This document shows, piece after piece, positions 1 through 64,000 of a stretch of DNA of 64,000 bases; position 1 is the first letter of the stretch; each line of letters opens with the position of its first letter. The position numbers were made by a program, and so were the translations under genes. The stretch is taken from the NCBI RefSeq assembly GCF_000721705.1, contig NZ_JOJL01000002.1:186001-250000 (forward strand). Reading direction: 5' to 3'. Below the pieces are notes generated by a model, which saw nothing but the letters and a program-made list of their open reading frames with translations, did not search any database and was not told where the DNA came from. Origin of the DNA: Actinoplanes subtropicus. Lineage in GTDB: Bacteria > Actinomycetota > Actinomycetes > Mycobacteriales > Micromonosporaceae.

Positions 1-838
1 TGTGGCCGAAGACCGACGACACCGCGACCCGGCCCGGGCCGACCAGCCGCAGCCAGATGGTGCGCTGGCTGAACGCCCGTCGCCAGGAGATGGTCGGCGC
101 GCCCTGCGGGTACTCCAGGTGCAGGTGGGCGGTGACCGACACGTCGCGGTAGAGCAGCGCCCCCGGCTGCACCAGCACCGTCTCGCCCGGCGCCAGGTCG
201 CGCAGGAACGTGTTGCCGGGCGCGTGCAGCAGGAGCAGGCCGGGCGTCTGCTGGGCCAGGAAGATGTCGCCGAACTGGCCGAGCGGGTAGTGCGTCTCCT
301 TGTCGTCGCCCGAGCCGGTGGTGTACCAGATGCCGGTCTGCTGCCAGGTGTAGGCGATGTTGCCAGTGGCGGCCAGGAACCGGTGCTCGCGCGTCCAGAT
401 CTGCCGGCCCGGCATCAGCGGCAGCGCCACCACCTCGCCCGGCCGGTCGCCGGAGAGGGCGATCCGGCCCGGCCCGTGCGCCTCCACCATGATCAGCGGC
501 AGGCCGGACATCATCCGGTTCCACCCGCCGGCCAGCGACGTGTTGGACAGGCGGAGGGTCGGCTCGGTCCAGAGCAGCGAGTGGTGCGAGAAGAAGATCC
601 AGTCCGGCTCCGCCAGCGCGAAGTCGGCGACCGGCACGTACGTGCCCTCGACCTGGACCCGGGACTGGCCGAACTGGATGCGGGCCATGTCCTTGATCGG
701 GGGTTGCTCGACCCAGCCGGAGCGGGAGACCGACGTCCGGATGTCCAGCGCCGCCCCGCAACTGGGGCAGGAGGTGCCACCGGCGGGGTGCACCATCCGG
801 CAGTAGTGGCAGACGACGTGGCCCTCGGGAATGGTCAT
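1..838 (-). CDS. AIM24-family protein with N-terminal zinc ribbon (3' end cut by window edge)
   Basis: The start codon is the ATG read from 838 to 836, preceded by a GGAG-type ribosome site, and the frame stays open to base 1, so the C-terminus lies outside the window. The first residues hold a zinc-ribbon pair, C10xxC13 and C24xxC27. The rest follows the beta-rich AIM24 fold (DUF124/TIGR00266), with Gly/Pro-rich strands such as GPGRIALSGDRPGEVVALPL. It begins 4 bases after the stop of a paralogue at 843-1640 that shares the same architecture, so the two form a tandem duplication in one transcript. The biochemical role of bacterial AIM24 proteins is not established. The family call rests on the fold pattern and the paralogue. 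Confidence 0.8.
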   Translation of the reverse strand, partial: MTIPEGHVVCHYCRMVHPAGGTSCPSCGAALDIRTSVSRSGWVEQPPIKDMARIQFGQSRVQVEGTYVPVADFALAEPDWIFFSHHSLLWTEPTLRLSNTSLAGGWNRMMSGLPLIMVEAHGPGRIALSGDRPGEVVALPLMPGRQIWTREHRFLAATGNIAYTWQQTGIWYTTGSGDDKETHYPLGQFGDIFLAQQTPGLLLLHAPGNTFLRDLAPGETVLVQPGALLYRDVSVTAHLHLEYPQGAPTISWRRAFSQRTIWLRLVGPGRVAVSSVFGH

Positions 839-842
839 CTGG

Positions 843-1640
843 TCACTCCGCGTGGTGGTGGACGTACATCGACTGGATGCCCACCCGGCCGGGGCCGGTC
901 ATCTCGGCCAGATACATGCCGCGGCGCAGCAGGCCGGTCTTGACCGGCATCTGCACCGCCTGCATCGTGACCGACGCGTCCTTGTAGAGGAAGCCGCCCG
1001 GCTCGACCATGATCTTCTCGCCCGGCTGCAGCCAGCGCTCGAAGACGTTGCCGTAGCCGTGCAGCATCAGCAGGCCCGGCGCGCCCGCGGTGACGAACCG
1101 GTCCAGATACATGCCGTTGCCGCCGTGCAGCACGTTGGCCAGCCCCTGAATGCGGACGAAGGAATACCCGATCGTGTTGCTGGCCAGCAGGAACGCGTGC
1201 TCGCGCACGTCCAGTTCCATGCCCGGGTGCAGCGGCAGCACGACCAGTTCGCCGGGCGAGTCCCGGGAGAACGCGACCCGGCCCGGCCCGTACGCCATGG
1301 TCAGCACGAACGGCATCCCGCCGAAGATCCGCCGGGCGCCGCCCTGCGTCGGCATGGCGGTGACCGGGGTGTGCTCGTCCTTCCAGAGCAGGACGTGGTG
1401 TTCGAAATACACCGCGTCGCCCTGCGACAGCGCGATCTCGGCGACCGGCACCAGCTCGCCCTCGACCTGCACGGTCGAGTTGCCGAACCGGAACTCGGTC
1501 ATGTCCCGCAGCCGCGGCGCCTCCCGCCAGCCCGAGTCGCTGACCATGTTCCGGACGTCGAGCGGCGCGCCGCAGGTGAGGCAGGAGGTGGCGCCGGGCG
1601 CGTTCTGCAGCCGGCACCACTGACACTCAATACGATCCAC
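843..1640 (-). CDS. AIM24-family protein with N-terminal zinc ribbon
   Basis: This 265-residue protein starts at a GTG (1640-1638). It has a zinc-ribbon head, C6xxC9 and C20xxC23, followed by an AIM24-type beta-sandwich body. The body is recognisable by the phrases LLMLHGYGNVFERWLQPGEK and GPGRVGIQSMYVHHHAE. It lies just upstream of a second copy that reads to the window edge. The two share the order ribbon, fixed tryptophan, GxW, then the AIM24 body. No membrane segment or signal peptide is visible, so it is probably cytoplasmic. Its start faces the DUF2127 gene across 38 bases, and both coding sequences begin with the same GTGGATC heptamer, making a small inverted repeat. Function is unknown. 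Confidence 0.82.
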   Translation of the reverse strand: MDRIECQWCRLQNAPGATSCLTCGAPLDVRNMVSDSGWREAPRLRDMTEFRFGNSTVQVEGELVPVAEIALSQGDAVYFEHHVLLWKDEHTPVTAMPTQGGARRIFGGMPFVLTMAYGPGRVAFSRDSPGELVVLPLHPGMELDVREHAFLLASNTIGYSFVRIQGLANVLHGGNGMYLDRFVTAGAPGLLMLHGYGNVFERWLQPGEKIMVEPGGFLYKDASVTMQAVQMPVKTGLLRRGMYLAEMTGPGRVGIQSMYVHHHAE

Positions 1641-1678
1641 GCGGCGGAAAGTAGCAGAGCTGTTGTATCAACTGTGGT

Positions 1679-2473
1679 GTGGATCTGAACTTGTGGGTGT
1701 GCGGGCGTAGCGGACATCTGACATATGCGCCGGTGGAGGACGATCTTCGCGCCCGGCTGCAGGCGGAGACGTCGCTCGGTACGGCCTGGCGGTGCCTCCG
1801 CTGTGGCGACTTCGTGCTCGGCGAGCCCCGGATGACCGGCCCGGCCGCCGACGCGCCGCTCGTGCGGCGCGGCCGGGCGCTGCGCGACGCGGTCATCCTG
1901 CGGCTGCTGGCCCTCGAGCGCTTCACCAAGGGTCTGCTCGTCCTCGCCGCCGGCTACGGCGTGATCCAGTTCCGGGGCAGCCGGGACGCCATCGAGCGCG
2001 CGTTCCACGAGGACGTGCCGCTGCTCAAGCCGTTCGCCGACAAGATCGGCTGGAACCTGGAGAACTCGGCGGTCGTGGAGACCCTCCGGCGCGTCATCGA
2101 GGCCCGGTCGAACACGCTGCTCTTCGTCGCGATCGGCCTGATCGTGTACGGCGTGCTCCAGCTCGTCGAGGGCACCGGCCTGTGGCTGATCAAGCGCTGG
2201 GGCGAGTACTTCGCGCTGATCGCCACCTCGCTCGGCCTGCCGATCGAGATCTACGAGCTCACCGAACGGGTGACCTGGTTCCGGCTGGGCGCCCTGGTGA
2301 TCAACGTGGCCGCGGTGGTCTACCTGCTGGTGTCCAAGCGCCTGTTCGGGCTGCGTGGTGGGCACGCGGCGTACGAGGCCGAGCGGCACGAGATGAGCCT
2401 GCTGGAGGTCGAGGAGGCGGGCACGGAGCCGACCGTGGGCCACCGCCCGGACCGGCTGCGGGTCAGCGGCTAA
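1679..2473 (+). CDS. DUF2127 multi-pass membrane protein
   Basis: The 264-residue product starts at a GTG. It opens with a metal-site-like pattern (C8, H13, C39xxC42) and then has about four hydrophobic segments. The first is near residues 81-97. A long hydrophobic pair follows in the middle (LLFVAIGLIVYGVLQLV, then the GEYFALIATSLGLPIEIYEL region), and the last is LGALVINVAAVVYLLVSKRLF. The spacing and the phrase ERFTKGLLVLAAGYG fit DUF2127. The cytosolic zinc-knuckle-like head is extra to the usual family core. The gene is divergent from the AIM24 pair with a 38-bp shared promoter gap. Its stop lies only a few bases before the long inverted repeat at 2476-2562. Function is unknown. Confidence 0.82.
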   Translation: MDLNLWVCGRSGHLTYAPVEDDLRARLQAETSLGTAWRCLRCGDFVLGEPRMTGPAADAPLVRRGRALRDAVILRLLALERFTKGLLVLAAGYGVIQFRGSRDAIERAFHEDVPLLKPFADKIGWNLENSAVVETLRRVIEARSNTLLFVAIGLIVYGVLQLVEGTGLWLIKRWGEYFALIATSLGLPIEIYELTERVTWFRLGALVINVAAVVYLLVSKRLFGLRGGHAAYEAERHEMSLLEVEEAGTEPTVGHRPDRLRVSG

Positions 2474-2475
2474 CA

Positions 2476-2562
2476 CCCCACCCCCGGAAAAGGGGAGATT
2501 GTCCGTATATTTCACCGTTTCTCGGTAGGGTCGGTACGGACAGTCTCCTTTCTGGGGGGTGG
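2476..2562. promoter_or_regulatory. Long imperfect inverted repeat covering the ribosome site of the chemotaxis receptor gene
   Basis: The inner arms are GGAGATTGTCCGTA (2494-2507) and TACGGACAGTCTCC (2535-2548), complementary at 13 of 14 positions. The outer arms also pair: CCACCCCC near 2478 with the GGGGGGTGG at 2554-2562. Together they make about 28-bp arms around a loop of about 27 bases. The right outer arm contains the G-run that serves as Shine-Dalgarno for the ATG at 2565. In RNA the hairpin could hide this site. The element could equally be a terminator for the DUF2127 gene or a large operator. It carries no T-run. Confidence 0.55.
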
Positions 2563-2564
2563 CA

Positions 2565-4163
2565 ATGGCGTCAGGCAGGCGTAGTTTGGGCGACCTTCCG
2601 GTACTGGTGAAGGTCGTCGCCGGGGCGGTCGTGACACTGGCCGTCGCGGTGCTGGTCGCCGTGGTGGCGTTGATCAAGCTGCACGGCAGCGCCGCGCAGG
2701 CCGAGACGATGTACGTGGACAACGTCGGTCCGATGATCGTGCTGAGTCAGCTGGACCGGCAGGTGATGCAGGCCCGGGTGGATCTCATGAGGCACGGGCT
2801 GGCGACGGACGCCGCCGCGAAGCAGCAGATCGAGACGGCCATCGCGACCGGCGACCAGAAGCTGAACGGCCTGGCCACGGCGTACGGCGCCGAGGCGGTC
2901 GATCCCGCGGTGATGGCGCAGTTCAGCACGGACTGGAAGGCCGCCACGGCGATTCGCGACACGGTGGTCCTGCCGCTGTCGCGGGCCGGCCGCACGGCCG
3001 ACTTCGAACGGGCCCGGGCCGGCCAGTTTCAGCCTGCCGCCCTGAAGGCGATCTCCGACCTGGACCAGTTGTTCGCGGCGGAGAGCGCCAGCGCGGACCA
3101 GCGGGCGCAACTGGCCCGCGATGACTATCAGGCGGCGCGGACCACGGTCGTCCTCGTGCTGCTCGTCGGTGCGCTGGTCGCGCTGCTGCTGGCCTGGCGG
3201 GTGGCGAAGGCCATCATGCGATCCGTGACCGCCGTGTCCGGCGTCGCGCGGGCCCTCGCCGGTGGGGACCTGACCGTCCGGTCCGGCATCGTCAACCGGG
3301 ACGAGCTGGGCCGGATGGCCGGCGACCTCGACGGTGCGATGGGCGTCCTGCGGGACACGATCGTGACGATCGAGCAGAACGCGGTCACCCTGGCCGGCGC
3401 CAGCGAGGAGCTCGCCGCCACCAGCACGCAGATCGCGGCGGCCGCGGAGGAGAGCAGCGCGCAGGTCGGCTCGGTGTCGCAGACCGCCGGTCAGGTCGGG
3501 GCGAACATCGCCACGATCGCCGCGAGCTCCGAGCAGATGGGCGCGGCGATCGGCGAGATCGCCAGCAACGCCAGCCAGGCTGCCCGGGTGGCCGCCGACG
3601 CGGTGACGCTGGCCGACACCACCAACGTCACGGTCAGCAAGCTCGGCGTCTCCTCGCAGGAGATCGGCGACGTGGTCGCGGTGATCACCTCGATCGCCGA
3701 GCAGACCAACCTGCTCGCCCTGAACGCCACCATCGAGGCCGCCCGGGCCGGCGAGTCCGGCAAGGGCTTCGCGGTGGTGGCCACCGAGGTCAAGGAGCTG
3801 GCCCAGGAGACCAGCCGGGCCACCGAGGACATCAGCCAGCGGGTCCAGGCGATCCAGGCCGACACGGCCAGCGCGGTCGCCGCGATCGCCGAGATCCAGA
3901 CCGTGATCGACCAGATCAACGACTTCCAGGCCACGATCGCCTCCGCCGTCGAACAGCAGACGGCCACCACCAACGAGATGGTCCGCAACGTCGGCGACGC
4001 GGCGGCCGGCGCCGCCGAGATCTCCACCGCGGTGAGCGACGTCTCCGAGGCGGCCCAGAGCACCGCCGCCGCGGTCACCGAGGCTCAGGCCACCACGAGC
4101 GAACTGGCCCGGATGAGCGGCGAGCTGCAGGCCGTCGTCGCCCAGTTCCGGGTCCGCACCTGA
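2565..4163 (+). CDS. Methyl-accepting chemotaxis protein
   Basis: The 532-residue receptor has one membrane helix at residues 10-38, a periplasm-side four-helix sensor domain to about residue 190, and a second membrane helix near 193-212. A HAMP segment and a long signalling coiled coil follow. The hairpin tip is near residues 379-413 and carries the near-invariant [19 protein letters not shown] sequence that contacts CheA and CheW. No CheR-tethering pentapeptide is present at the C-terminus, which ends QFRVRT. I chose the ATG at 2565 because the G-run 5 bases upstream is its ribosome site. A GTG two codons earlier (2559) is the alternative. No other che gene is nearby, so this is an orphan receptor. 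The inverted repeat directly before it may control expression. Confidence 0.95.
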
Positions 4164-4180
4164 TCGCCCGACGCGTCCGG

Positions 4181-5332
4181 TCAGGGGCGGGTGAAGGCCA
4201 GCACGAGCAGCAGCTCGAACCGGGCCGACGGGTCGTCCAGGTCGTCGCCGAGCAGCTCGCGCAGCCGCTTGAGCCGGTAGCTCACGGTCTGCGGGTGCAC
4301 GAACAGCTCGGCGGCGACCGCCGTGCGCGACCCCCAGTGCAGCAGCCAGCTCTGCAGGGTGGCCAGCAGCGCGTCCCGCTGGCTCGGCCGCACCGCCGCG
4401 AGCGGCGCCAGCCGCCGGGCGGAGAGCACCTCCAGCGCGCCGGGCTCGCCGCGCAGCGCCAGGTCGGCGAAGTGGTCGTCGGCGAAGATGGGGTCCGGGC
4501 CGCCGCCGGCGAGCGCGCCGGTCACCTCGGCCAGCCGCACCGCCGCGGGCACCTGGGCCCAGCCCAGCGTCGGGCCCACCACCGCGCCCCGGCCCCGGAA
4601 GGCCTCGGCCAGCTCGGCCCGCTGGGCGCGCGGCCCGGCCCGCAGCAGCAGCACGGCGTCCCGGTCCCGCTCGGCCACCACGCCGTCCGCGCCGTACCGG
4701 AACCGGGCGTCGCGGGCCTGCTCCGCCGGCAGTAGCACCGGCACGATCGCGTCGATGCCGGACCAGCCGATCCCGGCCGCTGCGGTGAGCACCACGCCGG
4801 CCGGCGCGCCGCCGCGCAGCAGCAGGTCGGCCAGCTGGCGGCGCCGGCGCTCGCCCTCGCCGGCCTGCTCGCGCAACTGCAGCGCGAGCCCGTCGGTGCA
4901 GGCGGTGGCGAGCTCGTCGACGTACGCGCTGATCGCGTCGGACAGGTCGATGAGCTCGTCCAGGCCGACCGGCCGCAGCTCGGCCAGCGCCCCGGAGGCC
5001 ATCCGCAGCATCAGCCGCGACGCCACCCGCAGCGCCGCCAGCAGCACCTCCGGCCCGCGGTGCTCGCGCGCCTCGGCCGCACCGAGCGCCACGAAGACCT
5101 CCCGGAACCGCGGCGGGAGCGCCGGCTCGTCGGTGCCGGCCAGGTCGACGAAGCGCTCCAGCGCGACCTGGACCGCGGCCCGCGCGTCCCGCTCGAACTT
5201 GGCCGTCCCGGTCTTCACCAGGCCCGCCGTCGCCTCGGTCACCGCCTCGGCGATCGCCTGCACGGCGGCCGGCAGGCGCGGCCGCATCGCGGTGGAGAGA
5301 TCTTCCGGGAGGCGCTGCCACGGGGCGGTCAC
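4181..5332 (-). CDS. PucR-family transcriptional regulator
   Basis: This 383-residue protein starts at a GTG (5332-5330). It has a long helical and mixed N-terminal region followed by a C-terminal PucR/CdaR-type helix-turn-helix at about residues 330-378. The tell-tale phrase is FVHPQTVSYRLKRLRELLGD, ending with ARFELLLVLAF, as in the HTH_30 family. Such regulators usually control catabolic genes next to them. Here the gene is divergent from the aldolase-aminotransferase/FGGY kinase operon across 120 bp, so it is the obvious candidate regulator of that pathway; this is inference from position. The open frame continues upstream of the GTG, but the composition there is antisense to the neighbouring operon. 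Confidence 0.88.
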   Translation of the reverse strand: MTAPWQRLPEDLSTAMRPRLPAAVQAIAEAVTEATAGLVKTGTAKFERDARAAVQVALERFVDLAGTDEPALPPRFREVFVALGAAEAREHRGPEVLLAALRVASRLMLRMASGALAELRPVGLDELIDLSDAISAYVDELATACTDGLALQLREQAGEGERRRRQLADLLLRGGAPAGVVLTAAAGIGWSGIDAIVPVLLPAEQARDARFRYGADGVVAERDRDAVLLLRAGPRAQRAELAEAFRGRGAVVGPTLGWAQVPAAVRLAEVTGALAGGGPDPIFADDHFADLALRGEPGALEVLSARRLAPLAAVRPSQRDALLATLQSWLLHWGSRTAVAAELFVHPQTVSYRLKRLRELLGDDLDDPSARFELLLVLAFTRP

Positions 5333-5452
5333 CCGGCCAATTTTGTCACGGCGGGATAATAAAGCGACCGATTGTTGCTGGTTCCACGACGGTGTTTTGT
5401 GCCGGTGCAAGGGTGACCATGGTGGTGCAGGATCGACGATCGGAGTGCTCCC

Positions 5453-7672
5453 GTGGACCATCGGATGTCTCGTCAGCACGTGGTGGACATGTGCCGGACG
5501 ATGCTCGAGCGCGGCTACCTGAAGGCGACCGAGGGCAACGTCTCGGTGCGCATCCCCGGGCACGACCTGTACGCCGTGACCCCGAGCAACTACGACTACG
5601 ACAAGATGCGGGTCGAGGACATCTGCCTGGTCGACTTCGCCGGCAAGCACGTCCCGGACCCGGGCGGCGCCGGGCTCGCGCCGTCGATCGAATGCGGGAT
5701 GCACGCCAACATCTATCGCGAACGGCCGGACGTCAACGCGATCGTGCACACCCATCAGCCGTACGCCTCGGCCCTGGCCTTTCTTCGCAAGCCGATCCCG
5801 GCGCTCACCGACGAGCAGGTGCGGTTCCTCGGCAAGGAGGTCGCGATCGTCGACTACGCGCCGTCGGGCACCGGCTTCCTCGCCAAGAACGTGCAGAAGA
5901 AGGTGGCGAGCGGGGACAACGCCTTCATCATCGCGAACCACGGCATCGTGGCGGTCGGCACCGACCCGGACCGGGCCGTGTTCAACATGGCGCTGCTGGA
6001 GAAGGTGTCGATCGCCTACCTGCTGGCGCTGACCACCGAGGCCGGCAAGGTCTACACGATCCCGGCCGCGATCCGCGAGGTGGCCTTCGGCAAGCTGCGC
6101 AAGGACGAGAAGCGGATCGCCGCGCAGATCACCCAGGCCGTCACCCCGGTACGGGTGCCGGCGGACGAGGAACTGCCCAGCGCGGCGACCGTGACGCCGC
6201 CCGCCCCGGAGGCGGCCGCCGAGGACCTCGGCTACGCGATCACCGAGTATCTCGATGTGCCGGACACCATGCGGCGGCTCAAGGCCCTGGTCGCGCAGCC
6301 GGTCCGCGGGCTGCGGCACGACGCGCTGCTCGACGTGCTCAACTACTTCGACACCAAGTGCACGGCCAGCAAGGAGATCACCGAGCGGGCCAAGCTGCGC
6401 ATCCCGGGCGGCGTCCAGCACAACCTGGCGTTCAACTACCCGTTCCCGCTCGCCGTCGACCGGGCCGAGGGCGCGCACCTGACCGACCGGGACGGCAACG
6501 TCTACATCGACTTCCTGCAGGCCGGCGGCCCGACGATCCTGGGCAGCAACTACGGACCGGTGAACGAGCGGGTGGCCGAGGTGATCCGCGAGTCCGGCCC
6601 GGTGACCGGCCTTTTCCACGAGTACGAGCTCAAGCTCGCCGAGATCATCCACCGGTACATGCCGCACATCGAGATGTACCGCTCGCTCGGCTCCGGCACC
6701 GAGGCCGTGATGGCCGCGGTCCGGGCCGCCCGCGCCTTCACCGGCAACAAGATGGTCATCAAGGTGGGCGGCGCCTACCACGGCTGGTCCGACACGATGG
6801 TGTACGGGCTGCGCGTGCCCGGCAGTTTCCGGATGAACGCCAAGGGCATCCCGTTCGGCGCGACCGGCCGTACCCGGGAGGCGTTCCCGCACGACCTCGG
6901 CCAGCTCAAGCGCAAGCTGGTGGAGAACAGGCTGCGCGGCGGCACCGCCGCGGTGGTGGTCGAGCCGCTCGGCCCGGAGTCCGGCACCCGCCCGGTGCCG
7001 CGCGACTTCAACGCCCAGGTGCGCAAGCTGTGCGACGAGTTCGGCGCCCTGCTGGTCTTCGACGAGGTGGTCACCGGCTTCCGCACCGGCCTCGGCGGCG
7101 CGGCCGGCTACTTCGGCGTCAAGCCCGACCTGACCGTCTTCGGCAAGGCGGTGGCCGGCGGCTACCCGATGGCCGGCGGCGTCGGCGGCCGGGCCGACAT
7201 CATGGCGGTCTTCGGCTCCGGCCTGGACGGCAAGAGCGGCGCGCACATCCAGGTGGGCGGCACGCTGTCGGCCAACCCGCTGTCCTGCGCGGCCGGCTAC
7301 TTCGCGATCGAGGAGATGGCCCGCACCAACGCGCCGGTGATCGCGGGCCGGGCCGGCGACCGGCTCACCCGCGGCCTGCAGCGGCTCATCGACAAGTACG
7401 GGCTGCCATACGTGGCGTACAACCAGGGGTCGATCGTGCACCTGGAATGCAGCGGCGTCATGCTGCTCGACATGCACAGCCCGTTGAAGCTCCTCAAGGA
7501 GAACAAGCCCCGCAAGAAGCTGATGGAGCAGATGGGCGCCGCGTACGCCGCGCACGGCATCATCACCCTCGCCGGCTCGCGGATGTACACCTCGATGGCC
7601 GACACCGACGAGGTCATCGACGACGCGCTGGCCCGGTTCGACCAGGTCTTCGCGCTGGTCGAGGGGGTCTGA
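5453..7672 (+). CDS. Class II aldolase fused to class III aminotransferase
   Basis: The 739-residue protein joins two enzymes. Residues 1-215 are a class II (zinc) aldolase/adducin domain. It has the acidic residue E80 in APSIECGMH, metal histidines H99 and H101 in IVHTHQPYA, and H163 in NHGIV. A linker of about 80 residues leads to a class III PLP aminotransferase, residues about 295-735, closest in style to glutamate-1-semialdehyde aminomutases. Its DEVVTGFR motif and the PLP lysine K565 in FGKAVAGGYP are present. Both active sites look intact. The GTG start has GGAG 7 bases upstream. The FGGY kinase follows with no gap. The fused domains suggest a hydroxy- or amino-sugar aldol step coupled to transamination of the resulting aldehyde. 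The substrate cannot be read from sequence. Confidence 0.9.
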   Translation: MDHRMSRQHVVDMCRTMLERGYLKATEGNVSVRIPGHDLYAVTPSNYDYDKMRVEDICLVDFAGKHVPDPGGAGLAPSIECGMHANIYRERPDVNAIVHTHQPYASALAFLRKPIPALTDEQVRFLGKEVAIVDYAPSGTGFLAKNVQKKVASGDNAFIIANHGIVAVGTDPDRAVFNMALLEKVSIAYLLALTTEAGKVYTIPAAIREVAFGKLRKDEKRIAAQITQAVTPVRVPADEELPSAATVTPPAPEAAAEDLGYAITEYLDVPDTMRRLKALVAQPVRGLRHDALLDVLNYFDTKCTASKEITERAKLRIPGGVQHNLAFNYPFPLAVDRAEGAHLTDRDGNVYIDFLQAGGPTILGSNYGPVNERVAEVIRESGPVTGLFHEYELKLAEIIHRYMPHIEMYRSLGSGTEAVMAAVRAARAFTGNKMVIKVGGAYHGWSDTMVYGLRVPGSFRMNAKGIPFGATGRTREAFPHDLGQLKRKLVENRLRGGTAAVVVEPLGPESGTRPVPRDFNAQVRKLCDEFGALLVFDEVVTGFRTGLGGAAGYFGVKPDLTVFGKAVAGGYPMAGGVGGRADIMAVFGSGLDGKSGAHIQVGGTLSANPLSCAAGYFAIEEMARTNAPVIAGRAGDRLTRGLQRLIDKYGLPYVAYNQGSIVHLECSGVMLLDMHSPLKLLKENKPRKKLMEQMGAAYAAHGIITLAGSRMYTSMADTDEVIDDALARFDQVFALVEGV

Positions 7673-9271
7673 TTGGCCGGAGCCACGCCCCCGCAGGTCC
7701 TCGCCATCGACCTGGGGACCTCGGGGATGAAGGCCGCGCTCGTCGCGGCGGACGGCACGGTCACCGGCTGGGCGGAGCGGTCGGTGCCGCTGCTCGTCCT
7801 GCCCGGCGGCGGCGCCGAGCAGGACCCGCTCGCGTGGTGGGACGCGCTGGCCCTCGTCGTCGCGGACCTGGGCCGCGATCATCCCGACGAGCTGCGCGCG
7901 GTGACCACGGTGTGCTCCTCCACGCAGGGCGAGGGCACGATCGCCGTGGACGCGCACGGCGATCCGCTGACCCAGTGCATCAGCTGGCTCGACATGCGCG
8001 GGGCGGCGCACCTGCGCCGGCAGTTCGGCGGCTTCCCGTCGTACGCCGGGCTCTCCGTCCGCCGGATCGTGCGCTGGCTGCGGCTCACCGGCGGGATGCC
8101 GTCGGTCACCGGCAAGGACCCGGCGGCGCACATGCTCTTCATTCGCGACGAGCTGCCGGAGGTCTACCGGCGGACCGCGACCTTCCTCAACGTGCTCGAC
8201 TGGATCAACCTGCGGCTGACCGGCCGCACGGTCGCCACCGTGGACTCCATCCTCACCTCGTGGGTGACCGACAACCGCAAGGCCGGCGACATCCGGTACG
8301 CGCCCGCGCTGGTCGCCGACTGCGGCATCGACCCGGCGAAGCTGCCGCCGATCGTCGCCTGCACCGAGGTGATCGGCACGCTGTCGCCGGACGCGGCGGC
8401 GCACCTGGGCCTGCCGGCGTCGGTGCAGGTGGTGGCCGGCGCCATCGACAACACGGCCGCGGCCGTCGGCGCCGGGACCGTCCGGGACGACGAGCCCCAC
8501 CTCTACCTCGGCACGTCGTCGTGGATCGCGGCCCACGTACGGCGGAAGAAGACCGACGTGGGCGCCGGGATCGCGTCGGTGCCGTGCGCGCTGCCCGACC
8601 GCTACCTGATGACCGCCCTGCAGGCCACGGCCGGCGCGAACCTGACCTGGCTGCGCGACAAGATCGTCGAGTACGACGACCCGCTCCTCTCGGCCGGCCA
8701 CGTCAGCCGCGACGAGGGCACCATCTTCGACGCCTTCGACAAGATCATCCCGACCGTGCCGCCGGGCGCCAACGGCGTCCTCTACACCCCTTGGCTGTAC
8801 GGCGAGCGGGTGCCGGTCGACAACCCGAACCTGCGCGCCGGCTTCCTCAACATCTCGCTCGACACCTGCCGCTCCGACCTGCTCCGCGCGGTCTTCGAGG
8901 GCGTCGCGCTCAACACCCGCTGGATGATGCGGGCGGTGGACAAGTTCCTGGGCGCGCCGGTGACCTCCATGGTGATCACCGGCGGCGCCGCCCGCTCCGA
9001 CTCGTGGTGCCAGATCTTCGCCGACGTGCTCGGCATCGAGATCCGGCGCGACGCCCGCCCGCACGCGGTCAATGCCCGCGGCGCGGGCTGGATCGGCGCG
9101 GTCGGCGCGGGCCTGATCCGCTTCGACGAGATCCCCGCCCTCATGCGCAACGACCATGTCTTCGAGCCGACCGCCGACCACGCCGTCTACGACGAGGTGT
9201 TCGACGTCTACCGCGAACTGCACGACCGCTTGGCCCCGGTGTACAAGCGCCTCAACCGGATCAAGCCCTGA
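7673..9271 (+). CDS. FGGY-family carbohydrate kinase
   Basis: The 532-residue kinase starts at a TTG placed directly after the previous stop (TGATTG), with GAGGGGG upstream as ribosome site. A later ATG would delete the phosphate-binding motif AIDLGTSGMKAAL. The second half contains the actin-like ATPase features, including GAIDNTAAAVGAG with the catalytic-type Asp and the adenosine motif ITGGAARSDSWCQIFADVLG. Its length is normal for xylulokinase/glycerol-kinase relatives. In this operon it probably phosphorylates the sugar or polyol that the upstream aldolase-aminotransferase then handles. Which sugar is unknown. The PucR regulator upstream is the likely controller. Confidence 0.92.
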   Translation: MAGATPPQVLAIDLGTSGMKAALVAADGTVTGWAERSVPLLVLPGGGAEQDPLAWWDALALVVADLGRDHPDELRAVTTVCSSTQGEGTIAVDAHGDPLTQCISWLDMRGAAHLRRQFGGFPSYAGLSVRRIVRWLRLTGGMPSVTGKDPAAHMLFIRDELPEVYRRTATFLNVLDWINLRLTGRTVATVDSILTSWVTDNRKAGDIRYAPALVADCGIDPAKLPPIVACTEVIGTLSPDAAAHLGLPASVQVVAGAIDNTAAAVGAGTVRDDEPHLYLGTSSWIAAHVRRKKTDVGAGIASVPCALPDRYLMTALQATAGANLTWLRDKIVEYDDPLLSAGHVSRDEGTIFDAFDKIIPTVPPGANGVLYTPWLYGERVPVDNPNLRAGFLNISLDTCRSDLLRAVFEGVALNTRWMMRAVDKFLGAPVTSMVITGGAARSDSWCQIFADVLGIEIRRDARPHAVNARGAGWIGAVGAGLIRFDEIPALMRNDHVFEPTADHAVYDEVFDVYRELHDRLAPVYKRLNRIKP

Positions 9272-9294
9272 CCGACCCGCGCGGCCCCAGGCCC

Positions 9295-9360
9295 GATCTG
9301 CTCGCCCGCGCCGACGAGAACCTGTACGCGGCCAAGCGGCGGACGAGACCGGGTGGTCGC
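9295..9360 (+). pseudogene. Remnant of the C-terminal end of a GGDEF domain
   Basis: Just after the kinase stop, one frame encodes DLLARADENLYAAKRRTR, which matches the closing helix of diguanylate cyclase GGDEF domains (the ADxxLYxAK signature). Nothing upstream encodes the rest of the domain, because that space is occupied by the kinase. Downstream the frame runs on into unrelated sequence. This looks like the tail of a deleted cyclic-di-GMP synthase gene. The match is short, so chance similarity is not excluded. Confidence 0.5.
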
Positions 9361-9371
9361 CGCACCCGCCG

Positions 9372-9587
9372 TCACATCAGGTGGACCTCGACGCTGAAGC
9401 CCGGCGCCAGGACGCCGTTGAGGTGGGTGGCATGCGCGCCGAGATACTGCACCGAACTGCTCGGCGCGGCGGTCACCTGGAGCACGACGTAGTCCTCGGC
9501 CCCGCCGGTGTCGTCGCCGCAGACGCAGCAGCGCAGGCGCTCGCTGACCGGCCCGGTCCAGTCGGCGTTCTCCAACCTCAGCTCCAC
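9372..9587 (-). CDS. Small hypothetical protein, candidate immunity protein
   Basis: The 71-residue product overlaps the end of the WXG100-headed protein by 10 bases and is read in the same direction, so it is translationally coupled as its last partner. It is mostly beta-like and has a CCVCGDD cluster that could bind metal. It lacks a signal peptide or membrane segment. I do not recognise a family. Its position directly after a large secreted-effector-like gene is typical of immunity genes in polymorphic toxin loci. The immunity role is inference only. Confidence 0.55.
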   Translation of the reverse strand: MELRLENADWTGPVSERLRCCVCGDDTGGAEDYVVLQVTAAPSSSVQYLGAHATHLNGVLAPGFSVEVHLM

Positions 9588-10720
9588 TTCTCGCTGTCGA
9601 GTTTGTTCTGGACGTACTTGTCGGTGGCGTCCTTGAGCACGGTGGTGGGCTTCCCGGTCGGGTTGCTCATGTCCCGGACGACGACATCGTACGTGCCGTT
9701 GCCGTTGTCCAGGACCTTGACGATCTGGCCGTCGTCCTGGATGTACATCTCCCCGTTGTCCCAGACGTGGTCGACGTCCACGCCGCGCATGGCGGTGCGG
9801 TCGCCGCCGTGCACGTCCCGGATGTTCGTGCCGCCCGAGCCGGTGTGGTCGGTGCGGGCCGGTGAGACGTGATCGTCGCCCGACGCGTTCATCATCAGGT
9901 CGCCGACCCCGCCGGCCAGCATGCCGCCGCCGGCCACCACCCCCGCCGTCGACACCACGTTGAGCGGCACGCCGACGACGGCGCCGACCCCGGTCGCGTC
10001 GAGCACCACGCCGCCGGCGTCGCCGACGCCGCTGACCAGCATCAGCCCCGCGCCGGCCGCCGCCAGCGCGACATCGCCCGGGTGGTGCACCATCGCGTTG
10101 CCGAACGAGGCCAGGCCGTTGAGCGCGTGCGCGCCGGCGTTCTCGAGGTCGGCGCCGACGTCGGAGAAGAAGTCACCGACCTTGCTCCAGAAGCCGGGCT
10201 TCTGCGGCGCCTTGTCGCGGGCGTGCCCGACCGCCGTCTGCGCGGTGTCGCCGTCCGTCTTGAGCCGCCGCCGGGCCTGGTCGAGCGTCTGCTGCGCCGA
10301 GGCGCGGCCGGCCGCGCCTGGATCCTGGAACGGCTCGGTGCCGCCCGCCTGCTGGTACTGCTGATATCGGGTCTGCGCCTCGCTGGTCGCGGCCTGACCC
10401 GCGGTCCACTGCCGGATCGCTTCGTACGCCTGCGACTGGGCCCACGTCACGGTCTTGGCGTATGCCTCGATCGCCGAGGCCGCGCCGTGGAAGCAGTGGC
10501 CCGCCTCGATCCACTTGCCCGGCTGGCCGTGGAACTTCTCCCGGAACGCGTCCGCGGCCGGGCCGCTCCAGCCGTCGCTCGTGTCGATGCGCTGCAGGCC
10601 CTTGCCGGCCAGCGCCAGCTCGTCGCCGCGCGCGCGGAGCGACGCCGCGATACCGGTGAGGGCGACGGCGTCACCGGGCACCAGCTGCTTCGGGTCGTCG
10701 GTCTGTCCCAGCTCGGCCAT
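9578..10720 (-). CDS. WXG100-headed secreted protein, putative type VII effector toxin
   Basis: The ATG at 10720 overlaps the stop of the upstream small gene (TGATG). The 380-residue product begins with a helical WXG100-like hairpin containing W51-S-G53 and a Gln/Ala-rich second helix. A linker, a Gly/Val/Ala-rich hydrophobic stretch (about residues 215-290) and a distinct C-terminal region of about 90 residues follow. The C-terminal region is rich in Asp, Gly and Asn and ends EKWS. This order (secretion head, hydrophobic middle, variable tail) is that of polymorphic toxins exported by ESX/type VII systems. No known toxin fold or catalytic motif is recognised in the tail. The 71-residue gene after it would be the immunity partner. 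Confidence 0.7.
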   Translation of the reverse strand: MAELGQTDDPKQLVPGDAVALTGIAASLRARGDELALAGKGLQRIDTSDGWSGPAADAFREKFHGQPGKWIEAGHCFHGAASAIEAYAKTVTWAQSQAYEAIRQWTAGQAATSEAQTRYQQYQQAGGTEPFQDPGAAGRASAQQTLDQARRRLKTDGDTAQTAVGHARDKAPQKPGFWSKVGDFFSDVGADLENAGAHALNGLASFGNAMVHHPGDVALAAAGAGLMLVSGVGDAGGVVLDATGVGAVVGVPLNVVSTAGVVAGGGMLAGGVGDLMMNASGDDHVSPARTDHTGSGGTNIRDVHGGDRTAMRGVDVDHVWDNGEMYIQDDGQIVKVLDNGNGTYDVVVRDMSNPTGKPTTVLKDATDKYVQNKLDSEKWS

Positions 10721-11046
10721 CAGTGCGCCGCCGGATCGGGCCCCGTCGGGCGCTGAAGGATGCCGTTGAGCCGATCGGCCGCGCCGGTGTCCGCCTTGCG
10801 GTAGTCCTGGACGCACTGCGTGAGCCGGTCCGCGACCTCCTGGCCGTCGACGGCCAGATGCTCGACGCCGATCTCCCAGCGGTCACAGAAGTCGCGGACG
10901 GTGGAGGCGAGCCCGTCGTGCCCGTACGCGGAAGACTGTCCGTCCAAGGTGTCGATCTTGGCGAGGGTGAGATCCTCGAGCGTCATGTTGATGCCCGCCG
11001 ATGCCTTCTCCAGCGCGGGAAGATCGACTCGGAAACCATCCGACAT
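10720..11046 (-). CDS. WXG100/ESX-like small helical protein
   Basis: The 108-residue protein starts at the ATG read from 11046. It is predicted to be largely helical, with a turn at W57-E-I-G60 in place of the classical WXG. It has no signal peptide. The length, helix-turn-helix hairpin form and placement immediately before a WXG100-headed large protein fit an ESX-type secretion partner or chaperone. Its stop overlaps the next start, so the two are coupled. No ESX secretion machinery genes lie in this window. Confidence 0.72.
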   Translation of the reverse strand: MSDGFRVDLPALEKASAGINMTLEDLTLAKIDTLDGQSSAYGHDGLASTVRDFCDRWEIGVEHLAVDGQEVADRLTQCVQDYRKADTGAADRLNGILQRPTGPDPAAH

Positions 11047-11459
11047 GACCGCGACGATACCCAGCCCCACCAAGTCGTGCCCGCCGGTCGGTCTCTCGCT
11101 GCGCCGGCGCTGGAGCAGGCGCTGCAGCCCGCCGAGGACACGGTCCGCGAGCGCGGTGACCGGCTCGCCGCCATCGTGGCCGAGTCGATGGCCCGCCGGC
11201 CGGTGTGGTGTGACCTCAACAGTGCTCAAGCCTCGGTCCTGGACCAACGTCACCGTCGAGGTCGCGCTGCGCTACAAGCGGGCGTCGCGCGTGGCGATCG
11301 AGGCGCTGGCCGGGCTGTTCCTGCGCTACCTGCGGGAGTTGGGCGCCCCGGACGCGTTCCGGCTGGTGGCGACCGCGCTGCTCGTCTCCGGCGCGGCGTG
11401 GCCGTACAGCACCGAACCGTTGGCCAGCGCGACGCTCCGGGACGTCCGGTGCCCGCCGG
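11047..11459 (+). pseudogene. Non-annotated stretch with orphan coding-like plus-strand frames
   Basis: These 413 bp have no intact gene, but two consecutive plus-strand frames have strong third-position G/C bias. The first (about 11090-11205) reads like a helix, ending AESMARRPVW. The second opens at a GTG at 11210 and includes ALRYKRASRVAIEALAGLF and LRELGAPDAFRLVATALL. It runs coherently until about 11455, where it collides tail-to-tail with the lipoprotein gene. The second frame has no plausible end of its own. This suggests a frameshifted and truncated gene remnant. I do not recognise the family. Confidence 0.4.
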
Positions 11460-12719
11460 TCAGGCTCGAACCTGTTTGCGGATCCACGCCACGCAGGTCT
11501 TGTCGACGGTCGCGAACGGCTTGCCGAAGGCCTCGCGGGACGCGCTGTCATAGCCGATGCCCTCGCGCATGCTGACGTTCACAAAGTCAAAGACCTTCCG
11601 TTCCCCGTACGCCTCGACCATGCAATCGACCGCAAGATGGCTCAGCCCGTAGTAGGCGTCGCCGGCCCGCAGCGAGGCGTTGTCCGGCAGCGGCGGCTGG
11701 GCGATCGTGGTGAGTCGCTTCCCGAAGGCGCGGACCGAGGCCATGCGGGGACTGTGCACGGCCGGCGTCGGGTACTCCCCGATGTACTCGGCGATCCCCT
11801 CGGCCAGCCACATGTCGCCGTCCGTATGCGATTTGGTGCCACTGAGCGTGACCACGTGGCCCATCTCGTGCTTCACGGTCACGGCCAGCTCGCGCGGGTC
11901 GCGGATCAACTCGTCCATCCGCAGCACGACTTCGCTGTCGGGCCCGCCGGTCTTGATCGTGTAACCGTCGGCGCCGCTGGTGCCGGACTTGCCGAACCAG
12001 CGCCGCCATGCCTTGTCGTCGGCGAGGTAGACCCGGTACCGCTTCTGCGGGTTGTCCTCGATCGCGGCGAACCGGTCGTTGAGCTTCGCGGCCTGCTCGG
12101 CGACGGCCAGCACCCGATCGAGGTTCTTCGCCTCGCTGTGCGGTCCGGCCACGACCACCCGTGCTCCCGTTCGTACGACCAGGTCTTGTTCTTCCCATGG
12201 CACCGGGTCGAGGTCGTCCCGCTTCGGCTCGTCGACCCGCATCGACGTGATCCGCTGCTGGCCGTCCACCGTCTCGATGGTCAGGAGCTGATGCGCCTCC
12301 GGCGGCGGCGGATCGACCGCACCGAGCGGGCAGCCGCCGGCCATGCAGTAGTCGATGGTCGCGTCGATCGAGACCTTCGCCGCGAGCGGGTCCGACTTCA
12401 GACCCAGGGCGAAGTAGTTGAAATTGACGACCCCCAGCGCCCGCAGCGACTCGAACATCGTCCGGTACCGCGCGACGAGCTCGGGCCGCCCGGGATCGAC
12501 CGGCGCCAGCCACTTCTGCTCGTCGCCGGCGAGCAGGGCGCGGGCCTGCTCGGCCAGCAGGGGCTTCACCTTCTCGTACGCCGTCTGCGGCGGCGCCGAA
12601 TACTCCGGGGTCGCCGGGGCCGAGGGCGCCGCCGAGGCCCGAACCCCGGCGGCCCCGGCGGACGAGCAGGCCGAGAGCGCCAGCAGCAGAACACCCGCCG
12701 CAACGGGAAGAATCTTCAC
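11460..12719 (-). CDS. Secreted lipoprotein with gluzincin-type zinc protease motif
   Basis: The 419-residue protein carries a lipoprotein signal peptide ending LSAC with lipidation at C18, followed by a Ser/Ala/Pro linker. The C-terminal half contains the zinc motif H284-E-M-G-H288 and a downstream WLAEGIAEYIGEY, where E307 would be the third ligand, the arrangement of gluzincin metalloproteases (peptidase M1/MA clan). The preceding region is an NTF2-like or similar accessory domain with two cysteines (DYCMAGGC) that may form a disulphide. It probably acts at the outer face of the cytoplasmic membrane. The substrate is unknown. It is a single gene with its own 5' region of about 130 bp shared with the end of the MFS gene. 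Confidence 0.85.
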   Translation of the reverse strand: MKILPVAAGVLLLALSACSSAGAAGVRASAAPSAPATPEYSAPPQTAYEKVKPLLAEQARALLAGDEQKWLAPVDPGRPELVARYRTMFESLRALGVVNFNYFALGLKSDPLAAKVSIDATIDYCMAGGCPLGAVDPPPPEAHQLLTIETVDGQQRITSMRVDEPKRDDLDPVPWEEQDLVVRTGARVVVAGPHSEAKNLDRVLAVAEQAAKLNDRFAAIEDNPQKRYRVYLADDKAWRRWFGKSGTSGADGYTIKTGGPDSEVVLRMDELIRDPRELAVTVKHEMGHVVTLSGTKSHTDGDMWLAEGIAEYIGEYPTPAVHSPRMASVRAFGKRLTTIAQPPLPDNASLRAGDAYYGLSHLAVDCMVEAYGERKVFDFVNVSMREGIGYDSASREAFGKPFATVDKTCVAWIRKQVRA

Positions 12720-12855
12720 GGCCGGACACGATAGCCGCTCTCCTGATCTTGCGAAGCCCCGTTTCCGGCACTCTTGGAATGCGCGCTGGGTTCACACCGT
12801 CACGAGGTCGAATCTCCGCTGCGCTCGCCGGCGGTAACGTGATGGTGCGGGTCGG

Positions 12856-14202
12856 TCACAGCCCGCGCAGTGAGAGGGCGGCCGGGGCTTCGGAAAGGCC
12901 CCGGTCGGTTCGCGGCAGCGCTGTTGCGACGGCCAGGCTGGCGAGGGCGACCACGGTGAGGTACACCGCGGGTGCGATGGGGTTGCCGGTGCTGTCCACC
13001 AGCCACGTCGACACGTACGGGCCGGTGCCGCCGAACAGCGCTGCGGTCACGTTGAGCGCCAGGGCGGTGGCGGTGAACCGGATCGGCGTGGGAAACAGCA
13101 TCAGGCTCAACGACGCTCCGACCGTGTTGGCCACGCCCAGCACGACGGCCCACAGGGCCGCCCCGAGTATCGCCGTGGCGAGCGTGCCCTGGCGCGCGAT
13201 CAGCAGGCCCGGTATCGCGGTGACCGCCATGGCGAGCGCGGTCGCCATGGCCACGACGCGGGGTGGGAACCGGTCGACCAGGACGCCGCCCAGCACGAGG
13301 CTGCCGGCCAGGATCACCACTGTGCTCAGGGTGGCCGCGAACGTTTCGCCGGTGGACAGCCCGGCGACCCGGGTCAGGTAGCTGGGCAGGAATCCGATCA
13401 GCAGATATCCGCCCAACAGGGCCGACGCCGCGAACCCGGCGAACAGCAGGAGTTCCCGGGTGGCGGTGCGGACAGCATGGAGCAGCGGGAAGCGCTGCAG
13501 TTGCACCGCAGTGACCTGGAAGTGCGGCGTGTCGGCCACCTTGATCCGCAGATACACGCCGATCAGGCCGAGTGGGGCCGCGACGGCGAACGGGATCCGC
13601 CAGCCCCACGACGCCAACTGCGGCGCGTCCAGGACAGCCGCCAGAACCAGGCTGGCGCCCGCGGCCGCGGCGAAGCCCAGGCTGTTGCCGGCCAGGTTCG
13701 CGGAGACAAACCGACCGGGCCGGCCGGCCTGGGCGTGTTCGAGGACGAACACGTTCCCGCCGGCCACCTCGCCGCCGGTCGACAGCCCTTGCATGATGCG
13801 GCAGACGAGCAGGAGCGCCGACGCCCATACGCCGGCACGCGCGTAGGTGGGCAGTATCGAGATGGCAAGGGTCCCCACCGTCGCCAACAGAATCGACGCG
13901 GCCAGTGCCGAACGCCGGCCCACCCGGTCGCCGGCGTGACCGAAGACCAAGCCCCCGAGGGGCCGGGCCGCGAAGCCGAGCGCGAAGATCGCGAAGGTGG
14001 CCAGCAGCGCCGCCGTCGGATCACCCGGTGGGAAGAACTGCTTCGACAGGATCACCGCGAAGAAGCCGTACAGCGCGAGGTCGTAGCCCTCGACGAAAGA
14101 GCCGAGGCTGGCGGCGATCAGCGCCCGCCGCGCTCGGCCCGCACTGTTGCTGGTGGCATCACCCATCACGGCAGTGTGCGCCCGGTTGTCCGGCACATCC
14201 AT
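12856..14202 (-). CDS. MFS transporter, metabolite:H+ symporter (MHS) type
   Basis: The 448-residue protein has 12 predicted membrane helices. The MHS/ProP-type features include SFVEGYDLALYGFF in helix 1, RPLGGLVFGHAGDRVGRR in the 2-3 loop, and CRIMQGLSTGGEVAGG in helix 4. Such carriers import small organic acids, betaines or sugars with protons. I chose the ATG at 14202, with AGGGG 9 bases before it; the ATG at 14166 would also keep the first helix. The gene is divergent from the LuxR-type ATPase regulator, with 99 bp between starts, so that regulator may control it. Substrate is unknown. Confidence 0.9.
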   Translation of the reverse strand: MDVPDNRAHTAVMGDATSNSAGRARRALIAASLGSFVEGYDLALYGFFAVILSKQFFPPGDPTAALLATFAIFALGFAARPLGGLVFGHAGDRVGRRSALAASILLATVGTLAISILPTYARAGVWASALLLVCRIMQGLSTGGEVAGGNVFVLEHAQAGRPGRFVSANLAGNSLGFAAAAGASLVLAAVLDAPQLASWGWRIPFAVAAPLGLIGVYLRIKVADTPHFQVTAVQLQRFPLLHAVRTATRELLLFAGFAASALLGGYLLIGFLPSYLTRVAGLSTGETFAATLSTVVILAGSLVLGGVLVDRFPPRVVAMATALAMAVTAIPGLLIARQGTLATAILGAALWAVVLGVANTVGASLSLMLFPTPIRFTATALALNVTAALFGGTGPYVSTWLVDSTGNPIAPAVYLTVVALASLAVATALPRTDRGLSEAPAALSLRGL

Positions 14203-14301
14203 TCCTGTCACCCCTGCGGGGGTGGTCCACGTGCCAGACGGCGAGCCGGCCGGGCCGCGTTCGGCGGGGGCGTATCCCAGCGGACGTACTAGGTTGTCGG
14301 G

Positions 14302-16647
14302 GTGGCGGTCCGATCTCGCAGAGGCAATCTTCCCGCTGAGTTGAGCGAGTTCGTGGGTCGTCGGCGGGAGCAGCCGGAGCTGCGGCGCCTGTTGGGTGCG
14401 TCGCGCCTGGTGACGTTGACCGGCATGGGCGGCATCGGCAAGACCCGATTGGCGCTGCGGGTGGGCAGGCAGGCCGAGCGGATGTTTCCGGACGGCGGGT
14501 GGCTGGTGGAGCTGGCCGCCGTACAGGACCCGGAGCTGGTGCCGTCGACGGTGGCCATGGTGCTGGGAATGGCGGAGCGGACGGCTCGGCCGGTGCCGTC
14601 GGTGCTCGACGACTACCTGCGCGACAAGCGGCTGCTGCTGATCCTGGACAACTGCGAACATCTGGTCGACGCGTGCGCATCGCTGGTGACCGGGCTGCTG
14701 GGAGCAGCGCCGGGACTACGCGTGCTGGCGACCAGCCGCGAGGTGTTGCGCGTGCCCGGTGAGCACGTGTTCACGGTCGGCCCGCTGACCGCGCCGGATC
14801 CCGAACGGCTGCCGCCGGGAGACCTGCACGCGTTCACCGCCGTGCAGCTGTTCACCCAGCAGGCCCACGTGGTGGCGCCCGGGTTCGAGGTCACCCCGGC
14901 GAACCGGGCCCAGGTGGCCGGGGTGTGCCATCGGCTGGAGGGCATCCCCCTGGCGCTGGAGCTGGCTGCCCGGCGGCTGCGGGTGCTGACCGTCGGGCAG
15001 CTCCTGGACCGCTTGGACGACCGGTTCAGGTTGCTGACCGGGGGCTTGCGCAGCTCACCCGATCGGCAGCAGACGTTGCAGGCCACGCTGGACTGGAGCT
15101 ACGGGTTGTGTCTGCCGGCCGAGCAGACGCTGTGGGCGAGGATGTCGGTGTTCATCGGCGGATTCGACCTGGAGGCAGCCGAGCAGGTGTGCGGCGGGGA
15201 CGGCGTCTTGCCGGGCGAGGTGATCGAATTGGTGGCCGGGCTGCTGGACAAGTCGATCCTGGTGCAGCTGGAGAGCAGGGATACCATCGCGCGGTACGGG
15301 CTGTCGGAGACCGCCCGGGAGTACGCACAGCAGCGGCTACGCGAGTCCGGTGCGGAGGCCGTGGTGCGGGCCCGGCACCGGGACCACTACCGGGAGATGT
15401 TGCGGCGGGCGGCGGCCGAGCGGGTGTCGCCCCGGGAGATGTACTGGCTGCTGCGGCTGCGCACCGAGCTGCCCAACCTGCGCTCGGCCATGCAATACAG
15501 CCTCGCCGAGCACGGCGGCGCCAGGACTGCCCAGGAGATGGCGGTGGACCTGCACGACCTCTGGTCCGCCAGCGGACGCAAGCGGGAGGCACTGACCTGG
15601 CTGACCCGCACCCTCGCCGCCGACACCCGCCCGACCCCCACCCGCGCACAGGCCCTTGCCGAGGCCGGCGTCCTGGCCTTGCAACTGGGCGACGCACCGG
15701 CGAGCGCCGGCCTGCTCGCCGAGGCCCGAGCCCTCGCCGGACGACTCGACGACCCGCACGCAGCCGCCGTGGTGGCCCTGGCCCGCGGCATCAGCGCCGA
15801 TCCGCGACCGGACCCCGCTCACGCGCGCGTTCCGGTCGACGAGTCGCTGACGGCCACCCGCGGCACGGGCGACCTGCGCCACCTCAGTCTCGCCCTGCTG
15901 AACGCGGCCATGCGAGCGGCCACCACCGGCGACCCCCGCGCCACCGGCTTCGCCGACGAATGCCGCCGCCTCGGCGAGGCCCACGGAGCACAATGGACCC
16001 GTGCCTGGGGCACGACGATCCTCGCCGTCGTGGCCGTCCAGCGGGGGGACACCGACCAGGCGGAATCGTTCACGCGGGAAGCGCTGGCAGTGTTCCGGAT
16101 CGTGCAGGACTCGATCGCCGCGGGCGTCTGCCTGGCCATCCTCACGGCTGCCGCGGTCCGTCGCACGCACTACGAACGGGCCGCCGGCCTGCTGGGCGCC
16201 CTCGACGCGGTCAAACGTCGGGAAGGAGTGCTGGCGGTGGAGTTCAACCCGTACGGCCCCTGGTACGCCACCCTCCAGGACGACACCCGGCGAGGGCTGG
16301 GCGACACCGCCTACGCCACCGCCTTCTCCAAAGGCACCCACCTCACCCTCGACGAGGCCGTCGAGCTGGCCCTCGACGAGCGGCTCGAGCCGGCGGCCGC
16401 GCCGTGCCGCCCGGCAGCGTCGCCCACCGCCGATCCGCTGACCCGCCGGGAGGAACAGATCGCCGGCCTCGTCGCGCAGGGGCTCACCAACCGGGACATC
16501 GCCGCCCGGCTCGTCCTCTCCGTCCGCACCGTCGAGTCCCACGTCCAGAACGTCCTTACCAAGCTCGATTTCAGCAACCGCACCCAGATCGCCGCCTGGA
16601 TCGGCGCGGCGACCGCGGCCGACGCACCCCCGGGGACGGAAGCGTGA
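14302..16647 (+). CDS. LuxR-type regulator with NB-ARC-like ATPase
   Basis: The 781-residue protein starts at GTG. It has an N-terminal STAND/NB-ARC ATPase with the P-loop GMGGIGKT (residues 41-48), a Walker B-like stretch RLLLILDNCEHL near 110-121, and TSREVLRVPGE. A long TPR-like helical middle follows (about 330-640). A LuxR helix-turn-helix closes the protein at about residues 715-770, LTRREEQIAGLVAQGLTNRD with TVESHVQNVL. It lacks a receiver domain, so ligand or protein binding to the TPR part probably gates ATP hydrolysis and DNA binding. It faces the MHS transporter gene across a short divergent region. Confidence 0.92.
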   Translation: MAVRSRRGNLPAELSEFVGRRREQPELRRLLGASRLVTLTGMGGIGKTRLALRVGRQAERMFPDGGWLVELAAVQDPELVPSTVAMVLGMAERTARPVPSVLDDYLRDKRLLLILDNCEHLVDACASLVTGLLGAAPGLRVLATSREVLRVPGEHVFTVGPLTAPDPERLPPGDLHAFTAVQLFTQQAHVVAPGFEVTPANRAQVAGVCHRLEGIPLALELAARRLRVLTVGQLLDRLDDRFRLLTGGLRSSPDRQQTLQATLDWSYGLCLPAEQTLWARMSVFIGGFDLEAAEQVCGGDGVLPGEVIELVAGLLDKSILVQLESRDTIARYGLSETAREYAQQRLRESGAEAVVRARHRDHYREMLRRAAAERVSPREMYWLLRLRTELPNLRSAMQYSLAEHGGARTAQEMAVDLHDLWSASGRKREALTWLTRTLAADTRPTPTRAQALAEAGVLALQLGDAPASAGLLAEARALAGRLDDPHAAAVVALARGISADPRPDPAHARVPVDESLTATRGTGDLRHLSLALLNAAMRAATTGDPRATGFADECRRLGEAHGAQWTRAWGTTILAVVAVQRGDTDQAESFTREALAVFRIVQDSIAAGVCLAILTAAAVRRTHYERAAGLLGALDAVKRREGVLAVEFNPYGPWYATLQDDTRRGLGDTAYATAFSKGTHLTLDEAVELALDERLEPAAAPCRPAASPTADPLTRREEQIAGLVAQGLTNRDIAARLVLSVRTVESHVQNVLTKLDFSNRTQIAAWIGAATAADAPPGTEA

Positions 16648-16734
16648 CCCACCGACCCCACGCCGGACCCGGCGAGGGGCTCTCGAAGTATCGATGATCG
16701 CCATTGTGGACGGAGCGATTCTCCGGTAGCTTCA

Positions 16735-16752
16735 CCTGACAACGTTGTCAGG
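16735..16752. promoter_or_regulatory. 18-bp perfect palindromic operator (LacI-family type)
   Basis: CCTGACAACGTTGTCAGG is a perfect 18-bp palindrome whose centre, TGACAACGTTGTCA, has the form of LacI-family operators in actinomycete glycosidase genes. It ends only 15 bases before the GTG start of the alpha-mannosidase and directly precedes its GGGGAGG ribosome site. A bound repressor would block initiation or elongation of that gene. No lacI gene is in the window, so the repressor would act in trans. Confidence 0.75.
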
Positions 16753-16767
16753 CGGGGAGGTCACGTC

Positions 16768-19700
16768 GTGGGCGTTATCGATGCCTTGGTCCGTCGCCAC
16801 CGGATCGCTGCGGTAGGTGTGACCGTCGCCGCGATCGTCGCCACGGCGGCCGGCCCCGCCGCCGCGCAGCCCCCCGCCGCTCTGGTCACCGACCCCGCGT
16901 CGCTGGTCGACCCGATGATCGGGACCGGTGACGGGGGCGCCGCGGTCGGCCAGGTCGACACCTACCCCGGGGCGACCGCGCCGTTCGGCATGGTGTCGTT
17001 CAGCCCCGATACGCCCTCGCGCCCCGACGGCGGCGGCTACGACATCGACGACTCCTCGACGCTCGGCTTCAGCCTGACCCACATGTCGGGCCCCGGCTGC
17101 GACGCGTACGGCGATTTCCCGATCCTGCCGACCGTCGGCGAGATCGGCGCCGCCCCGGCCACCACGACGGCGGCGTTCGACCACGCCACCGAGCATGCCG
17201 CGCCGGGCTCGTACGCGGTGCGGCTCGACCCGGCCGGCGCGCAGCCGATCCAGGCCGATCTGGCCGCCACCACCCGTACCGGAATGGCCGCCTTCACCTA
17301 CCCGCCGACGGCATCGGCCAACGTGCTGTTCAAGATGGGCGAGGCGCAGTCCGGCAACAAGACCGCCGACGTCCAGGTGGTGGGCGACCGCACGGTCACC
17401 GGCACCGAGACCGCCGGCCAGTTCTGCGGCTCCGGCGGCACCTACCCGGTGCACTTCGTGGCGACCTTCGACCGCCCGTTCGCCTCCCACGGCACGTGGC
17501 ACACGGCGCCGGTGGGCGACAACGTGTTCACCGCGCCGACCGGCCAGCTCGACTGGAGCTACCACGAGGTCGCCGCCGGCGGCACACCGGCCACGATCAC
17601 CCCGGCCACCACGTCCGACGGGCAGAGCGCCGTCTCCTGGCATCAGGACGACGCGCTGGCCAACACGTGGATCCAGGCCACCCCGCCGGCCGTCACCCAG
17701 GGGACGTCCTACCAGGCGAGCGTGACCCTCCGAGGCTCCGGAAAGGTCTACCTGAACTTCTACAACGGACGGCAGGACGTCGGCGGCGACCCGGTGACGC
17801 TCGCCGACAAGCCGGTCACCGTCACGGTGACCACCACCATCCCGACCGGCTCGATCGGCGCGCCGCAGTTCCAGGTGCGCACGCCCGGCGCCGGCCCGGT
17901 GGACGCGGTGGTGTCCGGCGTGTCGATCCGCGCCGAGCAGGTGGTCAAGTCGACCGGCTCCAGCACGGACGGGCTGGGGTCGGGAGCGTGGGTCACCTTC
18001 GACACCCAGAAGCAGTCCACCGTACGGATGAAGGTAGGCCTTTCGTACGTCAGCACCGCCAACGCGTGGGCCAACCTGGCCCGGGAGAACAAGGGCTGGA
18101 GCGTTTCCCGGGTGGCCGGCGCCACTCGGGACCAGTGGAACCGGCTGCTGAGCCGCGTCCGGATCGGCGGCGGCACCCATTCCCAGCAGGTCCAGTTCTA
18201 CACCGCCCTCTACCACGCGATGCTCGAACCGAGCACGTTCTCCGACGCCGACGGCAGCTACCTCGGCTTCGACGGCGCGACCCACCGGACCCGCCACGGG
18301 CAGGTGCAGTACGCCAACCTCTCCGGCTGGGACGTCTACCGCTCGGAGATACCGCTGCTCGCCATGCTCCTGCCCGACGAGACCAGCCAGATGATGACCT
18401 CCCTGCTCAACGACCAGGCCCAGGGCGGCTGGCTGCCCAAGTGGGGCTTCGCCAACCAGTACACCGACGTGATGAACGGCGACGCGGCCGACCCGATGCT
18501 CGCCGAGGCGTACGCGTTCGGCGCCCGCGGATTCGACGCTCGGGCGGCGCTGGCCGCGATGGTGAAGGGCGCCACGGTGGATCCCACGCCCGCCCAACTC
18601 GGCCAGGGCTTCTACGCCGAACGTCCCCAGCTGTCGGCGTACCACTCCATGGGTTTTGTGCCCAACACCCAGCAGAGCTCGCTCTCCCCGGTGCCCAACG
18701 GCGCGTCGGAGACCTTGGAGTACGCGACCGCCGACTTCTCCATCGCGGCGCTGGCGAGCGCGCTCGGCCGCTCGTCGACCGCCGCGACCTTCCTGAAGCA
18801 GTCGCAGAACTGGACGAACATCTTCAACACCGCCACCGGCTACATCGAACCGCGCGACGGCAGCGGCCTCTTCCCCGACGGCGACCCCACCACCTCCGGG
18901 ATCGGCAGCTTCGGGCAGACCGGCTTCCAGGAGGGCAACGCCGCCCAGTACACCTGGATGATCCCGCAGAACATCAACGGGCTGATCACCGCGCTGGGCG
19001 GAAAGGCGGCCACCATCGCCCGGCTGGACACGTTCTTCCAGCAACTGCAGGCCGGACCGGATCTGCCGTACGAATGGGCGGGCAACGAACCGGTCTTCGG
19101 CGCGCCGTGGATCTACGACTACGCCGGCGCGCCCGCCAAGACGCAGCAGATCGTGCACCGCCTGCTCGACACGGTCTACGCGGACACCCCCGGCGGCGAA
19201 CCCGGCAACGACGACCTCGGTGCGATGAGCTCATGGTACGTCTGGTCGAGCCTCGGCATGTACCCCGCGACGCCGGGCACCGACGTGCTCGCCCTCGGCG
19301 CCCCGATCTTCCCCCGCGCCGAGATCGACGTCCCCGGCGGCCGCCACCTGTCCATCTCGGCGCAGGGCGCCTCCACCAGCACCTTCGTCCGGTCCCTCAC
19401 CGTCGACGGCCGGCCCTGGTCGAAGGACTGGCTCTCGGCCGGCCTGCTCGACACCACCCGGCTGACCTTCACCCTCGGCGCGACTCCCGACCCGAAGTGG
19501 GGCACCGGCGCGGCCGACGAACCGCCCTCGTACCCGGCCGGCCCACTGCAGTTCCCGCCCGGCCGCAAGCCCACCGTCCTGGTCCCGACCGGCGCGAACC
19601 TGCTGGGCACGACCGCCACCGGCGGTCTGCCGTGGCAGGGCCCGGTGCAGAACGGCGTGGGCTCGGTCCCCGGCACGCTGGCGCCGGCCACGACGCCGGA

Positions 19701-20031
19701 AGGTACCAGCGCGATCCACTGGACCGAGGCGAACGCGGCCCCCGACACCTGGATCTGGGTGGATCCGGCGGCCCCGCTGACCGCCGGGCAGAGCTACCAG
19801 GTCTCGGTCACCCTGGCGGGACAGGGCAACGTCTACCTCGACTTCTGGAACGGCCAAACCGATCTGTCGAGCGCCAAGGTCGCGCTGACCGCGACGCCGC
19901 AGACGCTGACCCTGCAGGCCGCGGTGCCATCGGCCGCCGACACCCACCTTCAGGTACGCACGGCGGCCGCCGGCCCGGTCGACCTGGAGGCGAGCGCCGC
20001 GTCGATCCGCCTCCTGGTCCCGCAGACCTAG
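16768..20031 (+). CDS. Secreted GH92 alpha-mannosidase with two carbohydrate-binding-like modules
   Basis: The 1087-residue enzyme has a signal peptide (cleavage near residue 33) and begins its mature part with SLVDPMIGTGDGG, the GH92 hallmark. Other GH92 landmarks are YPGATAPFGMVSFSPD, GFSLTHMSGPGC, LYHAMLEPSTFSD and GNDDLGAMSSWYVWSSLGMYP. GH92 enzymes are calcium-dependent inverting exo-alpha-mannosidases that trim fungal or plant mannans and N-glycans. The core is interrupted at about residues 255-392 by a beta-sandwich module, and a sequence-related module forms the C-terminus, about residues 938-1086. Both end in a GPVD...SIR pattern (PVDAVVSGVSIR and PVDLEASAASIR). This explains the length, some 300 residues above the family norm. 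The GTG start has GGGGAGG upstream, and the operator palindrome lies just before it. Confidence 0.95.
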   Translation: MGVIDALVRRHRIAAVGVTVAAIVATAAGPAAAQPPAALVTDPASLVDPMIGTGDGGAAVGQVDTYPGATAPFGMVSFSPDTPSRPDGGGYDIDDSSTLGFSLTHMSGPGCDAYGDFPILPTVGEIGAAPATTTAAFDHATEHAAPGSYAVRLDPAGAQPIQADLAATTRTGMAAFTYPPTASANVLFKMGEAQSGNKTADVQVVGDRTVTGTETAGQFCGSGGTYPVHFVATFDRPFASHGTWHTAPVGDNVFTAPTGQLDWSYHEVAAGGTPATITPATTSDGQSAVSWHQDDALANTWIQATPPAVTQGTSYQASVTLRGSGKVYLNFYNGRQDVGGDPVTLADKPVTVTVTTTIPTGSIGAPQFQVRTPGAGPVDAVVSGVSIRAEQVVKSTGSSTDGLGSGAWVTFDTQKQSTVRMKVGLSYVSTANAWANLARENKGWSVSRVAGATRDQWNRLLSRVRIGGGTHSQQVQFYTALYHAMLEPSTFSDADGSYLGFDGATHRTRHGQVQYANLSGWDVYRSEIPLLAMLLPDETSQMMTSLLNDQAQGGWLPKWGFANQYTDVMNGDAADPMLAEAYAFGARGFDARAALAAMVKGATVDPTPAQLGQGFYAERPQLSAYHSMGFVPNTQQSSLSPVPNGASETLEYATADFSIAALASALGRSSTAATFLKQSQNWTNIFNTATGYIEPRDGSGLFPDGDPTTSGIGSFGQTGFQEGNAAQYTWMIPQNINGLITALGGKAATIARLDTFFQQLQAGPDLPYEWAGNEPVFGAPWIYDYAGAPAKTQQIVHRLLDTVYADTPGGEPGNDDLGAMSSWYVWSSLGMYPATPGTDVLALGAPIFPRAEIDVPGGRHLSISAQGASTSTFVRSLTVDGRPWSKDWLSAGLLDTTRLTFTLGATPDPKWGTGAADEPPSYPAGPLQFPPGRKPTVLVPTGANLLGTTATGGLPWQGPVQNGVGSVPGTLAPATTPEGTSAIHWTEANAAPDTWIWVDPAAPLTAGQSYQVSVTLAGQGNVYLDFWNGQTDLSSAKVALTATPQTLTLQAAVPSAADTHLQVRTAAAGPVDLEASAASIRLLVPQT

Positions 20032-20277
20032 GATCTGCCTTCGATCTTGTTGTTCTCACCAATACATGATCAACAGGCGGCCGCGTCCATGTCGGACGCC
20101 CACCACATCCCAGCAGGTCAGACTGCTAATGGCGGCTGCCGTACCAGAACCCGGGAATTGGTGCCGGTTGCCGCCGACGGCAACGGGCAGGGCCCGCAGG
20201 CTCGCCGGCCCGTGCGAGGGGCGAGGGGCGGTGGGGCCGAGCCCCAGACCCCACGGTGGAATTTCCGGCGTGCCGCC

Positions 20278-20315
20278 GGACGGGCACGACCAGTGCGGAT
20301 AAGTCGTGCCCGTCC
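20278..20315. terminator. Hairpin terminator after the van-type ligase pseudogene
   Basis: A 13-bp perfect stem, GGACGGGCACGAC (20278-20290) and GTCGTGCCCGTCC (20303-20315), encloses a 12-base loop. It lies 8 bases beyond the TAA (20326-20324) of the minus-strand ligase remnant. There is no long T-run, as is common in actinomycetes. It could also stop transcripts coming from the GH92 gene. Confidence 0.7.
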
Positions 20316-20323
20316 CAACGTCG

Positions 20324-20872
20324 TTACCTCGCCGCCAGGGCCAACGCGACCCATCGGTCGATCATGTCGCCGAACTGCAGTCCCGCGGCCCGCATCATTC
20401 GCGGGTAGCGGCTGTAGGCCGTGAGTCAGGGCGACGCGATCCGGCTCACCGACGAACAGGTCGCCCTCGTTGCCCAGGATGGCGCAGCCGATCTCGCTCC
20501 CGACGACGCCCTCTTCGATCAGCACCTTCGAGTCATACTTACGGGCGGCTTCCAGCGCGCTCGGCAGTTCGTCCCGCCCGTTCACCTTGCTGACGCCGAA
20601 GGACGACCCCGAACAGGCCGGCTTGACGAAGACCGGGTAGTTGAGCCGGTCAGCGTCGAGCTCCTCGTCCGGGGCGAGGATCCGGAAGTGCTCTCCCAGC
20701 CTGCGTCCGGGCCTTCGCACAGCTTCCACTCGCCGTGCTCGGAGATCCCGATGTAGAACGGCTCGTATTTCCCGAGATCGAGGTTCTGGGCGACCTCGCG
20801 CGCGGACTTGAGCGATACGGGGTGTTCTTCGGAGACGCCGCCGAAGATGATGCCGAGCTTCAGTCGAGCCAT
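20324..20872 (-). pseudogene. Degraded VanA-type D-alanine--D-lactate ligase
   Basis: Three pieces of a VanA-like ligase lie in order. Piece 1 (20872-20696) is the N-terminus, with KLGIIFGGVSEEHPVSLKSA and KYEPFYIGISEHGEWKLCEG. Piece 2 (about 20690-20421, another frame) is YPVFVKPACSGSSFGVSKVN to KVLIEEGVVGSEIGCAILGN. Piece 3 (about 20426-20324, back in the first frame) is AYSRYPRMMRAAGLQFGDMI and the natural TAA. Intact relatives have about 340-345 residues; here about 100 are missing between pieces 1 and 2 and roughly 50-100 between 2 and 3. The latter gap includes the omega-loop and metal-binding Asp/Glu/Asn. The enzyme cannot be functional. A good start, a ribosome site (GGAGAA), a TATAAT box and a terminator remain, so decay looks recent. 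No vanH, vanX, vanR or vanS is present here. Confidence 0.88.
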
Positions 20873-20908
20873 GCCGATTCTCCGAGTCGTAGGCTGTTTA
20901 CCTTGACG

Positions 20909-20930
20909 ATTATAAAGGTGTTGGTCACCT
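20909..20930 (-). promoter_or_regulatory. Promoter -10 box with overlapping inverted repeat, for the ligase remnant
   Basis: On the minus strand a perfect TATAAT (20914-20909) sits 36 bases before the ATG of the ligase remnant. A perfect inverted repeat AGGTG-N5-CACCT (20916-20930) lies immediately upstream, between the -10 box and the expected -35 position. It may be a regulator site. No good -35 hexamer is seen at 17-18 bases, which suits an activator-dependent promoter. Confidence 0.45.
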
Positions 20931-21169
20931 AAACGATCAGCCTCCACCCAGCTGGGGTGCCGGAATGGCCAAGGTGCTGCGGTCGGCAGCCTACCGTACG
21001 GGCCGGTGCGTCGCACGTCCTACATGGACACGCACGGACATTGCCCGGATCTCGGAGGCCAGCTCACGGGGAAAGATGCCAATGGTCATCAATTCATAAA
21101 CCGCCAGCTCAGCGTGTGTTCGGCCGACTGCGGCGCCGGGCTCGTGCGGTATGGGCATTCGGCGAGGGG
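20931..21169. other. Intergenic DNA between divergent promoters, no gene supported
   Basis: Base composition falls here compared with the flanks. A 61-codon minus-strand frame (21176-20991) exists, but its codon bias is weak, its start would overlap the -35 box of the plus-strand promoter, and it resembles nothing I know. I see no RNA gene or mobile-element end. The stretch separates the decayed ligase gene from the biosynthetic operon. Confidence 0.4.
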
Positions 21170-21199
21170 TTGACATGATTGACGAGACGAACCTAGTAT
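21170..21199 (+). promoter_or_regulatory. Sigma-70-like promoter of the biosynthetic operon
   Basis: TTGACA (21170-21175), an 18-base spacer and TAGTAT (21194-21199) form one of the most consensus-like promoters in the window. A transcript starting near 21206 would have a short leader containing AAGGA before the GTG at 21224. No comparable promoter is needed further down, because the following genes mostly overlap. Confidence 0.7.
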
Positions 21200-21223
21200 C
21201 TTGAACATCAAGGAAACTTTACG

Positions 21224-21400
21224 GTGCGCTTGGTCGGCATGCGTAATGCGCTATTCGAGGCGTTGCCGTCTATTTTCCATGCCCGATTCTTTGAAGTCCA
21301 CGGTGTGCCGGGGGGCGCTGTGTACATGCGCGGCTTAGCGTCCATCAAGTCGGCGGTCGATCGTCGAGACCGCCCCCTGAACGAACGTAAAACCACGTGA
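21224..21400 (+). CDS. 58-residue peptide, first gene of the biosynthetic operon
   Basis: The GTG start lies 25 bases after the -10 box, with AGGA 9 bases upstream. The stop TGA overlaps a TGATGAGGG stretch that is the ribosome site of the exporter gene 15 bases on. The peptide begins MRLVGMRNALFEALPSIF, has an aromatic middle containing HARFFEVHGVPGGAVY, and ends with a charged tail, RRDRPLNERKTT. It has no cysteine and no signal peptide. Codon third positions are less GC-biased than in neighbours, as is often seen in small precursor peptides. It could be a ribosomal peptide precursor or scaffold, or a leader peptide. No leader-processing protease or RRE domain is encoded nearby, so function is open. 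Confidence 0.5.
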   Translation: MRLVGMRNALFEALPSIFHARFFEVHGVPGGAVYMRGLASIKSAVDRRDRPLNERKTT

Positions 21401-21415
21401 TGAGGGTTCTTCAGC

Positions 21416-22702
21416 ATGTCGCAATCATCCGGCGAGTCCGCCACGAGCGTCGCCGACGAACGACTTTGGTCGCGAAACTTCCGGATGTATTTCACCGCGC
21501 GGATAGCCTCGCTGTTCGGGGACACCATGCTTCCGGTCGCCCTGACCGCCGCGGTGCTGCACGCGGGCTACGGCACATTTGGCGTCGGCTTGGTGCTTGC
21601 GGCGTCGATGGCGTCGTGGGTGTTGCTGATGCTCTTCACCGGAGTGCTCGCCGACCGCGTCGGCGTGATGCCGATGATGATCTCCGCGGACGCCATGCGG
21701 TTCGTGGTCCAGGTGGTGCTCGCCGGTTCCCTCTTGCTGAGCCGGCCGTCACTCTGGCTGATCGTCGGGCTGCAGGGGGTCGCCGGCATCGGCACGGCGC
21801 TGTTCGAGCCGGGCAACGGGAGCCTCGTCACCCGGATCACGACGGACGTCCAGCGGGCCAACGGGGTCCTGCGTACGGCCCAGGCGATGGTCTCGATCAT
21901 CGGGCCGGCCGTCGGCGGCGCGCTGCTCGCCGTCGCGAATTCGCCCGCGGTCATCGCGGTCGACGGAATCACCTTCCTGGTCAGCGGCCTCAGCCTCGTC
22001 ATGGTCCGGCTGCCGGCGGGCGCGCCGCCGGTCGGCCGTGGCCGGATGCTAGCCGACCTGGTGGACGGCTGGCACGAGTTCGTGTCGCGTCGCTGGCTGT
22101 GGACGGTCATCCTGATCTTCTGCATCTTCGGCCTGGTGGTGTTCGGCCCGTTCCTGGTGATCAGCGCGTCGACCATCACCGAGCACCGTGGTTCGACCAT
22201 TTACGGGCTGTCGGTCGCCATGCAGGGTGTCGGCGGCGTGATCGGCGGAATCGCGGCCGCTCGCATCAGGCCACGACGGCCCTTGTTCGTGGCGGCGTGC
22301 GCTTTCCTGCTTTACATCCCACAGTTCCTCGTGGTAGCGGTGAACGCGGTTCCGGCGTTCCTCTTCAGCGCGATGGCGGTGGGTGGGATGGGGCGGACGA
22401 TTTGGCACGTGCTGTGGATGAGCACCGAGCAGAGACACCTCCCGACGTCGGTTCTCAACCGCATTTACGCGTACGACGTCACGGGTTCCATCATGCTGAT
22501 TCCCGTGGGCCGGGCGCTTACCGGTCCGCTGGTCGCCGGCATCGGATCCGTGCCGACGCTATTAATCAGCACCGTGGTGGCCATGGCTGGATGCTTCACG
22601 ATGCTGGCGATGCGCGGTATTCGTCGGCTTCCGGCGCAGCCGGCTCCGGCGATAAGTGACAAGTCATGTTCGGAGTTCGATAAAACGAGTGTTGTTCAAT
22701 GA
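21416..22702 (+). CDS. MFS exporter
   Basis: The 428-residue protein has about 12 membrane helices and the MFS_3/enterobactin-exporter style, with RNFRMYFTARIASLFGDTML at the start and ADRVGVMPMMISADAMRF in the 2-3 loop. Such carriers often export natural products and give self-resistance. The ATG has GAGGG upstream and follows the peptide gene by 15 bases in the same transcript. About 93 bp of AT-richer DNA separates it from the next gene, where a second promoter could lie. It most likely exports the product of this cluster. Confidence 0.88.
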   Translation: MSQSSGESATSVADERLWSRNFRMYFTARIASLFGDTMLPVALTAAVLHAGYGTFGVGLVLAASMASWVLLMLFTGVLADRVGVMPMMISADAMRFVVQVVLAGSLLLSRPSLWLIVGLQGVAGIGTALFEPGNGSLVTRITTDVQRANGVLRTAQAMVSIIGPAVGGALLAVANSPAVIAVDGITFLVSGLSLVMVRLPAGAPPVGRGRMLADLVDGWHEFVSRRWLWTVILIFCIFGLVVFGPFLVISASTITEHRGSTIYGLSVAMQGVGGVIGGIAAARIRPRRPLFVAACAFLLYIPQFLVVAVNAVPAFLFSAMAVGGMGRTIWHVLWMSTEQRHLPTSVLNRIYAYDVTGSIMLIPVGRALTGPLVAGIGSVPTLLISTVVAMAGCFTMLAMRGIRRLPAQPAPAISDKSCSEFDKTSVVQ

Positions 22703-22795
22703 CGTATATGAATGTTACGGTCTTTCCTAACGCCGCCACCTCCCGATTTGAAGTTCGCCGAGGTTAACCGTGCCGACCATCGGAGGGATTTGCGC

Positions 22796-23935
22796 ATGGA
22801 CCATTCGACCGAAGGGCCGAGTGCCGCCTGGCATTTGCTCGAGCTGGTTTCGGTGGCCGACCCGGGCACGGAAATGTTCGGGCGAGCGGCGGACCTGGGC
22901 GGGCGCATAGGCGATGGCGGGATCGATCCCGACGAGCTGCTCAGCCAGGCCGCACGCCACGCGCTGGTGCCCATTCTCGCCGACTTCCTCGTGCAGGCCG
23001 AGCTGCTGACCCGCATGCCGCACAACGTGCAACGCCACCTGCTCGGCGCGCTGTACTGGAACCGGCACAAGACGGCCGAGTACGTGGCCGAGGCGAGGTC
23101 GGTGGCCGGCGCCCTCCAGCGGAAGGGCATCCGGGTCGCCTGTACCAAGGGAGTGGTGTGCCAGCAGCTCCTCTACGACGGCCGCGGTACGCGCCATTTC
23201 GGCGACGTCGACCTGATGGTGCTGCCCGACCAGAGTGCGGCGGCGGCCGAGACGTTGTTCGAGCTCGGTTACGTCGGGGGGAAACGCATCGATCATCGGA
23301 CCGGCGAGCTCGTCGACATCGCACGCTCGCTCAAGCTGACCTATCAGCTCTATCCGGACCACCTGCCGCACTTCTTCCGGGTTCCGGGCCGCGCCGGGAT
23401 CCCGTACTACATGGTCGATGTCGCGCACAGCTTGACATGGTTCAGTAGCGGGTGGCAGATCCCGATGGACGAGGCGCTCGCCGTCCGTACCGAGATCGAC
23501 GGTCTTCCCGCGCTGTCGACGCCGTACGGGTTCCTCTTCGTCCTGCTGCACCTCTTCCGGGAAGCCTGGTTCGAGCGCACCATCCGCGAGAAGGACGCGC
23601 GGCTGACCCAGTTCGCCGACGTCTGGCGGTTCTGGCACCGCCGGGGTCGCGAGTCGGCGGACGAGATCATCGAAATCTCCGGCAAGTACGGCATCAGGCC
23701 GGCGGTCGCGTGGGTGGCCGGCCATGTGGACGCCCTCTACGGCAGCCGGCTCGTGGACGAGCTCCGGGTCCGCGACCTGGCCGACGACCGGTGGCTGCGC
23801 AGTGCCGGCGCGGCCGACGGCGGCTACCTGGCCTGGGACGGCGACATGCGTCGCCGATTGTGTGATCGCTTCACGGTCGAGCTTCGGCACGCCCCGGAGC
23901 CACCGTTCGCGGACGCGGCGCGCGTGCTCCGCTGA
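22796..23935 (+). CDS. Nucleotidyltransferase-fold protein (NTP_transf_5-like)
   Basis: The 379-residue product starts at an ATG with GGAGGG 8 bases upstream. Its middle matches the uncharacterised nucleotidyltransferase family often linked to peptide natural-product clusters: C116-T-K118-G119, then LLYDGRGTRHFGDVDLMVLP with the metal Asp pair D137xD139. A helical C-terminal half follows, containing LLHLFREAWFERTIREKDAR. The fold suggests transfer of a nucleotidyl group to a substrate or protein. Position second after the exporter, within one transcript, ties it to the pathway. Its exact reaction is unknown. Confidence 0.75.
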   Translation: MDHSTEGPSAAWHLLELVSVADPGTEMFGRAADLGGRIGDGGIDPDELLSQAARHALVPILADFLVQAELLTRMPHNVQRHLLGALYWNRHKTAEYVAEARSVAGALQRKGIRVACTKGVVCQQLLYDGRGTRHFGDVDLMVLPDQSAAAAETLFELGYVGGKRIDHRTGELVDIARSLKLTYQLYPDHLPHFFRVPGRAGIPYYMVDVAHSLTWFSSGWQIPMDEALAVRTEIDGLPALSTPYGFLFVLLHLFREAWFERTIREKDARLTQFADVWRFWHRRGRESADEIIEISGKYGIRPAVAWVAGHVDALYGSRLVDELRVRDLADDRWLRSAGAADGGYLAWDGDMRRRLCDRFTVELRHAPEPPFADAARVLR

Positions 23936-23969
23936 GTGACAGAACCCGTCGATGGACAAGGAGAGCGCG

Positions 23970-25589
23970 ATGACGTATGAGCTGAAGCAGGCTCGAACCG
24001 ATGCTTCGAAGGTGCTCCTCGTTTCCGGTCTCTGGCCCTATCACGAGGTGGACGAGAAGAAGTCGGTCGGCCGTCTGAACATCTTCCACAACGACGAACT
24101 CACCACCGGCATCACCGGGCTGATCGGTGTCGATTCGATCTACGATCTGGCGATCCGGCGCGAGGGCGGCACGCAGCGTCTCTTCACGCCCACCACCAGC
24201 GTGGAGCCCACGCTCGTCTCGGTGGCGCTGCGCAGTCTGATCGGGGACGAGGCGTCGGTCACCGAGGTCGAGTTGGCGAGCGTCGTCGGCGGCATTCCCG
24301 CGTCGGATACGTCGCTGCGGGCGGCCGCCAAGGACGCCGTCTGCCTGCTGTCCACCAGCTACATCACCAACTTCGCCGACCTGCGGCGGGTGGTGGACAA
24401 CCTGCGCCGACTCCACGTGGGCTACCTCGTGGTCGGCGGTTATCTGGCGACGCGCAATGCCGAGAGCATGCTGGAGTGCGGTGCCGACGCGGCCATCGTC
24501 GGCGACGCCGAGCATTCCATCGCCCCGCTGCTGGCGGCGCTGCGCGGCGGCGCCGACTTCGGCCGGGTGCCCAACCTGCGCTATCGCGACGAGAACGGCG
24601 AGCAGGTGTACACCTCCGATCACCTCGTACCGCTGGACGAGATTCCCGTGACGATTCCGTCCGGCGATCTGACCGGCATGTCCGTGCCGTACGAGTCGAT
24701 GCGCGGCTGCCCCTACAAGTGCGCCTTCTGCTCGTACCCGTTGGTCTCCACGAAATGGCGGTTCAAGAGCGCCGAAAAGCTCATCGAGGACTGGACGACG
24801 ATCGAACGGCGAGGCGCGAAGGACATCGTCGCCCTCGACTCGACGTTCACCATTCCGCCGAAGCGGCTCACCGACTTCCTCAACCTGTACGCCGAGTCGA
24901 GGATGACGATCCCGTGGGGCGCCTATTCGCGGGTGACGCCGCTGCGCAACGAGGAGACGGTCATCCGCCTGAAGAGGGCCAACAACCGGTGGCTGTCGAT
25001 CGGCTTCGAGAGCGGAAGCCAGCGGATGCTCGACCTGATGAAGAAGGGCACCCGGCTGAAGGACGCCTACCCGGCCCTGGCCAACCTGCGCAAGCACCGG
25101 ATCTCGGCGTGGTCGAACTTCATCATCGGCTATCCGGGCGAGACCCCGCAGACCGTGGCGGAGACGGTCGCGTTCATGTCGGACCACCTCTTCGGGTTCT
25201 ACGGGATCTACGTGTTCAACATCCGTGACCGGGCCATGCCCGTGCTCAGCGACCCACAGGCGGGCGTTCACTGGGACGACGTCGGCAGCGACTGGTCGCA
25301 CGCGACGATGACGAGCGGGGAGGCCTCCGAGATCCGCTGGAGGTCGTACGTGCGGGTGGCGGAGCAGAACGCCGAGGCCATCAACATCGACGTCTTCCGC
25401 GGGAGCAATGTCGAGAAGGACTACGGCGCGTGGAGCTCGGCCTTCCCCGTGCTGAAGCTGCTCGAGCGGTGGTCGCTGCGGCAGGTCGATCCCGGCATGG
25501 CGGGCCTCGGCGCCCGGGACGACCTCGCCGCGATCGAGTCGGAGCTGCGTCGCCGGCTGGTTCCGGCGTCCGGGGACGCGATCCAGTGA
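23970..25589 (+). CDS. Cobalamin-binding-domain radical SAM enzyme
   Basis: The 539-residue protein starts at the ATG with AAGGAG 6 bases before it; an earlier ATG at 23952 is less well placed. Residues about 10-200 look like a B12-binding Rossmann domain, ending LVVGGYLATR and GADAAIVGDAEHSIAPLL. The radical SAM core follows, with the cluster cysteines C247xxxC251xxC254 in RGCPYKCAFCSYP. Later core strands include WLSIGFESGSQRMLDLMKKG and NFIIGYPGETPQTVAETV. Relatives methylate unactivated carbon or rearrange carbon skeletons. The frame ends in a GTGA overlap with the ATP-grasp gene. In this pathway it probably C-methylates an intermediate (inference). Confidence 0.88.
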   Translation: MTYELKQARTDASKVLLVSGLWPYHEVDEKKSVGRLNIFHNDELTTGITGLIGVDSIYDLAIRREGGTQRLFTPTTSVEPTLVSVALRSLIGDEASVTEVELASVVGGIPASDTSLRAAAKDAVCLLSTSYITNFADLRRVVDNLRRLHVGYLVVGGYLATRNAESMLECGADAAIVGDAEHSIAPLLAALRGGADFGRVPNLRYRDENGEQVYTSDHLVPLDEIPVTIPSGDLTGMSVPYESMRGCPYKCAFCSYPLVSTKWRFKSAEKLIEDWTTIERRGAKDIVALDSTFTIPPKRLTDFLNLYAESRMTIPWGAYSRVTPLRNEETVIRLKRANNRWLSIGFESGSQRMLDLMKKGTRLKDAYPALANLRKHRISAWSNFIIGYPGETPQTVAETVAFMSDHLFGFYGIYVFNIRDRAMPVLSDPQAGVHWDDVGSDWSHATMTSGEASEIRWRSYVRVAEQNAEAINIDVFRGSNVEKDYGAWSSAFPVLKLLERWSLRQVDPGMAGLGARDDLAAIESELRRRLVPASGDAIQ

Positions 25590-26536
25590 CGACCGGGTCC
25601 AAGGTGGCCGGCATCGTGGTCGGCGGGCGCGGGTTGCTGGAACAGTCCTCGATCAAGGTGGGGGAGCGGCTCCGTACGGTGCTGGCCGACCGGCGCATAC
25701 CGGCGGCCGTCCTGCGGCTGGACGCCGAGTTCGTCGCCGCCGTCGCCAGCGGGTCGCTCGCCGTGCTGATCGACGTCTCGCAGGGCAACTACGGCCGCGT
25801 CGAGCCCGTCGCCGACCTGGCCGGCGTCCCGTTCGTCGGAACGGGCGCGAGACAGGCGGAGATCTACGACAAGGTCCGTCTCAAGACCTTCCTGCGCCGG
25901 TCGGGCTGGCCGACGCCGGACCAGATCGTGCTGGATCGCGACCTGCCGTCGCACGCCTGGGACCTGCTGGGCCTCATCACCGGGCCGGTGGTCATGAAGC
26001 CCGCCACGGCGGACCTGCTGAGCCAGGGCGTGCGGCTGTTCCCCAGCCCCGGCGACATCGACGAGATGCGACGGCACCTGCGCTACCTGTTCCGGCTGGA
26101 CCACACGGTCGTGGTCGAGCTGCAGGCCGAGGGCGTCGAGCTGTGCGTCGGCTACCACGCCGACGCGGCCGGCCTCGAGGTCTTCACGCCCATGACGATC
26201 CGCATGGACGGGCCGATCTTCGACCACGAGACCAAGGTCTCCCGCCGGTACGCCTTCGTGCCGGCCGAAGTCTCCGCGGGCGTCGCCGACCAGCTCCGCC
26301 GCTTGGGCGCCGCGCTTGCCGACGAGTTCGCCCTGCGCGGCTTCTTCTACATCAACGCCATCGTCACCGAAGACGACGAGGTCACCGTGTTCGACGCCGG
26401 CGCAACGGTCGGACTGAGCGAGAGCAGCTACTTCCCGGTCGCCGCGGCCGGCACCGGACTGACCGTCGACGACCTGCTGGAGAGGCAGTTCGTCCGGCCC
26501 GCGTGCGCTGCCCTCCACCGCATCGGGGTCTGCTAG
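25586..26536 (+). CDS. ATP-grasp protein related to D-Ala-D-Ala ligase, with altered metal site
   Basis: The 316-residue protein starts at a GTG overlapping the previous stop. It shows the D-alanine:D-alanine ligase order: N-terminal GIVVGGRGLLEQSSIKVGER, then YDKVRLKTFLRRSGWPTPDQ, then GPVVMKPATADLLSQGVRLF, and a final ATP-grasp strand. The metal-ligand positions differ from family norms: the RVD-type Asp is replaced in YINAIV, and the E-x-N motif is replaced by D-A-G in VFDAGATVGLSESSYFP. It may therefore ligate with a changed metal geometry, or be a non-catalytic or otherwise adapted ligase. It probably makes an amide bond with an amino acid in the cluster pathway. Confidence 0.8.
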   Translation: MTTGSKVAGIVVGGRGLLEQSSIKVGERLRTVLADRRIPAAVLRLDAEFVAAVASGSLAVLIDVSQGNYGRVEPVADLAGVPFVGTGARQAEIYDKVRLKTFLRRSGWPTPDQIVLDRDLPSHAWDLLGLITGPVVMKPATADLLSQGVRLFPSPGDIDEMRRHLRYLFRLDHTVVVELQAEGVELCVGYHADAAGLEVFTPMTIRMDGPIFDHETKVSRRYAFVPAEVSAGVADQLRRLGAALADEFALRGFFYINAIVTEDDEVTVFDAGATVGLSESSYFPVAAAGTGLTVDDLLERQFVRPACAALHRIGVC

Positions 26537-26538
26537 TG

Positions 26539-27486
26539 ATGTTGGCGTGGGTCGACGGCGTGCTGGTTCCCGAGGAGGAGGTGACGCTGCCCGTCAACAG
26601 CGTCACGGCGGCCCTGGGAATCGGGTTCTTCGAGGCCCTGCGGTGCTATCCCGGCCCGGACGGGGTGCAGCGGGCCTTCCGGCCGGGGCTGCACCACGTC
26701 CGCTTGCGCCGGTCGTTGTCGGTGGTGGGCACGGCGGTTCCGCTCACGCTTCCCGAGTTGCTGGCCGGCATCGCCGACGTGGTCGCGGGCAACGACATCG
26801 GCGCCGAGCCGGTCTACCTCAAGGTGATGGTCTGCTGGGACACCGTCCTGCAGGGGTCGTCGCTGGTCCGGCTCGACGAGTTGCGGCCCCGCGTGATCCT
26901 GTTCGCGCGGGCCACCGACCGGCAGGTATTTGCGGACGGCCCCGCTACCGTCCGGTGCCGGCTCTCCTCCTGGACGCGGGTGCCGGGTGCCTCGATGCCC
27001 GCCGAGGCCAAGGCCACGGCCAACTACTTCAACGCGCGGCTGGGGCTCACCGAGGCGCTCGCCGGCGGCTACGACAACGCCATCTTCGTCGACGGGAACG
27101 GCCACCTGACCGAGGCGGCGGAGGCCAACATCTTCGTCGTGAGCCACGACTCGAGGACGATCGCCACGCCACCGGTCTCGAGCGGCATCCTGCCCGGCGT
27201 GACCCGGGCGAGCGTGCTGAGTCTTCTCCGGGCCCACTTCACCGACTGGGACGTCGTCGAGCGGCCGCTCACCCGCGTGGACCTCTACGCGGCCGACGAG
27301 GCCTTCCTGACCAACACCGCACAGCTGATCCGGCAGGTCGGAGCCGTCGACGGCCACACCTACCGGACCGGGACGTCCACGGTGACCGCCCGGATCCGGC
27401 GCTGCCTGATCGACGTCCTGTTTCAACGCGTGACCTCGCCACCCGACTGGCTGACCGACATCCCGACCCTCGCCGGAGGCAGTTGA
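26539..27486 (+). CDS. Class IV PLP aminotransferase (branched-chain/ADC-lyase type)
   Basis: The 315-residue enzyme starts at an ATG that follows the stop of the ATP-grasp gene by two bases; the GTG one codon earlier is possible. Fold-type IV landmarks are VDGVLVPEEEVTLPVNSVTA, GFFEALRCY, the lysine-containing EAKATANYFNARLGLTEAL, DGNGHLTEAAEANIFVV and SSGILPGVTRASVL. Such enzymes transaminate branched-chain or D-amino acids or act as aminodeoxychorismate lyases. In this operon it would convert an alpha-keto acid, perhaps built by the transketolase, into an amino acid. The stop overlaps the start of the methyltransferase gene by one base. Confidence 0.9.
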   Translation: MLAWVDGVLVPEEEVTLPVNSVTAALGIGFFEALRCYPGPDGVQRAFRPGLHHVRLRRSLSVVGTAVPLTLPELLAGIADVVAGNDIGAEPVYLKVMVCWDTVLQGSSLVRLDELRPRVILFARATDRQVFADGPATVRCRLSSWTRVPGASMPAEAKATANYFNARLGLTEALAGGYDNAIFVDGNGHLTEAAEANIFVVSHDSRTIATPPVSSGILPGVTRASVLSLLRAHFTDWDVVERPLTRVDLYAADEAFLTNTAQLIRQVGAVDGHTYRTGTSTVTARIRRCLIDVLFQRVTSPPDWLTDIPTLAGGS

Positions 27487-28289
27487 TGAACCGAGCGCCA
27501 CTGCAGAACGACCTGCTCATCCAAGGGCTGACGAAGCGCTTCGCGAAGCAGAAGCCGGTGATGGACTTCATGGAGGAGCACCTCACCGGCCCGCGGGTGT
27601 GCGATCTCGGCTGCGGAAACGGCATTCCCCTGCGCTACCTGGCCGAGCGCCACCCCGACCGTATGTTCGTCGGTGTCGACCACAGCACGGACATCCTCGG
27701 CCGGAATCTGGCCGCGGACCGGGACAACGTGCTTCTCGTGAAGGGTTCCCTGGAGGAGCCGCTCTTCGCTCCGGGGACAATGGACACCGCCATCTTCAAC
27801 CGCTCCTTGCATGAGGTGTACTCCCTGACCGGCGAGGACGGGGTCAAGCGCGCGCTGGCGGCCGCAGCCGACGCACTGCGGCCGGGCGGCCGGGTGCTCG
27901 TCTACGAGAACGTCATCGCCAGCCGGCGCATGGTGCGGATGCGGTTCACCGACCCGGAGGTGTCGGCCGTCTTCGACCGCTTCCTGGGCGACTACTCGAT
28001 CCGGCCGATCACGTTCTCGCGGGAGACCGACGACACGATCGTCATACGCGAGGACGACGCCCTCGAGTTCCTGACCAAGTATCGCGACCCGGACTGGGAG
28101 TCGGAGATGCGCGAGGCACATTTCATCTACACCCGCCAGGAGTGGGACGGCGTCGTCTCGTCGTGCGGGCTGCGCCCGTACGCGATCCGCTCGTTCGACG
28201 ACCGCCAGATCCTGGTCACCGACGGCGTGCAGCTCGGTTGGGAGATCGCCGACTTCAAGCACGTCCTCGTCTACGAGCTGCCGCGGTGA
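27486..28289 (+). CDS. SAM-dependent methyltransferase
   Basis: The 267-residue protein has the class I methyltransferase fold with the SAM loop D40-L-G-C-G-N-G46, the acidic strand FVGVDHSTDILGRNL, and motif LRPGGRVLVYENVI. It starts at ATG 27486, overlapping the previous stop by one base, and ends in a GTGA overlap with the transketolase gene. The C-terminal half, with REDDALEFLTKYRDPDWESEM, is long and may shape the substrate pocket. The target atom (O, N or C) cannot be told. Its place between the aminotransferase and the transketolase suggests action on a small keto or amino acid intermediate. Confidence 0.88.
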   Translation: MNRAPLQNDLLIQGLTKRFAKQKPVMDFMEEHLTGPRVCDLGCGNGIPLRYLAERHPDRMFVGVDHSTDILGRNLAADRDNVLLVKGSLEEPLFAPGTMDTAIFNRSLHEVYSLTGEDGVKRALAAAADALRPGGRVLVYENVIASRRMVRMRFTDPEVSAVFDRFLGDYSIRPITFSRETDDTIVIREDDALEFLTKYRDPDWESEMREAHFIYTRQEWDGVVSSCGLRPYAIRSFDDRQILVTDGVQLGWEIADFKHVLVYELPR

Positions 28290-29116
28290 GCGCCACCCTG
28301 GCGTCGGCGCGCCCGGCGGTCCAGAGCGGGGCGGAGCTGGCCGCCACCGCCAGACACATCCGCGAACAGACCCTATGGCTCTCCGTGGACCAGCCGCACC
28401 ATCTGGGCGGGCAGCTGTCGTGCGTCGAGATGCTCGTCGCCGTGCTCTACGGGCACGCGCCGCGGTTCCCCGACACCCGGTTCGTGCTGTCCAAGGGGCA
28501 CGCCTGCATCACCCTGTACGCGATCCTGGCCGACCAGGGCCGAATCGACCGGGCCGACCTCACGACGATGATGAAGTTCGGGGGCCGGCTCCTCGGCCAT
28601 CCCTGCCGGACCACGACCCCGGCGATCGACGTCTCGACCGGCTCGCTCGGGCAGGGGCTGTCGGTGGCCGTCGGCATGGCCGATGCCGCTCGCCGGCAAG
28701 GCCTCGACACCCGCGTGTACGTCGTGCTGGGCGACGGCGAGATGCAGTCCGGCCAGGTGTGGGAGGCCCTGATGTTCCTGGGCCAGCACGGCCTGGACAA
28801 CCTGCGGATCCTCATCGACAGCAACGGCGGCCAGGCCGACGGCGCCGTCGACGGCATCGTGTCGCTCGAACCGCTGGCGAACAGGCTCGAGTCCTTCGGC
28901 CTGGACGTGACCGAGTGCGACGGCCACGACCTGGACGCGCTGATGGCCGCCCTCGACCGCGGGCGGCCGGGACGTACGCCGGTCACAGTGGCGCGGACCG
29001 TCAAGGGCAAGGGCGTCAGCTTCATGGAGGGCGACCATTCCTGGCACAGCGGCAGCCTGTCGGCCGGGCAACTGCGATTGGCACTGGCGGACACCGGATG
29101 CGTGGGCAAACCGTGA
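28286..29116 (+). CDS. Transketolase, N-terminal (TPP-binding) subunit
   Basis: The 276-residue subunit carries the thiamine-pyrophosphate motif beginning G149-D-G151 in VLGDGEMQSGQVWEALMF and ending in IDSNGGQ, plus FVLSKGHACITLYAILAD and GSLGQGLSVAVGMADAARR. These are shared by split transketolases. The GTG start overlaps the previous stop. The C-terminal partner is encoded immediately downstream. Split transketolases in biosynthetic clusters usually transfer a two-carbon ketol unit to an unusual acceptor rather than serve the pentose phosphate cycle. That role here is inference. Confidence 0.92.
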   Translation: MSATLASARPAVQSGAELAATARHIREQTLWLSVDQPHHLGGQLSCVEMLVAVLYGHAPRFPDTRFVLSKGHACITLYAILADQGRIDRADLTTMMKFGGRLLGHPCRTTTPAIDVSTGSLGQGLSVAVGMADAARRQGLDTRVYVVLGDGEMQSGQVWEALMFLGQHGLDNLRILIDSNGGQADGAVDGIVSLEPLANRLESFGLDVTECDGHDLDALMAALDRGRPGRTPVTVARTVKGKGVSFMEGDHSWHSGSLSAGQLRLALADTGCVGKP

Positions 29117-30036
29117 AACCGTTCGGCAGGGTGCTGCTCAATCTGCTGCCCCAGGACGAGCGCATCGTCGTGGTGGACGGCGACCTTTCGCGCAGCAGCG
29201 GCACGAGCGCCGTACGCGACCGGTGGCCCGAGCGTTTCCTCAACGCGGGCATCGCCGAGCAGAACGCCATGGGACTGGCGGCCGGCATGGCGCTGATGGG
29301 CATGCGGCCGATCGTGCACACCTTCGCGGCCTTCGCCTCGATGCGTGCTTGCGAGCAGATCCGGACGTCGATCGCTTATCAGAACCTCAACGTGACCATC
29401 TGCGTCACCAAGGGCGGCCTGAGCGCGGCGCGGTCCGGGCCCACCCACCACGCGATCGAGGATCTGGCGATCATGCGGGCGATCCCGGGCATGACGGTGG
29501 TCGCGCCGCGCGACTTCGGGGAACTGGAGGCGCTGTTGCGGGGGTTGATCCGGGCGCCGGGGCCGGCCTACGTACGGATTCCGCCCGAGTCCGAGGCGGG
29601 TGGCGCGGGCGACGCCGCCGTGACCCCCGGCCGCGGGGTCCCGCTGCGCCAGGGCACGGACGTTCTGATCATCGTCACCGGCACGATGAGCGACGTCGCG
29701 CTGAGCGCCGCGGAGACGCTCGCGGCCCGCGGTATCCAGGCCGGCGTGCTGCATCTGCACACGCTCAAGCCTCTCGACCGGCTACTGATCGAGGAGCGGG
29801 CGGCGCGGGCGAGGCTCGTTGTCACGGTGGAGGAGCACAGCATCATCGGCGGCCTCGGCTCGGCGGTGGCGGAGCTCTTGGCCGAGAACTCGGCGGCGCC
29901 GCTGCTGCGGGTCGGCATTGACGACCAGTTCTGCTATGGCGCGGGAACGCATCGAGAAATGCTGGACCACTATTGTGTGTCCTCTGCGGAATTGGTACGA
30001 CGAATTGAGGGGCGACTTTCCGTTGGCTGCGCATGA
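29113..30036 (+). CDS. Transketolase, C-terminal (Pyr/C) subunit
   Basis: The 307-residue partner contains the transketolase pyrimidine-domain motif with the catalytic-type Glu in FLNAGIAEQNAMGLAAGMAL, then TFAAFASMRACEQIRTSIAY, GPTHHAIEDLAIMRAIPGMT and the C-terminal domain GTDVLIIVTGTMSD. I chose GTG 29113, whose overlap with the preceding stop matches the style of this operon; ATG 29098 is an alternative. With the upstream subunit it should form a complete transketolase-like enzyme. The gene ends inside the next coding sequence. Confidence 0.92.
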   Translation: MKPFGRVLLNLLPQDERIVVVDGDLSRSSGTSAVRDRWPERFLNAGIAEQNAMGLAAGMALMGMRPIVHTFAAFASMRACEQIRTSIAYQNLNVTICVTKGGLSAARSGPTHHAIEDLAIMRAIPGMTVVAPRDFGELEALLRGLIRAPGPAYVRIPPESEAGGAGDAAVTPGRGVPLRQGTDVLIIVTGTMSDVALSAAETLAARGIQAGVLHLHTLKPLDRLLIEERAARARLVVTVEEHSIIGGLGSAVAELLAENSAAPLLRVGIDDQFCYGAGTHREMLDHYCVSSAELVRRIEGRLSVGCA

Positions 30037-31045
30037 GGTTTTGCGATCGCTCGCGGCCCAGCGGGCGAGCTATCCGGTTCTCGAGCGGTTTTACGCCCGG
30101 CACGTCGAGGGGTTCGACCCGGCTGTATTGCCGAAACTGCCGCGAATGGCGTTCACCATCGTGACCCCGGACGGCGTCATGCAGGGGGTGCATCGCCGTT
30201 TGCTGGACCAGTACGGCGACATGGTGGTGGCGTACCGGGTGCGGACCATGACCCCGGAGCTGGCGGAGCGGATCTACGTCGACGGGTTGGTGACGGACGT
30301 CCCCGGCCGGCACATCTCGTCGTGGTGGATCAAGCGCAAGGTCTTCGATCTGGGCGAATCCCTTGGCCTGCTGCTGCGACACCCGTCGGACGACGGCTTC
30401 CAGGAGACGTTCACCGCGGCCAAGGGCCGGTCCGATCCCCTGCTGGCCGAGCCGGGGACGCTGCGCAACGCCTATCGGACGCCGAACAAGACCTTCGCCC
30501 TGCTGCACAGCTCCGACGATCTGCTGAGCATGGTGTACGAGGCCTCGGTGTTCTTCGAGCCCGGCCGGATCGAGGAGCTTTTCGACCGTCCCGCGGTGTC
30601 CGCGGCGGAGGTCGGGGCGCTTCGCTCCTACGCCGCGCCGGCCGAGATGAGCCGCATCGAGCAGTACCGGCTGCTGTACCGGGTCAAGCGCCGGCTGCTG
30701 ATCGAGATCGCCGCCGACCGGCCGGGCGTGGTCGAGCACCTGCTGCCGGTATACGACGCCGCGGACGCGGTCGTCGCCGAGAACCCGGGATTCCTCGCGG
30801 AGACCGATGCGATCGCCGGGCTGCTGAAGGAGGAGGCGGGGATACTCGGGGCCACCGCGGATCCGGCCCGGTTCGCGCCCGCGTCGGCGCTGGCCTGCCT
30901 GCGTCTGCTGGCGGATTTCGCCGCGTATCCGCAGCTTCCCTTCGCTCAGTTCGCCGCCGTGCTGGAGGCGCTGGGCGTGCCCCTCAGCGCTCTGGAACTC
31001 ACGGCGCTCGAAAGCCTGTTCTTCTTCTACCGCCCCACCGCATAG
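30023..31045 (+). CDS. NDK-like protein with catalytic His but without the active-site Lys
   Basis: The 340-residue product starts at TTG 30023, with GAGGGG 9 bases upstream; no ATG or GTG fits better. Residues about 43-185 align with nucleoside diphosphate kinase: MAFTIVTPDGVMQGVHRRLL, then GTLRNAYRTPNKTFALLHSS followed by DDLL. The phosphorylated His of NDK corresponds to H162 in LLHSSDD, but the Lys of the K-P-D motif is T48 here. A helical C-terminal half (residues 190-340) is additional to the NDK fold of about 140 residues. It is paralogous to the next gene. A phosphoryl-transfer or nucleotide-handling role in the pathway is likely, but the substrate is unknown. Confidence 0.7.
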   Translation: MAAHEVLRSLAAQRASYPVLERFYARHVEGFDPAVLPKLPRMAFTIVTPDGVMQGVHRRLLDQYGDMVVAYRVRTMTPELAERIYVDGLVTDVPGRHISSWWIKRKVFDLGESLGLLLRHPSDDGFQETFTAAKGRSDPLLAEPGTLRNAYRTPNKTFALLHSSDDLLSMVYEASVFFEPGRIEELFDRPAVSAAEVGALRSYAAPAEMSRIEQYRLLYRVKRRLLIEIAADRPGVVEHLLPVYDAADAVVAENPGFLAETDAIAGLLKEEAGILGATADPARFAPASALACLRLLADFAAYPQLPFAQFAAVLEALGVPLSALELTALESLFFFYRPTA

Positions 31046-31057
31046 GGAGGCCCATTC

Positions 31058-32140
31058 GTGTCCCTGACCTTCGGCGACCTCGTACGGGATGCCGCCCGGC
31101 TGCCCGACTACCCGCTGTCCCCGACCGACCTCGCCGACCTGGGCGCCGCCGGCCTGAGCGGCGCGGCCGACCAGGTCGCATTCATGATCGTCACGCCCGA
31201 CGCCATTCACCGGGGGCTGCACGAGCAAGTCGTCGACCGGGTGACCCGGGCGGGATTCCGGGTCCTGGCGTGGCGGGTGAAATACCTCGGCGACGACGAG
31301 ATCGAGGAGCTCTACAAGTACGGCTATCGCCGCAAGGTCTTCGACAACCAGCGTACGCATTGGTTCCTCACCCGCCGCGGCCTGGGCTTCGGCGCCTCGC
31401 TGGCGCTGCTGCTGCACCACCCGGACGGCGATGCACCCGGTCGGCTGGCCCGGCTCAAGGGCGCTTCCCAGCCGCGCGAGGCGAGTCCGCAGTCCATCCG
31501 CGGCGAGCTGCGCAGCTTCTCCAAGATTCTGGCGCTGATGCACAGCTCGGACGACGGCGTGGGCGTCCTGCGGGAGTCCCTGCTCTACTTCGGCAAGAGC
31601 GAGGTGCGGGCCGCCGTGGGCCGCATCGCCGGTGGCCCGGCGCCCGGCGACGACCCGATCACCGCGGCGCTGGACGCGATCCGTCCCTCGGCGGCCGACG
31701 ACGACCCCTTCGCCATCTTCCTGACCGTCAAGCTCCGCGCGACCCGGATGCTGGAGAACCACCCCGTTTCGCCGCCGGAGACCCGGCGGGCGTGCCGGGC
31801 GATCGCCGACGGCCTGCGCGCCGCGCTGGACCGGCTTGCGCGAGAGTCCGGCATCGGCCCGCGGGAGAAGGTCGTCCAGGAGGTCCTCGCCGCCGAGCGC
31901 GATGTGCTGGAGGGTCTGTCGGCGCCGTTTGCGCCTTCCGGCCCGGAGGATCCGTACGGTCTGCGTGGGCTCCTGTGGTGGCGCCTGCTCACCCTGCTGC
32001 GCACGCTGAGCCGCGGCGACGGCTTCGCCGGCCTCGACGGCGACGAACTGGAAAGGGAACTGCGCGGCTGCGGCATCGGGCTCAGCGATTGGGAGGCGCT
32101 GGCGATACAGAACCTGCTCTTCTTCTGGAACTGTCCCTGA
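31058..32140 (+). CDS. NDK-like protein, second paralogue
   Basis: The 360-residue protein starts at a GTG with GGGAGG upstream. It repeats the plan of the previous gene: an N-terminal extension, an NDK-like domain with MIVTPDAIHRGLHEQVVDRV and ILALMHSSDD, then a helical tail. The NDK histidine is again residue 162, and the Lys of the K-P-D motif is again a Thr (T46). Both changes shared by the pair show that they were in the ancestor and that the two are a duplicated, specialised lineage. They may act as a heterodimer. No other gene of this form is in the window. Confidence 0.7.
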   Translation: MSLTFGDLVRDAARLPDYPLSPTDLADLGAAGLSGAADQVAFMIVTPDAIHRGLHEQVVDRVTRAGFRVLAWRVKYLGDDEIEELYKYGYRRKVFDNQRTHWFLTRRGLGFGASLALLLHHPDGDAPGRLARLKGASQPREASPQSIRGELRSFSKILALMHSSDDGVGVLRESLLYFGKSEVRAAVGRIAGGPAPGDDPITAALDAIRPSAADDDPFAIFLTVKLRATRMLENHPVSPPETRRACRAIADGLRAALDRLARESGIGPREKVVQEVLAAERDVLEGLSAPFAPSGPEDPYGLRGLLWWRLLTLLRTLSRGDGFAGLDGDELERELRGCGIGLSDWEALAIQNLLFFWNCP

Positions 32141-32155
32141 ACGGAGTGGCTCGCG

Positions 32156-33454
32156 ATGGCGTACTTCGCGCTTTCCCCGGAACAACGCAGCATGCTCTTC
32201 CTGGAAGGGTTGTTCGGGCCCGGCATCTTCCACAACATGACGGTGCGCGTTCCGGTCCCAGAGCGGATCCCGGAGTCCGACGTCCGGGCGGCCGTCCGCC
32301 GGCTGCATCGGCGTCAGGAGGCCTTGCGTACGCGGCTGGTCGGGCACTCGCAGTTCGTGCAGTCCGTGGAGGACACAGTGCCGGCGCTGACCGTACGGCG
32401 GTTGACCGACGGGCAGGACGTCGGCGAGGAGCTGGCCAGACGTCGTGCCGAGCTGCGGAACGTCCCGCAGGACCGGTCGGTGGCCGGCCGGGCCAGCCAT
32501 GAGCTGGTCGAGTCGGCCGATGGGCGGGACCGGCACCTGCTGGTCAATCTCGACCACTTCGTCTGCGACGGGTACTCCGCCCGCGTCGCGGCCGAGGAAC
32601 TGACCGCGCTGGTGAACGGCGGGGACGCCGGCCCGCCGTCGGGCTTCGCCGGGCTGTGCCGCGACCGTGCCCGGGCCGCCGCGTCGGACGATCGAGAGGC
32701 GAGCTACTGGCGTACGGCCCTCGACGGGGTGGAACCGTTGTCCGGACTGGTGCCTCGCCCCGGCAACGACGCGGAACTCACCTGCTCCCAAGTGGATCTC
32801 TGGTATCCGGGCCCACGCCTGCGCGCCTGCGTGGACGCGCTGAGCGGCGCCTGCGGGGTAACGCCGTTCGCGGTGCTGGCGGCCCTCGCCGGCCTGGCGA
32901 TCTGGCGGCGCACCGGGCGTTCGCGCATCGCGCTGTTCACCCCGGTCTCCAACCGGCAGCAGCCGGGCCTGGAATCGGCCGTCGGCTATTTCGCGCATGA
33001 CCGCCCCATCGTCTGCCGGGTCGACCCGGACCAGAGCGTCACGACCTACCTCAAGTCGACGATGTCGCGGTCCTGGCGGAGTTTCCGCAACGCCGTCCGC
33101 AGCGTCGGTGACCTGGTGTGCGAGGTGCCCGAGCTGGGTCAGGCGCTGCTGGCGGACGGCGTCGACTATGTGCAGCTGCACGTCTGGATGGAGGAGGGCA
33201 CGTCGGGCCCGGCGCCGGCCGAGCCGCGCGCCGTGGTCACCCATGGACCGTTCCGGCCGGCCCACGACCTCAGCGTCACCACCATGCGGTTCGCCTTCGC
33301 GTCCGACCGGACGACCGCCCGCGCCTTCGCCGGTGGCGGTCCGGCCGGGCTGGCCGAGGCCGAGTCGCTGGCGGGCGAGGTGCTCACGCTGCTCACCGCC
33401 GCGGCCGGCGCTGGGGACATCACGGTGGGCGCCCTGGCCGAACTGGGTTCCTGA
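32156..33454 (+). CDS. Stand-alone NRPS-type condensation domain protein
   Basis: The 432-residue protein is one condensation domain. It begins YFALSPEQRSMLFLEGLFGP, has the catalytic motif D133-H134-F-V-C-D138-G139 (HxxxDG form with the catalytic His kept), and the later landmarks NRQQPGLESAVGYFAHDRPI and a C-terminal hydrophobic strand set. There is no adenylation or carrier domain on the same chain. Together with the following free carrier protein it should transfer a carrier-bound aminoacyl group to an amine or hydroxyl acceptor. It starts at an ATG with GGAG upstream. Confidence 0.85.
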   Translation: MAYFALSPEQRSMLFLEGLFGPGIFHNMTVRVPVPERIPESDVRAAVRRLHRRQEALRTRLVGHSQFVQSVEDTVPALTVRRLTDGQDVGEELARRRAELRNVPQDRSVAGRASHELVESADGRDRHLLVNLDHFVCDGYSARVAAEELTALVNGGDAGPPSGFAGLCRDRARAAASDDREASYWRTALDGVEPLSGLVPRPGNDAELTCSQVDLWYPGPRLRACVDALSGACGVTPFAVLAALAGLAIWRRTGRSRIALFTPVSNRQQPGLESAVGYFAHDRPIVCRVDPDQSVTTYLKSTMSRSWRSFRNAVRSVGDLVCEVPELGQALLADGVDYVQLHVWMEEGTSGPAPAEPRAVVTHGPFRPAHDLSVTTMRFAFASDRTTARAFAGGGPAGLAEAESLAGEVLTLLTAAAGAGDITVGALAELGS

Positions 33455-33496
33455 CCGATCAGACGCGCCGGTGTGCGCGCGAACCGAGGAGGGGAA

Positions 33497-33754
33497 ATGC
33501 GCGAGGAGACGAGAGCGGTGCTCAGGACCGTTCCGAAGCTGGCCGGCATCGTGGACACGTTGCCGGCCGACGCCGACCTGTGGAGCGCCGGCATGGACTC
33601 GATGACCAGTGTGCAGGTGATGGTGCGGCTGGAGGACCACTTCGCGGTGGAGTTCCCCGACGAGGCACTCACGCGGGAGACCTTCGCCAGCATCGACGCC
33701 ATCGCCGCCGCTTTGTCCGCGGTGCTCGGCGCCCGGGGAACGGCGGCGCGATGA
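33497..33754 (+). CDS. Free acyl/peptidyl carrier protein
   Basis: The 85-residue protein has the carrier fold with the phosphopantetheine serine S35 in AGMDSMTSVQVMVRLEDHF. The start ATG has the strong ribosome site GAGGAGGGG. It is flanked by the condensation gene and the flavoprotein gene and overlaps the latter (ATGA). It is the natural partner of the aminoacyl:carrier ligase two genes downstream. The phosphopantetheinyl transferase must be encoded elsewhere. Confidence 0.9.
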   Translation: MREETRAVLRTVPKLAGIVDTLPADADLWSAGMDSMTSVQVMVRLEDHFAVEFPDEALTRETFASIDAIAAALSAVLGARGTAAR

Positions 33755-34932
33755 CCACCGAGATGTCGGCCGCGCCCGGCCACGCTTCCGCCGCCGAGCA
33801 GGCGAGGGAGAGGGAAGACGACCTTCGGTACGTCGCGGAACGCGCCGCCGCGGCGGCGGCCGAGGTGGACCGGGAGGCACGGTTCCCGGCCGAGACGCTG
33901 GCCGCCCTCCGCGAGCGGAACCTGCTCAACGCCGTCGCGCCGGAAGACCTCGGCGGACCGGGGCTGACCCTCGCCGAGCTCGTCTCCGTCGCCGTGCGGC
34001 TCGGCCGCGCTTGCGGCGCGAGCGCAATGGTGTGGGCCATGCACCAGGTGCAGTTGGCCTGCTTGGTACGCCATCACCCGGCGTCGCCGATGCTCGAACC
34101 CGTCCTGCGCGGCCAGTGGCTGATCGCCTCGGTGACGAGCGAACCCAAGTCCGGTGGCGATCTGCGCCAGAGCCACGCCGGCGTCCAGGCCGACGCCGCC
34201 GGGGATCGCGAGCGGACCCTGGTCAAGCGGGGCAGCACCGTCTCGTACGGGGCGTACGCGGAGGCGTTCCTGGTGACCGCCCGGGCCGCCCCGGACGCCG
34301 ACCCGGGCAACCAGGTCGCGGTGCTGGTCAGTCGGCCTCAGGTGCGGCTCGAGAAGGTCGGCGACTGGAACACCCTGGGCATGCGCGGCACCTGCAGCCC
34401 GGCGTTCGACCTCGCCGCCGCCTTCGATCGGGACCAGGTCTTCCCCGTCCCGTTCCGGGAGGTGGCGGCCCGCACGATGGTTCCGCTGTCCCATCTGCTC
34501 TGGGCGGGAGTATGGGTGGGCCTGGCCACCGAGGCGGTCGACCGGGCGGTCTGCTGCACACGCCGGCGGAGCCGCGACGCGACCATCGTCGACGACCCGG
34601 CGCTCGCCCGCGCGCACATCCGGCTGGCCGGCATCCGGGCCCAGCTCGATGCTGCGGTCCAGGCGCTCGAGCCGGTCCTGCGCTCCGGCAAGGAGCCCAC
34701 CCTGTCTCGTTCGGTGGAGCTGAACGCGCTCAAGGTAGCGGCGTCCGAGGGCGCCGTCGACGTCGCGCGGATGGCTCTGGGCGTCTGCGGGATGGCCGGC
34801 TTCACCGAGGACGGTCCCTACTCGGTGGCTCGGATTCTGCGGGACGCCTGCTCGGCGCCCCTGATGATCGGGAACGGGCGGCTGCTGTCGGCCAACTCGA
34901 GAATGCTCCTGCTGTCCGGGGGTGAACGGTGA
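33751..34932 (+). CDS. Acyl-CoA-dehydrogenase-like flavoprotein acting on a carrier-bound amino acid
   Basis: The 393-residue protein follows the acyl-CoA dehydrogenase plan: a helical N-domain with FPAETLAALRERNLLNAVAP and EDLGGPGLTLAELV, a beta domain with ASVTSEPKSGGDLRQ and WNTLGMRGTCS, and a C-terminal four-helix domain ending VARILRDACSAPLMIGNGR. In other pathways, such enzymes oxidise proline on a carrier to pyrrole, or install alpha,beta-unsaturation. Here the carrier protein lies one gene before and the aminoacyl:carrier ligase one after, all with overlapping stops and starts, so an aminoacyl-S-ACP substrate is likely. The actual amino acid is unknown. Confidence 0.85.
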   Translation: MTTEMSAAPGHASAAEQAREREDDLRYVAERAAAAAAEVDREARFPAETLAALRERNLLNAVAPEDLGGPGLTLAELVSVAVRLGRACGASAMVWAMHQVQLACLVRHHPASPMLEPVLRGQWLIASVTSEPKSGGDLRQSHAGVQADAAGDRERTLVKRGSTVSYGAYAEAFLVTARAAPDADPGNQVAVLVSRPQVRLEKVGDWNTLGMRGTCSPAFDLAAAFDRDQVFPVPFREVAARTMVPLSHLLWAGVWVGLATEAVDRAVCCTRRRSRDATIVDDPALARAHIRLAGIRAQLDAAVQALEPVLRSGKEPTLSRSVELNALKVAASEGAVDVARMALGVCGMAGFTEDGPYSVARILRDACSAPLMIGNGRLLSANSRMLLLSGGER

Positions 34933-35753
34933 CAGCCTCCGGAGCGCCGCTGACCTCCCGGACGGAAGGGCGTCTTCTCGACGGACTGCGCTTCGCCATC
35001 GACAACCGGTTCAGCGAACCTGGCAACGAACACTACGTCGCGCCGCCGGTCATCGCCGCCCGGACCATCGACCAGGTGGGCTACCGGGAGTCCTTCCCAC
35101 ACCTGCTGGGCAGCGTCTACGCGGCGCCCCGAGGCGGACCGGTCGCACCGAGCGACCTGGTGCTCACCCCAGCCGCCTGTCACCACCTCTATCCGCTGTA
35201 CTGCGGCGACTCCGTGTCCTCCGAGGTCCTCACCAGCGTGGAGGCGACCTGCTTCCGCGGCGAGGCCACCGCCGAGACCGGCCGGCTGCGGTCGTTCCGG
35301 ATGTACGAGGTGGTCTGCCTCGGCCGAGCCGCCGCGACGGACGCCTGGCGGGATCGCATGCTGGCCTCGGCCGCCGAGTTCCTGCGGCGGCTCGGGCTGG
35401 CCGTCGAGGTCGTCGCCGCGAACGATCCGTTCTTCGGCCGGACCGGCGGGCTGCTCGCCGCCAACCAGCGGTCGCAGCAGCTCAAGTGGGAGCTGGCGGT
35501 CGCCGTGTCGGACGGGATCACCCAGGCGGTCGCCTCGGCCAACTACCACAAGGATCATTTCGGCGAGGTCTTCGCGATCACCGACGCCGACGGGCGGGTG
35601 GCGCACAGCGCGTGCCTCGCGTTCGGACTGGACCGCGTCGTCCTGGCCCTGCGGCACCGGCACGGCGAGGACGTCACCGCATGGCCCGCGGACGTCCGGT
35701 CGCTGCTGTCGGTGGGTGAGAAGACACTCAGTCGGCAGTCGGTCCGTTCCTAG
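34929..35753 (+). CDS. Aminoacyl:carrier-protein ligase (class II seryl-tRNA synthetase-like)
   Basis: The 274-residue protein is a truncated class II synthetase without a tRNA-binding arm. Motif 2 is seen at about residues 104-128 (EATCFRGEATAETGRLRSF, with R110, E112 and E127), and motif 3 near 230-240 (AFGLDRVVLAL). The zinc-site pattern of this family is present: C84 in PAACHHLYPL, E127, and C229 in AHSACLAFG. These enzymes activate Gly, Ala or similar small amino acids and load them on a dedicated carrier protein, not on tRNA. It is the last gene of the operon, overlapping the flavoprotein gene. It ends 154 bp before the convergent ferredoxin gene. Confidence 0.88.
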   Translation: MTASGAPLTSRTEGRLLDGLRFAIDNRFSEPGNEHYVAPPVIAARTIDQVGYRESFPHLLGSVYAAPRGGPVAPSDLVLTPAACHHLYPLYCGDSVSSEVLTSVEATCFRGEATAETGRLRSFRMYEVVCLGRAAATDAWRDRMLASAAEFLRRLGLAVEVVAANDPFFGRTGGLLAANQRSQQLKWELAVAVSDGITQAVASANYHKDHFGEVFAITDADGRVAHSACLAFGLDRVVLALRHRHGEDVTAWPADVRSLLSVGEKTLSRQSVRS

Positions 35754-35907
35754 CTGCACCAGCCTTCGGCCAGACCACCTGCCACTTTGAGGGCAAGGTC
35801 CGGCCTCACACCGAAGTCCGGCTACCGGCAAGGTCGGCAACGGCACCGTCAGGACGAATGCCGTCGGCCGGGGGAGCAGCGGATCCGGGGGTGGATGAGC
35901 CCCGCGG

Positions 35908-36102
35908 TCACTCCTCTACGGACAGCGCCTGGCTGGGGCAGACCAGGGCCGCCTCGCGGGCGGCTCGGTGCAGTTCCGGCGGTGGGTCGTCGTCCAGGAC
36001 GATCACGGTGCCGTCCTTTGGGGACTGGTCGAAGAGGTCGGGCTCGGTCAGGACGCACTGGCCGGCGCCGACGCAGCGGGTGGTGTCCGCGACGATCTTC
36101 AT
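35908..36102 (-). CDS. Ferredoxin (3Fe-4S type)
   Basis: The 64-residue protein has the cluster pattern TRCVGAGQCVLTEP and a distant VCPSQAL, as in P450-linked [3Fe-4S] ferredoxins, where the usual second Cys is replaced by Ala or Gly. It starts at ATG 36102; a GTG at 36111 overlapping the P450 stop is possible. It is read directly after the P450 gene and should pass electrons to it. Confidence 0.92.
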   Translation of the reverse strand: MKIVADTTRCVGAGQCVLTEPDLFDQSPKDGTVIVLDDDPPPELHRAAREAALVCPSQALSVEE

Positions 36103-36107
36103 GGTGG

Positions 36108-37325
36108 TCACCAGGCCACCGGCAGCTGGTACAGGCCGAAGATCGACGCGTCGCTCTTGATCGGCAGGTCGGCGACGCCGGCGGCGAGCCGCAGCGTGGG
36201 CACCCGGCGTAGCAGCGCGTCGAAGACGACCCGGAGCTCGACGCGGGCCAGGTTCTGCCCGAGGCACTGGTGCGGGCCGAAACCGAAGGCCAGATGGTGG
36301 CGGGCCGGGCGCTCGACGTCGAAGGCATCCGGGTCGGGGAACACGTCGGGGTCGCGGTTGGCGACCAGGCCGAGCAGGAGCACGCCCTCGCCGGCCCGGA
36401 TGGTCACGTCGCCCACCGTGGTGTCGGCGGTGGCCAGCCGGGCCACCGCGCTGTCCGCGATGGTGAAGTAGCGCAGCATCTCCTCGACCGCCCCGGCCGT
36501 ACGCTCCGGATCGGCCCGCAGCTTCGCGTGCTGCTCCGGGTCGTCGAGGAGTTTGAGGGTGCCCAGCGAGATCATGTTGGCGGTCGTCTCGTGCCCGGCG
36601 ACCAGCAGCAGGAACCCGAGGGCGGCCAGCGAGCGGCGGTCGTACGCGCCCTCGGCCCGCCGCTGCCGGATCTGGCGGCCGAGCAGGTCGTCGGGCGGGT
36701 CCGCCTCCTTGGTGGCGATCAGGTCGGACATGTAGCCGCGGATCCGGTCGAAGGCCTCCCGGCGCTCCGGCATCGGGGTGTCCCGTTTGATCATCGCGGC
36801 CGTGTTGACCTGGAAGAACGGATGGTCGGCGTACGGCACGCCGAGCATCGCGCAGATCACCCGCGACGGCACCGGCAGCGACAGGGTCTCGACCAGGTCG
36901 GCCGGCTGCGGCCCGGCCAGGAGCTGGTCGATCTGCTCGTCGACGATCCGCTGGATCTCGGGGACCAGCGCGTTGATCCGGCGGACGGTGAACTCGCCGA
37001 GCACCGCGCGGCGGGCGGGGCCGTGCTCCGGCGGATCCATGGTGAGGATCGTGCGGTCCGCCTCGTCGAGCCGCTGCGGTTTCTGGCCGGCCGGCGCCTG
37101 GCTGGGGAAGTCCGGATGGGACCGGTCGGCGCTGAAGCTGGGGTCGTTGAGGACCTGGCGTACGTGCTCGTGCCGGCTCACCGCCCAGGCCCAGCCGCCG
37201 TCGGGCAGCCCGACCCGGGCGATCGGCTCGTCGCGGGCGAGCTCGCGGTACTCGGTGGGCGGGGTGTACGGACAGGTACGGATCACCGGGAACTGGCGCA
37301 GGTCGGACATCTCGCTGGTAGCCAT
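36108..37325 (-). CDS. Cytochrome P450
   Basis: The 405-residue enzyme has the I-helix AGHETTAN, the K-helix EEMLR and the haem loop FGFGPHQCLG with Cys354. This is a soluble class I bacterial P450, served by the ferredoxin gene 5 bases downstream. The start ATG has GAGGAG upstream; the longer reading from 37355 lacks support. It converges tail-to-tail with the biosynthetic operon and may tailor its product, but it could also belong to another pathway. No ferredoxin reductase is next to it. Confidence 0.95.
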   Translation of the reverse strand: MATSEMSDLRQFPVIRTCPYTPPTEYRELARDEPIARVGLPDGGWAWAVSRHEHVRQVLNDPSFSADRSHPDFPSQAPAGQKPQRLDEADRTILTMDPPEHGPARRAVLGEFTVRRINALVPEIQRIVDEQIDQLLAGPQPADLVETLSLPVPSRVICAMLGVPYADHPFFQVNTAAMIKRDTPMPERREAFDRIRGYMSDLIATKEADPPDDLLGRQIRQRRAEGAYDRRSLAALGFLLLVAGHETTANMISLGTLKLLDDPEQHAKLRADPERTAGAVEEMLRYFTIADSAVARLATADTTVGDVTIRAGEGVLLLGLVANRDPDVFPDPDAFDVERPARHHLAFGFGPHQCLGQNLARVELRVVFDALLRRVPTLRLAAGVADLPIKSDASIFGLYQLPVAW

Positions 37326-37486
37326 GGGACACTCCTCGGCCGGGCGCGGCAGCATGGAGGGTTTTCTTCCGGTTACTACTCGACAGTACCTTATGTCGTC
37401 CCGGCCGCGGCCGGTGTGACGTGGGTCATGGTCGATCGCCGCCCGGATCTCGCTCGACAGCGCGCGGCCGGTGCGGCAACGTCGGG

Positions 37487-38164
37487 GTGGTGGAGGATCT
37501 GGCGGGGCAGCCGATCGCGTGGACGCGCAGCGGTGACGGCGAGTTCCCCTACCTGGCGACGCACGGCGGCGCCCGGCTGACGATCCGGGTCAACGACTTC
37601 CCCGCCGAACCGCTCTACACCCTGCTGGTCGACGATCGTCCGGCGCTGGACCTGGAGGACTGGCCGGCGTGCTGGCAGCGACCCGCCGTCCCCGATGCCG
37701 TGCTGCATGTGGCCGCCGCCGAGCAGACCCGCCGGGGACGCGTCGACGCCCTCGTGCTCGCCGACTGGGCCCGGCGGCTGTGCGTGATCCCGGCCGGTCC
37801 CACCGCGACGATCCTGGCCGCGCTCGGCCTGACCGGGGCGCTCGCCGACGCCATCGGGTACCGGCTGCTGACCCCGCCGCCGGCCGGCACCGGCCGCGTC
37901 GAGGTCAGCGAGGAGGACGGGACGCTCACCGCCCTGCGGGTCACCCCGATGCCCGCCGGCCCCGGCCGGGACGAGCTGGACGAACTGCTCGGCGCCGGCC
38001 GGGACGGGGTGCGCATCCACTGGGACCAGCCGCGTCCGGTGCACTACGACGTGACCGTCGCGGCCGCCCCGTTCGGTTGCCAGGTCACCGCGTACTTCCC
38101 GATCGACGCCGTTCTCTCGGCCACCGTCCTGATGCAACGGCGGCCGGTCCGGCTCAGCTCGTGA
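37487..38164 (+). CDS. Hypothetical protein
   Basis: The 225-residue product begins at one of two adjacent GTG codons (37487 or 37490). No obvious ribosome site precedes either, so the mRNA may be nearly leaderless. The sequence alternates acidic and hydrophobic strands with no membrane span or signal peptide. I do not recognise a family. Codon bias is strong throughout, which supports real coding. Its end overlaps the end of the convergent hydrolase gene by 11 bases. Confidence 0.7.
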   Translation: MVEDLAGQPIAWTRSGDGEFPYLATHGGARLTIRVNDFPAEPLYTLLVDDRPALDLEDWPACWQRPAVPDAVLHVAAAEQTRRGRVDALVLADWARRLCVIPAGPTATILAALGLTGALADAIGYRLLTPPPAGTGRVEVSEEDGTLTALRVTPMPAGPGRDELDELLGAGRDGVRIHWDQPRPVHYDVTVAAAPFGCQVTAYFPIDAVLSATVLMQRRPVRLSS

Positions 38165-38990
38165 TCCGTCGCAGGATGCAGTCGGCCAGTTCCTCCGGGA
38201 CCTGTTCCGGGATCCAGTGCGAGACGCCGTCGAGCACCTTGAAGTCGTACGGGCCGGTCACCCACCGGCCGGTCAGTTCCGCGGCCCGGCGGCCGAGGGC
38301 GACGTCGCCCGTGCTCCAGACGTACGTCGTCGGGACGGTGATCGCGCCGGCCGCGCGGCCGGTCGAGACGTCAAGGGGCAGGGCGCGGTACCACCGGAGC
38401 GCGGCGGACAGGGCGCCCGGGTCGGCGGTGAGCCGTTCGACGTACGCCCTCGCCTCCCGCTCGTCCAGGCCGGAATGCTGGAGCAGGGCCACCGCGAGCC
38501 GCCCGCCCCGGGCGCGGAACGCGGCCTCGGGCAGCCACGGCAGCTGAAAGAACAGCACGTGCCAGGCCTGCAGGACCTGGGGGCTGCTCCGCATGGCGGT
38601 GACCAGCGCGCGGGGGTGCGGCGCGGAGACCGCGGTGAGCGTACGCAGGCGATCCGGCCTGGTGGCGGCGACCATCCAGGCGACCCCGCCACCCCAGTCG
38701 TGGCCCACCAGATGAACCCGGTCGGCGCCCGCGGCATCGATCAGGGCCACGACGTCGGCCACCAGCTCGTGGAGCCGGTAGGCCCGCCGGGACCTCGGCC
38801 GGGCCTGCGGAGCGTAGCCGCGCTGCTCGGGCGCGAGGACCCGGTAACCGGCCGCGACCAGCCGCCGGGAGACGCCGCTCCACGATCGCGCGCTCTGCGG
38901 GAAGCCGTGCAGGAGCACGACCGTCTCCGCGTCCGCCGGTCCCTCGTCCAGCACCGGGAATCGCATGCCGTCGCGCCCGAACGTCTCCAT
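38154..38990 (-). CDS. Alpha/beta hydrolase (epoxide hydrolase-like)
   Basis: The 278-residue enzyme has the oxyanion motif HGFPQS, the nucleophile elbow GHDWGG with Asp as nucleophile, and the late catalytic segment LDGVSHWIPEQVPEELAD containing the catalytic His. The Asp nucleophile indicates an epoxide hydrolase or haloalkane dehalogenase-like enzyme. It starts at ATG 38990 in a short gap of 10 bp after the kinase gene. No substrate can be inferred. Confidence 0.9.
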   Translation of the reverse strand: METFGRDGMRFPVLDEGPADAETVVLLHGFPQSARSWSGVSRRLVAAGYRVLAPEQRGYAPQARPRSRRAYRLHELVADVVALIDAAGADRVHLVGHDWGGGVAWMVAATRPDRLRTLTAVSAPHPRALVTAMRSSPQVLQAWHVLFFQLPWLPEAAFRARGGRLAVALLQHSGLDEREARAYVERLTADPGALSAALRWYRALPLDVSTGRAAGAITVPTTYVWSTGDVALGRRAAELTGRWVTGPYDFKVLDGVSHWIPEQVPEELADCILRRITS

Positions 38991-39000
38991 GAGACCGACG

Positions 39001-42000
39001 CTACGCCAGCTCCCAGTCGATCTCCCAGAGGCGGATGCCGCGGTCGTGGCTGCCGGACAGCAGGTACCGGCCGTCGCCGCTCCACGACACCGACCACACC
39101 GGATACGTGTGCCCGTCGACCGTGTGCAGGCAGCGGCCCGCCTCCAGGTCCCACAGCCGTACGGTGTTGTCGTGGCCCGCCGACGCGGCGAACCGGCCGT
39201 CGCCGCTGAGGGCCAGCTCGTTGACCGAGCCGGTGTGCCCTTCGAGGATGCTCAGGCACTCGCCGGTCGCCGCGTCCCACCGGCGGATCGTGCCGTCCTC
39301 GCCGCCGGAGACCACGGTCTCGCCGCCGGGGGTCAGGACGGCGGTGGCGACGGAGCCCCGATGGCCCGCGAACACCTGCAGGCACTCGCCGCCGGCCACG
39401 TCCCACAGGCGTACGTGCCCGTCGGCGCCCGCGGACACGATCTGCCGTTCGCCGGGTCCGAACCGGACGGACGTCACCCTCGTGCGGTGCCCTTCGAAGG
39501 CGCGTACCTGCTTGCCGATCTCGAGATCCCACAGCCGTACGGCGTTGTCGCCCCCGCCGGAGACCGCCAGCCGGCCCTCGCCGGCGAGGTGGACGCTGAG
39601 CACGGCGTAGTGGGTGTGCCCGCCGAAGGAGCGCCGCAGCTCGCCGGTGCGCGCGTCCCACACGTGCAGGCGCTTGCCGGCGGTCAGGCCGACGGTCGCG
39701 TCGGCGCTCAGCGACGCGGTCGAGGGCGAGTCGCCGGTGTCGTGCTCGAGGTACGCGCCGGTGCCGTCGGTGCGCCAGAGGCGGACGGCGTTGTCGCTGG
39801 CGGTCAGCGCGTGCGTCCCGTCGGCGTCGAGGCTGACGCCCCGGGTGATGCCGGCGGCGTCGGTCAGCGTGCGTACCGGCCAGACCGCGCGGATCCCGGC
39901 CCGGGTGGCGTGCCGGCCGAGGCGCCGCCAGGCGTCCAGGACGCGAGGTTCCCGTTCGTAGGCGGGCGTGGCCCGGGCCGTGCTGAGCAGGGTGTGCGCG
40001 GCCGGGTAGCGGCCGGCCGCGAGGTCCTGCTCGGCCTGGGCCAGCAGCGCGTCGACCTGGTTCCGCAGGCCGCTGAGCTCGACGTGGGTGCGGGGCCGGC
40101 ACAGCCGGTACGGGCTGGTGTGCGCCGCAGGCAGCCGCCACCACCGCAGGACGCCGCCGCGGTCGGCGGTGGCGGCGAACCGGCCGTCGCCGGTGAGCGC
40201 GACCGCCCAGACCTCGGCCTCGTGCCCGGTGTAGGTGCGCAGGCAGCGGCCGGTGGCGGTCTCCCACACCCGGAAGGTGTGGTACCGGCCCGCGGTGATC
40301 ATGCGGCGCCCGTCGGCGCTGATCGCGGCGGGCGCCGGGCGCAACGCCATCTGCACGTCGGCATGCGCCTCGACGGTGCGCAGCAGCCGGCCCGCCGGCA
40401 GGTCCCACAGGTGGGCGCCGGTCTTCCGGCTGGCGGCCAGGCCGAGCCGCCCGTCGGCGCTGACCCCGCCGTGGCCGATCCACTCGGGACCGGGCAGTAC
40501 CCGCAGGCAGGCGCCGGTCTCCAGGTCCCAGTGCCGGACGGTCCCGTCACCGGCGACCGACATCGCCTGCCGCCCGTCGGCACTGACGCCCACGACGGCC
40601 ACCCGCCCGGTGTGTCCGGTGAGGACCCGCAGGCAGCGGCCGTTGCCCGCGTCCCAGACCCGGACGGTCTCGCCGTCGTTGGTCAGCACCCGGCGGCCGT
40701 CGTGGGTGATCGCGACCCGGGTAACCGCGTCGGTGTGCCCGGCCAGGGTGAGCTCGCGCCGTCGCCGGCGCCAGCCGCCGCGCTCGAGGTCGCGGACGCG
40801 GACGGTGCCGTCGGCCCCGACCGAGACGGCCACCTTCGCGTCGGCGCTGACCGCGACCGCCAGCACCGCGTCTTCGTGCGCGGTCACGGCGTACCGCAAG
40901 CCTGGTTCTTCGTCGAAGTCCCAGACCCGGAGCAGGCCGGCGGCGTCACCGGTGACCGCGACGTGGCGGTCGGCGGACACGGCCACGCTCGTCACCGCCG
41001 TGCCGTGGTCGTCGAAGCCGGCCAGGGCGTCGCTGCCGACCATGGCACGTACCTCCGCCAGGGCGGCCGACACGTCGGGGTCGTCGCCGGCGTCTGCCAG
41101 CAGCGTCGAGGCCGCGGCCAGGTCGCCGCGTTCGAGGTGGACCTGGGCCATCAGGTAGCGGGCCGGCCACGGGTCGCCGAGCGTGGCGCGCACGGTGTCG
41201 AGGGAGGTGAGCAGGGCGGTGTCGGAGAGTTGCCCCTGCCGCCAGCGCAGCAGGCCGGCGTTGTAGGTCGCCTCGATGTGCTGCGGGTCGGCGGCGAGGG
41301 CCGCGGCGAACGCCTCCTCCGCCTCGGCGGTGCGGCCGAGGTCGAGCAGGGACAGGCCGCGGTTGGTCAGTTCGTCGGCCCGGAGTTCGGCCTGGCGGGG
41401 CGCGGCGCGCGGATACGGCCGGCCGAGCGTCTCCTGGTGGATCTGGGCGAGTTCGGCGGCGAGGTCGGCCATCCGCGCGGGGCGCTGCGCCGGGTCGTCC
41501 TGGAAGCAGCGGCCGAGCAGATCGGCGAGGGGGGCCGGGATCGGCGGCAGATGCGGCTGGGGCGGGCGGGCCAGGTGGTCGGCCAGGGCGGCGCCGGCCA
41601 TCGGCCCGAACGGCCAGGTGAGCCGGCCGGTGAACATCTCCAGGACGACGACCGCGAGGCTCCAGACGTCCGTACGCCGGGTCAGCTTCGCGCCGGCCAC
41701 CTGCTCCGGGGAGGCGTACGCGGGGGTCAGGCCGCCGGCCGTGGCGATCATCGTGACGGTGGCCGGGCTGGTCGGGGTGGCGGGCGCGGTCACCAGGGCG
41801 CCGGCGGCCCGGGCCAGGCCGAAGTCGGTGACCTTGGCCTGCCCGTCGGCGTCGAGCAGGATGTTGCCCGGCTTGACGTCCTGGTGGATGAGCCCGTTGG
41901 CGTGCGCGTGGTCGAGGCCCCAGCAGATCTGGATGGTCAGGTCGAGGATGCGGGCCAGCGCCGCGATCGGGTCGCCGCGGTAGAGCCGGCGGTCGTCGAT

Positions 42001-42312
42001 CCAGTCGCGCAGGCTGCCGCCCTCGAGATATTCGGCGAAGACGCGGGGGACGCCGTCGTCGACGCTGACGTAGTGGCAGGTACACACGTGCGGGTGGGTG
42101 CCGAGGCCGACCCAGGTTTCGGCCTCGGCCACGAACTGCTTCCGGAAGGTGGGCTCGCTCAGCACGCCGGGGCGCGGCACCTTGATGGCGAGGTCGGTGT
42201 TCCAGCGGCGGTGCCGCACCCGGTAGACCAGGCCCATCCCGCCGTTCTCGTGGACGGCCTTCACCTCGTACCGGCCGAGGACGACATCGCCGGGGCGCCA
42301 AACCGCAGACAT
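39001..42312 (-). CDS. Ser/Thr protein kinase with two WD40 propellers
   Basis: The 1103-residue protein starts at ATG 42312 (GTG 42339 is the alternative, 10 bases after the stop of the upstream gene). The kinase is intact: glycine loop ENGGMGLVYR, K44, H143-Q-D145 with N150, D163-F-G165 and the ASPE motif. TPR-like helices follow (residues about 290-430). The C-terminal half contains 14 WD40-like repeats, most ending in V-x-x-W-D-type strands, in two sets of seven separated by a spacer of about 90 residues. No membrane helix is visible. The propellers may bind a partner or hold a signalling platform. It may be in one transcript with the GT-C membrane gene upstream (10-37 bp gap). Confidence 0.92.
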   Translation of the reverse strand: MSAVWRPGDVVLGRYEVKAVHENGGMGLVYRVRHRRWNTDLAIKVPRPGVLSEPTFRKQFVAEAETWVGLGTHPHVCTCHYVSVDDGVPRVFAEYLEGGSLRDWIDDRRLYRGDPIAALARILDLTIQICWGLDHAHANGLIHQDVKPGNILLDADGQAKVTDFGLARAAGALVTAPATPTSPATVTMIATAGGLTPAYASPEQVAGAKLTRRTDVWSLAVVVLEMFTGRLTWPFGPMAGAALADHLARPPQPHLPPIPAPLADLLGRCFQDDPAQRPARMADLAAELAQIHQETLGRPYPRAAPRQAELRADELTNRGLSLLDLGRTAEAEEAFAAALAADPQHIEATYNAGLLRWRQGQLSDTALLTSLDTVRATLGDPWPARYLMAQVHLERGDLAAASTLLADAGDDPDVSAALAEVRAMVGSDALAGFDDHGTAVTSVAVSADRHVAVTGDAAGLLRVWDFDEEPGLRYAVTAHEDAVLAVAVSADAKVAVSVGADGTVRVRDLERGGWRRRRRELTLAGHTDAVTRVAITHDGRRVLTNDGETVRVWDAGNGRCLRVLTGHTGRVAVVGVSADGRQAMSVAGDGTVRHWDLETGACLRVLPGPEWIGHGGVSADGRLGLAASRKTGAHLWDLPAGRLLRTVEAHADVQMALRPAPAAISADGRRMITAGRYHTFRVWETATGRCLRTYTGHEAEVWAVALTGDGRFAATADRGGVLRWWRLPAAHTSPYRLCRPRTHVELSGLRNQVDALLAQAEQDLAAGRYPAAHTLLSTARATPAYEREPRVLDAWRRLGRHATRAGIRAVWPVRTLTDAAGITRGVSLDADGTHALTASDNAVRLWRTDGTGAYLEHDTGDSPSTASLSADATVGLTAGKRLHVWDARTGELRRSFGGHTHYAVLSVHLAGEGRLAVSGGGDNAVRLWDLEIGKQVRAFEGHRTRVTSVRFGPGERQIVSAGADGHVRLWDVAGGECLQVFAGHRGSVATAVLTPGGETVVSGGEDGTIRRWDAATGECLSILEGHTGSVNELALSGDGRFAASAGHDNTVRLWDLEAGRCLHTVDGHTYPVWSVSWSGDGRYLLSGSHDRGIRLWEIDWELA

Positions 42313-42349
42313 GACGGGACTGTAACGGCCGGTCGCCACCGGACCGCGG

Positions 42350-43759
42350 TCACCAGACGGTGAACAGGACGTGGTTGACGATCAGGGCGACCGTGGCCTG
42401 CGCGATCAGCCAGTGGCGGCGCGGCCGGCCGGGCACGAGCGCGGCGCCGGCCATCAGCCACACCGCGAAGGGCAGCCAGATCCGCTCCACCTCGGCCTTG
42501 CTGTAGCCGCTGACGTCGGCGGCGAGGATCGCGGTCGCGGCGGCGAGCGGCAGCAGCCAGGCGCCGCCCAGCACGGTCCGGCGACGGAGCGCCCGGGTCG
42601 CGCGGCGAAGGACCACAGCGCCCATCGGGCCGGCGGCGACGGCGACGGCCGCGAGGTCCGCCCAGACCCAGTACGCGTACGGGCGCTGGGCTGCCAGGCC
42701 CTGGTAGTAGCGCCGCGTCACGAGGTGGTAGCCGGTCAGCCAGTCGAAGCCCGCCGCGGTGAACGCCGCCACCACGACGGCCGCGCCGGCCGCCGCCCAC
42801 CATGCCAGGCGACGGCCGCCCGGAACGGCGAGCACGACGGCCGCCACGATCACGAAGATCAATACCAGGCCGTACGAGAGGTACCCGCTCGCGCCGAGCA
42901 GCAGGCCGCCGGTGACGGCCGCGGGCACGGATCTCCGGGCCATGCCGTACGCGAGGAGGGCGATCCCGGTCGCGGTGACGCCGGCGAACAGGCCGTCCGC
43001 AGAGACACCCACCCAGATCGCGCCGGGGAACAGGGCCACGAAGGGAGCCGCCGCCCGCCCGGCCCGCTCCGAGGCGGTCAGGCGCATGGTGGCCGGCACG
43101 GCGACCGCGGTGAGCGCGCCCACCGCGACGCACAGCAGCCCGGCCCAGGCGCCGCCGGCGAGGCCGAGCCGGTCGAGCCCGACGAAGACCAGCAGGGCGC
43201 CCGGCGGATGGCCGGCGACGTGGGTGGTCCACGAGTCCGGCTGGTGGTCCAGGATGCGGCCGGTGAAGCCGCGCAGCATCGCGGGCACGCTGGTCACGCC
43301 GGGCACCTCGGTCAGGTACTCGGGGCGGGTGGTGAGGCGGCCGGCCACCCCGCGCTGCCAGCCGTCGACCAGCGCGAGCGACAGCGTCCAGGCGAGGGCG
43401 GTCAGGTAGGAGACCGCCAGCAGCGGCCGCCACCGCAGCCGGGCGGCCAGCCAGGGGCCGTACCGGCAGACCAGCACCGCCACCGCGACGGCTAGCGGGG
43501 TGCCCGGGCCGACGTGCGGCAGCCAGTGGGCGAACAGGGGAGCGGCGCCCGCGTGGACCGGGTGGCCGGCCAGCCCCAGCAACGTGCCCGCGACGGCTGC
43601 GACGACGAACAGTGCGGCCGCCCCCGCTGCGGCGAGACGATCGGCTCGCGCCCGGCTCATCCGTGCGGAGGCGCGGTCGAGGGCCGGGCTCATCCGCGCG
43701 GCCGGGCGGTCGGGGGCCGGGCTCATCCGCGCGGCCGGGCGGTCGGGGGCCGGGCTCAT
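42350..43759 (-). CDS. Integral membrane GT-C-like glycosyltransferase
   Basis: The 469-residue protein has about 11-12 hydrophobic segments. Its large extracellular-loop pattern includes LDHQPDSWTTHVAGHPPGALL, with acidic residues as in mannosyltransferase-like GT-C enzymes that use polyprenyl-phosphate sugars. The start overlaps the epimerase stop (ATGA). Its first 33 residues are three copies of an 11-residue unit, from the DNA repeat at 43656-43754, so the natural start could also be one of four in-frame ATGs, the last at 43660. It likely uses the sugar handled by the adjacent epimerase in an envelope glycan. Confidence 0.75.
   Translation of the reverse strand: MSPAPDRPAARMSPAPDRPAARMSPALDRASARMSRARADRLAAAGAAALFVVAAVAGTLLGLAGHPVHAGAAPLFAHWLPHVGPGTPLAVAVAVLVCRYGPWLAARLRWRPLLAVSYLTALAWTLSLALVDGWQRGVAGRLTTRPEYLTEVPGVTSVPAMLRGFTGRILDHQPDSWTTHVAGHPPGALLVFVGLDRLGLAGGAWAGLLCVAVGALTAVAVPATMRLTASERAGRAAAPFVALFPGAIWVGVSADGLFAGVTATGIALLAYGMARRSVPAAVTGGLLLGASGYLSYGLVLIFVIVAAVVLAVPGGRRLAWWAAAGAAVVVAAFTAAGFDWLTGYHLVTRRYYQGLAAQRPYAYWVWADLAAVAVAAGPMGAVVLRRATRALRRRTVLGGAWLLPLAAATAILAADVSGYSKAEVERIWLPFAVWLMAGAALVPGRPRRHWLIAQATVALIVNHVLFTVW
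43656..43754. repeat. Three tandem 33-bp repeats at the start of the GT-C gene
   Basis: Three copies of a 33-bp unit start at 43656, 43689 and 43722; the last two are identical and the first has a few substitutions. Each unit on the minus strand encodes 11 residues beginning with Met (MSPAPDRPAAR), so the start codon is repeated in frame. Slipped-strand copy change would alter the protein N-terminus without frameshift. Confidence 0.9.
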
Positions 43760-44673
43760 CTGGTCACCGGCTCCGGCCCGCCGGCCGCCTTGGCCAGCCG
43801 CCCGGCGACCTCGCCCACGGTGGCCGGTCGCCCGGAGGCCACGTTGTACGCCCGCCAGCCGTCGAGCGCCCCGGTGGCCGCGACCGCCGCGAGGTTCGCG
43901 GCCGCGACGTCCCGGACGTGGACGAAATCGCGGCGCTGACCGCCGTCCTCGAAGACCCGCGGCGACCGGCCGGCCTCCACCGCGGACCGGAAGATCGCCG
44001 CGACGCCGCTGTACGGGGTGTCCCGCGGCATCCCCGGCCCGTAGACGTTGTGGTAGCGCAACACCGCCACGGCGCCGCCGGTCTGCCGGGCCCAGGCGGC
44101 GGTGAGGTGCTCCTGGGCGACCTTGGTGGCGGCGTAGACGCTGCGGGGGTCGAGCGCGGCGTCCTCGCCGACCAGCTCCGGCGCCAGCGGCTCCCCGCAG
44201 CGCGGGCAGGGCGGCTCGAAGCGGCCCGCGGCGAGATCGGCGACCTCCCGCGGACCGGGCCGGACCCGGCCGTGCCGGGCGCAGGAGTAGCCGCCCTCGC
44301 CGTACACCACCATCGAGCCGGCCAGCACGAGCCGGTGCACCCCGGCCCGGGCCATCCGGGCCAGCAGCACGGCGGTCGCGAGGTCGTTGCAGCCCACGTA
44401 CTCGGGCAGGTCGTCCAGGTCGACCCCGAGCCCGACCATCGCGGCCTGGTGGACGACCACGTCCACGCCGGCCAGCGCGGCATCGACCGCCGCCGGATCG
44501 CGCAGATCGGCCGCCGACACCGGGGCGCCGGCGATCTCCGCGGGCAGCGGGTCGCGGTGCGCGGCCGGGTGACCGCGGTCGAGGACGGTCACCTCGCAGC
44601 CGGCGGCGGTCAGCGCGTGCACGACATGGGATCCGATGAAACCGGCGCCGCCGGTCACGAGTACGCGAGTCAC
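43756..44673 (-). CDS. NAD-dependent epimerase/dehydratase
   Basis: The 305-residue extended SDR starts at GTG 44673. It has GGAGFIGSH (residues 8-16), a YAATKVAQEH active-site segment with Tyr and Lys, and a Zn-knuckle-like insert, CARHGRVRPG then PPCPRCGEPL. It most likely acts on a nucleotide sugar. It overlaps the GT-C gene and diverges from a GT2/GT-A/methyltransferase operon. The group looks like one envelope glycan or glycolipid pathway. The first bases of the mRNA appear leaderless, with TAGCGT about 8 bases upstream of the start. Confidence 0.88.
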   Translation of the reverse strand: MTRVLVTGGAGFIGSHVVHALTAAGCEVTVLDRGHPAAHRDPLPAEIAGAPVSAADLRDPAAVDAALAGVDVVVHQAAMVGLGVDLDDLPEYVGCNDLATAVLLARMARAGVHRLVLAGSMVVYGEGGYSCARHGRVRPGPREVADLAAGRFEPPCPRCGEPLAPELVGEDAALDPRSVYAATKVAQEHLTAAWARQTGGAVAVLRYHNVYGPGMPRDTPYSGVAAIFRSAVEAGRSPRVFEDGGQRRDFVHVRDVAAANLAAVAATGALDGWRAYNVASGRPATVGEVAGRLAKAAGGPEPVTR

Positions 44674-44787
44674 GGGTGCCGACGCTAGGGCGCGGCCGGG
44701 CCGGGCGGGGTGCGCGTCATGGGTTCGTAAGGGTTCGTCATCGCCGCGTAAGCCTTTTCCGGGCCGCTCGTTCCTAGCGTCGGGACC
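44674..44787. promoter_or_regulatory. Divergent promoter region with 21-bp spaced direct repeat
   Basis: CCTAGCGTCGG occurs in mirrored orientation close to both start codons, so each gene has a TAGCGT-like -10 box only 7-10 bases before its start; both mRNAs are probably leaderless. Between them, CGTAAG occurs at 44726-44731 and 44747-44752, exactly 21 bp apart, a spacing typical of tandem sites for OmpR-type regulators. The two-component system at 48525-50212, in the same transcript as the right-hand genes, is the obvious candidate binder. Confidence 0.5.
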
Positions 44788-45447
44788 ATGACCGATGTGG
44801 TGCTGCCCTGCCGGAACGAGGCCCCGGCCCTGCCCGCGCTGCTGGCCCGGATGCCGGCCGGCTATCGGCCGATCGTGGTCGACAACGGCTCGACCGACGG
44901 CTCGGCGGCGGTCGCCCGAGCCTGCGGAGCCGAGGTGATCACCGTGGCCGAGCCCGGCTACGGCGCCGCGGTGCACGCCGGCGTGCTCGCCGCCGATCCG
45001 GACGACGGCGTGCTGTGCGTGATGGACGCCGACGGCTCGTTCGATCCGGCGCAGCTGCCGGCGGTGGCCCGGCCGGTGCGCGCGGGCGAGGCCGAGCTGG
45101 GGACCGGCCGCCGCCGGCCGGCCGCGCCGGGCGTGTGGCCGCTGCACGCGCGGGCCGGCAACGCCGTCCTCGCCCGGCGGCTGCGCCGCACGACCGGCCT
45201 GGCCGTGCACGACATCGGGCCGATCCGGGCGGTCCGCCGCGACGACCTGCTCTCGCTGGGCCTGCGCGACCGGCGGTTCGGCTATCCGCTCGAACTGCTG
45301 ATCGCGGCCGGGCGGGCCGGCTGGCGGGTCGCCGAGATCGACGTGGCGTACCTGCCGCGGGCCGCCGGCACCCGCTCGAAGGTGACCGGATCGGTGCTGG
45401 GCACCGCCCGCGCGATCCGCGACATGAGCCGGGTGCTGGCCCGATGA
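44788..45447 (+). CDS. Family 2 glycosyltransferase
   Basis: The 219-residue protein has the GT-A nucleotide-binding motif VVDNGSTDGSAAVARACGA, the metal motif MDADGSFDP, and the C-terminal RFGYPLELLIAAGRAGWRVA segment. It lacks membrane helices, like small dolichol-phosphate-mannose-synthase-type transferases. The start codon follows the divergent promoter with a nearly leaderless arrangement. It overlaps the next gene by four bases. Confidence 0.9.
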   Translation: MTDVVLPCRNEAPALPALLARMPAGYRPIVVDNGSTDGSAAVARACGAEVITVAEPGYGAAVHAGVLAADPDDGVLCVMDADGSFDPAQLPAVARPVRAGEAELGTGRRRPAAPGVWPLHARAGNAVLARRLRRTTGLAVHDIGPIRAVRRDDLLSLGLRDRRFGYPLELLIAAGRAGWRVAEIDVAYLPRAAGTRSKVTGSVLGTARAIRDMSRVLAR

Positions 45448-46091
45448 GCCGCGTCGTGGTGCTCGCGAAGGTGCCGGTTCCGGGCCGGGTCAAGACCCGC
45501 CTGTGCCCGCCGTGCACGCCCGAGCAGGCCGCCTGGGTGGCCTGCGCCGCGCTGGCCGACACCCTCGACGCGGTCCGCGTGTCGGTCGCCGCCGAGCGCG
45601 TGCTGGTCACCGACGTCCCGCTGGCGGCGCCGCCCGGCTGGCGGAGCGGGGTACAGCGCGGCGGGCCGCTGGGCGAGCGGATCGCCAACGCGTTCGCCGA
45701 CACACGGACGCCGGGGACGGCGACGCTGCTGATCGGCATGGACACCCCGCAGCTGACCGCCGGTCTGCTCGATGCGGCACTGCGGTTGCTGAGCGAGCCC
45801 GGCGGGCCGGATGCGGTGCTGGGCCCGGCCGAGGACGGCGGCTGGTGGGCGCTGGGCCTGCGCGAGCCCGAGCACGCCACGGTGCTGGGCGACATACCAA
45901 CTTCAACTTCGACAACCGGATTGTGTACGCGTACCGCACTGCTCGCCCGGGGCCTGCGCGTGACGGAGTTGCCGGTGCTGCGCGACGTCGACACCGCGCC
46001 CGACGCGCACGCCGTGGCCGCCCTGTGCCCGCCGGGACGACGCTTCCCCCGCGTGGTCGCCGCCGAGGTCCCGGCCGTGGTGGCCGGGTGA
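45444..46091 (+). CDS. TIGR04282-type (DUF2064) glycosyltransferase
   Basis: The 215-residue product shows the family motifs AKVPVPGRVKTRLCPP at the N-terminus, then IGMDTPQL and GPAEDGGWWALGL. The segment at about 45892-45926 uses a run of rare codons (ATA CCA ACT TCA ACT TCG ACA) where relatives have G-I-P-W-S-T. The Trp of this motif is Thr here. The frame is coupled to both neighbours by ATGA and GTGA overlaps. It probably transfers a sugar or nucleotidyl sugar group for the same pathway as the GT2. Confidence 0.85.
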   Translation: MSRVVVLAKVPVPGRVKTRLCPPCTPEQAAWVACAALADTLDAVRVSVAAERVLVTDVPLAAPPGWRSGVQRGGPLGERIANAFADTRTPGTATLLIGMDTPQLTAGLLDAALRLLSEPGGPDAVLGPAEDGGWWALGLREPEHATVLGDIPTSTSTTGLCTRTALLARGLRVTELPVLRDVDTAPDAHAVAALCPPGRRFPRVVAAEVPAVVAG

Positions 46092-46930
46092 GCGCGGCCC
46101 TGGTGTTCGACGCCCTGTTCCGCCGGGCCGCCCCGGTCACCATCCGCCACCGCACCGGCCGGGAGCAGCGCTTCGACCCGGTGGCCTGGTGCCGGGACGA
46201 CCTGCCGGGCGACGGCGGACTGCTCGCCCGCTGCACCGGGCCGACCCTCGACGTCGGGTGCGGCCCCGGCCGGCTCGCCGGCGAACTGGCCCGCCGGGGC
46301 TGTCCCGTGCTCGGCATCGACATCAGCGCGACCGCCGTGCGGCTGGCCCGCCGCCGCGGTGCCGCCGCGCTGCGCCGGGACGTCTTCGAGCCGCTGCCCG
46401 GGGCCGGCCGCTGGCAGCACGTGCTGCTCGCCGACGGCAACATCGGCATCGGCGGCGACCCCGCCCGGCTGCTGCGCCGGTGTCGTCGCCTGCTCGCGGC
46501 CGCCGGCCGGGTGCACGTCGAGGTGACCGCCCCGGGCACCGCCGGCTGGTCGGGGACGGCGGTGCTGCAGGGCGGTCAGGGCAGCCACGGCGGTCAGGGC
46601 GGCCACGGCGGTCAGGGCGGCCACGACGGGCAGGACGGCCACGACGGGCAGGACGGCCACGGCGGTCAGGGCGGCCACGGCGGCCACGACGGGCTGGGCG
46701 GCCAGGGCGGGCTGGGCGGCCACGGCGGCCACGACGGGCAGGGCGGGCTGGGCGGCCACGGCGGCCACGACGGGCAGGGCGGCCAGGGCGGGCTGGGCGG
46801 GCAGGGCGTGCTCGCGTGGGCCTCGGTGCCGGTCGACGACGTGGCCGCGCTCGCCGCCGCCACGGCGATGCGGGTGCTCGAGACCTGGGCGGAGGCGGGC
46901 CGATGGTTCGCGACACTGTCACCGCGCTGA
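46088..46930 (+). CDS. SAM methyltransferase with Gly/His-rich repeat insertion
   Basis: The 280-residue protein starts at GTG 46088. A class I methyltransferase core is visible: LDVGCGPGRLAGELARRG, LGIDISATAVRLARRRGA, then VLLADGNIGIGGDPARLLRR. Residues about 162-240 are a low-complexity run of Gly, His, Gln and Asp. After it the fold resumes with LAWASVPVDDVAALAAATAM. The insertion lies in a loop near the end of the domain, so the core may still fold. It overlaps the molybdopterin gene by 28 bases. Confidence 0.85.
   Translation: MSAALVFDALFRRAAPVTIRHRTGREQRFDPVAWCRDDLPGDGGLLARCTGPTLDVGCGPGRLAGELARRGCPVLGIDISATAVRLARRRGAAALRRDVFEPLPGAGRWQHVLLADGNIGIGGDPARLLRRCRRLLAAAGRVHVEVTAPGTAGWSGTAVLQGGQGSHGGQGGHGGQGGHDGQDGHDGQDGHGGQGGHGGHDGLGGQGGLGGHGGHDGQGGLGGHGGHDGQGGQGGLGGQGVLAWASVPVDDVAALAAATAMRVLETWAEAGRWFATLSPR
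46571..46806 (+). repeat. Degenerate G/C-rich short tandem repeat inside the methyltransferase gene
   Basis: About 236 bp of degenerate units of 9-15 bp, based on GGC-GGT-CAG and GGC-GGC-CAC, encode Gly-Gly-Gln and Gly-Gly-His type units. The minus strand would code Pro/Trp-rich nonsense. The reading frame is preserved, so the expansion has been tolerated as protein. Confidence 0.92.
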
Positions 46931-48126
46931 CCCGGCGGCTGCGGCACCGGTTGACCGAGCCGCTGCCGGCGCCGCCGGCGACGTTGCGGCGCGGGCCGTT
47001 CCGGGCCGGGGCGTTCCCGTCGCGGCTGCGGTCGGCGCGGCTGACCAGCCAGCTCGGCGTCGCGCTCGGCGTCGCCTTCGCCGTCTGCTTTCTCACCGGG
47101 CTGCTCAGCCACCTGATCCAGCACCCGCCCGGCTGGTTCTGGTGGCCGTCCCGGCCGGTCTGGCTCTACCGGGTCACCCAGGGCGTGCACGTCGCTACCG
47201 GACTGGCCTGCGTACCGCTGCTCGGGGTCAAGCTGTGGTCGGTGTACCCGCGGCTGTTCGCGTGGCCGCCGCTCCGGTCGATCGCGCACGCCGCCGAACG
47301 GGCCGGGGTCGCGCTGCTGGTGGCGGCGGCGCTCTTCCAGGTGCTCAGTGGAGTCCTGAACATCGCGCACTGGTACGCCCCGATGCCGTTCTTCTTCACC
47401 ACCGGCCACTACTGGGTGGCCTGGCTGGTCACTGGCGCCCTGCTGGTCCACCTCGGCGTGCAGTTGCCCGCGATCCGCGAGGCGCTGCGCCGTCGCGGTC
47501 CCGGCCGGCCGGTGCCGGACGGTGAGCGGCTCACCCGGCGCGGTCTGCTGGGGGGTGCCGCCGCCGCGGTGGGGTTGATCACGGTCACCACGGTGGGCCA
47601 GACGGTCCGCCCACTCTCCGGTCTCGGCCTGCTCGCGCCCCGGCGTCCGGACGTGGGACCGCAAGGGCTACCGGTGAACAAGACCGCGGCGGGCGCCGGC
47701 ATCGCTCTGGACGCCGCCGCGTATCGCCTGATTCTCGCCGGCCCGGCCGGCGAGACCGCGCTCGGCCTCGCCGCGCTGAACGCCATGCCGCAGCGCACCG
47801 TCCACCTGCCGATCGCCTGCGTCGAGGGCTGGAGCGCCGGCGCCACGTGGACCGGCGTCCGGCTGCGCGACCTGGTGACGCTGGCCGGCGCCGACCCGGA
47901 GCGATCCACGGTTCTCGTCGAGTCGCTCGAGCAGCGGGGTCGTTACCGGACCTCGACCGTGCCGGCGGAGCATGTCCGCGACCCGCTGACCCTCATCGCG
48001 CTGCGGCTCGGCGGCGATGTGCTGCACCCCGATCACGGCTATCCGGCGCGGTTGATCGCGCCGAACCGGCCCGGCGTGCTGCAGACCAAGTGGGTCGGGC
48101 GGCTCACCGTCCTTCCGGCGCGATGA
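46903..48126 (+). CDS. Membrane-anchored molybdopterin-dependent oxidoreductase
   Basis: The 407-residue protein joins a b561-type membrane domain of four to five helices (residues about 50-200) to a molybdopterin domain of the sulphite-oxidase family. The membrane helices carry His residues for haem in GVHVATGLACVPLLGVK and TGHYWVAWLVTGALLVHLGV. The molybdopterin-type motif IACVEGWS has C306 as the molybdenum-ligand candidate. RRGLLGG near residue 210 resembles an internal Tat-like segment. It probably passes electrons from an envelope substrate to the quinone pool. It overlaps both neighbours. Confidence 0.85.
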   Translation: MVRDTVTALTRRLRHRLTEPLPAPPATLRRGPFRAGAFPSRLRSARLTSQLGVALGVAFAVCFLTGLLSHLIQHPPGWFWWPSRPVWLYRVTQGVHVATGLACVPLLGVKLWSVYPRLFAWPPLRSIAHAAERAGVALLVAAALFQVLSGVLNIAHWYAPMPFFFTTGHYWVAWLVTGALLVHLGVQLPAIREALRRRGPGRPVPDGERLTRRGLLGGAAAAVGLITVTTVGQTVRPLSGLGLLAPRRPDVGPQGLPVNKTAAGAGIALDAAAYRLILAGPAGETALGLAALNAMPQRTVHLPIACVEGWSAGATWTGVRLRDLVTLAGADPERSTVLVESLEQRGRYRTSTVPAEHVRDPLTLIALRLGGDVLHPDHGYPARLIAPNRPGVLQTKWVGRLTVLPAR

Positions 48127-48515
48127 GGACCCGGGTCGCGCTCGTTTCGGCGGGTGCCTTGGTCATCGCGTACGCAATGGTCGGTGTTTCGCACGAAATC
48201 GGGGCAGTGGTCTTCCTCGCGGTGGCGCTCGTGGTTCACGACGCGCTGTGGATGCCGCTGGTGCTCGTGGCCGGTGCCCTGCTCGCCCGAACCGGTTCCT
48301 GGACGAGGATGGTGGCGCTGGTGCTGGCCTCGGTCGGGGTGGTGGCGCTGCCGCTGGTGCTGGGTCCGGGAGGGCCGGCCGACAATCCGTCGGTGTTGCC
48401 GCTGCGCTATGGGAGAGACTTCGTTCTGATCCTGCTGGGCGTCGTGCTGATCTCGGGGGTGCGGGCGGTCGTCCGTAAGAAGTTCGCAAGGTCCCGGGAC
48501 CGCGGCGGTGGGTAG
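48123..48515 (+). CDS. Small hypothetical membrane protein
   Basis: The 130-residue product has four hydrophobic segments and a basic tail (VRKKFARSRDRGGG). It is coupled to the molybdopterin gene by an ATGA overlap and precedes the response-regulator gene by 9 bases. No family is recognised. It may be a partner of the oxidoreductase or a sensor accessory. Confidence 0.75.
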   Translation: MRTRVALVSAGALVIAYAMVGVSHEIGAVVFLAVALVVHDALWMPLVLVAGALLARTGSWTRMVALVLASVGVVALPLVLGPGGPADNPSVLPLRYGRDFVLILLGVVLISGVRAVVRKKFARSRDRGGG

Positions 48516-48524
48516 CGTGGCGGG

Positions 48525-49214
48525 GTGGGACATCGGGTGCTGGTGGTCGACGACGATCCGACCGTGAGCGACGTCGTGCGGCGCTATCTGGAGCAGGTCG
48601 GCTGCGAGGTGCGGCTGGCTGGGGACGGCGCCGACGGGTTGGCGGCCGTCGCCGCCGAGCGCCCCGACCTGGTCGTGCTCGACCTGATGATGCCCGGCAT
48701 CGACGGCATCGAGGTCTGCCGGCGGTTGCGGCGGCAGCTGCCCGACCTGCCGGTGATCATGCTGACCGCGCTGGGCGAGGAGGCCGACCGGGTCCTGGGC
48801 CTGGAGGTCGGCGCCGACGACTACGTGACCAAGCCATTCTCGCCGCGCGAGCTGGTGCTGCGGATCCGGTCGGTGTTGCGCCGCGTGGCGCCGGCCGCGG
48901 ATCCGCCGCCGCCCGCCATGATCCGCGACGGCGGCCTGACCCTCGACACCGCCCGGCGCCTGGCCGACCTGAACGGGCTGCCGCTGTCGCTGACCGTGCG
49001 CGAGTTCGACCTGCTGATGTTCCTGCTGTGCCATCCGGGCCGGGCCTGGTCGCGCGCCGAACTGCTGGACCGGGTGTGGGGCTGGCAGTTCGGCGACCAG
49101 TCCACGGTGACCGTGCACGTCCGGCGCCTGCGCGAGAAGATCGAGGCCGATCCGGCCGAGCCGCGCCGGATCCTCACCGTGTGGGGCGTCGGCTACCGCT
49201 ACGAGGTCTCATGA
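48525..49214 (+). CDS. OmpR-family response regulator
   Basis: The 229-residue protein has a receiver domain with acidic pocket DD, phospho-acceptor D53 (VLDLMMPG) and the switch Lys in VTKPFSPREL. A winged-helix C-domain follows, ending SRAELLDRVWGWQFGDQSTV and RRLREKIE. It starts at a GTG and its stop overlaps the kinase start. It may bind the 21-bp repeats in the divergent promoter at 44726-44752. Confidence 0.95.
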   Translation: MGHRVLVVDDDPTVSDVVRRYLEQVGCEVRLAGDGADGLAAVAAERPDLVVLDLMMPGIDGIEVCRRLRRQLPDLPVIMLTALGEEADRVLGLEVGADDYVTKPFSPRELVLRIRSVLRRVAPAADPPPPAMIRDGGLTLDTARRLADLNGLPLSLTVREFDLLMFLLCHPGRAWSRAELLDRVWGWQFGDQSTVTVHVRRLREKIEADPAEPRRILTVWGVGYRYEVS

Positions 49215-50212
49215 AGGACACCCTGCTGATCGGCCTCTACGCGCTCGCCGCCGGCGCGGTCGTCGGCGTCGGTGGCGCCGGGATGCTGCGGCTGCAGCGC
49301 GGCCGGTCGATCCTCACCCACGTCATGGTGCTGCTGGTGGTGACCGTGCTCGCCGTGGTGGCCGGCGTGGTCACCGTCGCCGGCGCCATGTTCCTCTCCG
49401 GCCACGACCTGCGGGTCGTCCTGCTCACCGTGTGCGCCGCCGCGGTGGTCAGCCTGGCGGTGGGTGCGGTCTTCGGCCGGCGGCTGGCCGCGTCGGCGGT
49501 CTGGGCCGAGCAGGCCCGCGACCGCGAGCGGCGGCTCGAGGCCGGCCGGCGTGAGCTGGTCGCCTGGGTCTCGCACGACCTGCGCACCCCGCTGGCCGGG
49601 ATGCGGGCGATGACCGAGGCGCTCGAGGACGGCGTCGTCGCCGATCCGCGGACCGTCGCCGAGTACCACCGGCGGCTGCGGGTCGAGACCGACCGGATGA
49701 CCCGGCTGGTGGACGACCTCTTCGAGCTGTCCCGGATCAACGCGGGCGCGCTGCGCCTGATCCCGACCACCGTGCCGCTGCGCGAGGTGGTCTCGGACGC
49801 GATCGCCGGCGTCGCCCCGCTCGCCGCCGGGAAGCGGATCAGCCTGGTGGCGGCGGAGACCGGCTGGCCGACCGTACGAGGCGGCGAGCGCGAGCTCGCC
49901 CGCGTCGTCAGCAACCTGCTCATCAACTCGGTCCGTTACACCCCGGCCGACGGCACCGTGCACATCGACGCCGGCCGGGAGAAGGACGGCGTCTGGCTGG
50001 CCGTCTCCGACAGCTGCGGCGGCATTCCCGACGGCGACCTCGACCGGGTCTTCGACGTCGCCTTCCGGGGCGAGCGGGCGCGGAGCCCGGGCACCGGCGG
50101 CGGGCTCGGCCTCGCGATCGTCCGCGGCCTGGTGGAAGCGCACGGCGGGCGGGTCGGCGTCCGGAACACCGGGGCGGGCTGCCGATTCGAGGTTCGGCTG
50201 CCCGCCGCCTGA
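49211..50212 (+). CDS. Sensor histidine kinase
   Basis: The 333-residue kinase has three membrane helices in the first 90 residues, HisKA with H122 in SHDLRTPLAGMRAM, and an HATPase domain with NLLINSVRYTP and GTGGGLGLAIVRGLVEAHGG. It has no large extracellular sensor domain, so it probably senses the membrane state or a partner protein. It is translationally coupled to the response regulator before it. Confidence 0.95.
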   Translation: MKDTLLIGLYALAAGAVVGVGGAGMLRLQRGRSILTHVMVLLVVTVLAVVAGVVTVAGAMFLSGHDLRVVLLTVCAAAVVSLAVGAVFGRRLAASAVWAEQARDRERRLEAGRRELVAWVSHDLRTPLAGMRAMTEALEDGVVADPRTVAEYHRRLRVETDRMTRLVDDLFELSRINAGALRLIPTTVPLREVVSDAIAGVAPLAAGKRISLVAAETGWPTVRGGERELARVVSNLLINSVRYTPADGTVHIDAGREKDGVWLAVSDSCGGIPDGDLDRVFDVAFRGERARSPGTGGGLGLAIVRGLVEAHGGRVGVRNTGAGCRFEVRLPAA

Positions 50213-50241
50213 TCGCTCCCCTTCTTTCAGTAGCCCAGCGG

Positions 50242-51240
50242 TCAGTAGCCCCAGCCCCAGCGGAGCTGGGTGACGGCGGAGCTGTTGTTGTTCTTCAGCG
50301 TGCTGCCGCTGTGGTACTCGACCGAGTAGTTGTCGCCGGTCTTGAGGCCGGCCCAGACCACGGTGCCCATGCTGTCGGACCGGGCGGTGTCGGTGACGGC
50401 GGCGAAGTACGACTGGTACTCGCCGTTGTCGTGGTTGGCCAGGTAGTTGATCCCGGTGGTCATCGGGCCGCCGAACTCGGTCACCACGGTGCGGCTCTGG
50501 TAGCCGCCGAACCGGTTGTTCAGGTCGGCGACCCACTGCGACTCGCGGGTGAAGCTGGGGTTCCAGGTGGCGTAGTAGTGCTGGGACAGCAGCGTCCCGC
50601 TGAGCGCCGAGGAGGCGCCGACCGCGGTGACGTTGTCGTCGTAGCCGGTGCCGCCGATGATCACGCGCCCGCGGGGCACGCTGGAGAACTTGGACAGCCA
50701 GCCCGAGGCGACCGAGATCCACTGGCTCGCCGAGTATCCGAAGGGCTCGTTCAGCGGCTGGAAGTAGACCTTTCCGTTACTTCCGTACGCGCCGACCACC
50801 TTCGTCCACATGGAGTTCCAGGCGGTCATGTCGGTGATCGTGCCGACCGTGTTCTTCTCGGTCCAGGCGCAGATGATGACGTTCATGCCGTTGTCGAGCG
50901 AGGCGTCGATGGTCGCCTTGTAGCTGTCCCACCACGACTCGCTGACGCTGGGTGGATTGATCGGCAGCCGTACGGTGTTGGCTCCGAGGTTGTTCTTGAA
51001 CGCCTGGACGTCGGCGTTCGCGATCGAGTAGACCCGCGAGTAGGACATGTCCGCGGCCAGCCCGTCCGGGATGACCCAGCCGGTGTTGTAGTTGTCCCGG
51101 GTGTCCGCCCAGTTGACGCCCTTGATCTGGTTGGTCGCGGCGCTCGCGGCGGACATGTGGCCGACGACGAACAGCGCGCCGGCCGCGATGATCAGCCCGG
51201 CCAGCGGGCGGGCGAGAAGCTTACTGACTCCGATGGTCAT
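50242..51240 (-). CDS. Secreted GH5 glycoside hydrolase
   Basis: The 332-residue enzyme has a signal peptide ending near SAASAA, followed by TNQIKGVNWADTRDNYNTGW. GH5 catalytic glutamates are seen in QPLNEPFGY (acid/base) and VVTEFGGP (nucleophile). Length and motifs fit a beta-mannanase/endoglucanase-type GH5. There is no binding module. The ATG at 51240 has AGAGGCG upstream, and a LacI-type operator lies at 51254-51267. Confidence 0.9.
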   Translation of the reverse strand: MTIGVSKLLARPLAGLIIAAGALFVVGHMSAASAATNQIKGVNWADTRDNYNTGWVIPDGLAADMSYSRVYSIANADVQAFKNNLGANTVRLPINPPSVSESWWDSYKATIDASLDNGMNVIICAWTEKNTVGTITDMTAWNSMWTKVVGAYGSNGKVYFQPLNEPFGYSASQWISVASGWLSKFSSVPRGRVIIGGTGYDDNVTAVGASSALSGTLLSQHYYATWNPSFTRESQWVADLNNRFGGYQSRTVVTEFGGPMTTGINYLANHDNGEYQSYFAAVTDTARSDSMGTVVWAGLKTGDNYSVEYHSGSTLKNNNSSAVTQLRWGWGY

Positions 51241-51253
51241 TGGCGCCTCTGGA

Positions 51254-51267
51254 TGTTTACGCAAACA
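51254..51267. promoter_or_regulatory. LacI-family-like operator before the GH5 gene
   Basis: TGTTTACGCAAACA is a near-palindrome of the LacI/CcpA operator type (12 of 14 symmetric positions). It is located 14 bp before the GH5 start on the minus strand, so a repressor here would block transcription of the secreted hydrolase. It differs in sequence from the operator before the GH92 gene. Confidence 0.6.
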
Positions 51268-51296
51268 CGGTGGTGGGTGGCGATGATGACATCGGT

Positions 51297-51349
51297 GTTA
51301 CGAATGTGTCAATGGCCGTAACGGAACACTTGATTCTTTAGTAACACAT
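51297..51349. promoter_or_regulatory. Candidate TetR operator and promoter
   Basis: GTTACG (51297-51302) and CGTAAC (51317-51322) form an inverted repeat, and CACATGTG at 51345-51352 overlaps the GTG start of the TetR gene. Either could be the autoregulatory site. The AT-rich sequence between them may hold the promoter. No strong -10/-35 pair is certain. Confidence 0.35.
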
Positions 51350-51961
51350 GTGCATTATCTCGATGTGGATCTCACCGTGGTCGAGCCGGCGCAGGACCGC
51401 CGGGTACGCCGATCGCGGGCCGCGCTGATGCGGGCCGCGATAGCTTTGGTCGTCGAGCGGGGCACGGCGGCGGTCACGCTGTCCGACATCGCCGAGGCCG
51501 CCGACGTCAGCCGCCGGCTGGTGTATCAGCACTTCGGCGACCGTGACACGCTGCTGCTGGCGGCGGCGCTCGACCTGGCCAGGCGGGAGTTGCTGCCGCG
51601 ACTGACCGACGGCGCGGGGAATCTCAGCGGACGCGAGCGGACGCTGGCGGTCTCCCGGTTCTTCGCCGAGCACCGGGTCTTCTACCGGGCGCTGCTGACC
51701 GGCTCGTGCGCGTTCGCGGTGGATCGCGGACTGTCCGGCCTGATGCAGCCGGTCAACCGGCAGGGCATGCGGCACCTGTACGGCGACCGGCTCGCCCCGC
51801 CCGTCCTCGACGACCTCGCCGCCTTCCTGGCCGGTGGCGGCTCGGCCCTCTTCACGGCGTGGGTCGTCGATGCCGCCGACCCGCTCGACCCCGAGGCGTT
51901 CACCGATCGACTGCTGCGCACCCTGTCCGTCCTGATGCCCGACCCGGAGGGTCTCCGATGA
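51350..51961 (+). CDS. TetR-family regulator
   Basis: The 203-residue protein has the N-terminal TetR helix-turn-helix (VTLSDIAEAADVSRRLVYQH, then FGDRDTLL) and a helical ligand-binding domain. It starts at a GTG and is coupled to the CocE-type hydrolase by an ATGA overlap. It probably represses that gene and itself; the ligand may be the hydrolase substrate or product. Confidence 0.93.
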   Translation: MHYLDVDLTVVEPAQDRRVRRSRAALMRAAIALVVERGTAAVTLSDIAEAADVSRRLVYQHFGDRDTLLLAAALDLARRELLPRLTDGAGNLSGRERTLAVSRFFAEHRVFYRALLTGSCAFAVDRGLSGLMQPVNRQGMRHLYGDRLAPPVLDDLAAFLAGGGSALFTAWVVDAADPLDPEAFTDRLLRTLSVLMPDPEGLR

Positions 51962-53559
51962 GCCTGATCAGCCGTCTTCTCCAGCGCCGGCTGGAACTGC
52001 CCCCGCCGGCCACCCGCGACGTCGTGGTCGAGCGGGACCTGCGGGTGCCGATGGACGACGGGGTCGACCTGCTGGCCGACCGGTGGGCGCCGAAGACCGG
52101 CGGCGACGGCCTGCCGACCGCGCTGATCCGCACCCCGTACGGCCGGAGCGGCCTGTTCGGCAACCTCCTCGCGCGCCCGCTCGCCGAGCGCGGCTACCAG
52201 GTGCTGATCCAGAGCGTGCGCGGCGGCTTCGGCTCCGGCGGCGTGATGGACCCGCTGCGCCAGGAGCGGGCCGACGGCCTGGCGACCCTCGGCTGGCTGG
52301 TGAAGCAGCCCTGGTGCGGCGACGCGATCGTGCTGTTCGGCCTGAGCTACCTCGGCTACGTGCAGTGGGCCGTGGCCGATCAAATGCCACCCCAGGTCAA
52401 AGCCATGATTCCGTACGTGTCGGAATCGGCCCTGACGCTGGAGTTCCTGCGTGCCGACGGGCTGGCGCTGGAGACCCCGTTCGGCTGGGGCGTGCTGGTC
52501 GGCACCCAGCAGCGCCGGGCGGCCGTGCTCCGCCAGCCCGCGCAGACGCGGAAGACCGCCCGTGCACTGTGGACGCTGCCGCTGGATCGGGCCGATGTGG
52601 CCGCGTTCGGCGAGCGCTCGCAGTACTGCCAGGACGTCATCGCCCACGACGCCGGCTCGCCGGTCTGGGAGGGCATCGACCACTCCGGCCGGGTGGCCGG
52701 CGTGAGCGTGCCGGTCAGCTCGATCGGCGGCTGGTACGACGTGTTCCTGCCCGGCCAGCTCCGCGACTTCCAGGTCCTGCAGCGGGCGGGGCGCCCGGCC
52801 CGGCTGACCGTCGGGCCGTGGACCCACGTGGACTTCTCCGGCGTGCCCTACACCGAGGCCCTCGAGTTCGGGCTCGCCCACGCCCGCGGCGAGCAGCCCC
52901 CGCCGCGCCCGCCGGTCCGGCTGTACGTGCTGGGGGAGGAGGCCTGGCGCGACTTCGAGTCCTGGCCGCCGGCCGGCTACCGCCCGGAACGCTTCCACCT
53001 CCAGCCCGGCGGCGGGCTCGCGGCCTCCCCGCCCGTCGACTCCGAGCCCGACCGGTACCGCTACGACCCGGCCGACCCGACGCCCGCGGCCGGCGGCGCG
53101 CGTCTGGTCAAGGACCGCGGGCGGGTCGACAACACCGCGCTGGAGGCCCGGCCGGACGTGCTCACGTACACCACGGAGGTGCTGGAGTCCGATGTGGAGG
53201 TGATCGGCGAGATCGGCGCCGAGATCTGGTTCCGCTCCAGCCTGCCGTACGCCGACGTGTTCGTCCGCCTCTGCGACGTCGACCCGGCCGGCCGCTCGTG
53301 GAACATCTGCGACGGCCTGACCAGTCTCACCGGCGCCGACGAGACCCGATCCGTGACCGTCCGGCTGTGGCCCACCGCGTACCGGTTCAAGAAGGGTCAC
53401 CGCATCCGCGTCCAGGTCTCCAGCGGCGCCTTCCCGCACTATGCCCGCAACCACGGCACCGGCGAGCCCCGCCCCACCGCCACCACCTTGCTGGCCGCCG
53501 GCCAGACCGTCTTCCACGACCCGGCCCACCCCTCCGCGATCGTCCTCCCGATCCGATGA
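51958..53559 (+). CDS. CocE/NonD-family hydrolase
   Basis: The 533-residue enzyme is of the X-Pro dipeptidyl-peptidase/cocaine-esterase family. It has VPMDDGVDLLADRW and RTPYGRSG at the N-terminus, the nucleophile elbow GLSYLGY with Ser, Asp in GGWYDVFLPGQL, and His in GPWTHVD. The jelly-roll C-domain follows (LTYTTEVLESDVEVIG, then VRLCDVDPAGRSWN). Substrates in the family are esters, amides or proline dipeptides. It is controlled by the coupled TetR gene. Confidence 0.93.
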   Translation: MSLISRLLQRRLELPPPATRDVVVERDLRVPMDDGVDLLADRWAPKTGGDGLPTALIRTPYGRSGLFGNLLARPLAERGYQVLIQSVRGGFGSGGVMDPLRQERADGLATLGWLVKQPWCGDAIVLFGLSYLGYVQWAVADQMPPQVKAMIPYVSESALTLEFLRADGLALETPFGWGVLVGTQQRRAAVLRQPAQTRKTARALWTLPLDRADVAAFGERSQYCQDVIAHDAGSPVWEGIDHSGRVAGVSVPVSSIGGWYDVFLPGQLRDFQVLQRAGRPARLTVGPWTHVDFSGVPYTEALEFGLAHARGEQPPPRPPVRLYVLGEEAWRDFESWPPAGYRPERFHLQPGGGLAASPPVDSEPDRYRYDPADPTPAAGGARLVKDRGRVDNTALEARPDVLTYTTEVLESDVEVIGEIGAEIWFRSSLPYADVFVRLCDVDPAGRSWNICDGLTSLTGADETRSVTVRLWPTAYRFKKGHRIRVQVSSGAFPHYARNHGTGEPRPTATTLLAAGQTVFHDPAHPSAIVLPIR

Positions 53560-53561
53560 TT

Positions 53562-53600
53562 ACCTAGTGTGCCGATGAGTTGACCTAGTGTGTCGGTAGG
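53562..53600. promoter_or_regulatory. 21-bp spaced direct repeat upstream of the second GH5 gene
   Basis: ACCTAGTGTGCCGATGAG (53562-53579) is repeated with four changes at 53583-53600, exactly 21 bp on, so both copies face the same side of the helix. A 10-bp palindrome AGGTGCACCT (53598-53607) overlaps the second copy. The block lies about 110-145 bp before the GH5 start and is a likely tandem regulator site. Confidence 0.5.
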
Positions 53601-53707
53601 TGCACCTGCCAGGAAATATAGTCGGCGCTCATTGCGCCCGCCCGGCGTCCGCGAGAGATATTCATCTTTGCCGGGGTGTTTCCGGCTCGTTGACTCCTGG
53701 GGGCCCG

Positions 53708-55486
53708 ATGGGCGCACGGCGGTCTACCATTCCTGCCTTCCTCACGATCTCACTCGCGGCGGCATTGACCGGCATTGTCGGCCCGGTCGAGCCCGCGACC
53801 GCGGCGGACTCGCCGGCTCCGCTGGTCACCGTCGACGGCACCCGGTTCGTCGACACGCACGGCCGCGAGGTGGTGCTGCGCGGCTTCAACGTCTCGGGCG
53901 AGGCGAAGCTGGCCGAGAACGGCAAGCTGCCCTTCGCCGGCGTCGCCGACGCCCGCAAGTCCGCGCTGGCGATGCAGAGTCTCACCAACGCCAACACGGT
54001 CCGGTTCCTGCTCTCCTGGGACGCCGCGGAACCGTCTGCGGGCACTATGGACACTGCGTACCTGGCCGCCGTCACCGCCCAGGCCGCCGCGTTCGCCGAC
54101 GTCGGCTTCGAGGTGTTGTTCGACTTCCACCAGGACCTGTTCTCCCGCTACCTGTTCAACACCGGAAGCTGGTACCAGGGCGACGGCGCGCCGCAGTGGG
54201 TGGTCAGCGCCGGCGGTTATCCCGCGGAGAGCTGCGGGCTGTGCGTCATGTGGGGGCAGAACATCACCTCCAACGCCGCGGTCAAGGCCGCGACCTACGA
54301 CTTCTGGCACAACCGGGTGGTCAACGAGCGGGACGAGTTCCTGAACCAGGCCAAGCAGGTGCTGGCCTATGTGCGGGCCACCTTCACCGCCACCGAGTTC
54401 GCGCACGTGCTCGGCGTCGACCCGTACAACGAGCCGTACGCCGGGAATTACGACTCCGGGCAGGACAGTCGCAGCTGGGAACAGAACGTGCTGTGGCCGT
54501 TCTTCGTGTCGGTACGGGCCGCGATGGACGACGCGGGCTGGGCCGATCGCCCCGCGTACGTCGAACCGAATCTGTTCTGGAACGGCACGCTGTCCCACGA
54601 GACCGGCGGTTTCCTGGACGCGGGCATCATCGGGCCGCGATTCGTCTTCGCCCCCCACTACTACGACCAGGCCGCCATCTCCGGCGTGGCGATGTGGGGC
54701 AAGGCCTCCGACGGCCAGGAGAGCAGCGCCTTCGGGACGGTCCGGGACCGCTCCACCGCCCTCGGCGCGCCGGCGCTCGTCGCCGAGTTCGGGCACCCGC
54801 TGGGCGGCTACACCTCGGACAAGGCGCCCAGCATCGACAAGGCCATGTACCAGGGCCTGGATTCACGGCTGACCGGCGCGCAGTGGTGGGGCAACGCGGC
54901 CGCCTCCGGCCCGGTGCTCTCCGGCACCCAGTGGCAGTGGGACATCTACAGCGGGCAGCACCACGAGCTGATGAACGGTAACGCCAGCAAGGTGCTCACC
55001 ACCGGCGACGCCTGGAACGGCGAGGACTTCTCGTCGGTCGCCCTGGACTCGGCCGGCACCGCCTACCTGCGGCAGGACGCCCGGCTGCTGGACCGCGTCT
55101 ACCCGGCCGCCGTGGCCGGGACGACGCTGGCCTTCACCTACGAGGACCGCTCCCGGGACGGCACCACCCCGATGGCCTGGATCCCGGTCCCGGCCGGCCT
55201 CCCGAACACGCAGGCGGTCGTCGCCGCCAGCCGGTACGCGATGCTGGTCTGGCGCTCCGGCGGCGACGGCTCCCCGACCGAACTGAAGCTGCCGGCCGGT
55301 TACCGCAACACGATCGTCTCGGACGTCACCTACACCGTGCAGCCACGCAGCCTGCTGCTGTCCGGCGCGGGCCCGGCCGGCACCGTCCACTTCGCCCTGG
55401 TGGCCGACTCGACCGCCCCGGCGGCGAGCACGCTGGCCGCCGCCCGGACCGAGCTGACCACCTGGGCGACCACCGCCTTCCCGTAG
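53708..55486 (+). CDS. Secreted GH5 hydrolase, endoglycosylceramidase type
   Basis: The 592-residue protein has a signal peptide (about residues 1-33) and a GH5 barrel: FVDTHGREVVLRGFNVSGEA, FEVLFDFHQDLFSRYLFNTG, DPYNEPYAG with the acid/base Glu, and LVAEFGHPLGG with the nucleophile Glu. A C-terminal beta-sandwich (about 490-592) follows. Motifs such as HQDLFSRY are typical of endoglycoceramidases, which release glycans from glycolipids. The start ATG at 53708 has a G-run upstream; a longer reading from 53600 lacks a ribosome site. Confidence 0.9.
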   Translation: MGARRSTIPAFLTISLAAALTGIVGPVEPATAADSPAPLVTVDGTRFVDTHGREVVLRGFNVSGEAKLAENGKLPFAGVADARKSALAMQSLTNANTVRFLLSWDAAEPSAGTMDTAYLAAVTAQAAAFADVGFEVLFDFHQDLFSRYLFNTGSWYQGDGAPQWVVSAGGYPAESCGLCVMWGQNITSNAAVKAATYDFWHNRVVNERDEFLNQAKQVLAYVRATFTATEFAHVLGVDPYNEPYAGNYDSGQDSRSWEQNVLWPFFVSVRAAMDDAGWADRPAYVEPNLFWNGTLSHETGGFLDAGIIGPRFVFAPHYYDQAAISGVAMWGKASDGQESSAFGTVRDRSTALGAPALVAEFGHPLGGYTSDKAPSIDKAMYQGLDSRLTGAQWWGNAAASGPVLSGTQWQWDIYSGQHHELMNGNASKVLTTGDAWNGEDFSSVALDSAGTAYLRQDARLLDRVYPAAVAGTTLAFTYEDRSRDGTTPMAWIPVPAGLPNTQAVVAASRYAMLVWRSGGDGSPTELKLPAGYRNTIVSDVTYTVQPRSLLLSGAGPAGTVHFALVADSTAPAASTLAAARTELTTWATTAFP

Positions 55487-55499
55487 GCCGGGGAGCCGG

Positions 55500-56375
55500 T
55501 CAGTTCCGCGGCGGCCCCTCGTCGATCCGGCGCAGCATCGGCTCGGCGCGTTCCAGGCGGTCGTCCCAGGGCATGCGTTCGTCCCACCACGTCACCCCGA
55601 GGTCGGCGAGCGGCGCGACGACATCGCGCCCCGCCGGCCCGGCCGGGCTCGCGCCGCCGAGCACGATGTCGAACGGCTCCGCCGTGCGGCCGTTCTCGGC
55701 GCGCCGCTCGCGCAGGAACCGCACCAGCTCCCGCACCGTGGCCGGCTCGGGCGGCCGCGCCGCCAGCATCCCGTCGAGGGCCGGGATCGCGCCGTCCCAC
55801 CGGGCGGCCCGCCGCATCGGCGCCTTGTTGGGCCACATGCCGCCGACCCAGATCGGCACCCGCGGGCGCTGCACCGGCGTCGGCCGGAACACCACGTCGT
55901 CGATCGTGACGTGCTCGCCCCGATAGGACACCGGCTCGCCGGACCACAGCCGGTCGAGCGCGTGCAGCCCCTCGTCGAGCCGCTGGGCGAGCACCCGGCG
56001 GTCGGTCGTGTCACCGAGAGCGCCGTACTCCTCCCGCACCGGCTCGCCCAGCCCGACCCCGAGGATCATCCGCCCGCCGGTCAGCCGGTCGAGCGTGGTC
56101 ACCTCCCGGGCCAGCTTGGCCGGTCGCCGCCGGGCCACCGGGGTGATCGCCGTGCCGAGCCGGATGCGCCGGGTGGCCAGCGCCGCCGCGGTCAGCAGGA
56201 TCCACGGATCGGCGATCTCCCAGCGCGCCTCCTTCTCGCCGACCACGTGGTCCCACACCAGCAGCGCGTCCCACCCCGCCGCCTCGGCCCGCCGCGCCAC
56301 CTCGGCGAACACCTCCGGCGCCGCGAACTCCCCGAAATTCGGAACATCCACCGAATACCGCATGGCGTCCATCAT
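55500..56375 (-). CDS. LLM-class (F420-dependent-type) oxidoreductase
   Basis: The 291-residue protein has a luciferase-like barrel with WDALLVWDHVVGEKEARWEI, RIRLGTAITPVARRRPAKLA, REVTTLDRLTGGRMILGVGL and VPIWVGGMWPNKAPMRRAAR. F420 or FMN is expected as cofactor; actinomycete members most often use F420. I chose the first of two adjacent ATGs (56375), with GGGG 9 bases before. It is a single gene flanked by repeats on the upstream side. Confidence 0.9.
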   Translation of the reverse strand: MMDAMRYSVDVPNFGEFAAPEVFAEVARRAEAAGWDALLVWDHVVGEKEARWEIADPWILLTAAALATRRIRLGTAITPVARRRPAKLAREVTTLDRLTGGRMILGVGLGEPVREEYGALGDTTDRRVLAQRLDEGLHALDRLWSGEPVSYRGEHVTIDDVVFRPTPVQRPRVPIWVGGMWPNKAPMRRAARWDGAIPALDGMLAARPPEPATVRELVRFLRERRAENGRTAEPFDIVLGGASPAGPAGRDVVAPLADLGVTWWDERMPWDDRLERAEPMLRRIDEGPPRN

Positions 56376-56436
56376 GCCGAGCACCCCCGACAAAAACGGA
56401 TCGACGACCGTACCCGCCGGCCGTGGCCGCCGGCTC

Positions 56437-56538
56437 GGCGGGCGCGCCGTGGGTCGGTGCGGGCGGGTTCGGCGGGCGCGCCGTGGGTCGGTGCGGGCGG
56501 GTTCGGCGGGCGCGCCGCGGGTCAGCGCGGGCCGGCGA
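56437..56538. repeat. Three tandem 34-bp repeats
   Basis: Two perfect copies (56437-56470, 56471-56504) and one diverged copy (56505-56538) of a 34-bp GC-rich unit, each containing a GGCGCGCC octamer. The last copy overlaps the 3' end of the PH-like membrane gene; the others lie between that gene and the LLM gene start. Confidence 0.9.
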
Positions 56539-57400
56539 GGTCGGGCAGCGCGGAGCCGGAAATCGTCCAGTGCGCAGGGATGACGCCGCGGGCGGCCGTG
56601 CGGAAGGCGTCCGCGGCGTCCTGCTCGTCGAACAGGAAGGTGGCGTAGCGGCCGTACTCGTGGTCGCCGGTCGGGCCCGGGCCGCACTCGCGGGCGAGCT
56701 CCGGCAGCACGGTGCCGACCAGGCGCACGGCGTCGTCGTCGACGAGCTGGCCGTGCGTGATGGTGACCGGGCGCCACCGTTTGAGGTCGGCCACCTGAGC
56801 CAGGCGAAGCTCGTCGGGGGTGTACAGCGGCGTCCGGAACTTCAGGGCGTACGGCTCCGGCTTCGGGAACCCGTGCTCGGCGAGCAGGGCGTAGACGCGC
56901 TGCTCGCAGAGCACGGAGGGCCGGTCCGGGCCGACGTGCAACTCGGACTCCAGGGCGCTGAGGGCCATCACGACCGGGCCCTTCGCGTACCGCTCCAGCT
57001 CGCGGTCGGTCAGGAACCGGCCGAGCGGCGGCGCGTCGTCCTCGAGCACGAGGCGTAGCCGGTACGGCGCCCGACCCCGGTAATTGCCGGTGTCGACGCC
57101 GTGCGTGTAGACCAGGCCGGCGATCTGGGACCACTCGAAGCGACGGCGCCCCCGCCACGGCCGGGCGATGGTGATCGCGGTGTCGTCGAACCGTACGAAG
57201 ACGAAGACCATCTGCACGGCGTGGAACGCAACGGCGGCGGCCAGGAAGGCGACGGTGCTCAGGAAGCCGTCGCTCATGCCGAGGGACAGCCCGATCACGA
57301 AGATCAGTATGAAGAACAGGACATCGAAGAACATCGGAAGCGTGTGCTCGGGTCCCAGCGGGTAGAGCCACACGGTTGTCGATCGCTTCACGGCCGCCAC
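56522..57400 (-). CDS. Hypothetical membrane protein with PH-like domain
   Basis: The 292-residue protein has two N-terminal membrane helices (DVLFFILIFVIGLSL and FLSTVAFLAAAVAFHAVQMV), then a soluble region of strands that resembles bacterial PH-type domains (VRFDDTAITIARPWRGRRR). The C-terminal part is unassigned. The first GTG (57400) is used; a GTG three codons on is also possible. No family is clear. Confidence 0.72.
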   Translation of the reverse strand: MAAVKRSTTVWLYPLGPEHTLPMFFDVLFFILIFVIGLSLGMSDGFLSTVAFLAAAVAFHAVQMVFVFVRFDDTAITIARPWRGRRRFEWSQIAGLVYTHGVDTGNYRGRAPYRLRLVLEDDAPPLGRFLTDRELERYAKGPVVMALSALESELHVGPDRPSVLCEQRVYALLAEHGFPKPEPYALKFRTPLYTPDELRLAQVADLKRWRPVTITHGQLVDDDAVRLVGTVLPELARECGPGPTGDHEYGRYATFLFDEQDAADAFRTAARGVIPAHWTISGSALPDLAGPR

Positions 57401-57431
57401 GATACGGCGCCACGTCGAGCCGCCCGGCGGA

Positions 57432-57788
57432 TCAGGGGGTCAGGCCGGCGTCCTGGGCGAGGATGGCGGCCTGGACGCGGTTGGTGCAGCCCAGTTTGGT
57501 GAGGATGTGGCGCACATGGGTCTTCACGGTGCCCTCGCCGAGGTGGAGCTTCTTGCCGGCCTCTGCGTCGGACAGGCCGAAGACGAAGCCCTCGCGCAGG
57601 CGAGCGGCCGCCTCACAGTCGAGGGCATCGCGGGCCGCCCGCGGGTTCGGCAGGTCGCGGCTGCTGTGCCGCGGCTTGGCGGCGCCCTGCCACGAGCGGC
57701 GCAGCAGGCGAGCGCCGTCGGTCGCCAGGTGCACGTACCTGGGCGCGGCCGGGTCGGGGTGGGTGAGCAGCAACTCGTCGGGTGCCAC
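57432..57788 (-). CDS. Short LuxR-type helix-turn-helix protein
   Basis: The 118-residue protein is little more than a DNA-binding domain: LSDAEAGKKLHLGEGTVKTH and ILTKLGCTNRVQAAILA form the LuxR helix-turn-helix. It has a short unassigned N-terminal part with no receiver domain. It starts at GTG 57788 and is divergent from the pectate lyase gene by 111 bp. It may regulate that gene. Confidence 0.78.
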   Translation of the reverse strand: MAPDELLLTHPDPAAPRYVHLATDGARLLRRSWQGAAKPRHSSRDLPNPRAARDALDCEAAARLREGFVFGLSDAEAGKKLHLGEGTVKTHVRHILTKLGCTNRVQAAILAQDAGLTP

Positions 57789-57899
57789 GGACGGACTGTA
57801 GCGAACCGCCGACCGGCGGAAATTCTGGATCGGCCGGGCAACCTTTCGGGCGCGGGCGACCACTTGTGGGCGTTGACGTCGATCGAGAGGACGGTACGG

Positions 57900-58724
57900 A
57901 TGAAGCACGCAAGGGTGGGAAGCCGGAAGCGCCCGGCGCTGATCGGTGGTTTCGCGGTGGTGGTGGCCGCGGCGGCCGGGCTCACCGCGAACGCCTTCGC
58001 CGGCACGACCGCCACCTCGACGGCGGCCTCGGGCAAGACGTCGGCGGCGGTGGCCTGGCCGGCCGCGACCTCGAAGACGACGCTGCACGCCACCCGTAAG
58101 ATCAGCGGTAGCGTCGACCTGAAGAACGCCGAGTTCATCGCCGGCTCCGAGCTGGGTGACGGCGACCAGAGCGAGAACCAGAAGCCGCTGTTCGAGCTCG
58201 CCGACGGTGCCACGCTCGCCAACGTCATCATCGGCGCCCCGGGGGCCGACGGCGTGCACTGCCTGGGGACCTGCACGCTGAAGAACGTCTGGTGGCTCGA
58301 CGTGGGCGAGGACGCCGCCACCCAGAAGGGCAAGATCGCCAACGAGGTGATGACCATCGACGGCGGTGGCGCCAAGCACGCCGGCGACAAGGTGTTCCAG
58401 CACAACGGGCCCGGCACGTTCGTCATCAAGAACTTCCAGGCCGAGGACATCGGCAAGCTCTACCGCTCGTGCGGCAACTGCAAGACGCAGTTCGCGCGCA
58501 AGGTGCAGATCTCGAACGTGGTCGTCACCGCCCCGATGAAGGACCTCGTGGGCATCAACCCGAACCTGGGCGACACCGCGACGATCAACTCCGTGACCGT
58601 GAACGGCAGCAGCAAGAAGACCGTGATCTGCGCCGAGTTCAAGGGCGTCACGCACGGCGAGCCGAAGCTGGTCAGCACCACGCCGAACGCGGCCTGCGTG
58701 GCCACCGACATCACCCTGAAATGA
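57900..58724 (+). CDS. Secreted PL3 pectate lyase
   Basis: The 274-residue enzyme has a signal peptide (residues 1-34) and a PL3-type parallel beta-helix with FELADGATLANVIIGAPGAD, CTLKNVWWLDVGEDAA and FQAEDIGKLYRSCGNCKTQF. Paired cysteines (HCLGTC, SCGNC) suit a secreted fold. PL3 enzymes cleave polygalacturonate by calcium-dependent elimination. The start ATG at 57900 is preceded by GAGAGGACGG. Confidence 0.92.
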   Translation: MKHARVGSRKRPALIGGFAVVVAAAAGLTANAFAGTTATSTAASGKTSAAVAWPAATSKTTLHATRKISGSVDLKNAEFIAGSELGDGDQSENQKPLFELADGATLANVIIGAPGADGVHCLGTCTLKNVWWLDVGEDAATQKGKIANEVMTIDGGGAKHAGDKVFQHNGPGTFVIKNFQAEDIGKLYRSCGNCKTQFARKVQISNVVVTAPMKDLVGINPNLGDTATINSVTVNGSSKKTVICAEFKGVTHGEPKLVSTTPNAACVATDITLK

Positions 58725-58799
58725 CCCGCATCAGCAGGGTGCGGAACCGGCCGGGCCTGTGCGACCGTGGAGATCCCTGTCACCGATGAGGAGTGTCCG

Positions 58800-58913
58800 A
58801 TGAGCCGACGCGTACGCACCCTGCTGCTCGCAGGCCTCACCGCCGCCGCGACCGTCACCGCCATGTGGCTGGCGACGGCCGCTCAGGCCGGCATCCAGGG
58901 TTCCGGCCACTGA
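58800..58913 (+). CDS. 37-residue secreted peptide
   Basis: The gene has an excellent ribosome site (GAGGAG, 9 bases before the ATG) and encodes MSRRVRTLLLAGLTAAA followed by a hydrophobic stretch and a signal-peptidase site in ATAAQA. Cleavage there would release GIQGSGH. It lies 75 bp after the pectate lyase gene and 23 bp before a strong terminator, so it is probably co-transcribed with the lyase. It is too short to be an enzyme. It may be a secreted signal peptide or the trimmed end of a longer secreted protein. Confidence 0.75.
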   Translation: MSRRVRTLLLAGLTAAATVTAMWLATAAQAGIQGSGH

Positions 58914-58936
58914 TCAAGCCCGGCCGCCGATCAGGC

Positions 58937-58972
58937 GTGGCCCGCCGGGGGCCGACAACCCCGGCGGGCCAC
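58937..58972. terminator. Bidirectional terminator hairpin
   Basis: GTGGCCCGCCGGGG (58937-58950) pairs perfectly with CCCCGGCGGGCCAC (58959-58972) around an 8-base loop, followed by TTTGTT on the plus strand. It lies between the secreted peptide gene and the convergent isomerase gene whose stop is at 58978, so it can end both transcripts. Confidence 0.9.
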
Positions 58973-58977
58973 TTTGT

Positions 58978-59985
58978 TCAGCTGCCGCTGGTGAAGGCGG
59001 CGTCGAAGGCGGCGGCCGGCGGGTCGAAGGCGAGCCGGTGGACGAACTCCCGTGCCTCGCGGGCGCCGACCAGGCGGTCCATCCCGGCGTCCTCCCATTC
59101 GATCGACAGCGGGCCGCGGTAGCCGATCGTGTTGAGGGCACGGAAGCAGTCCTCCCACGGCACGTCGCCGTGGCCGGTGGAGACGAAGTCCCAGCCCCGC
59201 CGCGGGTCGGCCCAGGGCAGGTGGGAGGCGAGGCGGCCGCGGCGGCCGTCGCCGGTGCGGACCTTGGCGTCCTTGCAGTCGACGTGGTAGATGCGGTCGG
59301 CGAAGTCGAGGATGAAGCCGACCGGGTCGAGGTCCTGCCACACGAAGTGCGACGGGTCCCAGTTGAGCCCGAAGGCGGGCCGGCGCCCGATCGCCTCCAG
59401 CGTGCGGGTGGTGGTCCAGTAGTCGTACGCGATCTCGCTGGGGTGGACCTCGTGCGCAAAGCGCACGCCGACCTCGTCGAACACGTCGAGGATCGGGTTC
59501 CACCGGGCCGCGAAGTCCGCGTACCCGTCGTCGATCATCGCCGCGGACACCGGCGGGAACATGGCCAGCAGATGCCAGATCGAGGAGCCGGTGAAGCCGA
59601 CGACGGTGTCCACGCCGAGCCGGGCCGCGGCGCGGGCGGTGTCGGCCATCTCCCGCGCCGCGGCCCGCCGGACCTGCTCGGGGTCGCCGTCGCCCCAGAT
59701 CCGTTCGGGCAGAATGTCCCGGTGCCGGCGGTCGATCGGATGGTCGCAGACCGCCTGCCCGACGAGGTGGTTGGAGATCGCCCACACGCCGAGGTCGTAC
59801 TTCGCCAGCGTCTCCCGCTTGCGCTCCACATAAGACTCGTCGGACAGGGCCCGGTCCACCTCGAAGTGGTCGCCCCAGCAGGCGATCTCCAGGCCGTCGT
59901 AGCCCCACTCCGCGGCCAGCCGGCACACCTCCTCGAACGGCAGGTCGGCCCACTGGCCGGTGAACAGCGTGATCGGTCGCGCCAT
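58978..59985 (-). CDS. Sugar phosphate isomerase/epimerase (AP endonuclease 2 fold)
   Basis: The 335-residue TIM-barrel protein has the family landmarks [72 protein letters not shown] and [13 protein letters not shown], including metal-binding Glu, Asp and His residues. It starts at ATG 59985 with GGAGGT 6 bases upstream. As the last gene of a catabolic operon (with another isomerase, a Gfo/Idh/MocA dehydrogenase and a transporter), it probably interconverts a keto-sugar or inosose. Confidence 0.9.
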
Positions 59986-60002
59986 GGGGTACCTCCGAAG
60001 CG

Positions 60003-60944
60003 TCAGAAGCGGATCGACCGCAGAAAGTCGTGGCCCACCCGGGCCGTGGTCAGGGCCGCCGCGCCGGCGTCGTCCCGCTCGATGGTGTACTCGTGGTCCT
60101 CCGGGTGGTCGACGACGGCGAAGATCCGGGCGAAGTCGATGATGCCGCGGCCCGGGTCGGTGAACGCGCCGCCGGTCGCCGTCCAGGTCATGTCCTTGAC
60201 GTGGAACTGCCGGATCCGGTGCTGGTTGGCCGCGATCAGCTGGACCGGGTCGCGGTGCGCGTACCAGGCCCAGTAGAGGTCGATCTCGAAGTGCACCAGC
60301 TCCGGATCGGTCTCGGCCAGCAGGATGTCGCAGCCCACCAGTGGCGTGTCGGTCAGCGGGTAGAACTCGAAGTAGTGGTTGTGGTAGCCCAGCCGCAGCC
60401 CTGCCTTGCGGGCCAGCGCGCCGGCCTTGTTGAGGTCGGCGGCGAAGGCGGCCCACTCCACTCCGGTGGTGGCCGACAGGATCTGGCCGTTCTGGAATCC
60501 CTTGATCGGCCCGACCGGGTTGACGATGTAGCGCTGCCCGATGGTGCGGGCGTCGGCCAGGGTGCGCTGCCAGGCGGCCGCGTCGAACGGCTGCGGGATG
60601 GCCTGGTGGCCGGAGCTCGACCACAGCCGGTGGCGGTCGAGCGCCCGCTTGAAGTCGGCCGCGGTCCGGCCGGCGAATCCGGCGTGCTCCACCTTGGTGA
60701 AGCCCAAGCCGTGCAGCCCGGCCAGGGTGCCGTCGAGATCGGCGGTCAGCAGGTCGCGCAGCGTGTAGAGCTGGATGCTGATCTGGTCGACCGGGATCCG
60801 GTTGCGGCCGCGGCCGCCGTCGGCGGCGAGGGCGGGAGAGCCGGCGCCGATCCCGGCGGCCGCCGCTACGCCCGCGACGCCCGCGGCGGCGCCCAGGAAG
60901 CCGCGGCGGCTGACCGGGGTGGGGGTGTCACATCCGATGCACAT
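60003..60944 (-). CDS. Tat-exported sugar isomerase/epimerase-like TIM barrel
   Basis: The 313-residue protein carries a twin-arginine signal (SRRGFLG, residues 12-18) and an Ala-rich hydrophobic segment, followed by a TIM barrel: [55 protein letters not shown] and [11 protein letters not shown]. It thus acts outside the cytoplasm. It overlaps the end of the dehydrogenase gene by 17 bases. Confidence 0.9.
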
Positions 60945-62160
60945 AGTTGCTCCTTGCGTTGCTCGTTGACGGGGACTCGACGGCCGTCCAGGCCGAGCCG
61001 GCGTTCGCGCTCTGTTGCACGGCGTCCAGGACGAGCTGCACCCGCAGGCCGTCCTCGAAGGAGGGCCGGGGATCGGTACCGGTCGCGACCGCGTCGATCA
61101 GGTCGCGCATTTCGTGGGTGAACGAGTGCTCGTAGCCGATCAGGTGCCCGGGCGGCCACCACGCCGTCAGGTAGGGGTGTTCCGGCTCGGTGACCAGGAT
61201 GCGGGTGAAGCCCTGCTCGGTGCCCGGCCCGGTGGCGTCGTAGAACTCGATCTCGTTGAGCCGCTCCAGGTCGAACGCCACCGACCCCAGCTCGCCGTTG
61301 ACCTCGATGCGCAGCCCGTTCTTGCGGCCGGTGGCGAAGCGGGTGGCCTCGAAGCTCGCCACCGCCCCGCCGGACATCCGGGCCGTGAACAGCGCGGCGT
61401 CGTCCACCGTGACGTCGCCGAACTGCGGCGCGCCGGCCGCGGCCACGGCGGCGAGACCGGACGACCGGGACGCCAGCGGCCGACGCCGTACGAAGGTCTC
61501 GGTCAACGCGCTGACGCCGGTGACCGACTGGCCCGTGACGTACTGGGCGAGGTCGACGATGTGCGAGCCGACGTCGCCCAGCGCCCCGGAGCCGGCCCGC
61601 TCCCGCCGCAGCCGCCAGGTCAGCGGGAACTGCGGATCGCCGAGCCAGTCCTGCAGGTAGACCGCCCGCACGTGGCGGACGGTGCCGATCCGGCCGGCGT
61701 CGACCAGCTGCCGCATCAGCACGACCCCGGGCACCCGCCGATAGTTGAAACCGCACATCGCCCGTACGCCCCGGGCGCGCGCGTCGGCCGCGGCGGTGGC
61801 CATCAGCCGGGCCTCGGCGACCGTGTTCGCCAGCGGCTTCTCGCAGAGCACGTGCTTCCCGGCGGCCAGCGCCGCGACGGCGATCTCGGCGTGGCTGTCC
61901 CCGGGCGTGCAGATGTCGATCAGGTCGATGTCGTCGCGCTCGACCAGGGCCCGCCAGTCGGTGACCGCCTCGTCCCAGCCGAGCCGGCTCGCGGCGGCTT
62001 TCGTCCGGTCGGCGTCGCGACCGCAGACGGCGACCATCCGGGCCCGCAGGGGCAGGTCGAACACCCGGTTCACGGTGCGCCACGCCTGCGAGTGGGCGGT
62101 GCCCATGAACGCGTGCCCGATCATCGCGACCCGCAGGTCCGGGCGGTCCGGTGTGGACAA
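60928..62160 (-). CDS. Gfo/Idh/MocA-family oxidoreductase
   Basis: The protein of about 410 residues has an N-terminal Rossmann fold, RVAMIGHAFMGTAHSQAWRT, ICTPGDSHAEIAVAALAAGK, and the EKP motif HVLCEKPLANT. The C-terminal alpha/beta domain contains DVGSHIVDLAQYVTG with the catalytic-type His. TTG 62160 gives 8 bases spacing to AGGAG; a GTG three codons earlier (62169) overlaps that site. It oxidises a sugar or cyclitol with NAD(P). Confidence 0.9.
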   Translation of the reverse strand: MSTPDRPDLRVAMIGHAFMGTAHSQAWRTVNRVFDLPLRARMVAVCGRDADRTKAAASRLGWDEAVTDWRALVERDDIDLIDICTPGDSHAEIAVAALAAGKHVLCEKPLANTVAEARLMATAAADARARGVRAMCGFNYRRVPGVVLMRQLVDAGRIGTVRHVRAVYLQDWLGDPQFPLTWRLRRERAGSGALGDVGSHIVDLAQYVTGQSVTGVSALTETFVRRRPLASRSSGLAAVAAAGAPQFGDVTVDDAALFTARMSGGAVASFEATRFATGRKNGLRIEVNGELGSVAFDLERLNEIEFYDATGPGTEQGFTRILVTEPEHPYLTAWWPPGHLIGYEHSFTHEMRDLIDAVATGTDPRPSFEDGLRVQLVLDAVQQSANAGSAWTAVESPSTSNARSNYVHRM

Positions 62161-62188
62161 GGTCGGCACTCCTCAGTTGTCGAAAAGG

Positions 62189-63235
62189 TCAGGAACGGAA
62201 GCCGAGCGGCAGGTACTTGTCGACGTTGTCCTTGGTGATCGTTTCCGAGGCGAGCACGATCTCGCTCGGCACCTGCAGCTCGACCAGGTCGGACAAACCC
62301 TTGCCCTGGCCGATCAGCCGGGCCAGGGCGATCGCCGAGGAGGACATCGTCGGCGGGTAGGTCACCGTGGCCTCCAGCGGCGAGTCGCCGGACTTGATGT
62401 GCTCCATGGCGTCCAGCGAGCCGGCCCCGCCGACCATGAAGAACTCCTTGCGCCCGGCCTGCTTCACGGCCGCCAGCACGCCGACGCCCTGGTCGTCGTC
62501 GTGGTTCCAGAGCGCATCGATCTTCGAGGCGGCCTGCAGCAGGTTCGCGGTCACGTCCTGGCCACTCTGGACGGTGAACTGCGCGGCCACCCGGTGACTG
62601 ACCTTGAGCCCGTACAGCGCCAGCCCGTCCTTGAACCCCCGCGACCGCTCCTGGGTCAGCGGCAGGTTGTCGATGCCGGCGATCTCGGCGATCACCGCCC
62701 CGGTGTTCCCCTTCAGCTTCGTGCCGATGTAGTGGCCGGCAGCCAGGCCCATGCCGTAGTTGTCGCCCTTGATGAGCAGGCGGGAGGCGCTCGCGTCGGA
62801 GAACTCGCGGTCCAGGTTGACGACCGGGATCCCGGCGTCCATCGCGGCCTTGCCGGTGGCGGTGAGCTGGGCGCCGTCCTGCGGCAGCAGCACGATGATG
62901 TCCGGCTTCTGCTGGATCAGCGTCTGCAGCGCGGCCACCTGGGCCGGCGCGTCCTTGCCGGCGTCCACCTGGGTCAGCTTCACGTCCTTGAACAGGGCCG
63001 CCTGCTTCTTGGCGTTGTCGGTGATGGCCCGGATCCAGCCGTGGTCGGCGGCCGGTGCGGAAAACCCGATGGTGACGGTCTTGCCGGGGGTGTCGTTGCC
63101 CGTCCCGGTCAGCTTGGTCTGCCCGCTGTCGGTCTCTTCCTTGGTGGCGTTGGAGGTGCAGCCGGTCAGCACGATGCCGGCGCCGAAGGCCGCGCCGCCC
63201 AAGAGCAGCCGGCGGCGGGACAGGTCTTGTTTCAT
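62189..63235 (-). CDS. Sugar ABC transporter substrate-binding lipoprotein (RbsB type)
   Basis: The 348-residue protein has a Tat-like lipoprotein signal (SRRRLLLGG, lipobox LTGC, lipidation at C26) and a periplasmic-binding fold of type I: VTIGFSAPAADHGWIRAITD, KPDIIVLLPQDGAQLTATGK, AGIPVVNLDREFSD and ALWNHDDDQGVGVLAAVKQA. The ATG has AGGAGGT upstream. It pairs with the RbsC-type permease downstream-to-upstream in the operon. The substrate is probably a pentose or inositol-like polyol. Confidence 0.93.
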   Translation of the reverse strand: MKQDLSRRRLLLGGAAFGAGIVLTGCTSNATKEETDSGQTKLTGTGNDTPGKTVTIGFSAPAADHGWIRAITDNAKKQAALFKDVKLTQVDAGKDAPAQVAALQTLIQQKPDIIVLLPQDGAQLTATGKAAMDAGIPVVNLDREFSDASASRLLIKGDNYGMGLAAGHYIGTKLKGNTGAVIAEIAGIDNLPLTQERSRGFKDGLALYGLKVSHRVAAQFTVQSGQDVTANLLQAASKIDALWNHDDDQGVGVLAAVKQAGRKEFFMVGGAGSLDAMEHIKSGDSPLEATVTYPPTMSSSAIALARLIGQGKGLSDLVELQVPSEIVLASETITKDNVDKYLPLGFRS

Positions 63236-63325
63236 CACGACCTCCTGGTCGGAATTTGGGTGTGTTCGTCCGGGCGGCCGTCGCGAAGAGACGGCGCCTG
63301 GTGCGTACGAAGGAAAGGTTTTGGG

Positions 63326-64000
63326 TTATGCCGGGCGCCGCAGCGCACCGATCCGGAACTGCTGGATGAGCACGGCCGCGACGATGATCGCGCCCTGGGC
63401 GATGAGCTGGTACTCCAGTTGCAGGTTCTTGATGACGAAGAGGTTGCTGATCTGGGTGAAGACGACGACGCCCAGGATCGACCCGACGATGGTGCCGCGG
63501 CCGCCGCTGAGCAGGGTGCCGCCGATGATGGCGGCCGCGATCGCGCTGAGCTCGTAGAGGTTGCCGTGGTCGGAGGAGCCGGCGTTGGACAGCGAGGTCA
63601 CCATGATCGCGGCGATCCCGCAGCACAGGCCGGACAGCATGTAGATGAGCACGGTGTGCCGGCGCACGTTGAGGCCGGCCAGCCGGGCCGCCTCGGCGTT
63701 GCCGCCGATCGCGACGGTGCGCCGGCCGAAGGTGGTGCGGTTGAGCAGGATCCAGCCGAGCGCCGCGACCAGCAGCATGATCCAGACCAGCTCGGGCACG
63801 CCGAGGATCCGGTCCACCGCGATCTTGTTGATCGCGTCGACCTTGACGATCTGGGTCAGCTTCCCGGAGATCTTCTGGGACAGCCCGCGCGCGGCCACCA
63901 TCATGGCCAGCGTCGCGATGAAAGGCACGAGCCGGCCGTACGCGATGAGCAGTCCATTGACGAGCCCGCTGGCCGTGCCGACGACCAGCGCGGTAAGGAT
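63326..64000 (-). CDS. Sugar ABC transporter permease (RbsC type), 5' end outside window
   Basis: The C-terminal 224 residues or so of a BPD_transp_2 permease are present, with multiple membrane helices, FGRRTVAIGGNAEAARLAGL (the RbsC cytoplasmic-loop motif) and IIGGTLLSGGRGTIVGSILG. The N-terminus and start lie beyond base 64000. An ATPase gene should be upstream of it. It ends 91 bp before the binding-protein gene. Confidence 0.92.
   Translation of the reverse strand: MLTALVVGTASGLVNGLLIAYGRLVPFIATLAMMVAARGLSQKISGKLTQIVKVDAINKIAVDRILGVPELVWIMLLVAALGWILLNRTTFGRRTVAIGGNAEAARLAGLNVRRHTVLIYMLSGLCCGIAAIMVTSLSNAGSSDHGNLYELSAIAAAIIGGTLLSGGRGTIVGSILGVVVFTQISNLFVIKNLQLEYQLIAQGAIIVAAVLIQQFRIGALRRPA

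What the first reader, a model, noticed from the sequence alone, without database searches (positions are those of the whole stretch)
21170..35753. Probable undescribed biosynthetic gene cluster with a carrier-protein amino acid pathway and no modular NRPS or PKS
About 15 genes on one transcript, most with overlapping stops and starts, encode an exporter, a nucleotidyltransferase-like protein, a B12 radical SAM enzyme, an ATP-grasp ligase, an aminotransferase, a methyltransferase, a split transketolase, two NDK-like proteins, a condensation enzyme, a carrier protein, a flavoprotein and an aminoacyl:carrier ligase. I know of no described cluster with this set. The likely plan: the transketolase and aminotransferase make a non-protein amino acid, methylases modify it, the ligase loads another small amino acid on the carrier, the flavoprotein oxidises it there and the condensation enzyme joins the two.
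Basis: partly seen in the sequence, partly recalled or inferred. Interest (0 to 1): 0.88.

Follow-up and report, generated by a model that had tools for sequence, protein, structure and literature searches.

The report
Rare two-part natural product gene cluster
A bacterium carries a compact set of 14 genes that probably builds and exports a small unknown molecule by making an unusual amino acid and joining it to a second, chemically oxidised amino acid; a rearranged copy in another bacterium shows that the set belongs together, but the product is unknown.

Summary
Window 21416-35753 (+) is one packed run of 14 genes (reader: about 15). Kutzneria sp. CA-103260 has a locus with counterparts of all 14, rearranged, and none of the flanking genes tested: a real cluster with defined ends.

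Core genes (MFS, nucleotidyltransferase, B12-type radical SAM, ATP-grasp, class IV aminotransferase, methyltransferase, split transketolase, NDK-like pair) are 47-70% identical between the two; condensation domain, flavoenzyme and aminoacyl:carrier ligase only 31-33%, and the carrier proteins show no significant pairwise match. Carrier-flavoenzyme-ligase is a portable cassette seen elsewhere beside DUF1839, BtrH_N or NRPS genes.

Best reading: the core makes a C2-extended, methylated amino acid; the cassette loads and oxidises a small amino acid (N-oxidation or dehydrogenation); the free-standing C domain joins them. The NDK-like proteins keep the catalytic His and an Arg but not the usual Lys (9 of 9 aligned); their role is unknown.

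The radical SAM gene is rare: 1 of 300 family genomes (the own one); 0 of 392 genomes of a presumed Streptomyces genus, without positive control. No described match turned up in limited open-access literature searches. Substrates and product are inferred.

The parts
21170..21199 (+). promoter-like sequence upstream of the operon (TTGACA-18-TAGTAT)
   Evidence: consensus scan; 2 found against 0.8 expected in shuffles, so weak
21416..22702 (+). g1 MFS exporter, 428 aa
   Evidence: PF07690 E 2e-24; 55% identical homolog in L033
22712..23935 (+). g2 nucleotidyltransferase-like protein (PF14907), GDVDL motif kept, 407 aa
   Evidence: 115 bits, cutoff 31.2; 58% homolog in L033; motif
23952..25589 (+). 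g3 B12-type radical SAM enzyme, CPYKCAFC cluster motif, 545 aa
   Evidence: PF04055, nearest NCBIfam PhpK family well below cutoff; 70% homolog in L033; motif
25586..26536 (+). g4 ATP-grasp ligase, D-Ala-D-Ala ligase type, 316 aa
   Evidence: PF07478, PDB Ddl hits; 52% in L033
26536..27486 (+). g5 class IV aminotransferase, BCAT-like, 316 aa
   Evidence: PF01063 E 1e-37, PDB BCAT hits; 55% in L033
27483..28289 (+). g6 class I SAM methyltransferase, 268 aa
   Evidence: PF13649/PF08241; 63% in L033
28286..29116 (+). g7 split transketolase, N-terminal (ThDP) half, 276 aa
   Evidence: PF00456 E 1e-32; 68% in L033; 48% to the TK of a LysW-type cluster
29113..30036 (+). g8 split transketolase, C-terminal half, 307 aa; Ser at the position of E. 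coli TK Asp469 (number recalled)
   Evidence: PF02779/PF02780; PDB 6yaj split TK 246 bits; 62% in L033; residue
30023..31045 (+). g9 NDK-like protein 1, 340 aa (start codon uncertain)
   Evidence: PF00334 25.3 bits, cutoff 27; 50% to N-half of the 745-aa fused NDK-like protein of L033
31058..32140 (+). g10 NDK-like protein 2, 360 aa, catalytic-type His162 kept, Lys of the KPD motif replaced by Thr
   Evidence: PF00334 48.9 bits; 47% to C-half of the fused protein of L033; residues
32156..33454 (+). g11 free-standing condensation domain, DHFVCDG (second His kept), 432 aa
   Evidence: PF00668 E 1e-22; 33% in L033; motif
33473..33754 (+). g12 carrier protein, GMDSM motif, 93 aa
   Evidence: PF00550; NF005480 87 bits, cutoff 72
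33751..34932 (+). g13 acyl-CoA-dehydrogenase-fold flavoenzyme acting presumably on aminoacyl-carrier, 393 aa; no Glu at the usual catalytic position
34929..35753 (+). g14 SerRS-like amino acid:[carrier protein] ligase, 274 aa
   Evidence: NF005479 235 bits, below cutoff 357; PDB 4h2w/3mey (Bll0957) 188/183 bits

Best explanation
A rare, probably horizontally moving biosynthetic operon that assembles a small exported metabolite from two separately made parts. Part A (core): the split transketolase transfers a two-carbon unit to an aldehyde that lacks the usual alpha-hydroxyl, the class IV aminotransferase aminates the resulting ketone, the B12-radical-SAM enzyme C-methylates an unactivated carbon, the SAM methyltransferase adds a further methyl group and the ATP-grasp enzyme activates a carboxylate and forms an amide; the NDK-like pair performs a His-dependent phosphoryl transfer at some point. 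Part B (cassette): the SerRS-like ligase adenylates a small amino acid (Gly, Ala or Ser class) and loads it on the carrier protein, the ACAD-fold flavoenzyme oxidises it there (N-hydroxylation/N-oxidation, or dehydrogenation to imine/enamine), and the free-standing C domain transfers it to the amine of part A. The MFS protein exports the product; the nucleotidyltransferase either tailors it or masks it for self-protection. Shown: gene content, ends, family matches, retained motifs, the conserved set in a second genus, unequal conservation of the two parts. Inferred: every substrate, the order of steps and the product.
For: All 14 genes have counterparts in L033 (the carrier protein by position and motif only) with no shared flanking genes among 7 + 4 tested. 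Core identities: rSAM 70, TK-N 68, MT 63, TK-C 62, NTP5 58, AT 55, MFS 55, ATP-grasp 52, NDK1 50, NDK2 47; part B: C 33, ACAD 33, ligase 31. g13 is 61% identical to the ACAD of L112 and 49-50% to three others but 33% to Kutzneria's, and g12 matches the S. anulatus carrier (55% over 62 aa) but not Kutzneria's (E 0.5): part B looks exchanged. CP-ACAD-ligase recurs beside DUF1839, a BtrH_N protein (L114) and NRPS modules (L112). Retained motifs: CxxxCxxC, DHxxxDG, carrier Ser of g12, NTase GDVDL, TK GIAEQ; ligase Cys/Glu/Cys positions and a Ser in GLSSL of the Kutzneria carrier (read from the alignments). TK: the position of E. coli Asp469 (recalled) is Asp in the solved split TK, Ser in both clusters, Tyr in the TK of a LysW-type cluster and Leu in a plasmid TK without annotation. 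Three further loci probably link the rSAM and an NDK-like gene: equal longest-contig lengths 27366, 22528 and 14940 and equal sources.
Against: No substrate is known. The core lacks any gene that would obviously make the aldehyde for the transketolase. The ligase falls below its NCBIfam cutoff and lacks the N-terminal region of its relatives, so its activity is not certain. The rSAM B12-binding match is below the Pfam cutoff. The separate history of the two parts rests on one comparison cluster, and faster divergence of part B could give the identity pattern without exchange. Only 3 of the 13 other close rSAM proteins (P0005-P0017) have an NDK-like protein on a contig of equal length (the search scored only part of the candidates), and two NDK-like proteins (P0003, P0086) have no shown link to this rSAM.
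Confidence: 0.5

Rival explanations
1. The flavoenzyme is an N-oxygenase: the carrier-bound amino acid becomes an N-hydroxy, oxime or nitro acyl group (as proposed for AlnG/AlaD on carrier-bound diaminopropionate in alanosine), and that group is the warhead of the product.
For: 9 of 9 aligned ACADs (g13, Kutzneria's and seven relatives) lack Glu at the position that lines up with the Glu of butyryl-CoA dehydrogenase (that this is the catalytic Glu, E376 of MCAD, is recalled). Of 39 PDB sequence hits, ranks 1 and 2 are 3m9v/4kcf 'FAD-dependent oxidoreductase' (the sugar N-oxygenase KijD3, name recalled), rank 7 is DnmZ and rank 14 a nitrososynthase (weak scores). Two relatives at 49-50% sit with carrier protein, adenylation domain and the diaminopropionate gene sbnA. 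AlnG/AlaD precedent seen in passages of PMC11705231 and PMC7347517.
Against: Rank 3 in the same PDB list is a butyryl-CoA dehydrogenase with nearly the same E-value; the best NCBIfam hit is an acyl-CoA dehydrogenase family (FadE16, 110 bits, cutoff 600); no AlnG sequence was at hand to test clade membership; none of the 14 genes is a flavin reductase; AlnG's own role is a hypothesis in the sources seen.
Confidence: 0.4
2. The flavoenzyme is a dehydrogenase: glycyl- or alanyl-carrier is oxidised to an imine or dehydroalanyl (pyruvoyl-type) thioester which the C domain transfers, by analogy with the carrier-bound hydrazinoacetyl oxidation by the dehydrogenase AzsF in azaserine.
For: Acyl-CoA dehydrogenase fold and best family hits; carrier-bound oxidation by a dehydrogenase is shown for AzsF (PMC10445470, passages).
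Against: No Glu at the usual catalytic position in 9 of 9 aligned; AzsF was not compared by sequence.
Confidence: 0.35
3. A LysW-type (amino-group-carrier) azabicyclic amino acid pathway of the vazabitide/azinomycin kind (names recalled).
For: One of the plasmid TK pairs found (TK-C 42%, ninth of 12 rows listed; TK-N 48%) lies in a cluster with LysW, ArgB, ArgC and RimK.
Against: Other plasmid TKs score as well or better. No LysW, ArgB, ArgC, RimK, DegT or M20 homolog in the window (only chance matches at E>=0.37; in L033 RimK at E 0.06, LysW 0.97).
Confidence: 0.05
4. Two unrelated units: a core operon and a cassette that merely sit side by side.
For: The two parts differ in conservation and the cassette occurs without the core elsewhere.
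Against: Both parts co-occur again in Kutzneria in a rearranged order, and no gap between the 14 genes exceeds 18 nt.
Confidence: 0.08

Closest known systems
Homologous uncharacterised cluster, Kutzneria sp. CA-103260 (NZ_CP073318.1, about 3118584-3133772)
   Same: Counterparts of all 14 genes; nine core genes NTP5 to NDK2 in the same order
   Different: C domain and MFS inverted and moved, cassette moved to the front, NDK-like pair fused into one 745-aa protein, part B only 31-33% identical; the Kutzneria genome paper PMC10232511 has no occurrence of 'transketolase' or 'radical SAM' in its main text (term search and passages)
CP-ACAD-amino acid:[carrier protein] ligase cassette (Rhizobium, Mycetohabitans, L112, L114; ligase type Bll0957)
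   Same: Gene order g12-g13-g14; ligase closest in the PDB to Bll0957
   Different: Elsewhere followed by DUF1839, or near BtrH_N or NRPS genes, instead of a free-standing C domain, and without the core
L-alanosine pathway (AlnG/AlaD with carrier AlnI)
   Same: ACAD-family flavoenzyme proposed to act on a carrier-bound amino acid (PMC11705231, PMC7347517, passages)
   Different: No diaminopropionate genes and no cupin among the 14 genes; no AlnG sequence compared
Azaserine pathway (azs)
   Same: Carrier-bound amino-acid-like acyl group oxidised by a dehydrogenase (AzsF), then transferred by a C-superfamily (Cy) domain (PMC10445470, passages)
   Different: Here no hydrazine synthetase, no AMP-binding loader and no NRPS module
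LysW-dependent azabicyclic amino acid clusters (vazabitide, azinomycin type; names recalled)
   Same: Split transketolase next to an aminotransferase (L108)
   Different: No LysW, ArgB, ArgC or RimK in the window
PhpK family radical SAM P-methyltransferase
   Same: Best NCBIfam hit of g3, CxxxCxxC
   Different: 156.8 bits against a cutoff of 600

Membership tests
Amino acid:[carrier protein] ligase (Bll0957/PRK07080) | class II SerRS-like core without tRNA-binding domain | tested here: met
   188 bits to 4h2w over residues 26-262 of 274
Amino acid:[carrier protein] ligase (Bll0957/PRK07080) | Cys/Glu/Cys zinc ligands (positions recalled) | tested here: met
   AACHH, RMYEV and SACLAF align with the relatives
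Amino acid:[carrier protein] ligase (Bll0957/PRK07080) | curated equivalog cutoff of NF005479 | tested here: not met
   235 bits against 357; N-terminal part missing
Amino acid:[carrier protein] ligase (Bll0957/PRK07080) | loads an amino acid on the neighbouring carrier protein | not testable with these tools
   needs an assay; partner CP is present and passes NF005480 (87 against 72)
Nucleoside diphosphate kinase | catalytic His (His118, number recalled) | tested here: met
   His162 invariant in 9 of 9 aligned sequences, two of them the window's own
Nucleoside diphosphate kinase | Lys12 of the KPD motif (number recalled) | tested here: not met
   Thr in 8, Pro in 1 of 9; P0002, left out of that alignment, also has Thr; the more distant L028/L029 proteins have Arg
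Nucleoside diphosphate kinase | phosphate-binding Arg105 (number recalled) | tested here: met
   Arg148 invariant in 9 of 9
Nucleoside diphosphate kinase | Pfam NDK gathering score | tested here: inconclusive
   g10 48.9 passes, g9 25.3 fails at cutoff 27
Acyl-CoA dehydrogenase | catalytic Glu at MCAD E376 (recalled) | tested here: not met
   Ile in g13; no Glu in 9 of 9 aligned; the alternative Glu position of isovaleryl-CoA dehydrogenase was not tested
Condensation domain | HHxxxDG with second His | tested here: met
   DHFVCDG in g11, DHLVCDA in Kutzneria; first His replaced by Asp in both
Transketolase | both halves and the catalytic Glu | tested here: met
   PF00456, PF02779, PF02780; GIAEQ
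Transketolase | Asp469 (E. coli) for alpha-hydroxy substrates (recalled) | tested here: not met
   Ser in g8 and Kutzneria
LysW-dependent azabicyclic amino acid pathway | LysW carrier with ArgB/ArgC-like enzymes | tested here: not met
   no match better than E 0.37 in the window
PhpK P-methyltransferase | NCBIfam TIGR04479 cutoff | tested here: not met
   156.8 against 600
AlnG/AlaD N-hydroxylase | same clade and N-hydroxylating activity | not tested
   no AlnG/AlaD sequence was available; only published passages

The most novel reading that the evidence does not exclude
The NDK-like pair is a new kind of phosphohistidine enzyme of specialised metabolism: two paralogous subunits (fused in Kutzneria) with a C-terminal extension that keep the NDK His and Arg, have lost Lys12 and instead share an invariant Lys-Gly (K134-G135), and that phosphorylate a metabolite rather than a nucleotide; it works in a two-part gene cluster in which a fixed core scaffold is capped by an exchangeable, carrier-bound, oxidised amino acid.
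Probability: 0.25. Interest if true: 0.78.

Novelty: new variant of a known kind. Interest (0 to 1): 0.62.

Why it matters
It is a gene-cluster family with no described member that I could find, free of the NRPS and PKS modules on which most genome mining relies, so it would be easy to overlook. If the reading is right it shows a mix-and-match logic (constant core plus exchangeable aminoacyl cap), gives a testable role to the recurrent CP-ACAD-ligase cassette, and offers an NDK-like enzyme pair with an altered active site for study.

Tried and rejected
NDK-like pair as bait: housekeeping NDKs swamp whole-genome searches (278 of 396 genomes matched at E<=0.001), and the protein search returned only 3 proteins, one of them the window's own, among 7996 scored candidates. 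AlphaFold2 of g10 on a 4-sequence alignment gave mean pLDDT 51.5; it was not searched further because such a model gives meaningless matches; its C-terminal half is mostly helix in that low-confidence model. Viral contigs gave only 22-27% rSAM relatives and were dropped. LysW pathway rejected. PhpK/phosphinate reading not supported. Rfam at gathering thresholds found no RNA and ARAGORN no tRNA. The PDB search of the nucleotidyltransferase gave nothing below E 0.07. Plasmid searches: g4 gave D-Ala-D-Ala-ligase-type hits at 24-28% in the 12 rows listed, no record covering 80% of the query; g6 two Bacillus hits at 23%; g2 two weak hits, one in the S. anulatus plasmid that also carries the g13 relative, one in an unrelated Streptosporangium gene set. 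(0 of 392 genomes of the genus of G182) carries the tool's warning that an empty answer has no positive control; one search contained the own genome as a control. Rows set aside: of 39 rSAM loci (L030-L068) only L033 carried the core set; L052 and L059 had besides the rSAM only C, CP or MFS matches at 26-39%. The stretch between g14 and the P450 gene (35754-36107) was not examined beyond the ORF lists.
Full report
What is there. The window lies in an 11.26-Mb, 215-contig genome (C2:186001-250000). Frame analysis shows 14 genes on the + strand from 21416 to 35753, separated by 9-18 nt or overlapping by 1-14 nt at the 13 junctions. Pfam and NCBIfam assign g1 MFS, g2 PF14907 nucleotidyltransferase, g3 B12-type radical SAM, g4 Ddl-type ATP-grasp, g5 class IV aminotransferase, g6 class I methyltransferase, g7/g8 the two halves of a transketolase, g9/g10 NDK-like proteins, g11 a free-standing condensation domain, g12 carrier protein, g13 ACAD-fold flavoenzyme, g14 amino acid:[carrier protein] ligase. 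Upstream lie a GH92 gene and short ORFs, downstream a P450 on the other strand. Of the other ORFs of the window I scanned 20; none belongs to the families of the cluster except one further MFS-type transporter at 12856-14661.

A second cluster. A scan of genome contigs with an alignment of radical SAM relatives gave 36 loci. One, L033 of Kutzneria sp. CA-103260, encodes counterparts of the whole set: C(-), MFS(-), then CP, ACAD, ligase, NTP5, rSAM, ATP-grasp, AT, MT, TK-N, TK-C and the two NDK-like proteins fused into one of 745 aa. Seven flanking genes of the window have no match in L033, and four flanking genes of L033 none in the window, at E 1e-3. So the ends are g1 and g14. The Kutzneria carrier protein is assigned by position, overlap with the ACAD gene and a GLSSL motif; its pairwise match to g12 is not significant (E 0.5).

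Two parts with different conservation. Core genes are 47-70% identical between the two clusters, C, ACAD and ligase 31-33%. g13 is closer to ACADs of unrelated clusters (61% in L112; 49-50% in the S. anulatus plasmid, L113 and L114) than to Kutzneria's (33%); 3 of 392 genomes of the genus of G182 have such an ACAD at E<=1e-65. CP-ACAD-ligase stands before DUF1839 in Rhizobium and Mycetohabitans, near a BtrH_N protein, a methyltransferase and an FAD enzyme in L114, near NRPS modules, an HMGL-like and an asparagine-synthase-like protein in L112; CP-ACAD without this ligase stands beside sbnA and an adenylation domain in S. anulatus and L113 and beside an AMP-binding protein in Rhodococcus. I read this as a portable cassette that makes an oxidised aminoacyl-carrier for different acyltransferases. 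That part B was exchanged rather than fast-evolving is an inference from one cluster pair.

Distribution. The rSAM search gave 76 proteins at E<=1e-30 among 7995 scored candidates; 14 including the own one (P0004-P0017) are 48% or more identical over 89% or more of the query, and one more (P0018, 56%) covers 58%. In whole genomes the rSAM is found in 1 of 300 family genomes, the own one (E<=1e-70), and in 0 of 392 genomes of the genus of G182, presumably Streptomyces (E<=1e-90, no positive control). Both draws are samples of larger groups. A profile of NDK-like proteins gave 6 proteins at E<=1e-10 among 7997 candidates, the own one included. Three of these have the same longest-contig length and sources as an rSAM relative (27366, 22528, 14940), so I infer three further linked loci, one in Streptomyces althioticus; I could not fetch these contigs. 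The scatter over Kutzneria, Streptomyces and metagenomes suggests horizontal transfer.

Mechanistic clues. (1) Transketolase: the catalytic Glu is kept (GIAEQ); at the position of E. coli Asp469, which contacts the alpha-hydroxyl of the acceptor (recalled), both clusters have Ser, while the solved split TK has Asp, the TK of a LysW-type cluster Tyr and another plasmid TK Leu. This suggests an acceptor without alpha-hydroxyl. (2) Ligase: closest solved structures are 4h2w and Bll0957, a glycine:carrier ligase (recalled); which amino acid g14 takes is open. (3) Flavoenzyme: no Glu at the usual position in 9 of 9 aligned ACADs. The published proposal for AlnG/AlaD in alanosine is N-hydroxylation of carrier-bound diaminopropionate by an ACAD-family flavoenzyme (passages of PMC11705231, and PMC7347517); in azaserine, the dehydrogenase AzsF oxidises a carrier-bound acyl group (passages of PMC10445470). 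PDB matches are split the same way: N-oxygenase-type flavoenzymes at ranks 1, 2, 7 and 14 of 39 (functions of ranks 1, 2 and 7 recalled), a butyryl-CoA dehydrogenase at rank 3. Both reactions stay open. (4) C domain: second His of HHxxxDG kept in both clusters. (5) NDK-like pair: 9 sequences of two paralogous groups, two of them from the window, all keep P47-D48, K134-G135, R148, H162 and D165; none has the Lys of the KPD motif. Canonical nucleoside diphosphate kinase activity is therefore doubtful, His phosphorylation possible. (6) NTP5 keeps GDVDL and is as conserved as core enzymes, so it probably acts on the constant part or its precursor.

Comparison with the known. Searches of the open-access library for the gene combination found no described cluster: one search listed 4 papers that hold three of four terms (judged by listing only), none. 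Neighbouring questions (ligase family; DUF1839; the Kutzneria strain; alanosine) were seen as listings, with passages read only where cited. Subscription journals are mostly missing from the library, and no MIBiG search was available. The LysW pathway, PhpK and classical NDK or ACAD function each fail a defining feature (see membership table). I file the find as a new variant of a known kind: a small-molecule gene cluster with carrier-protein chemistry but without modular synthetases.

Confidence. That it is one biosynthetic cluster: high (about 0.95). That it works as a two-part assembly: about 0.5. Nature of the oxidation, identity of the amino acids, role of the NDK-like pair and of NTP5: open.

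Noticed in passing
L030, L032, L040-L042, L044, L060, L067 (rSAM relatives, 35-39% to g3): In 8 of 39 rSAM loci (L030-L068) an isopentenyltransferase relative and a LOG relative lie within the held flanks, in 5 of them idi too, and L031 of P. savastanoi has idi only: Rhizobium (one on a pTi plasmid), R. fascians A21d2 and two Streptomyces. [quoted passage not shown]
   Followed up: partly
L100:4438-7754, L103:7585-11157: Recurrent CP - ACAD - amino acid:[carrier protein] ligase - DUF1839 operon in proteobacteria; I found no product for it.
   Followed up: partly
L105 (S. anulatus NBC_01010 plasmid) and L113: Related clusters with CP, ACAD, sbnA, adenylation and condensation genes; a PF14907-type nucleotidyltransferase lies some 19 kb away in the former and about 1 kb away (30% to g2) in the latter.
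   Followed up: partly
L033:18369-20878: Next to the Kutzneria cluster lie a DHQ-synthase-like and a xylose-isomerase-like gene with no counterpart in the window.
   Followed up: partly
L028:14896-15681 and L029 about 14968-15492: Other NDK-like proteins with Arg at the Lys12 position, in gene sets with trpD, AMP-binding, epimerase, aldo/keto reductase and PIG-L genes on two Streptomyces plasmids.
   Followed up: no
window 39001-42339 (-): Protein kinase fused to WD40 repeats, 1112 aa.
   Followed up: no
window 20001-24000: G+C falls to 0.65-0.66 just before and at the start of the operon, against 0.70-0.78 in most 2-kb steps of the window.
   Followed up: no
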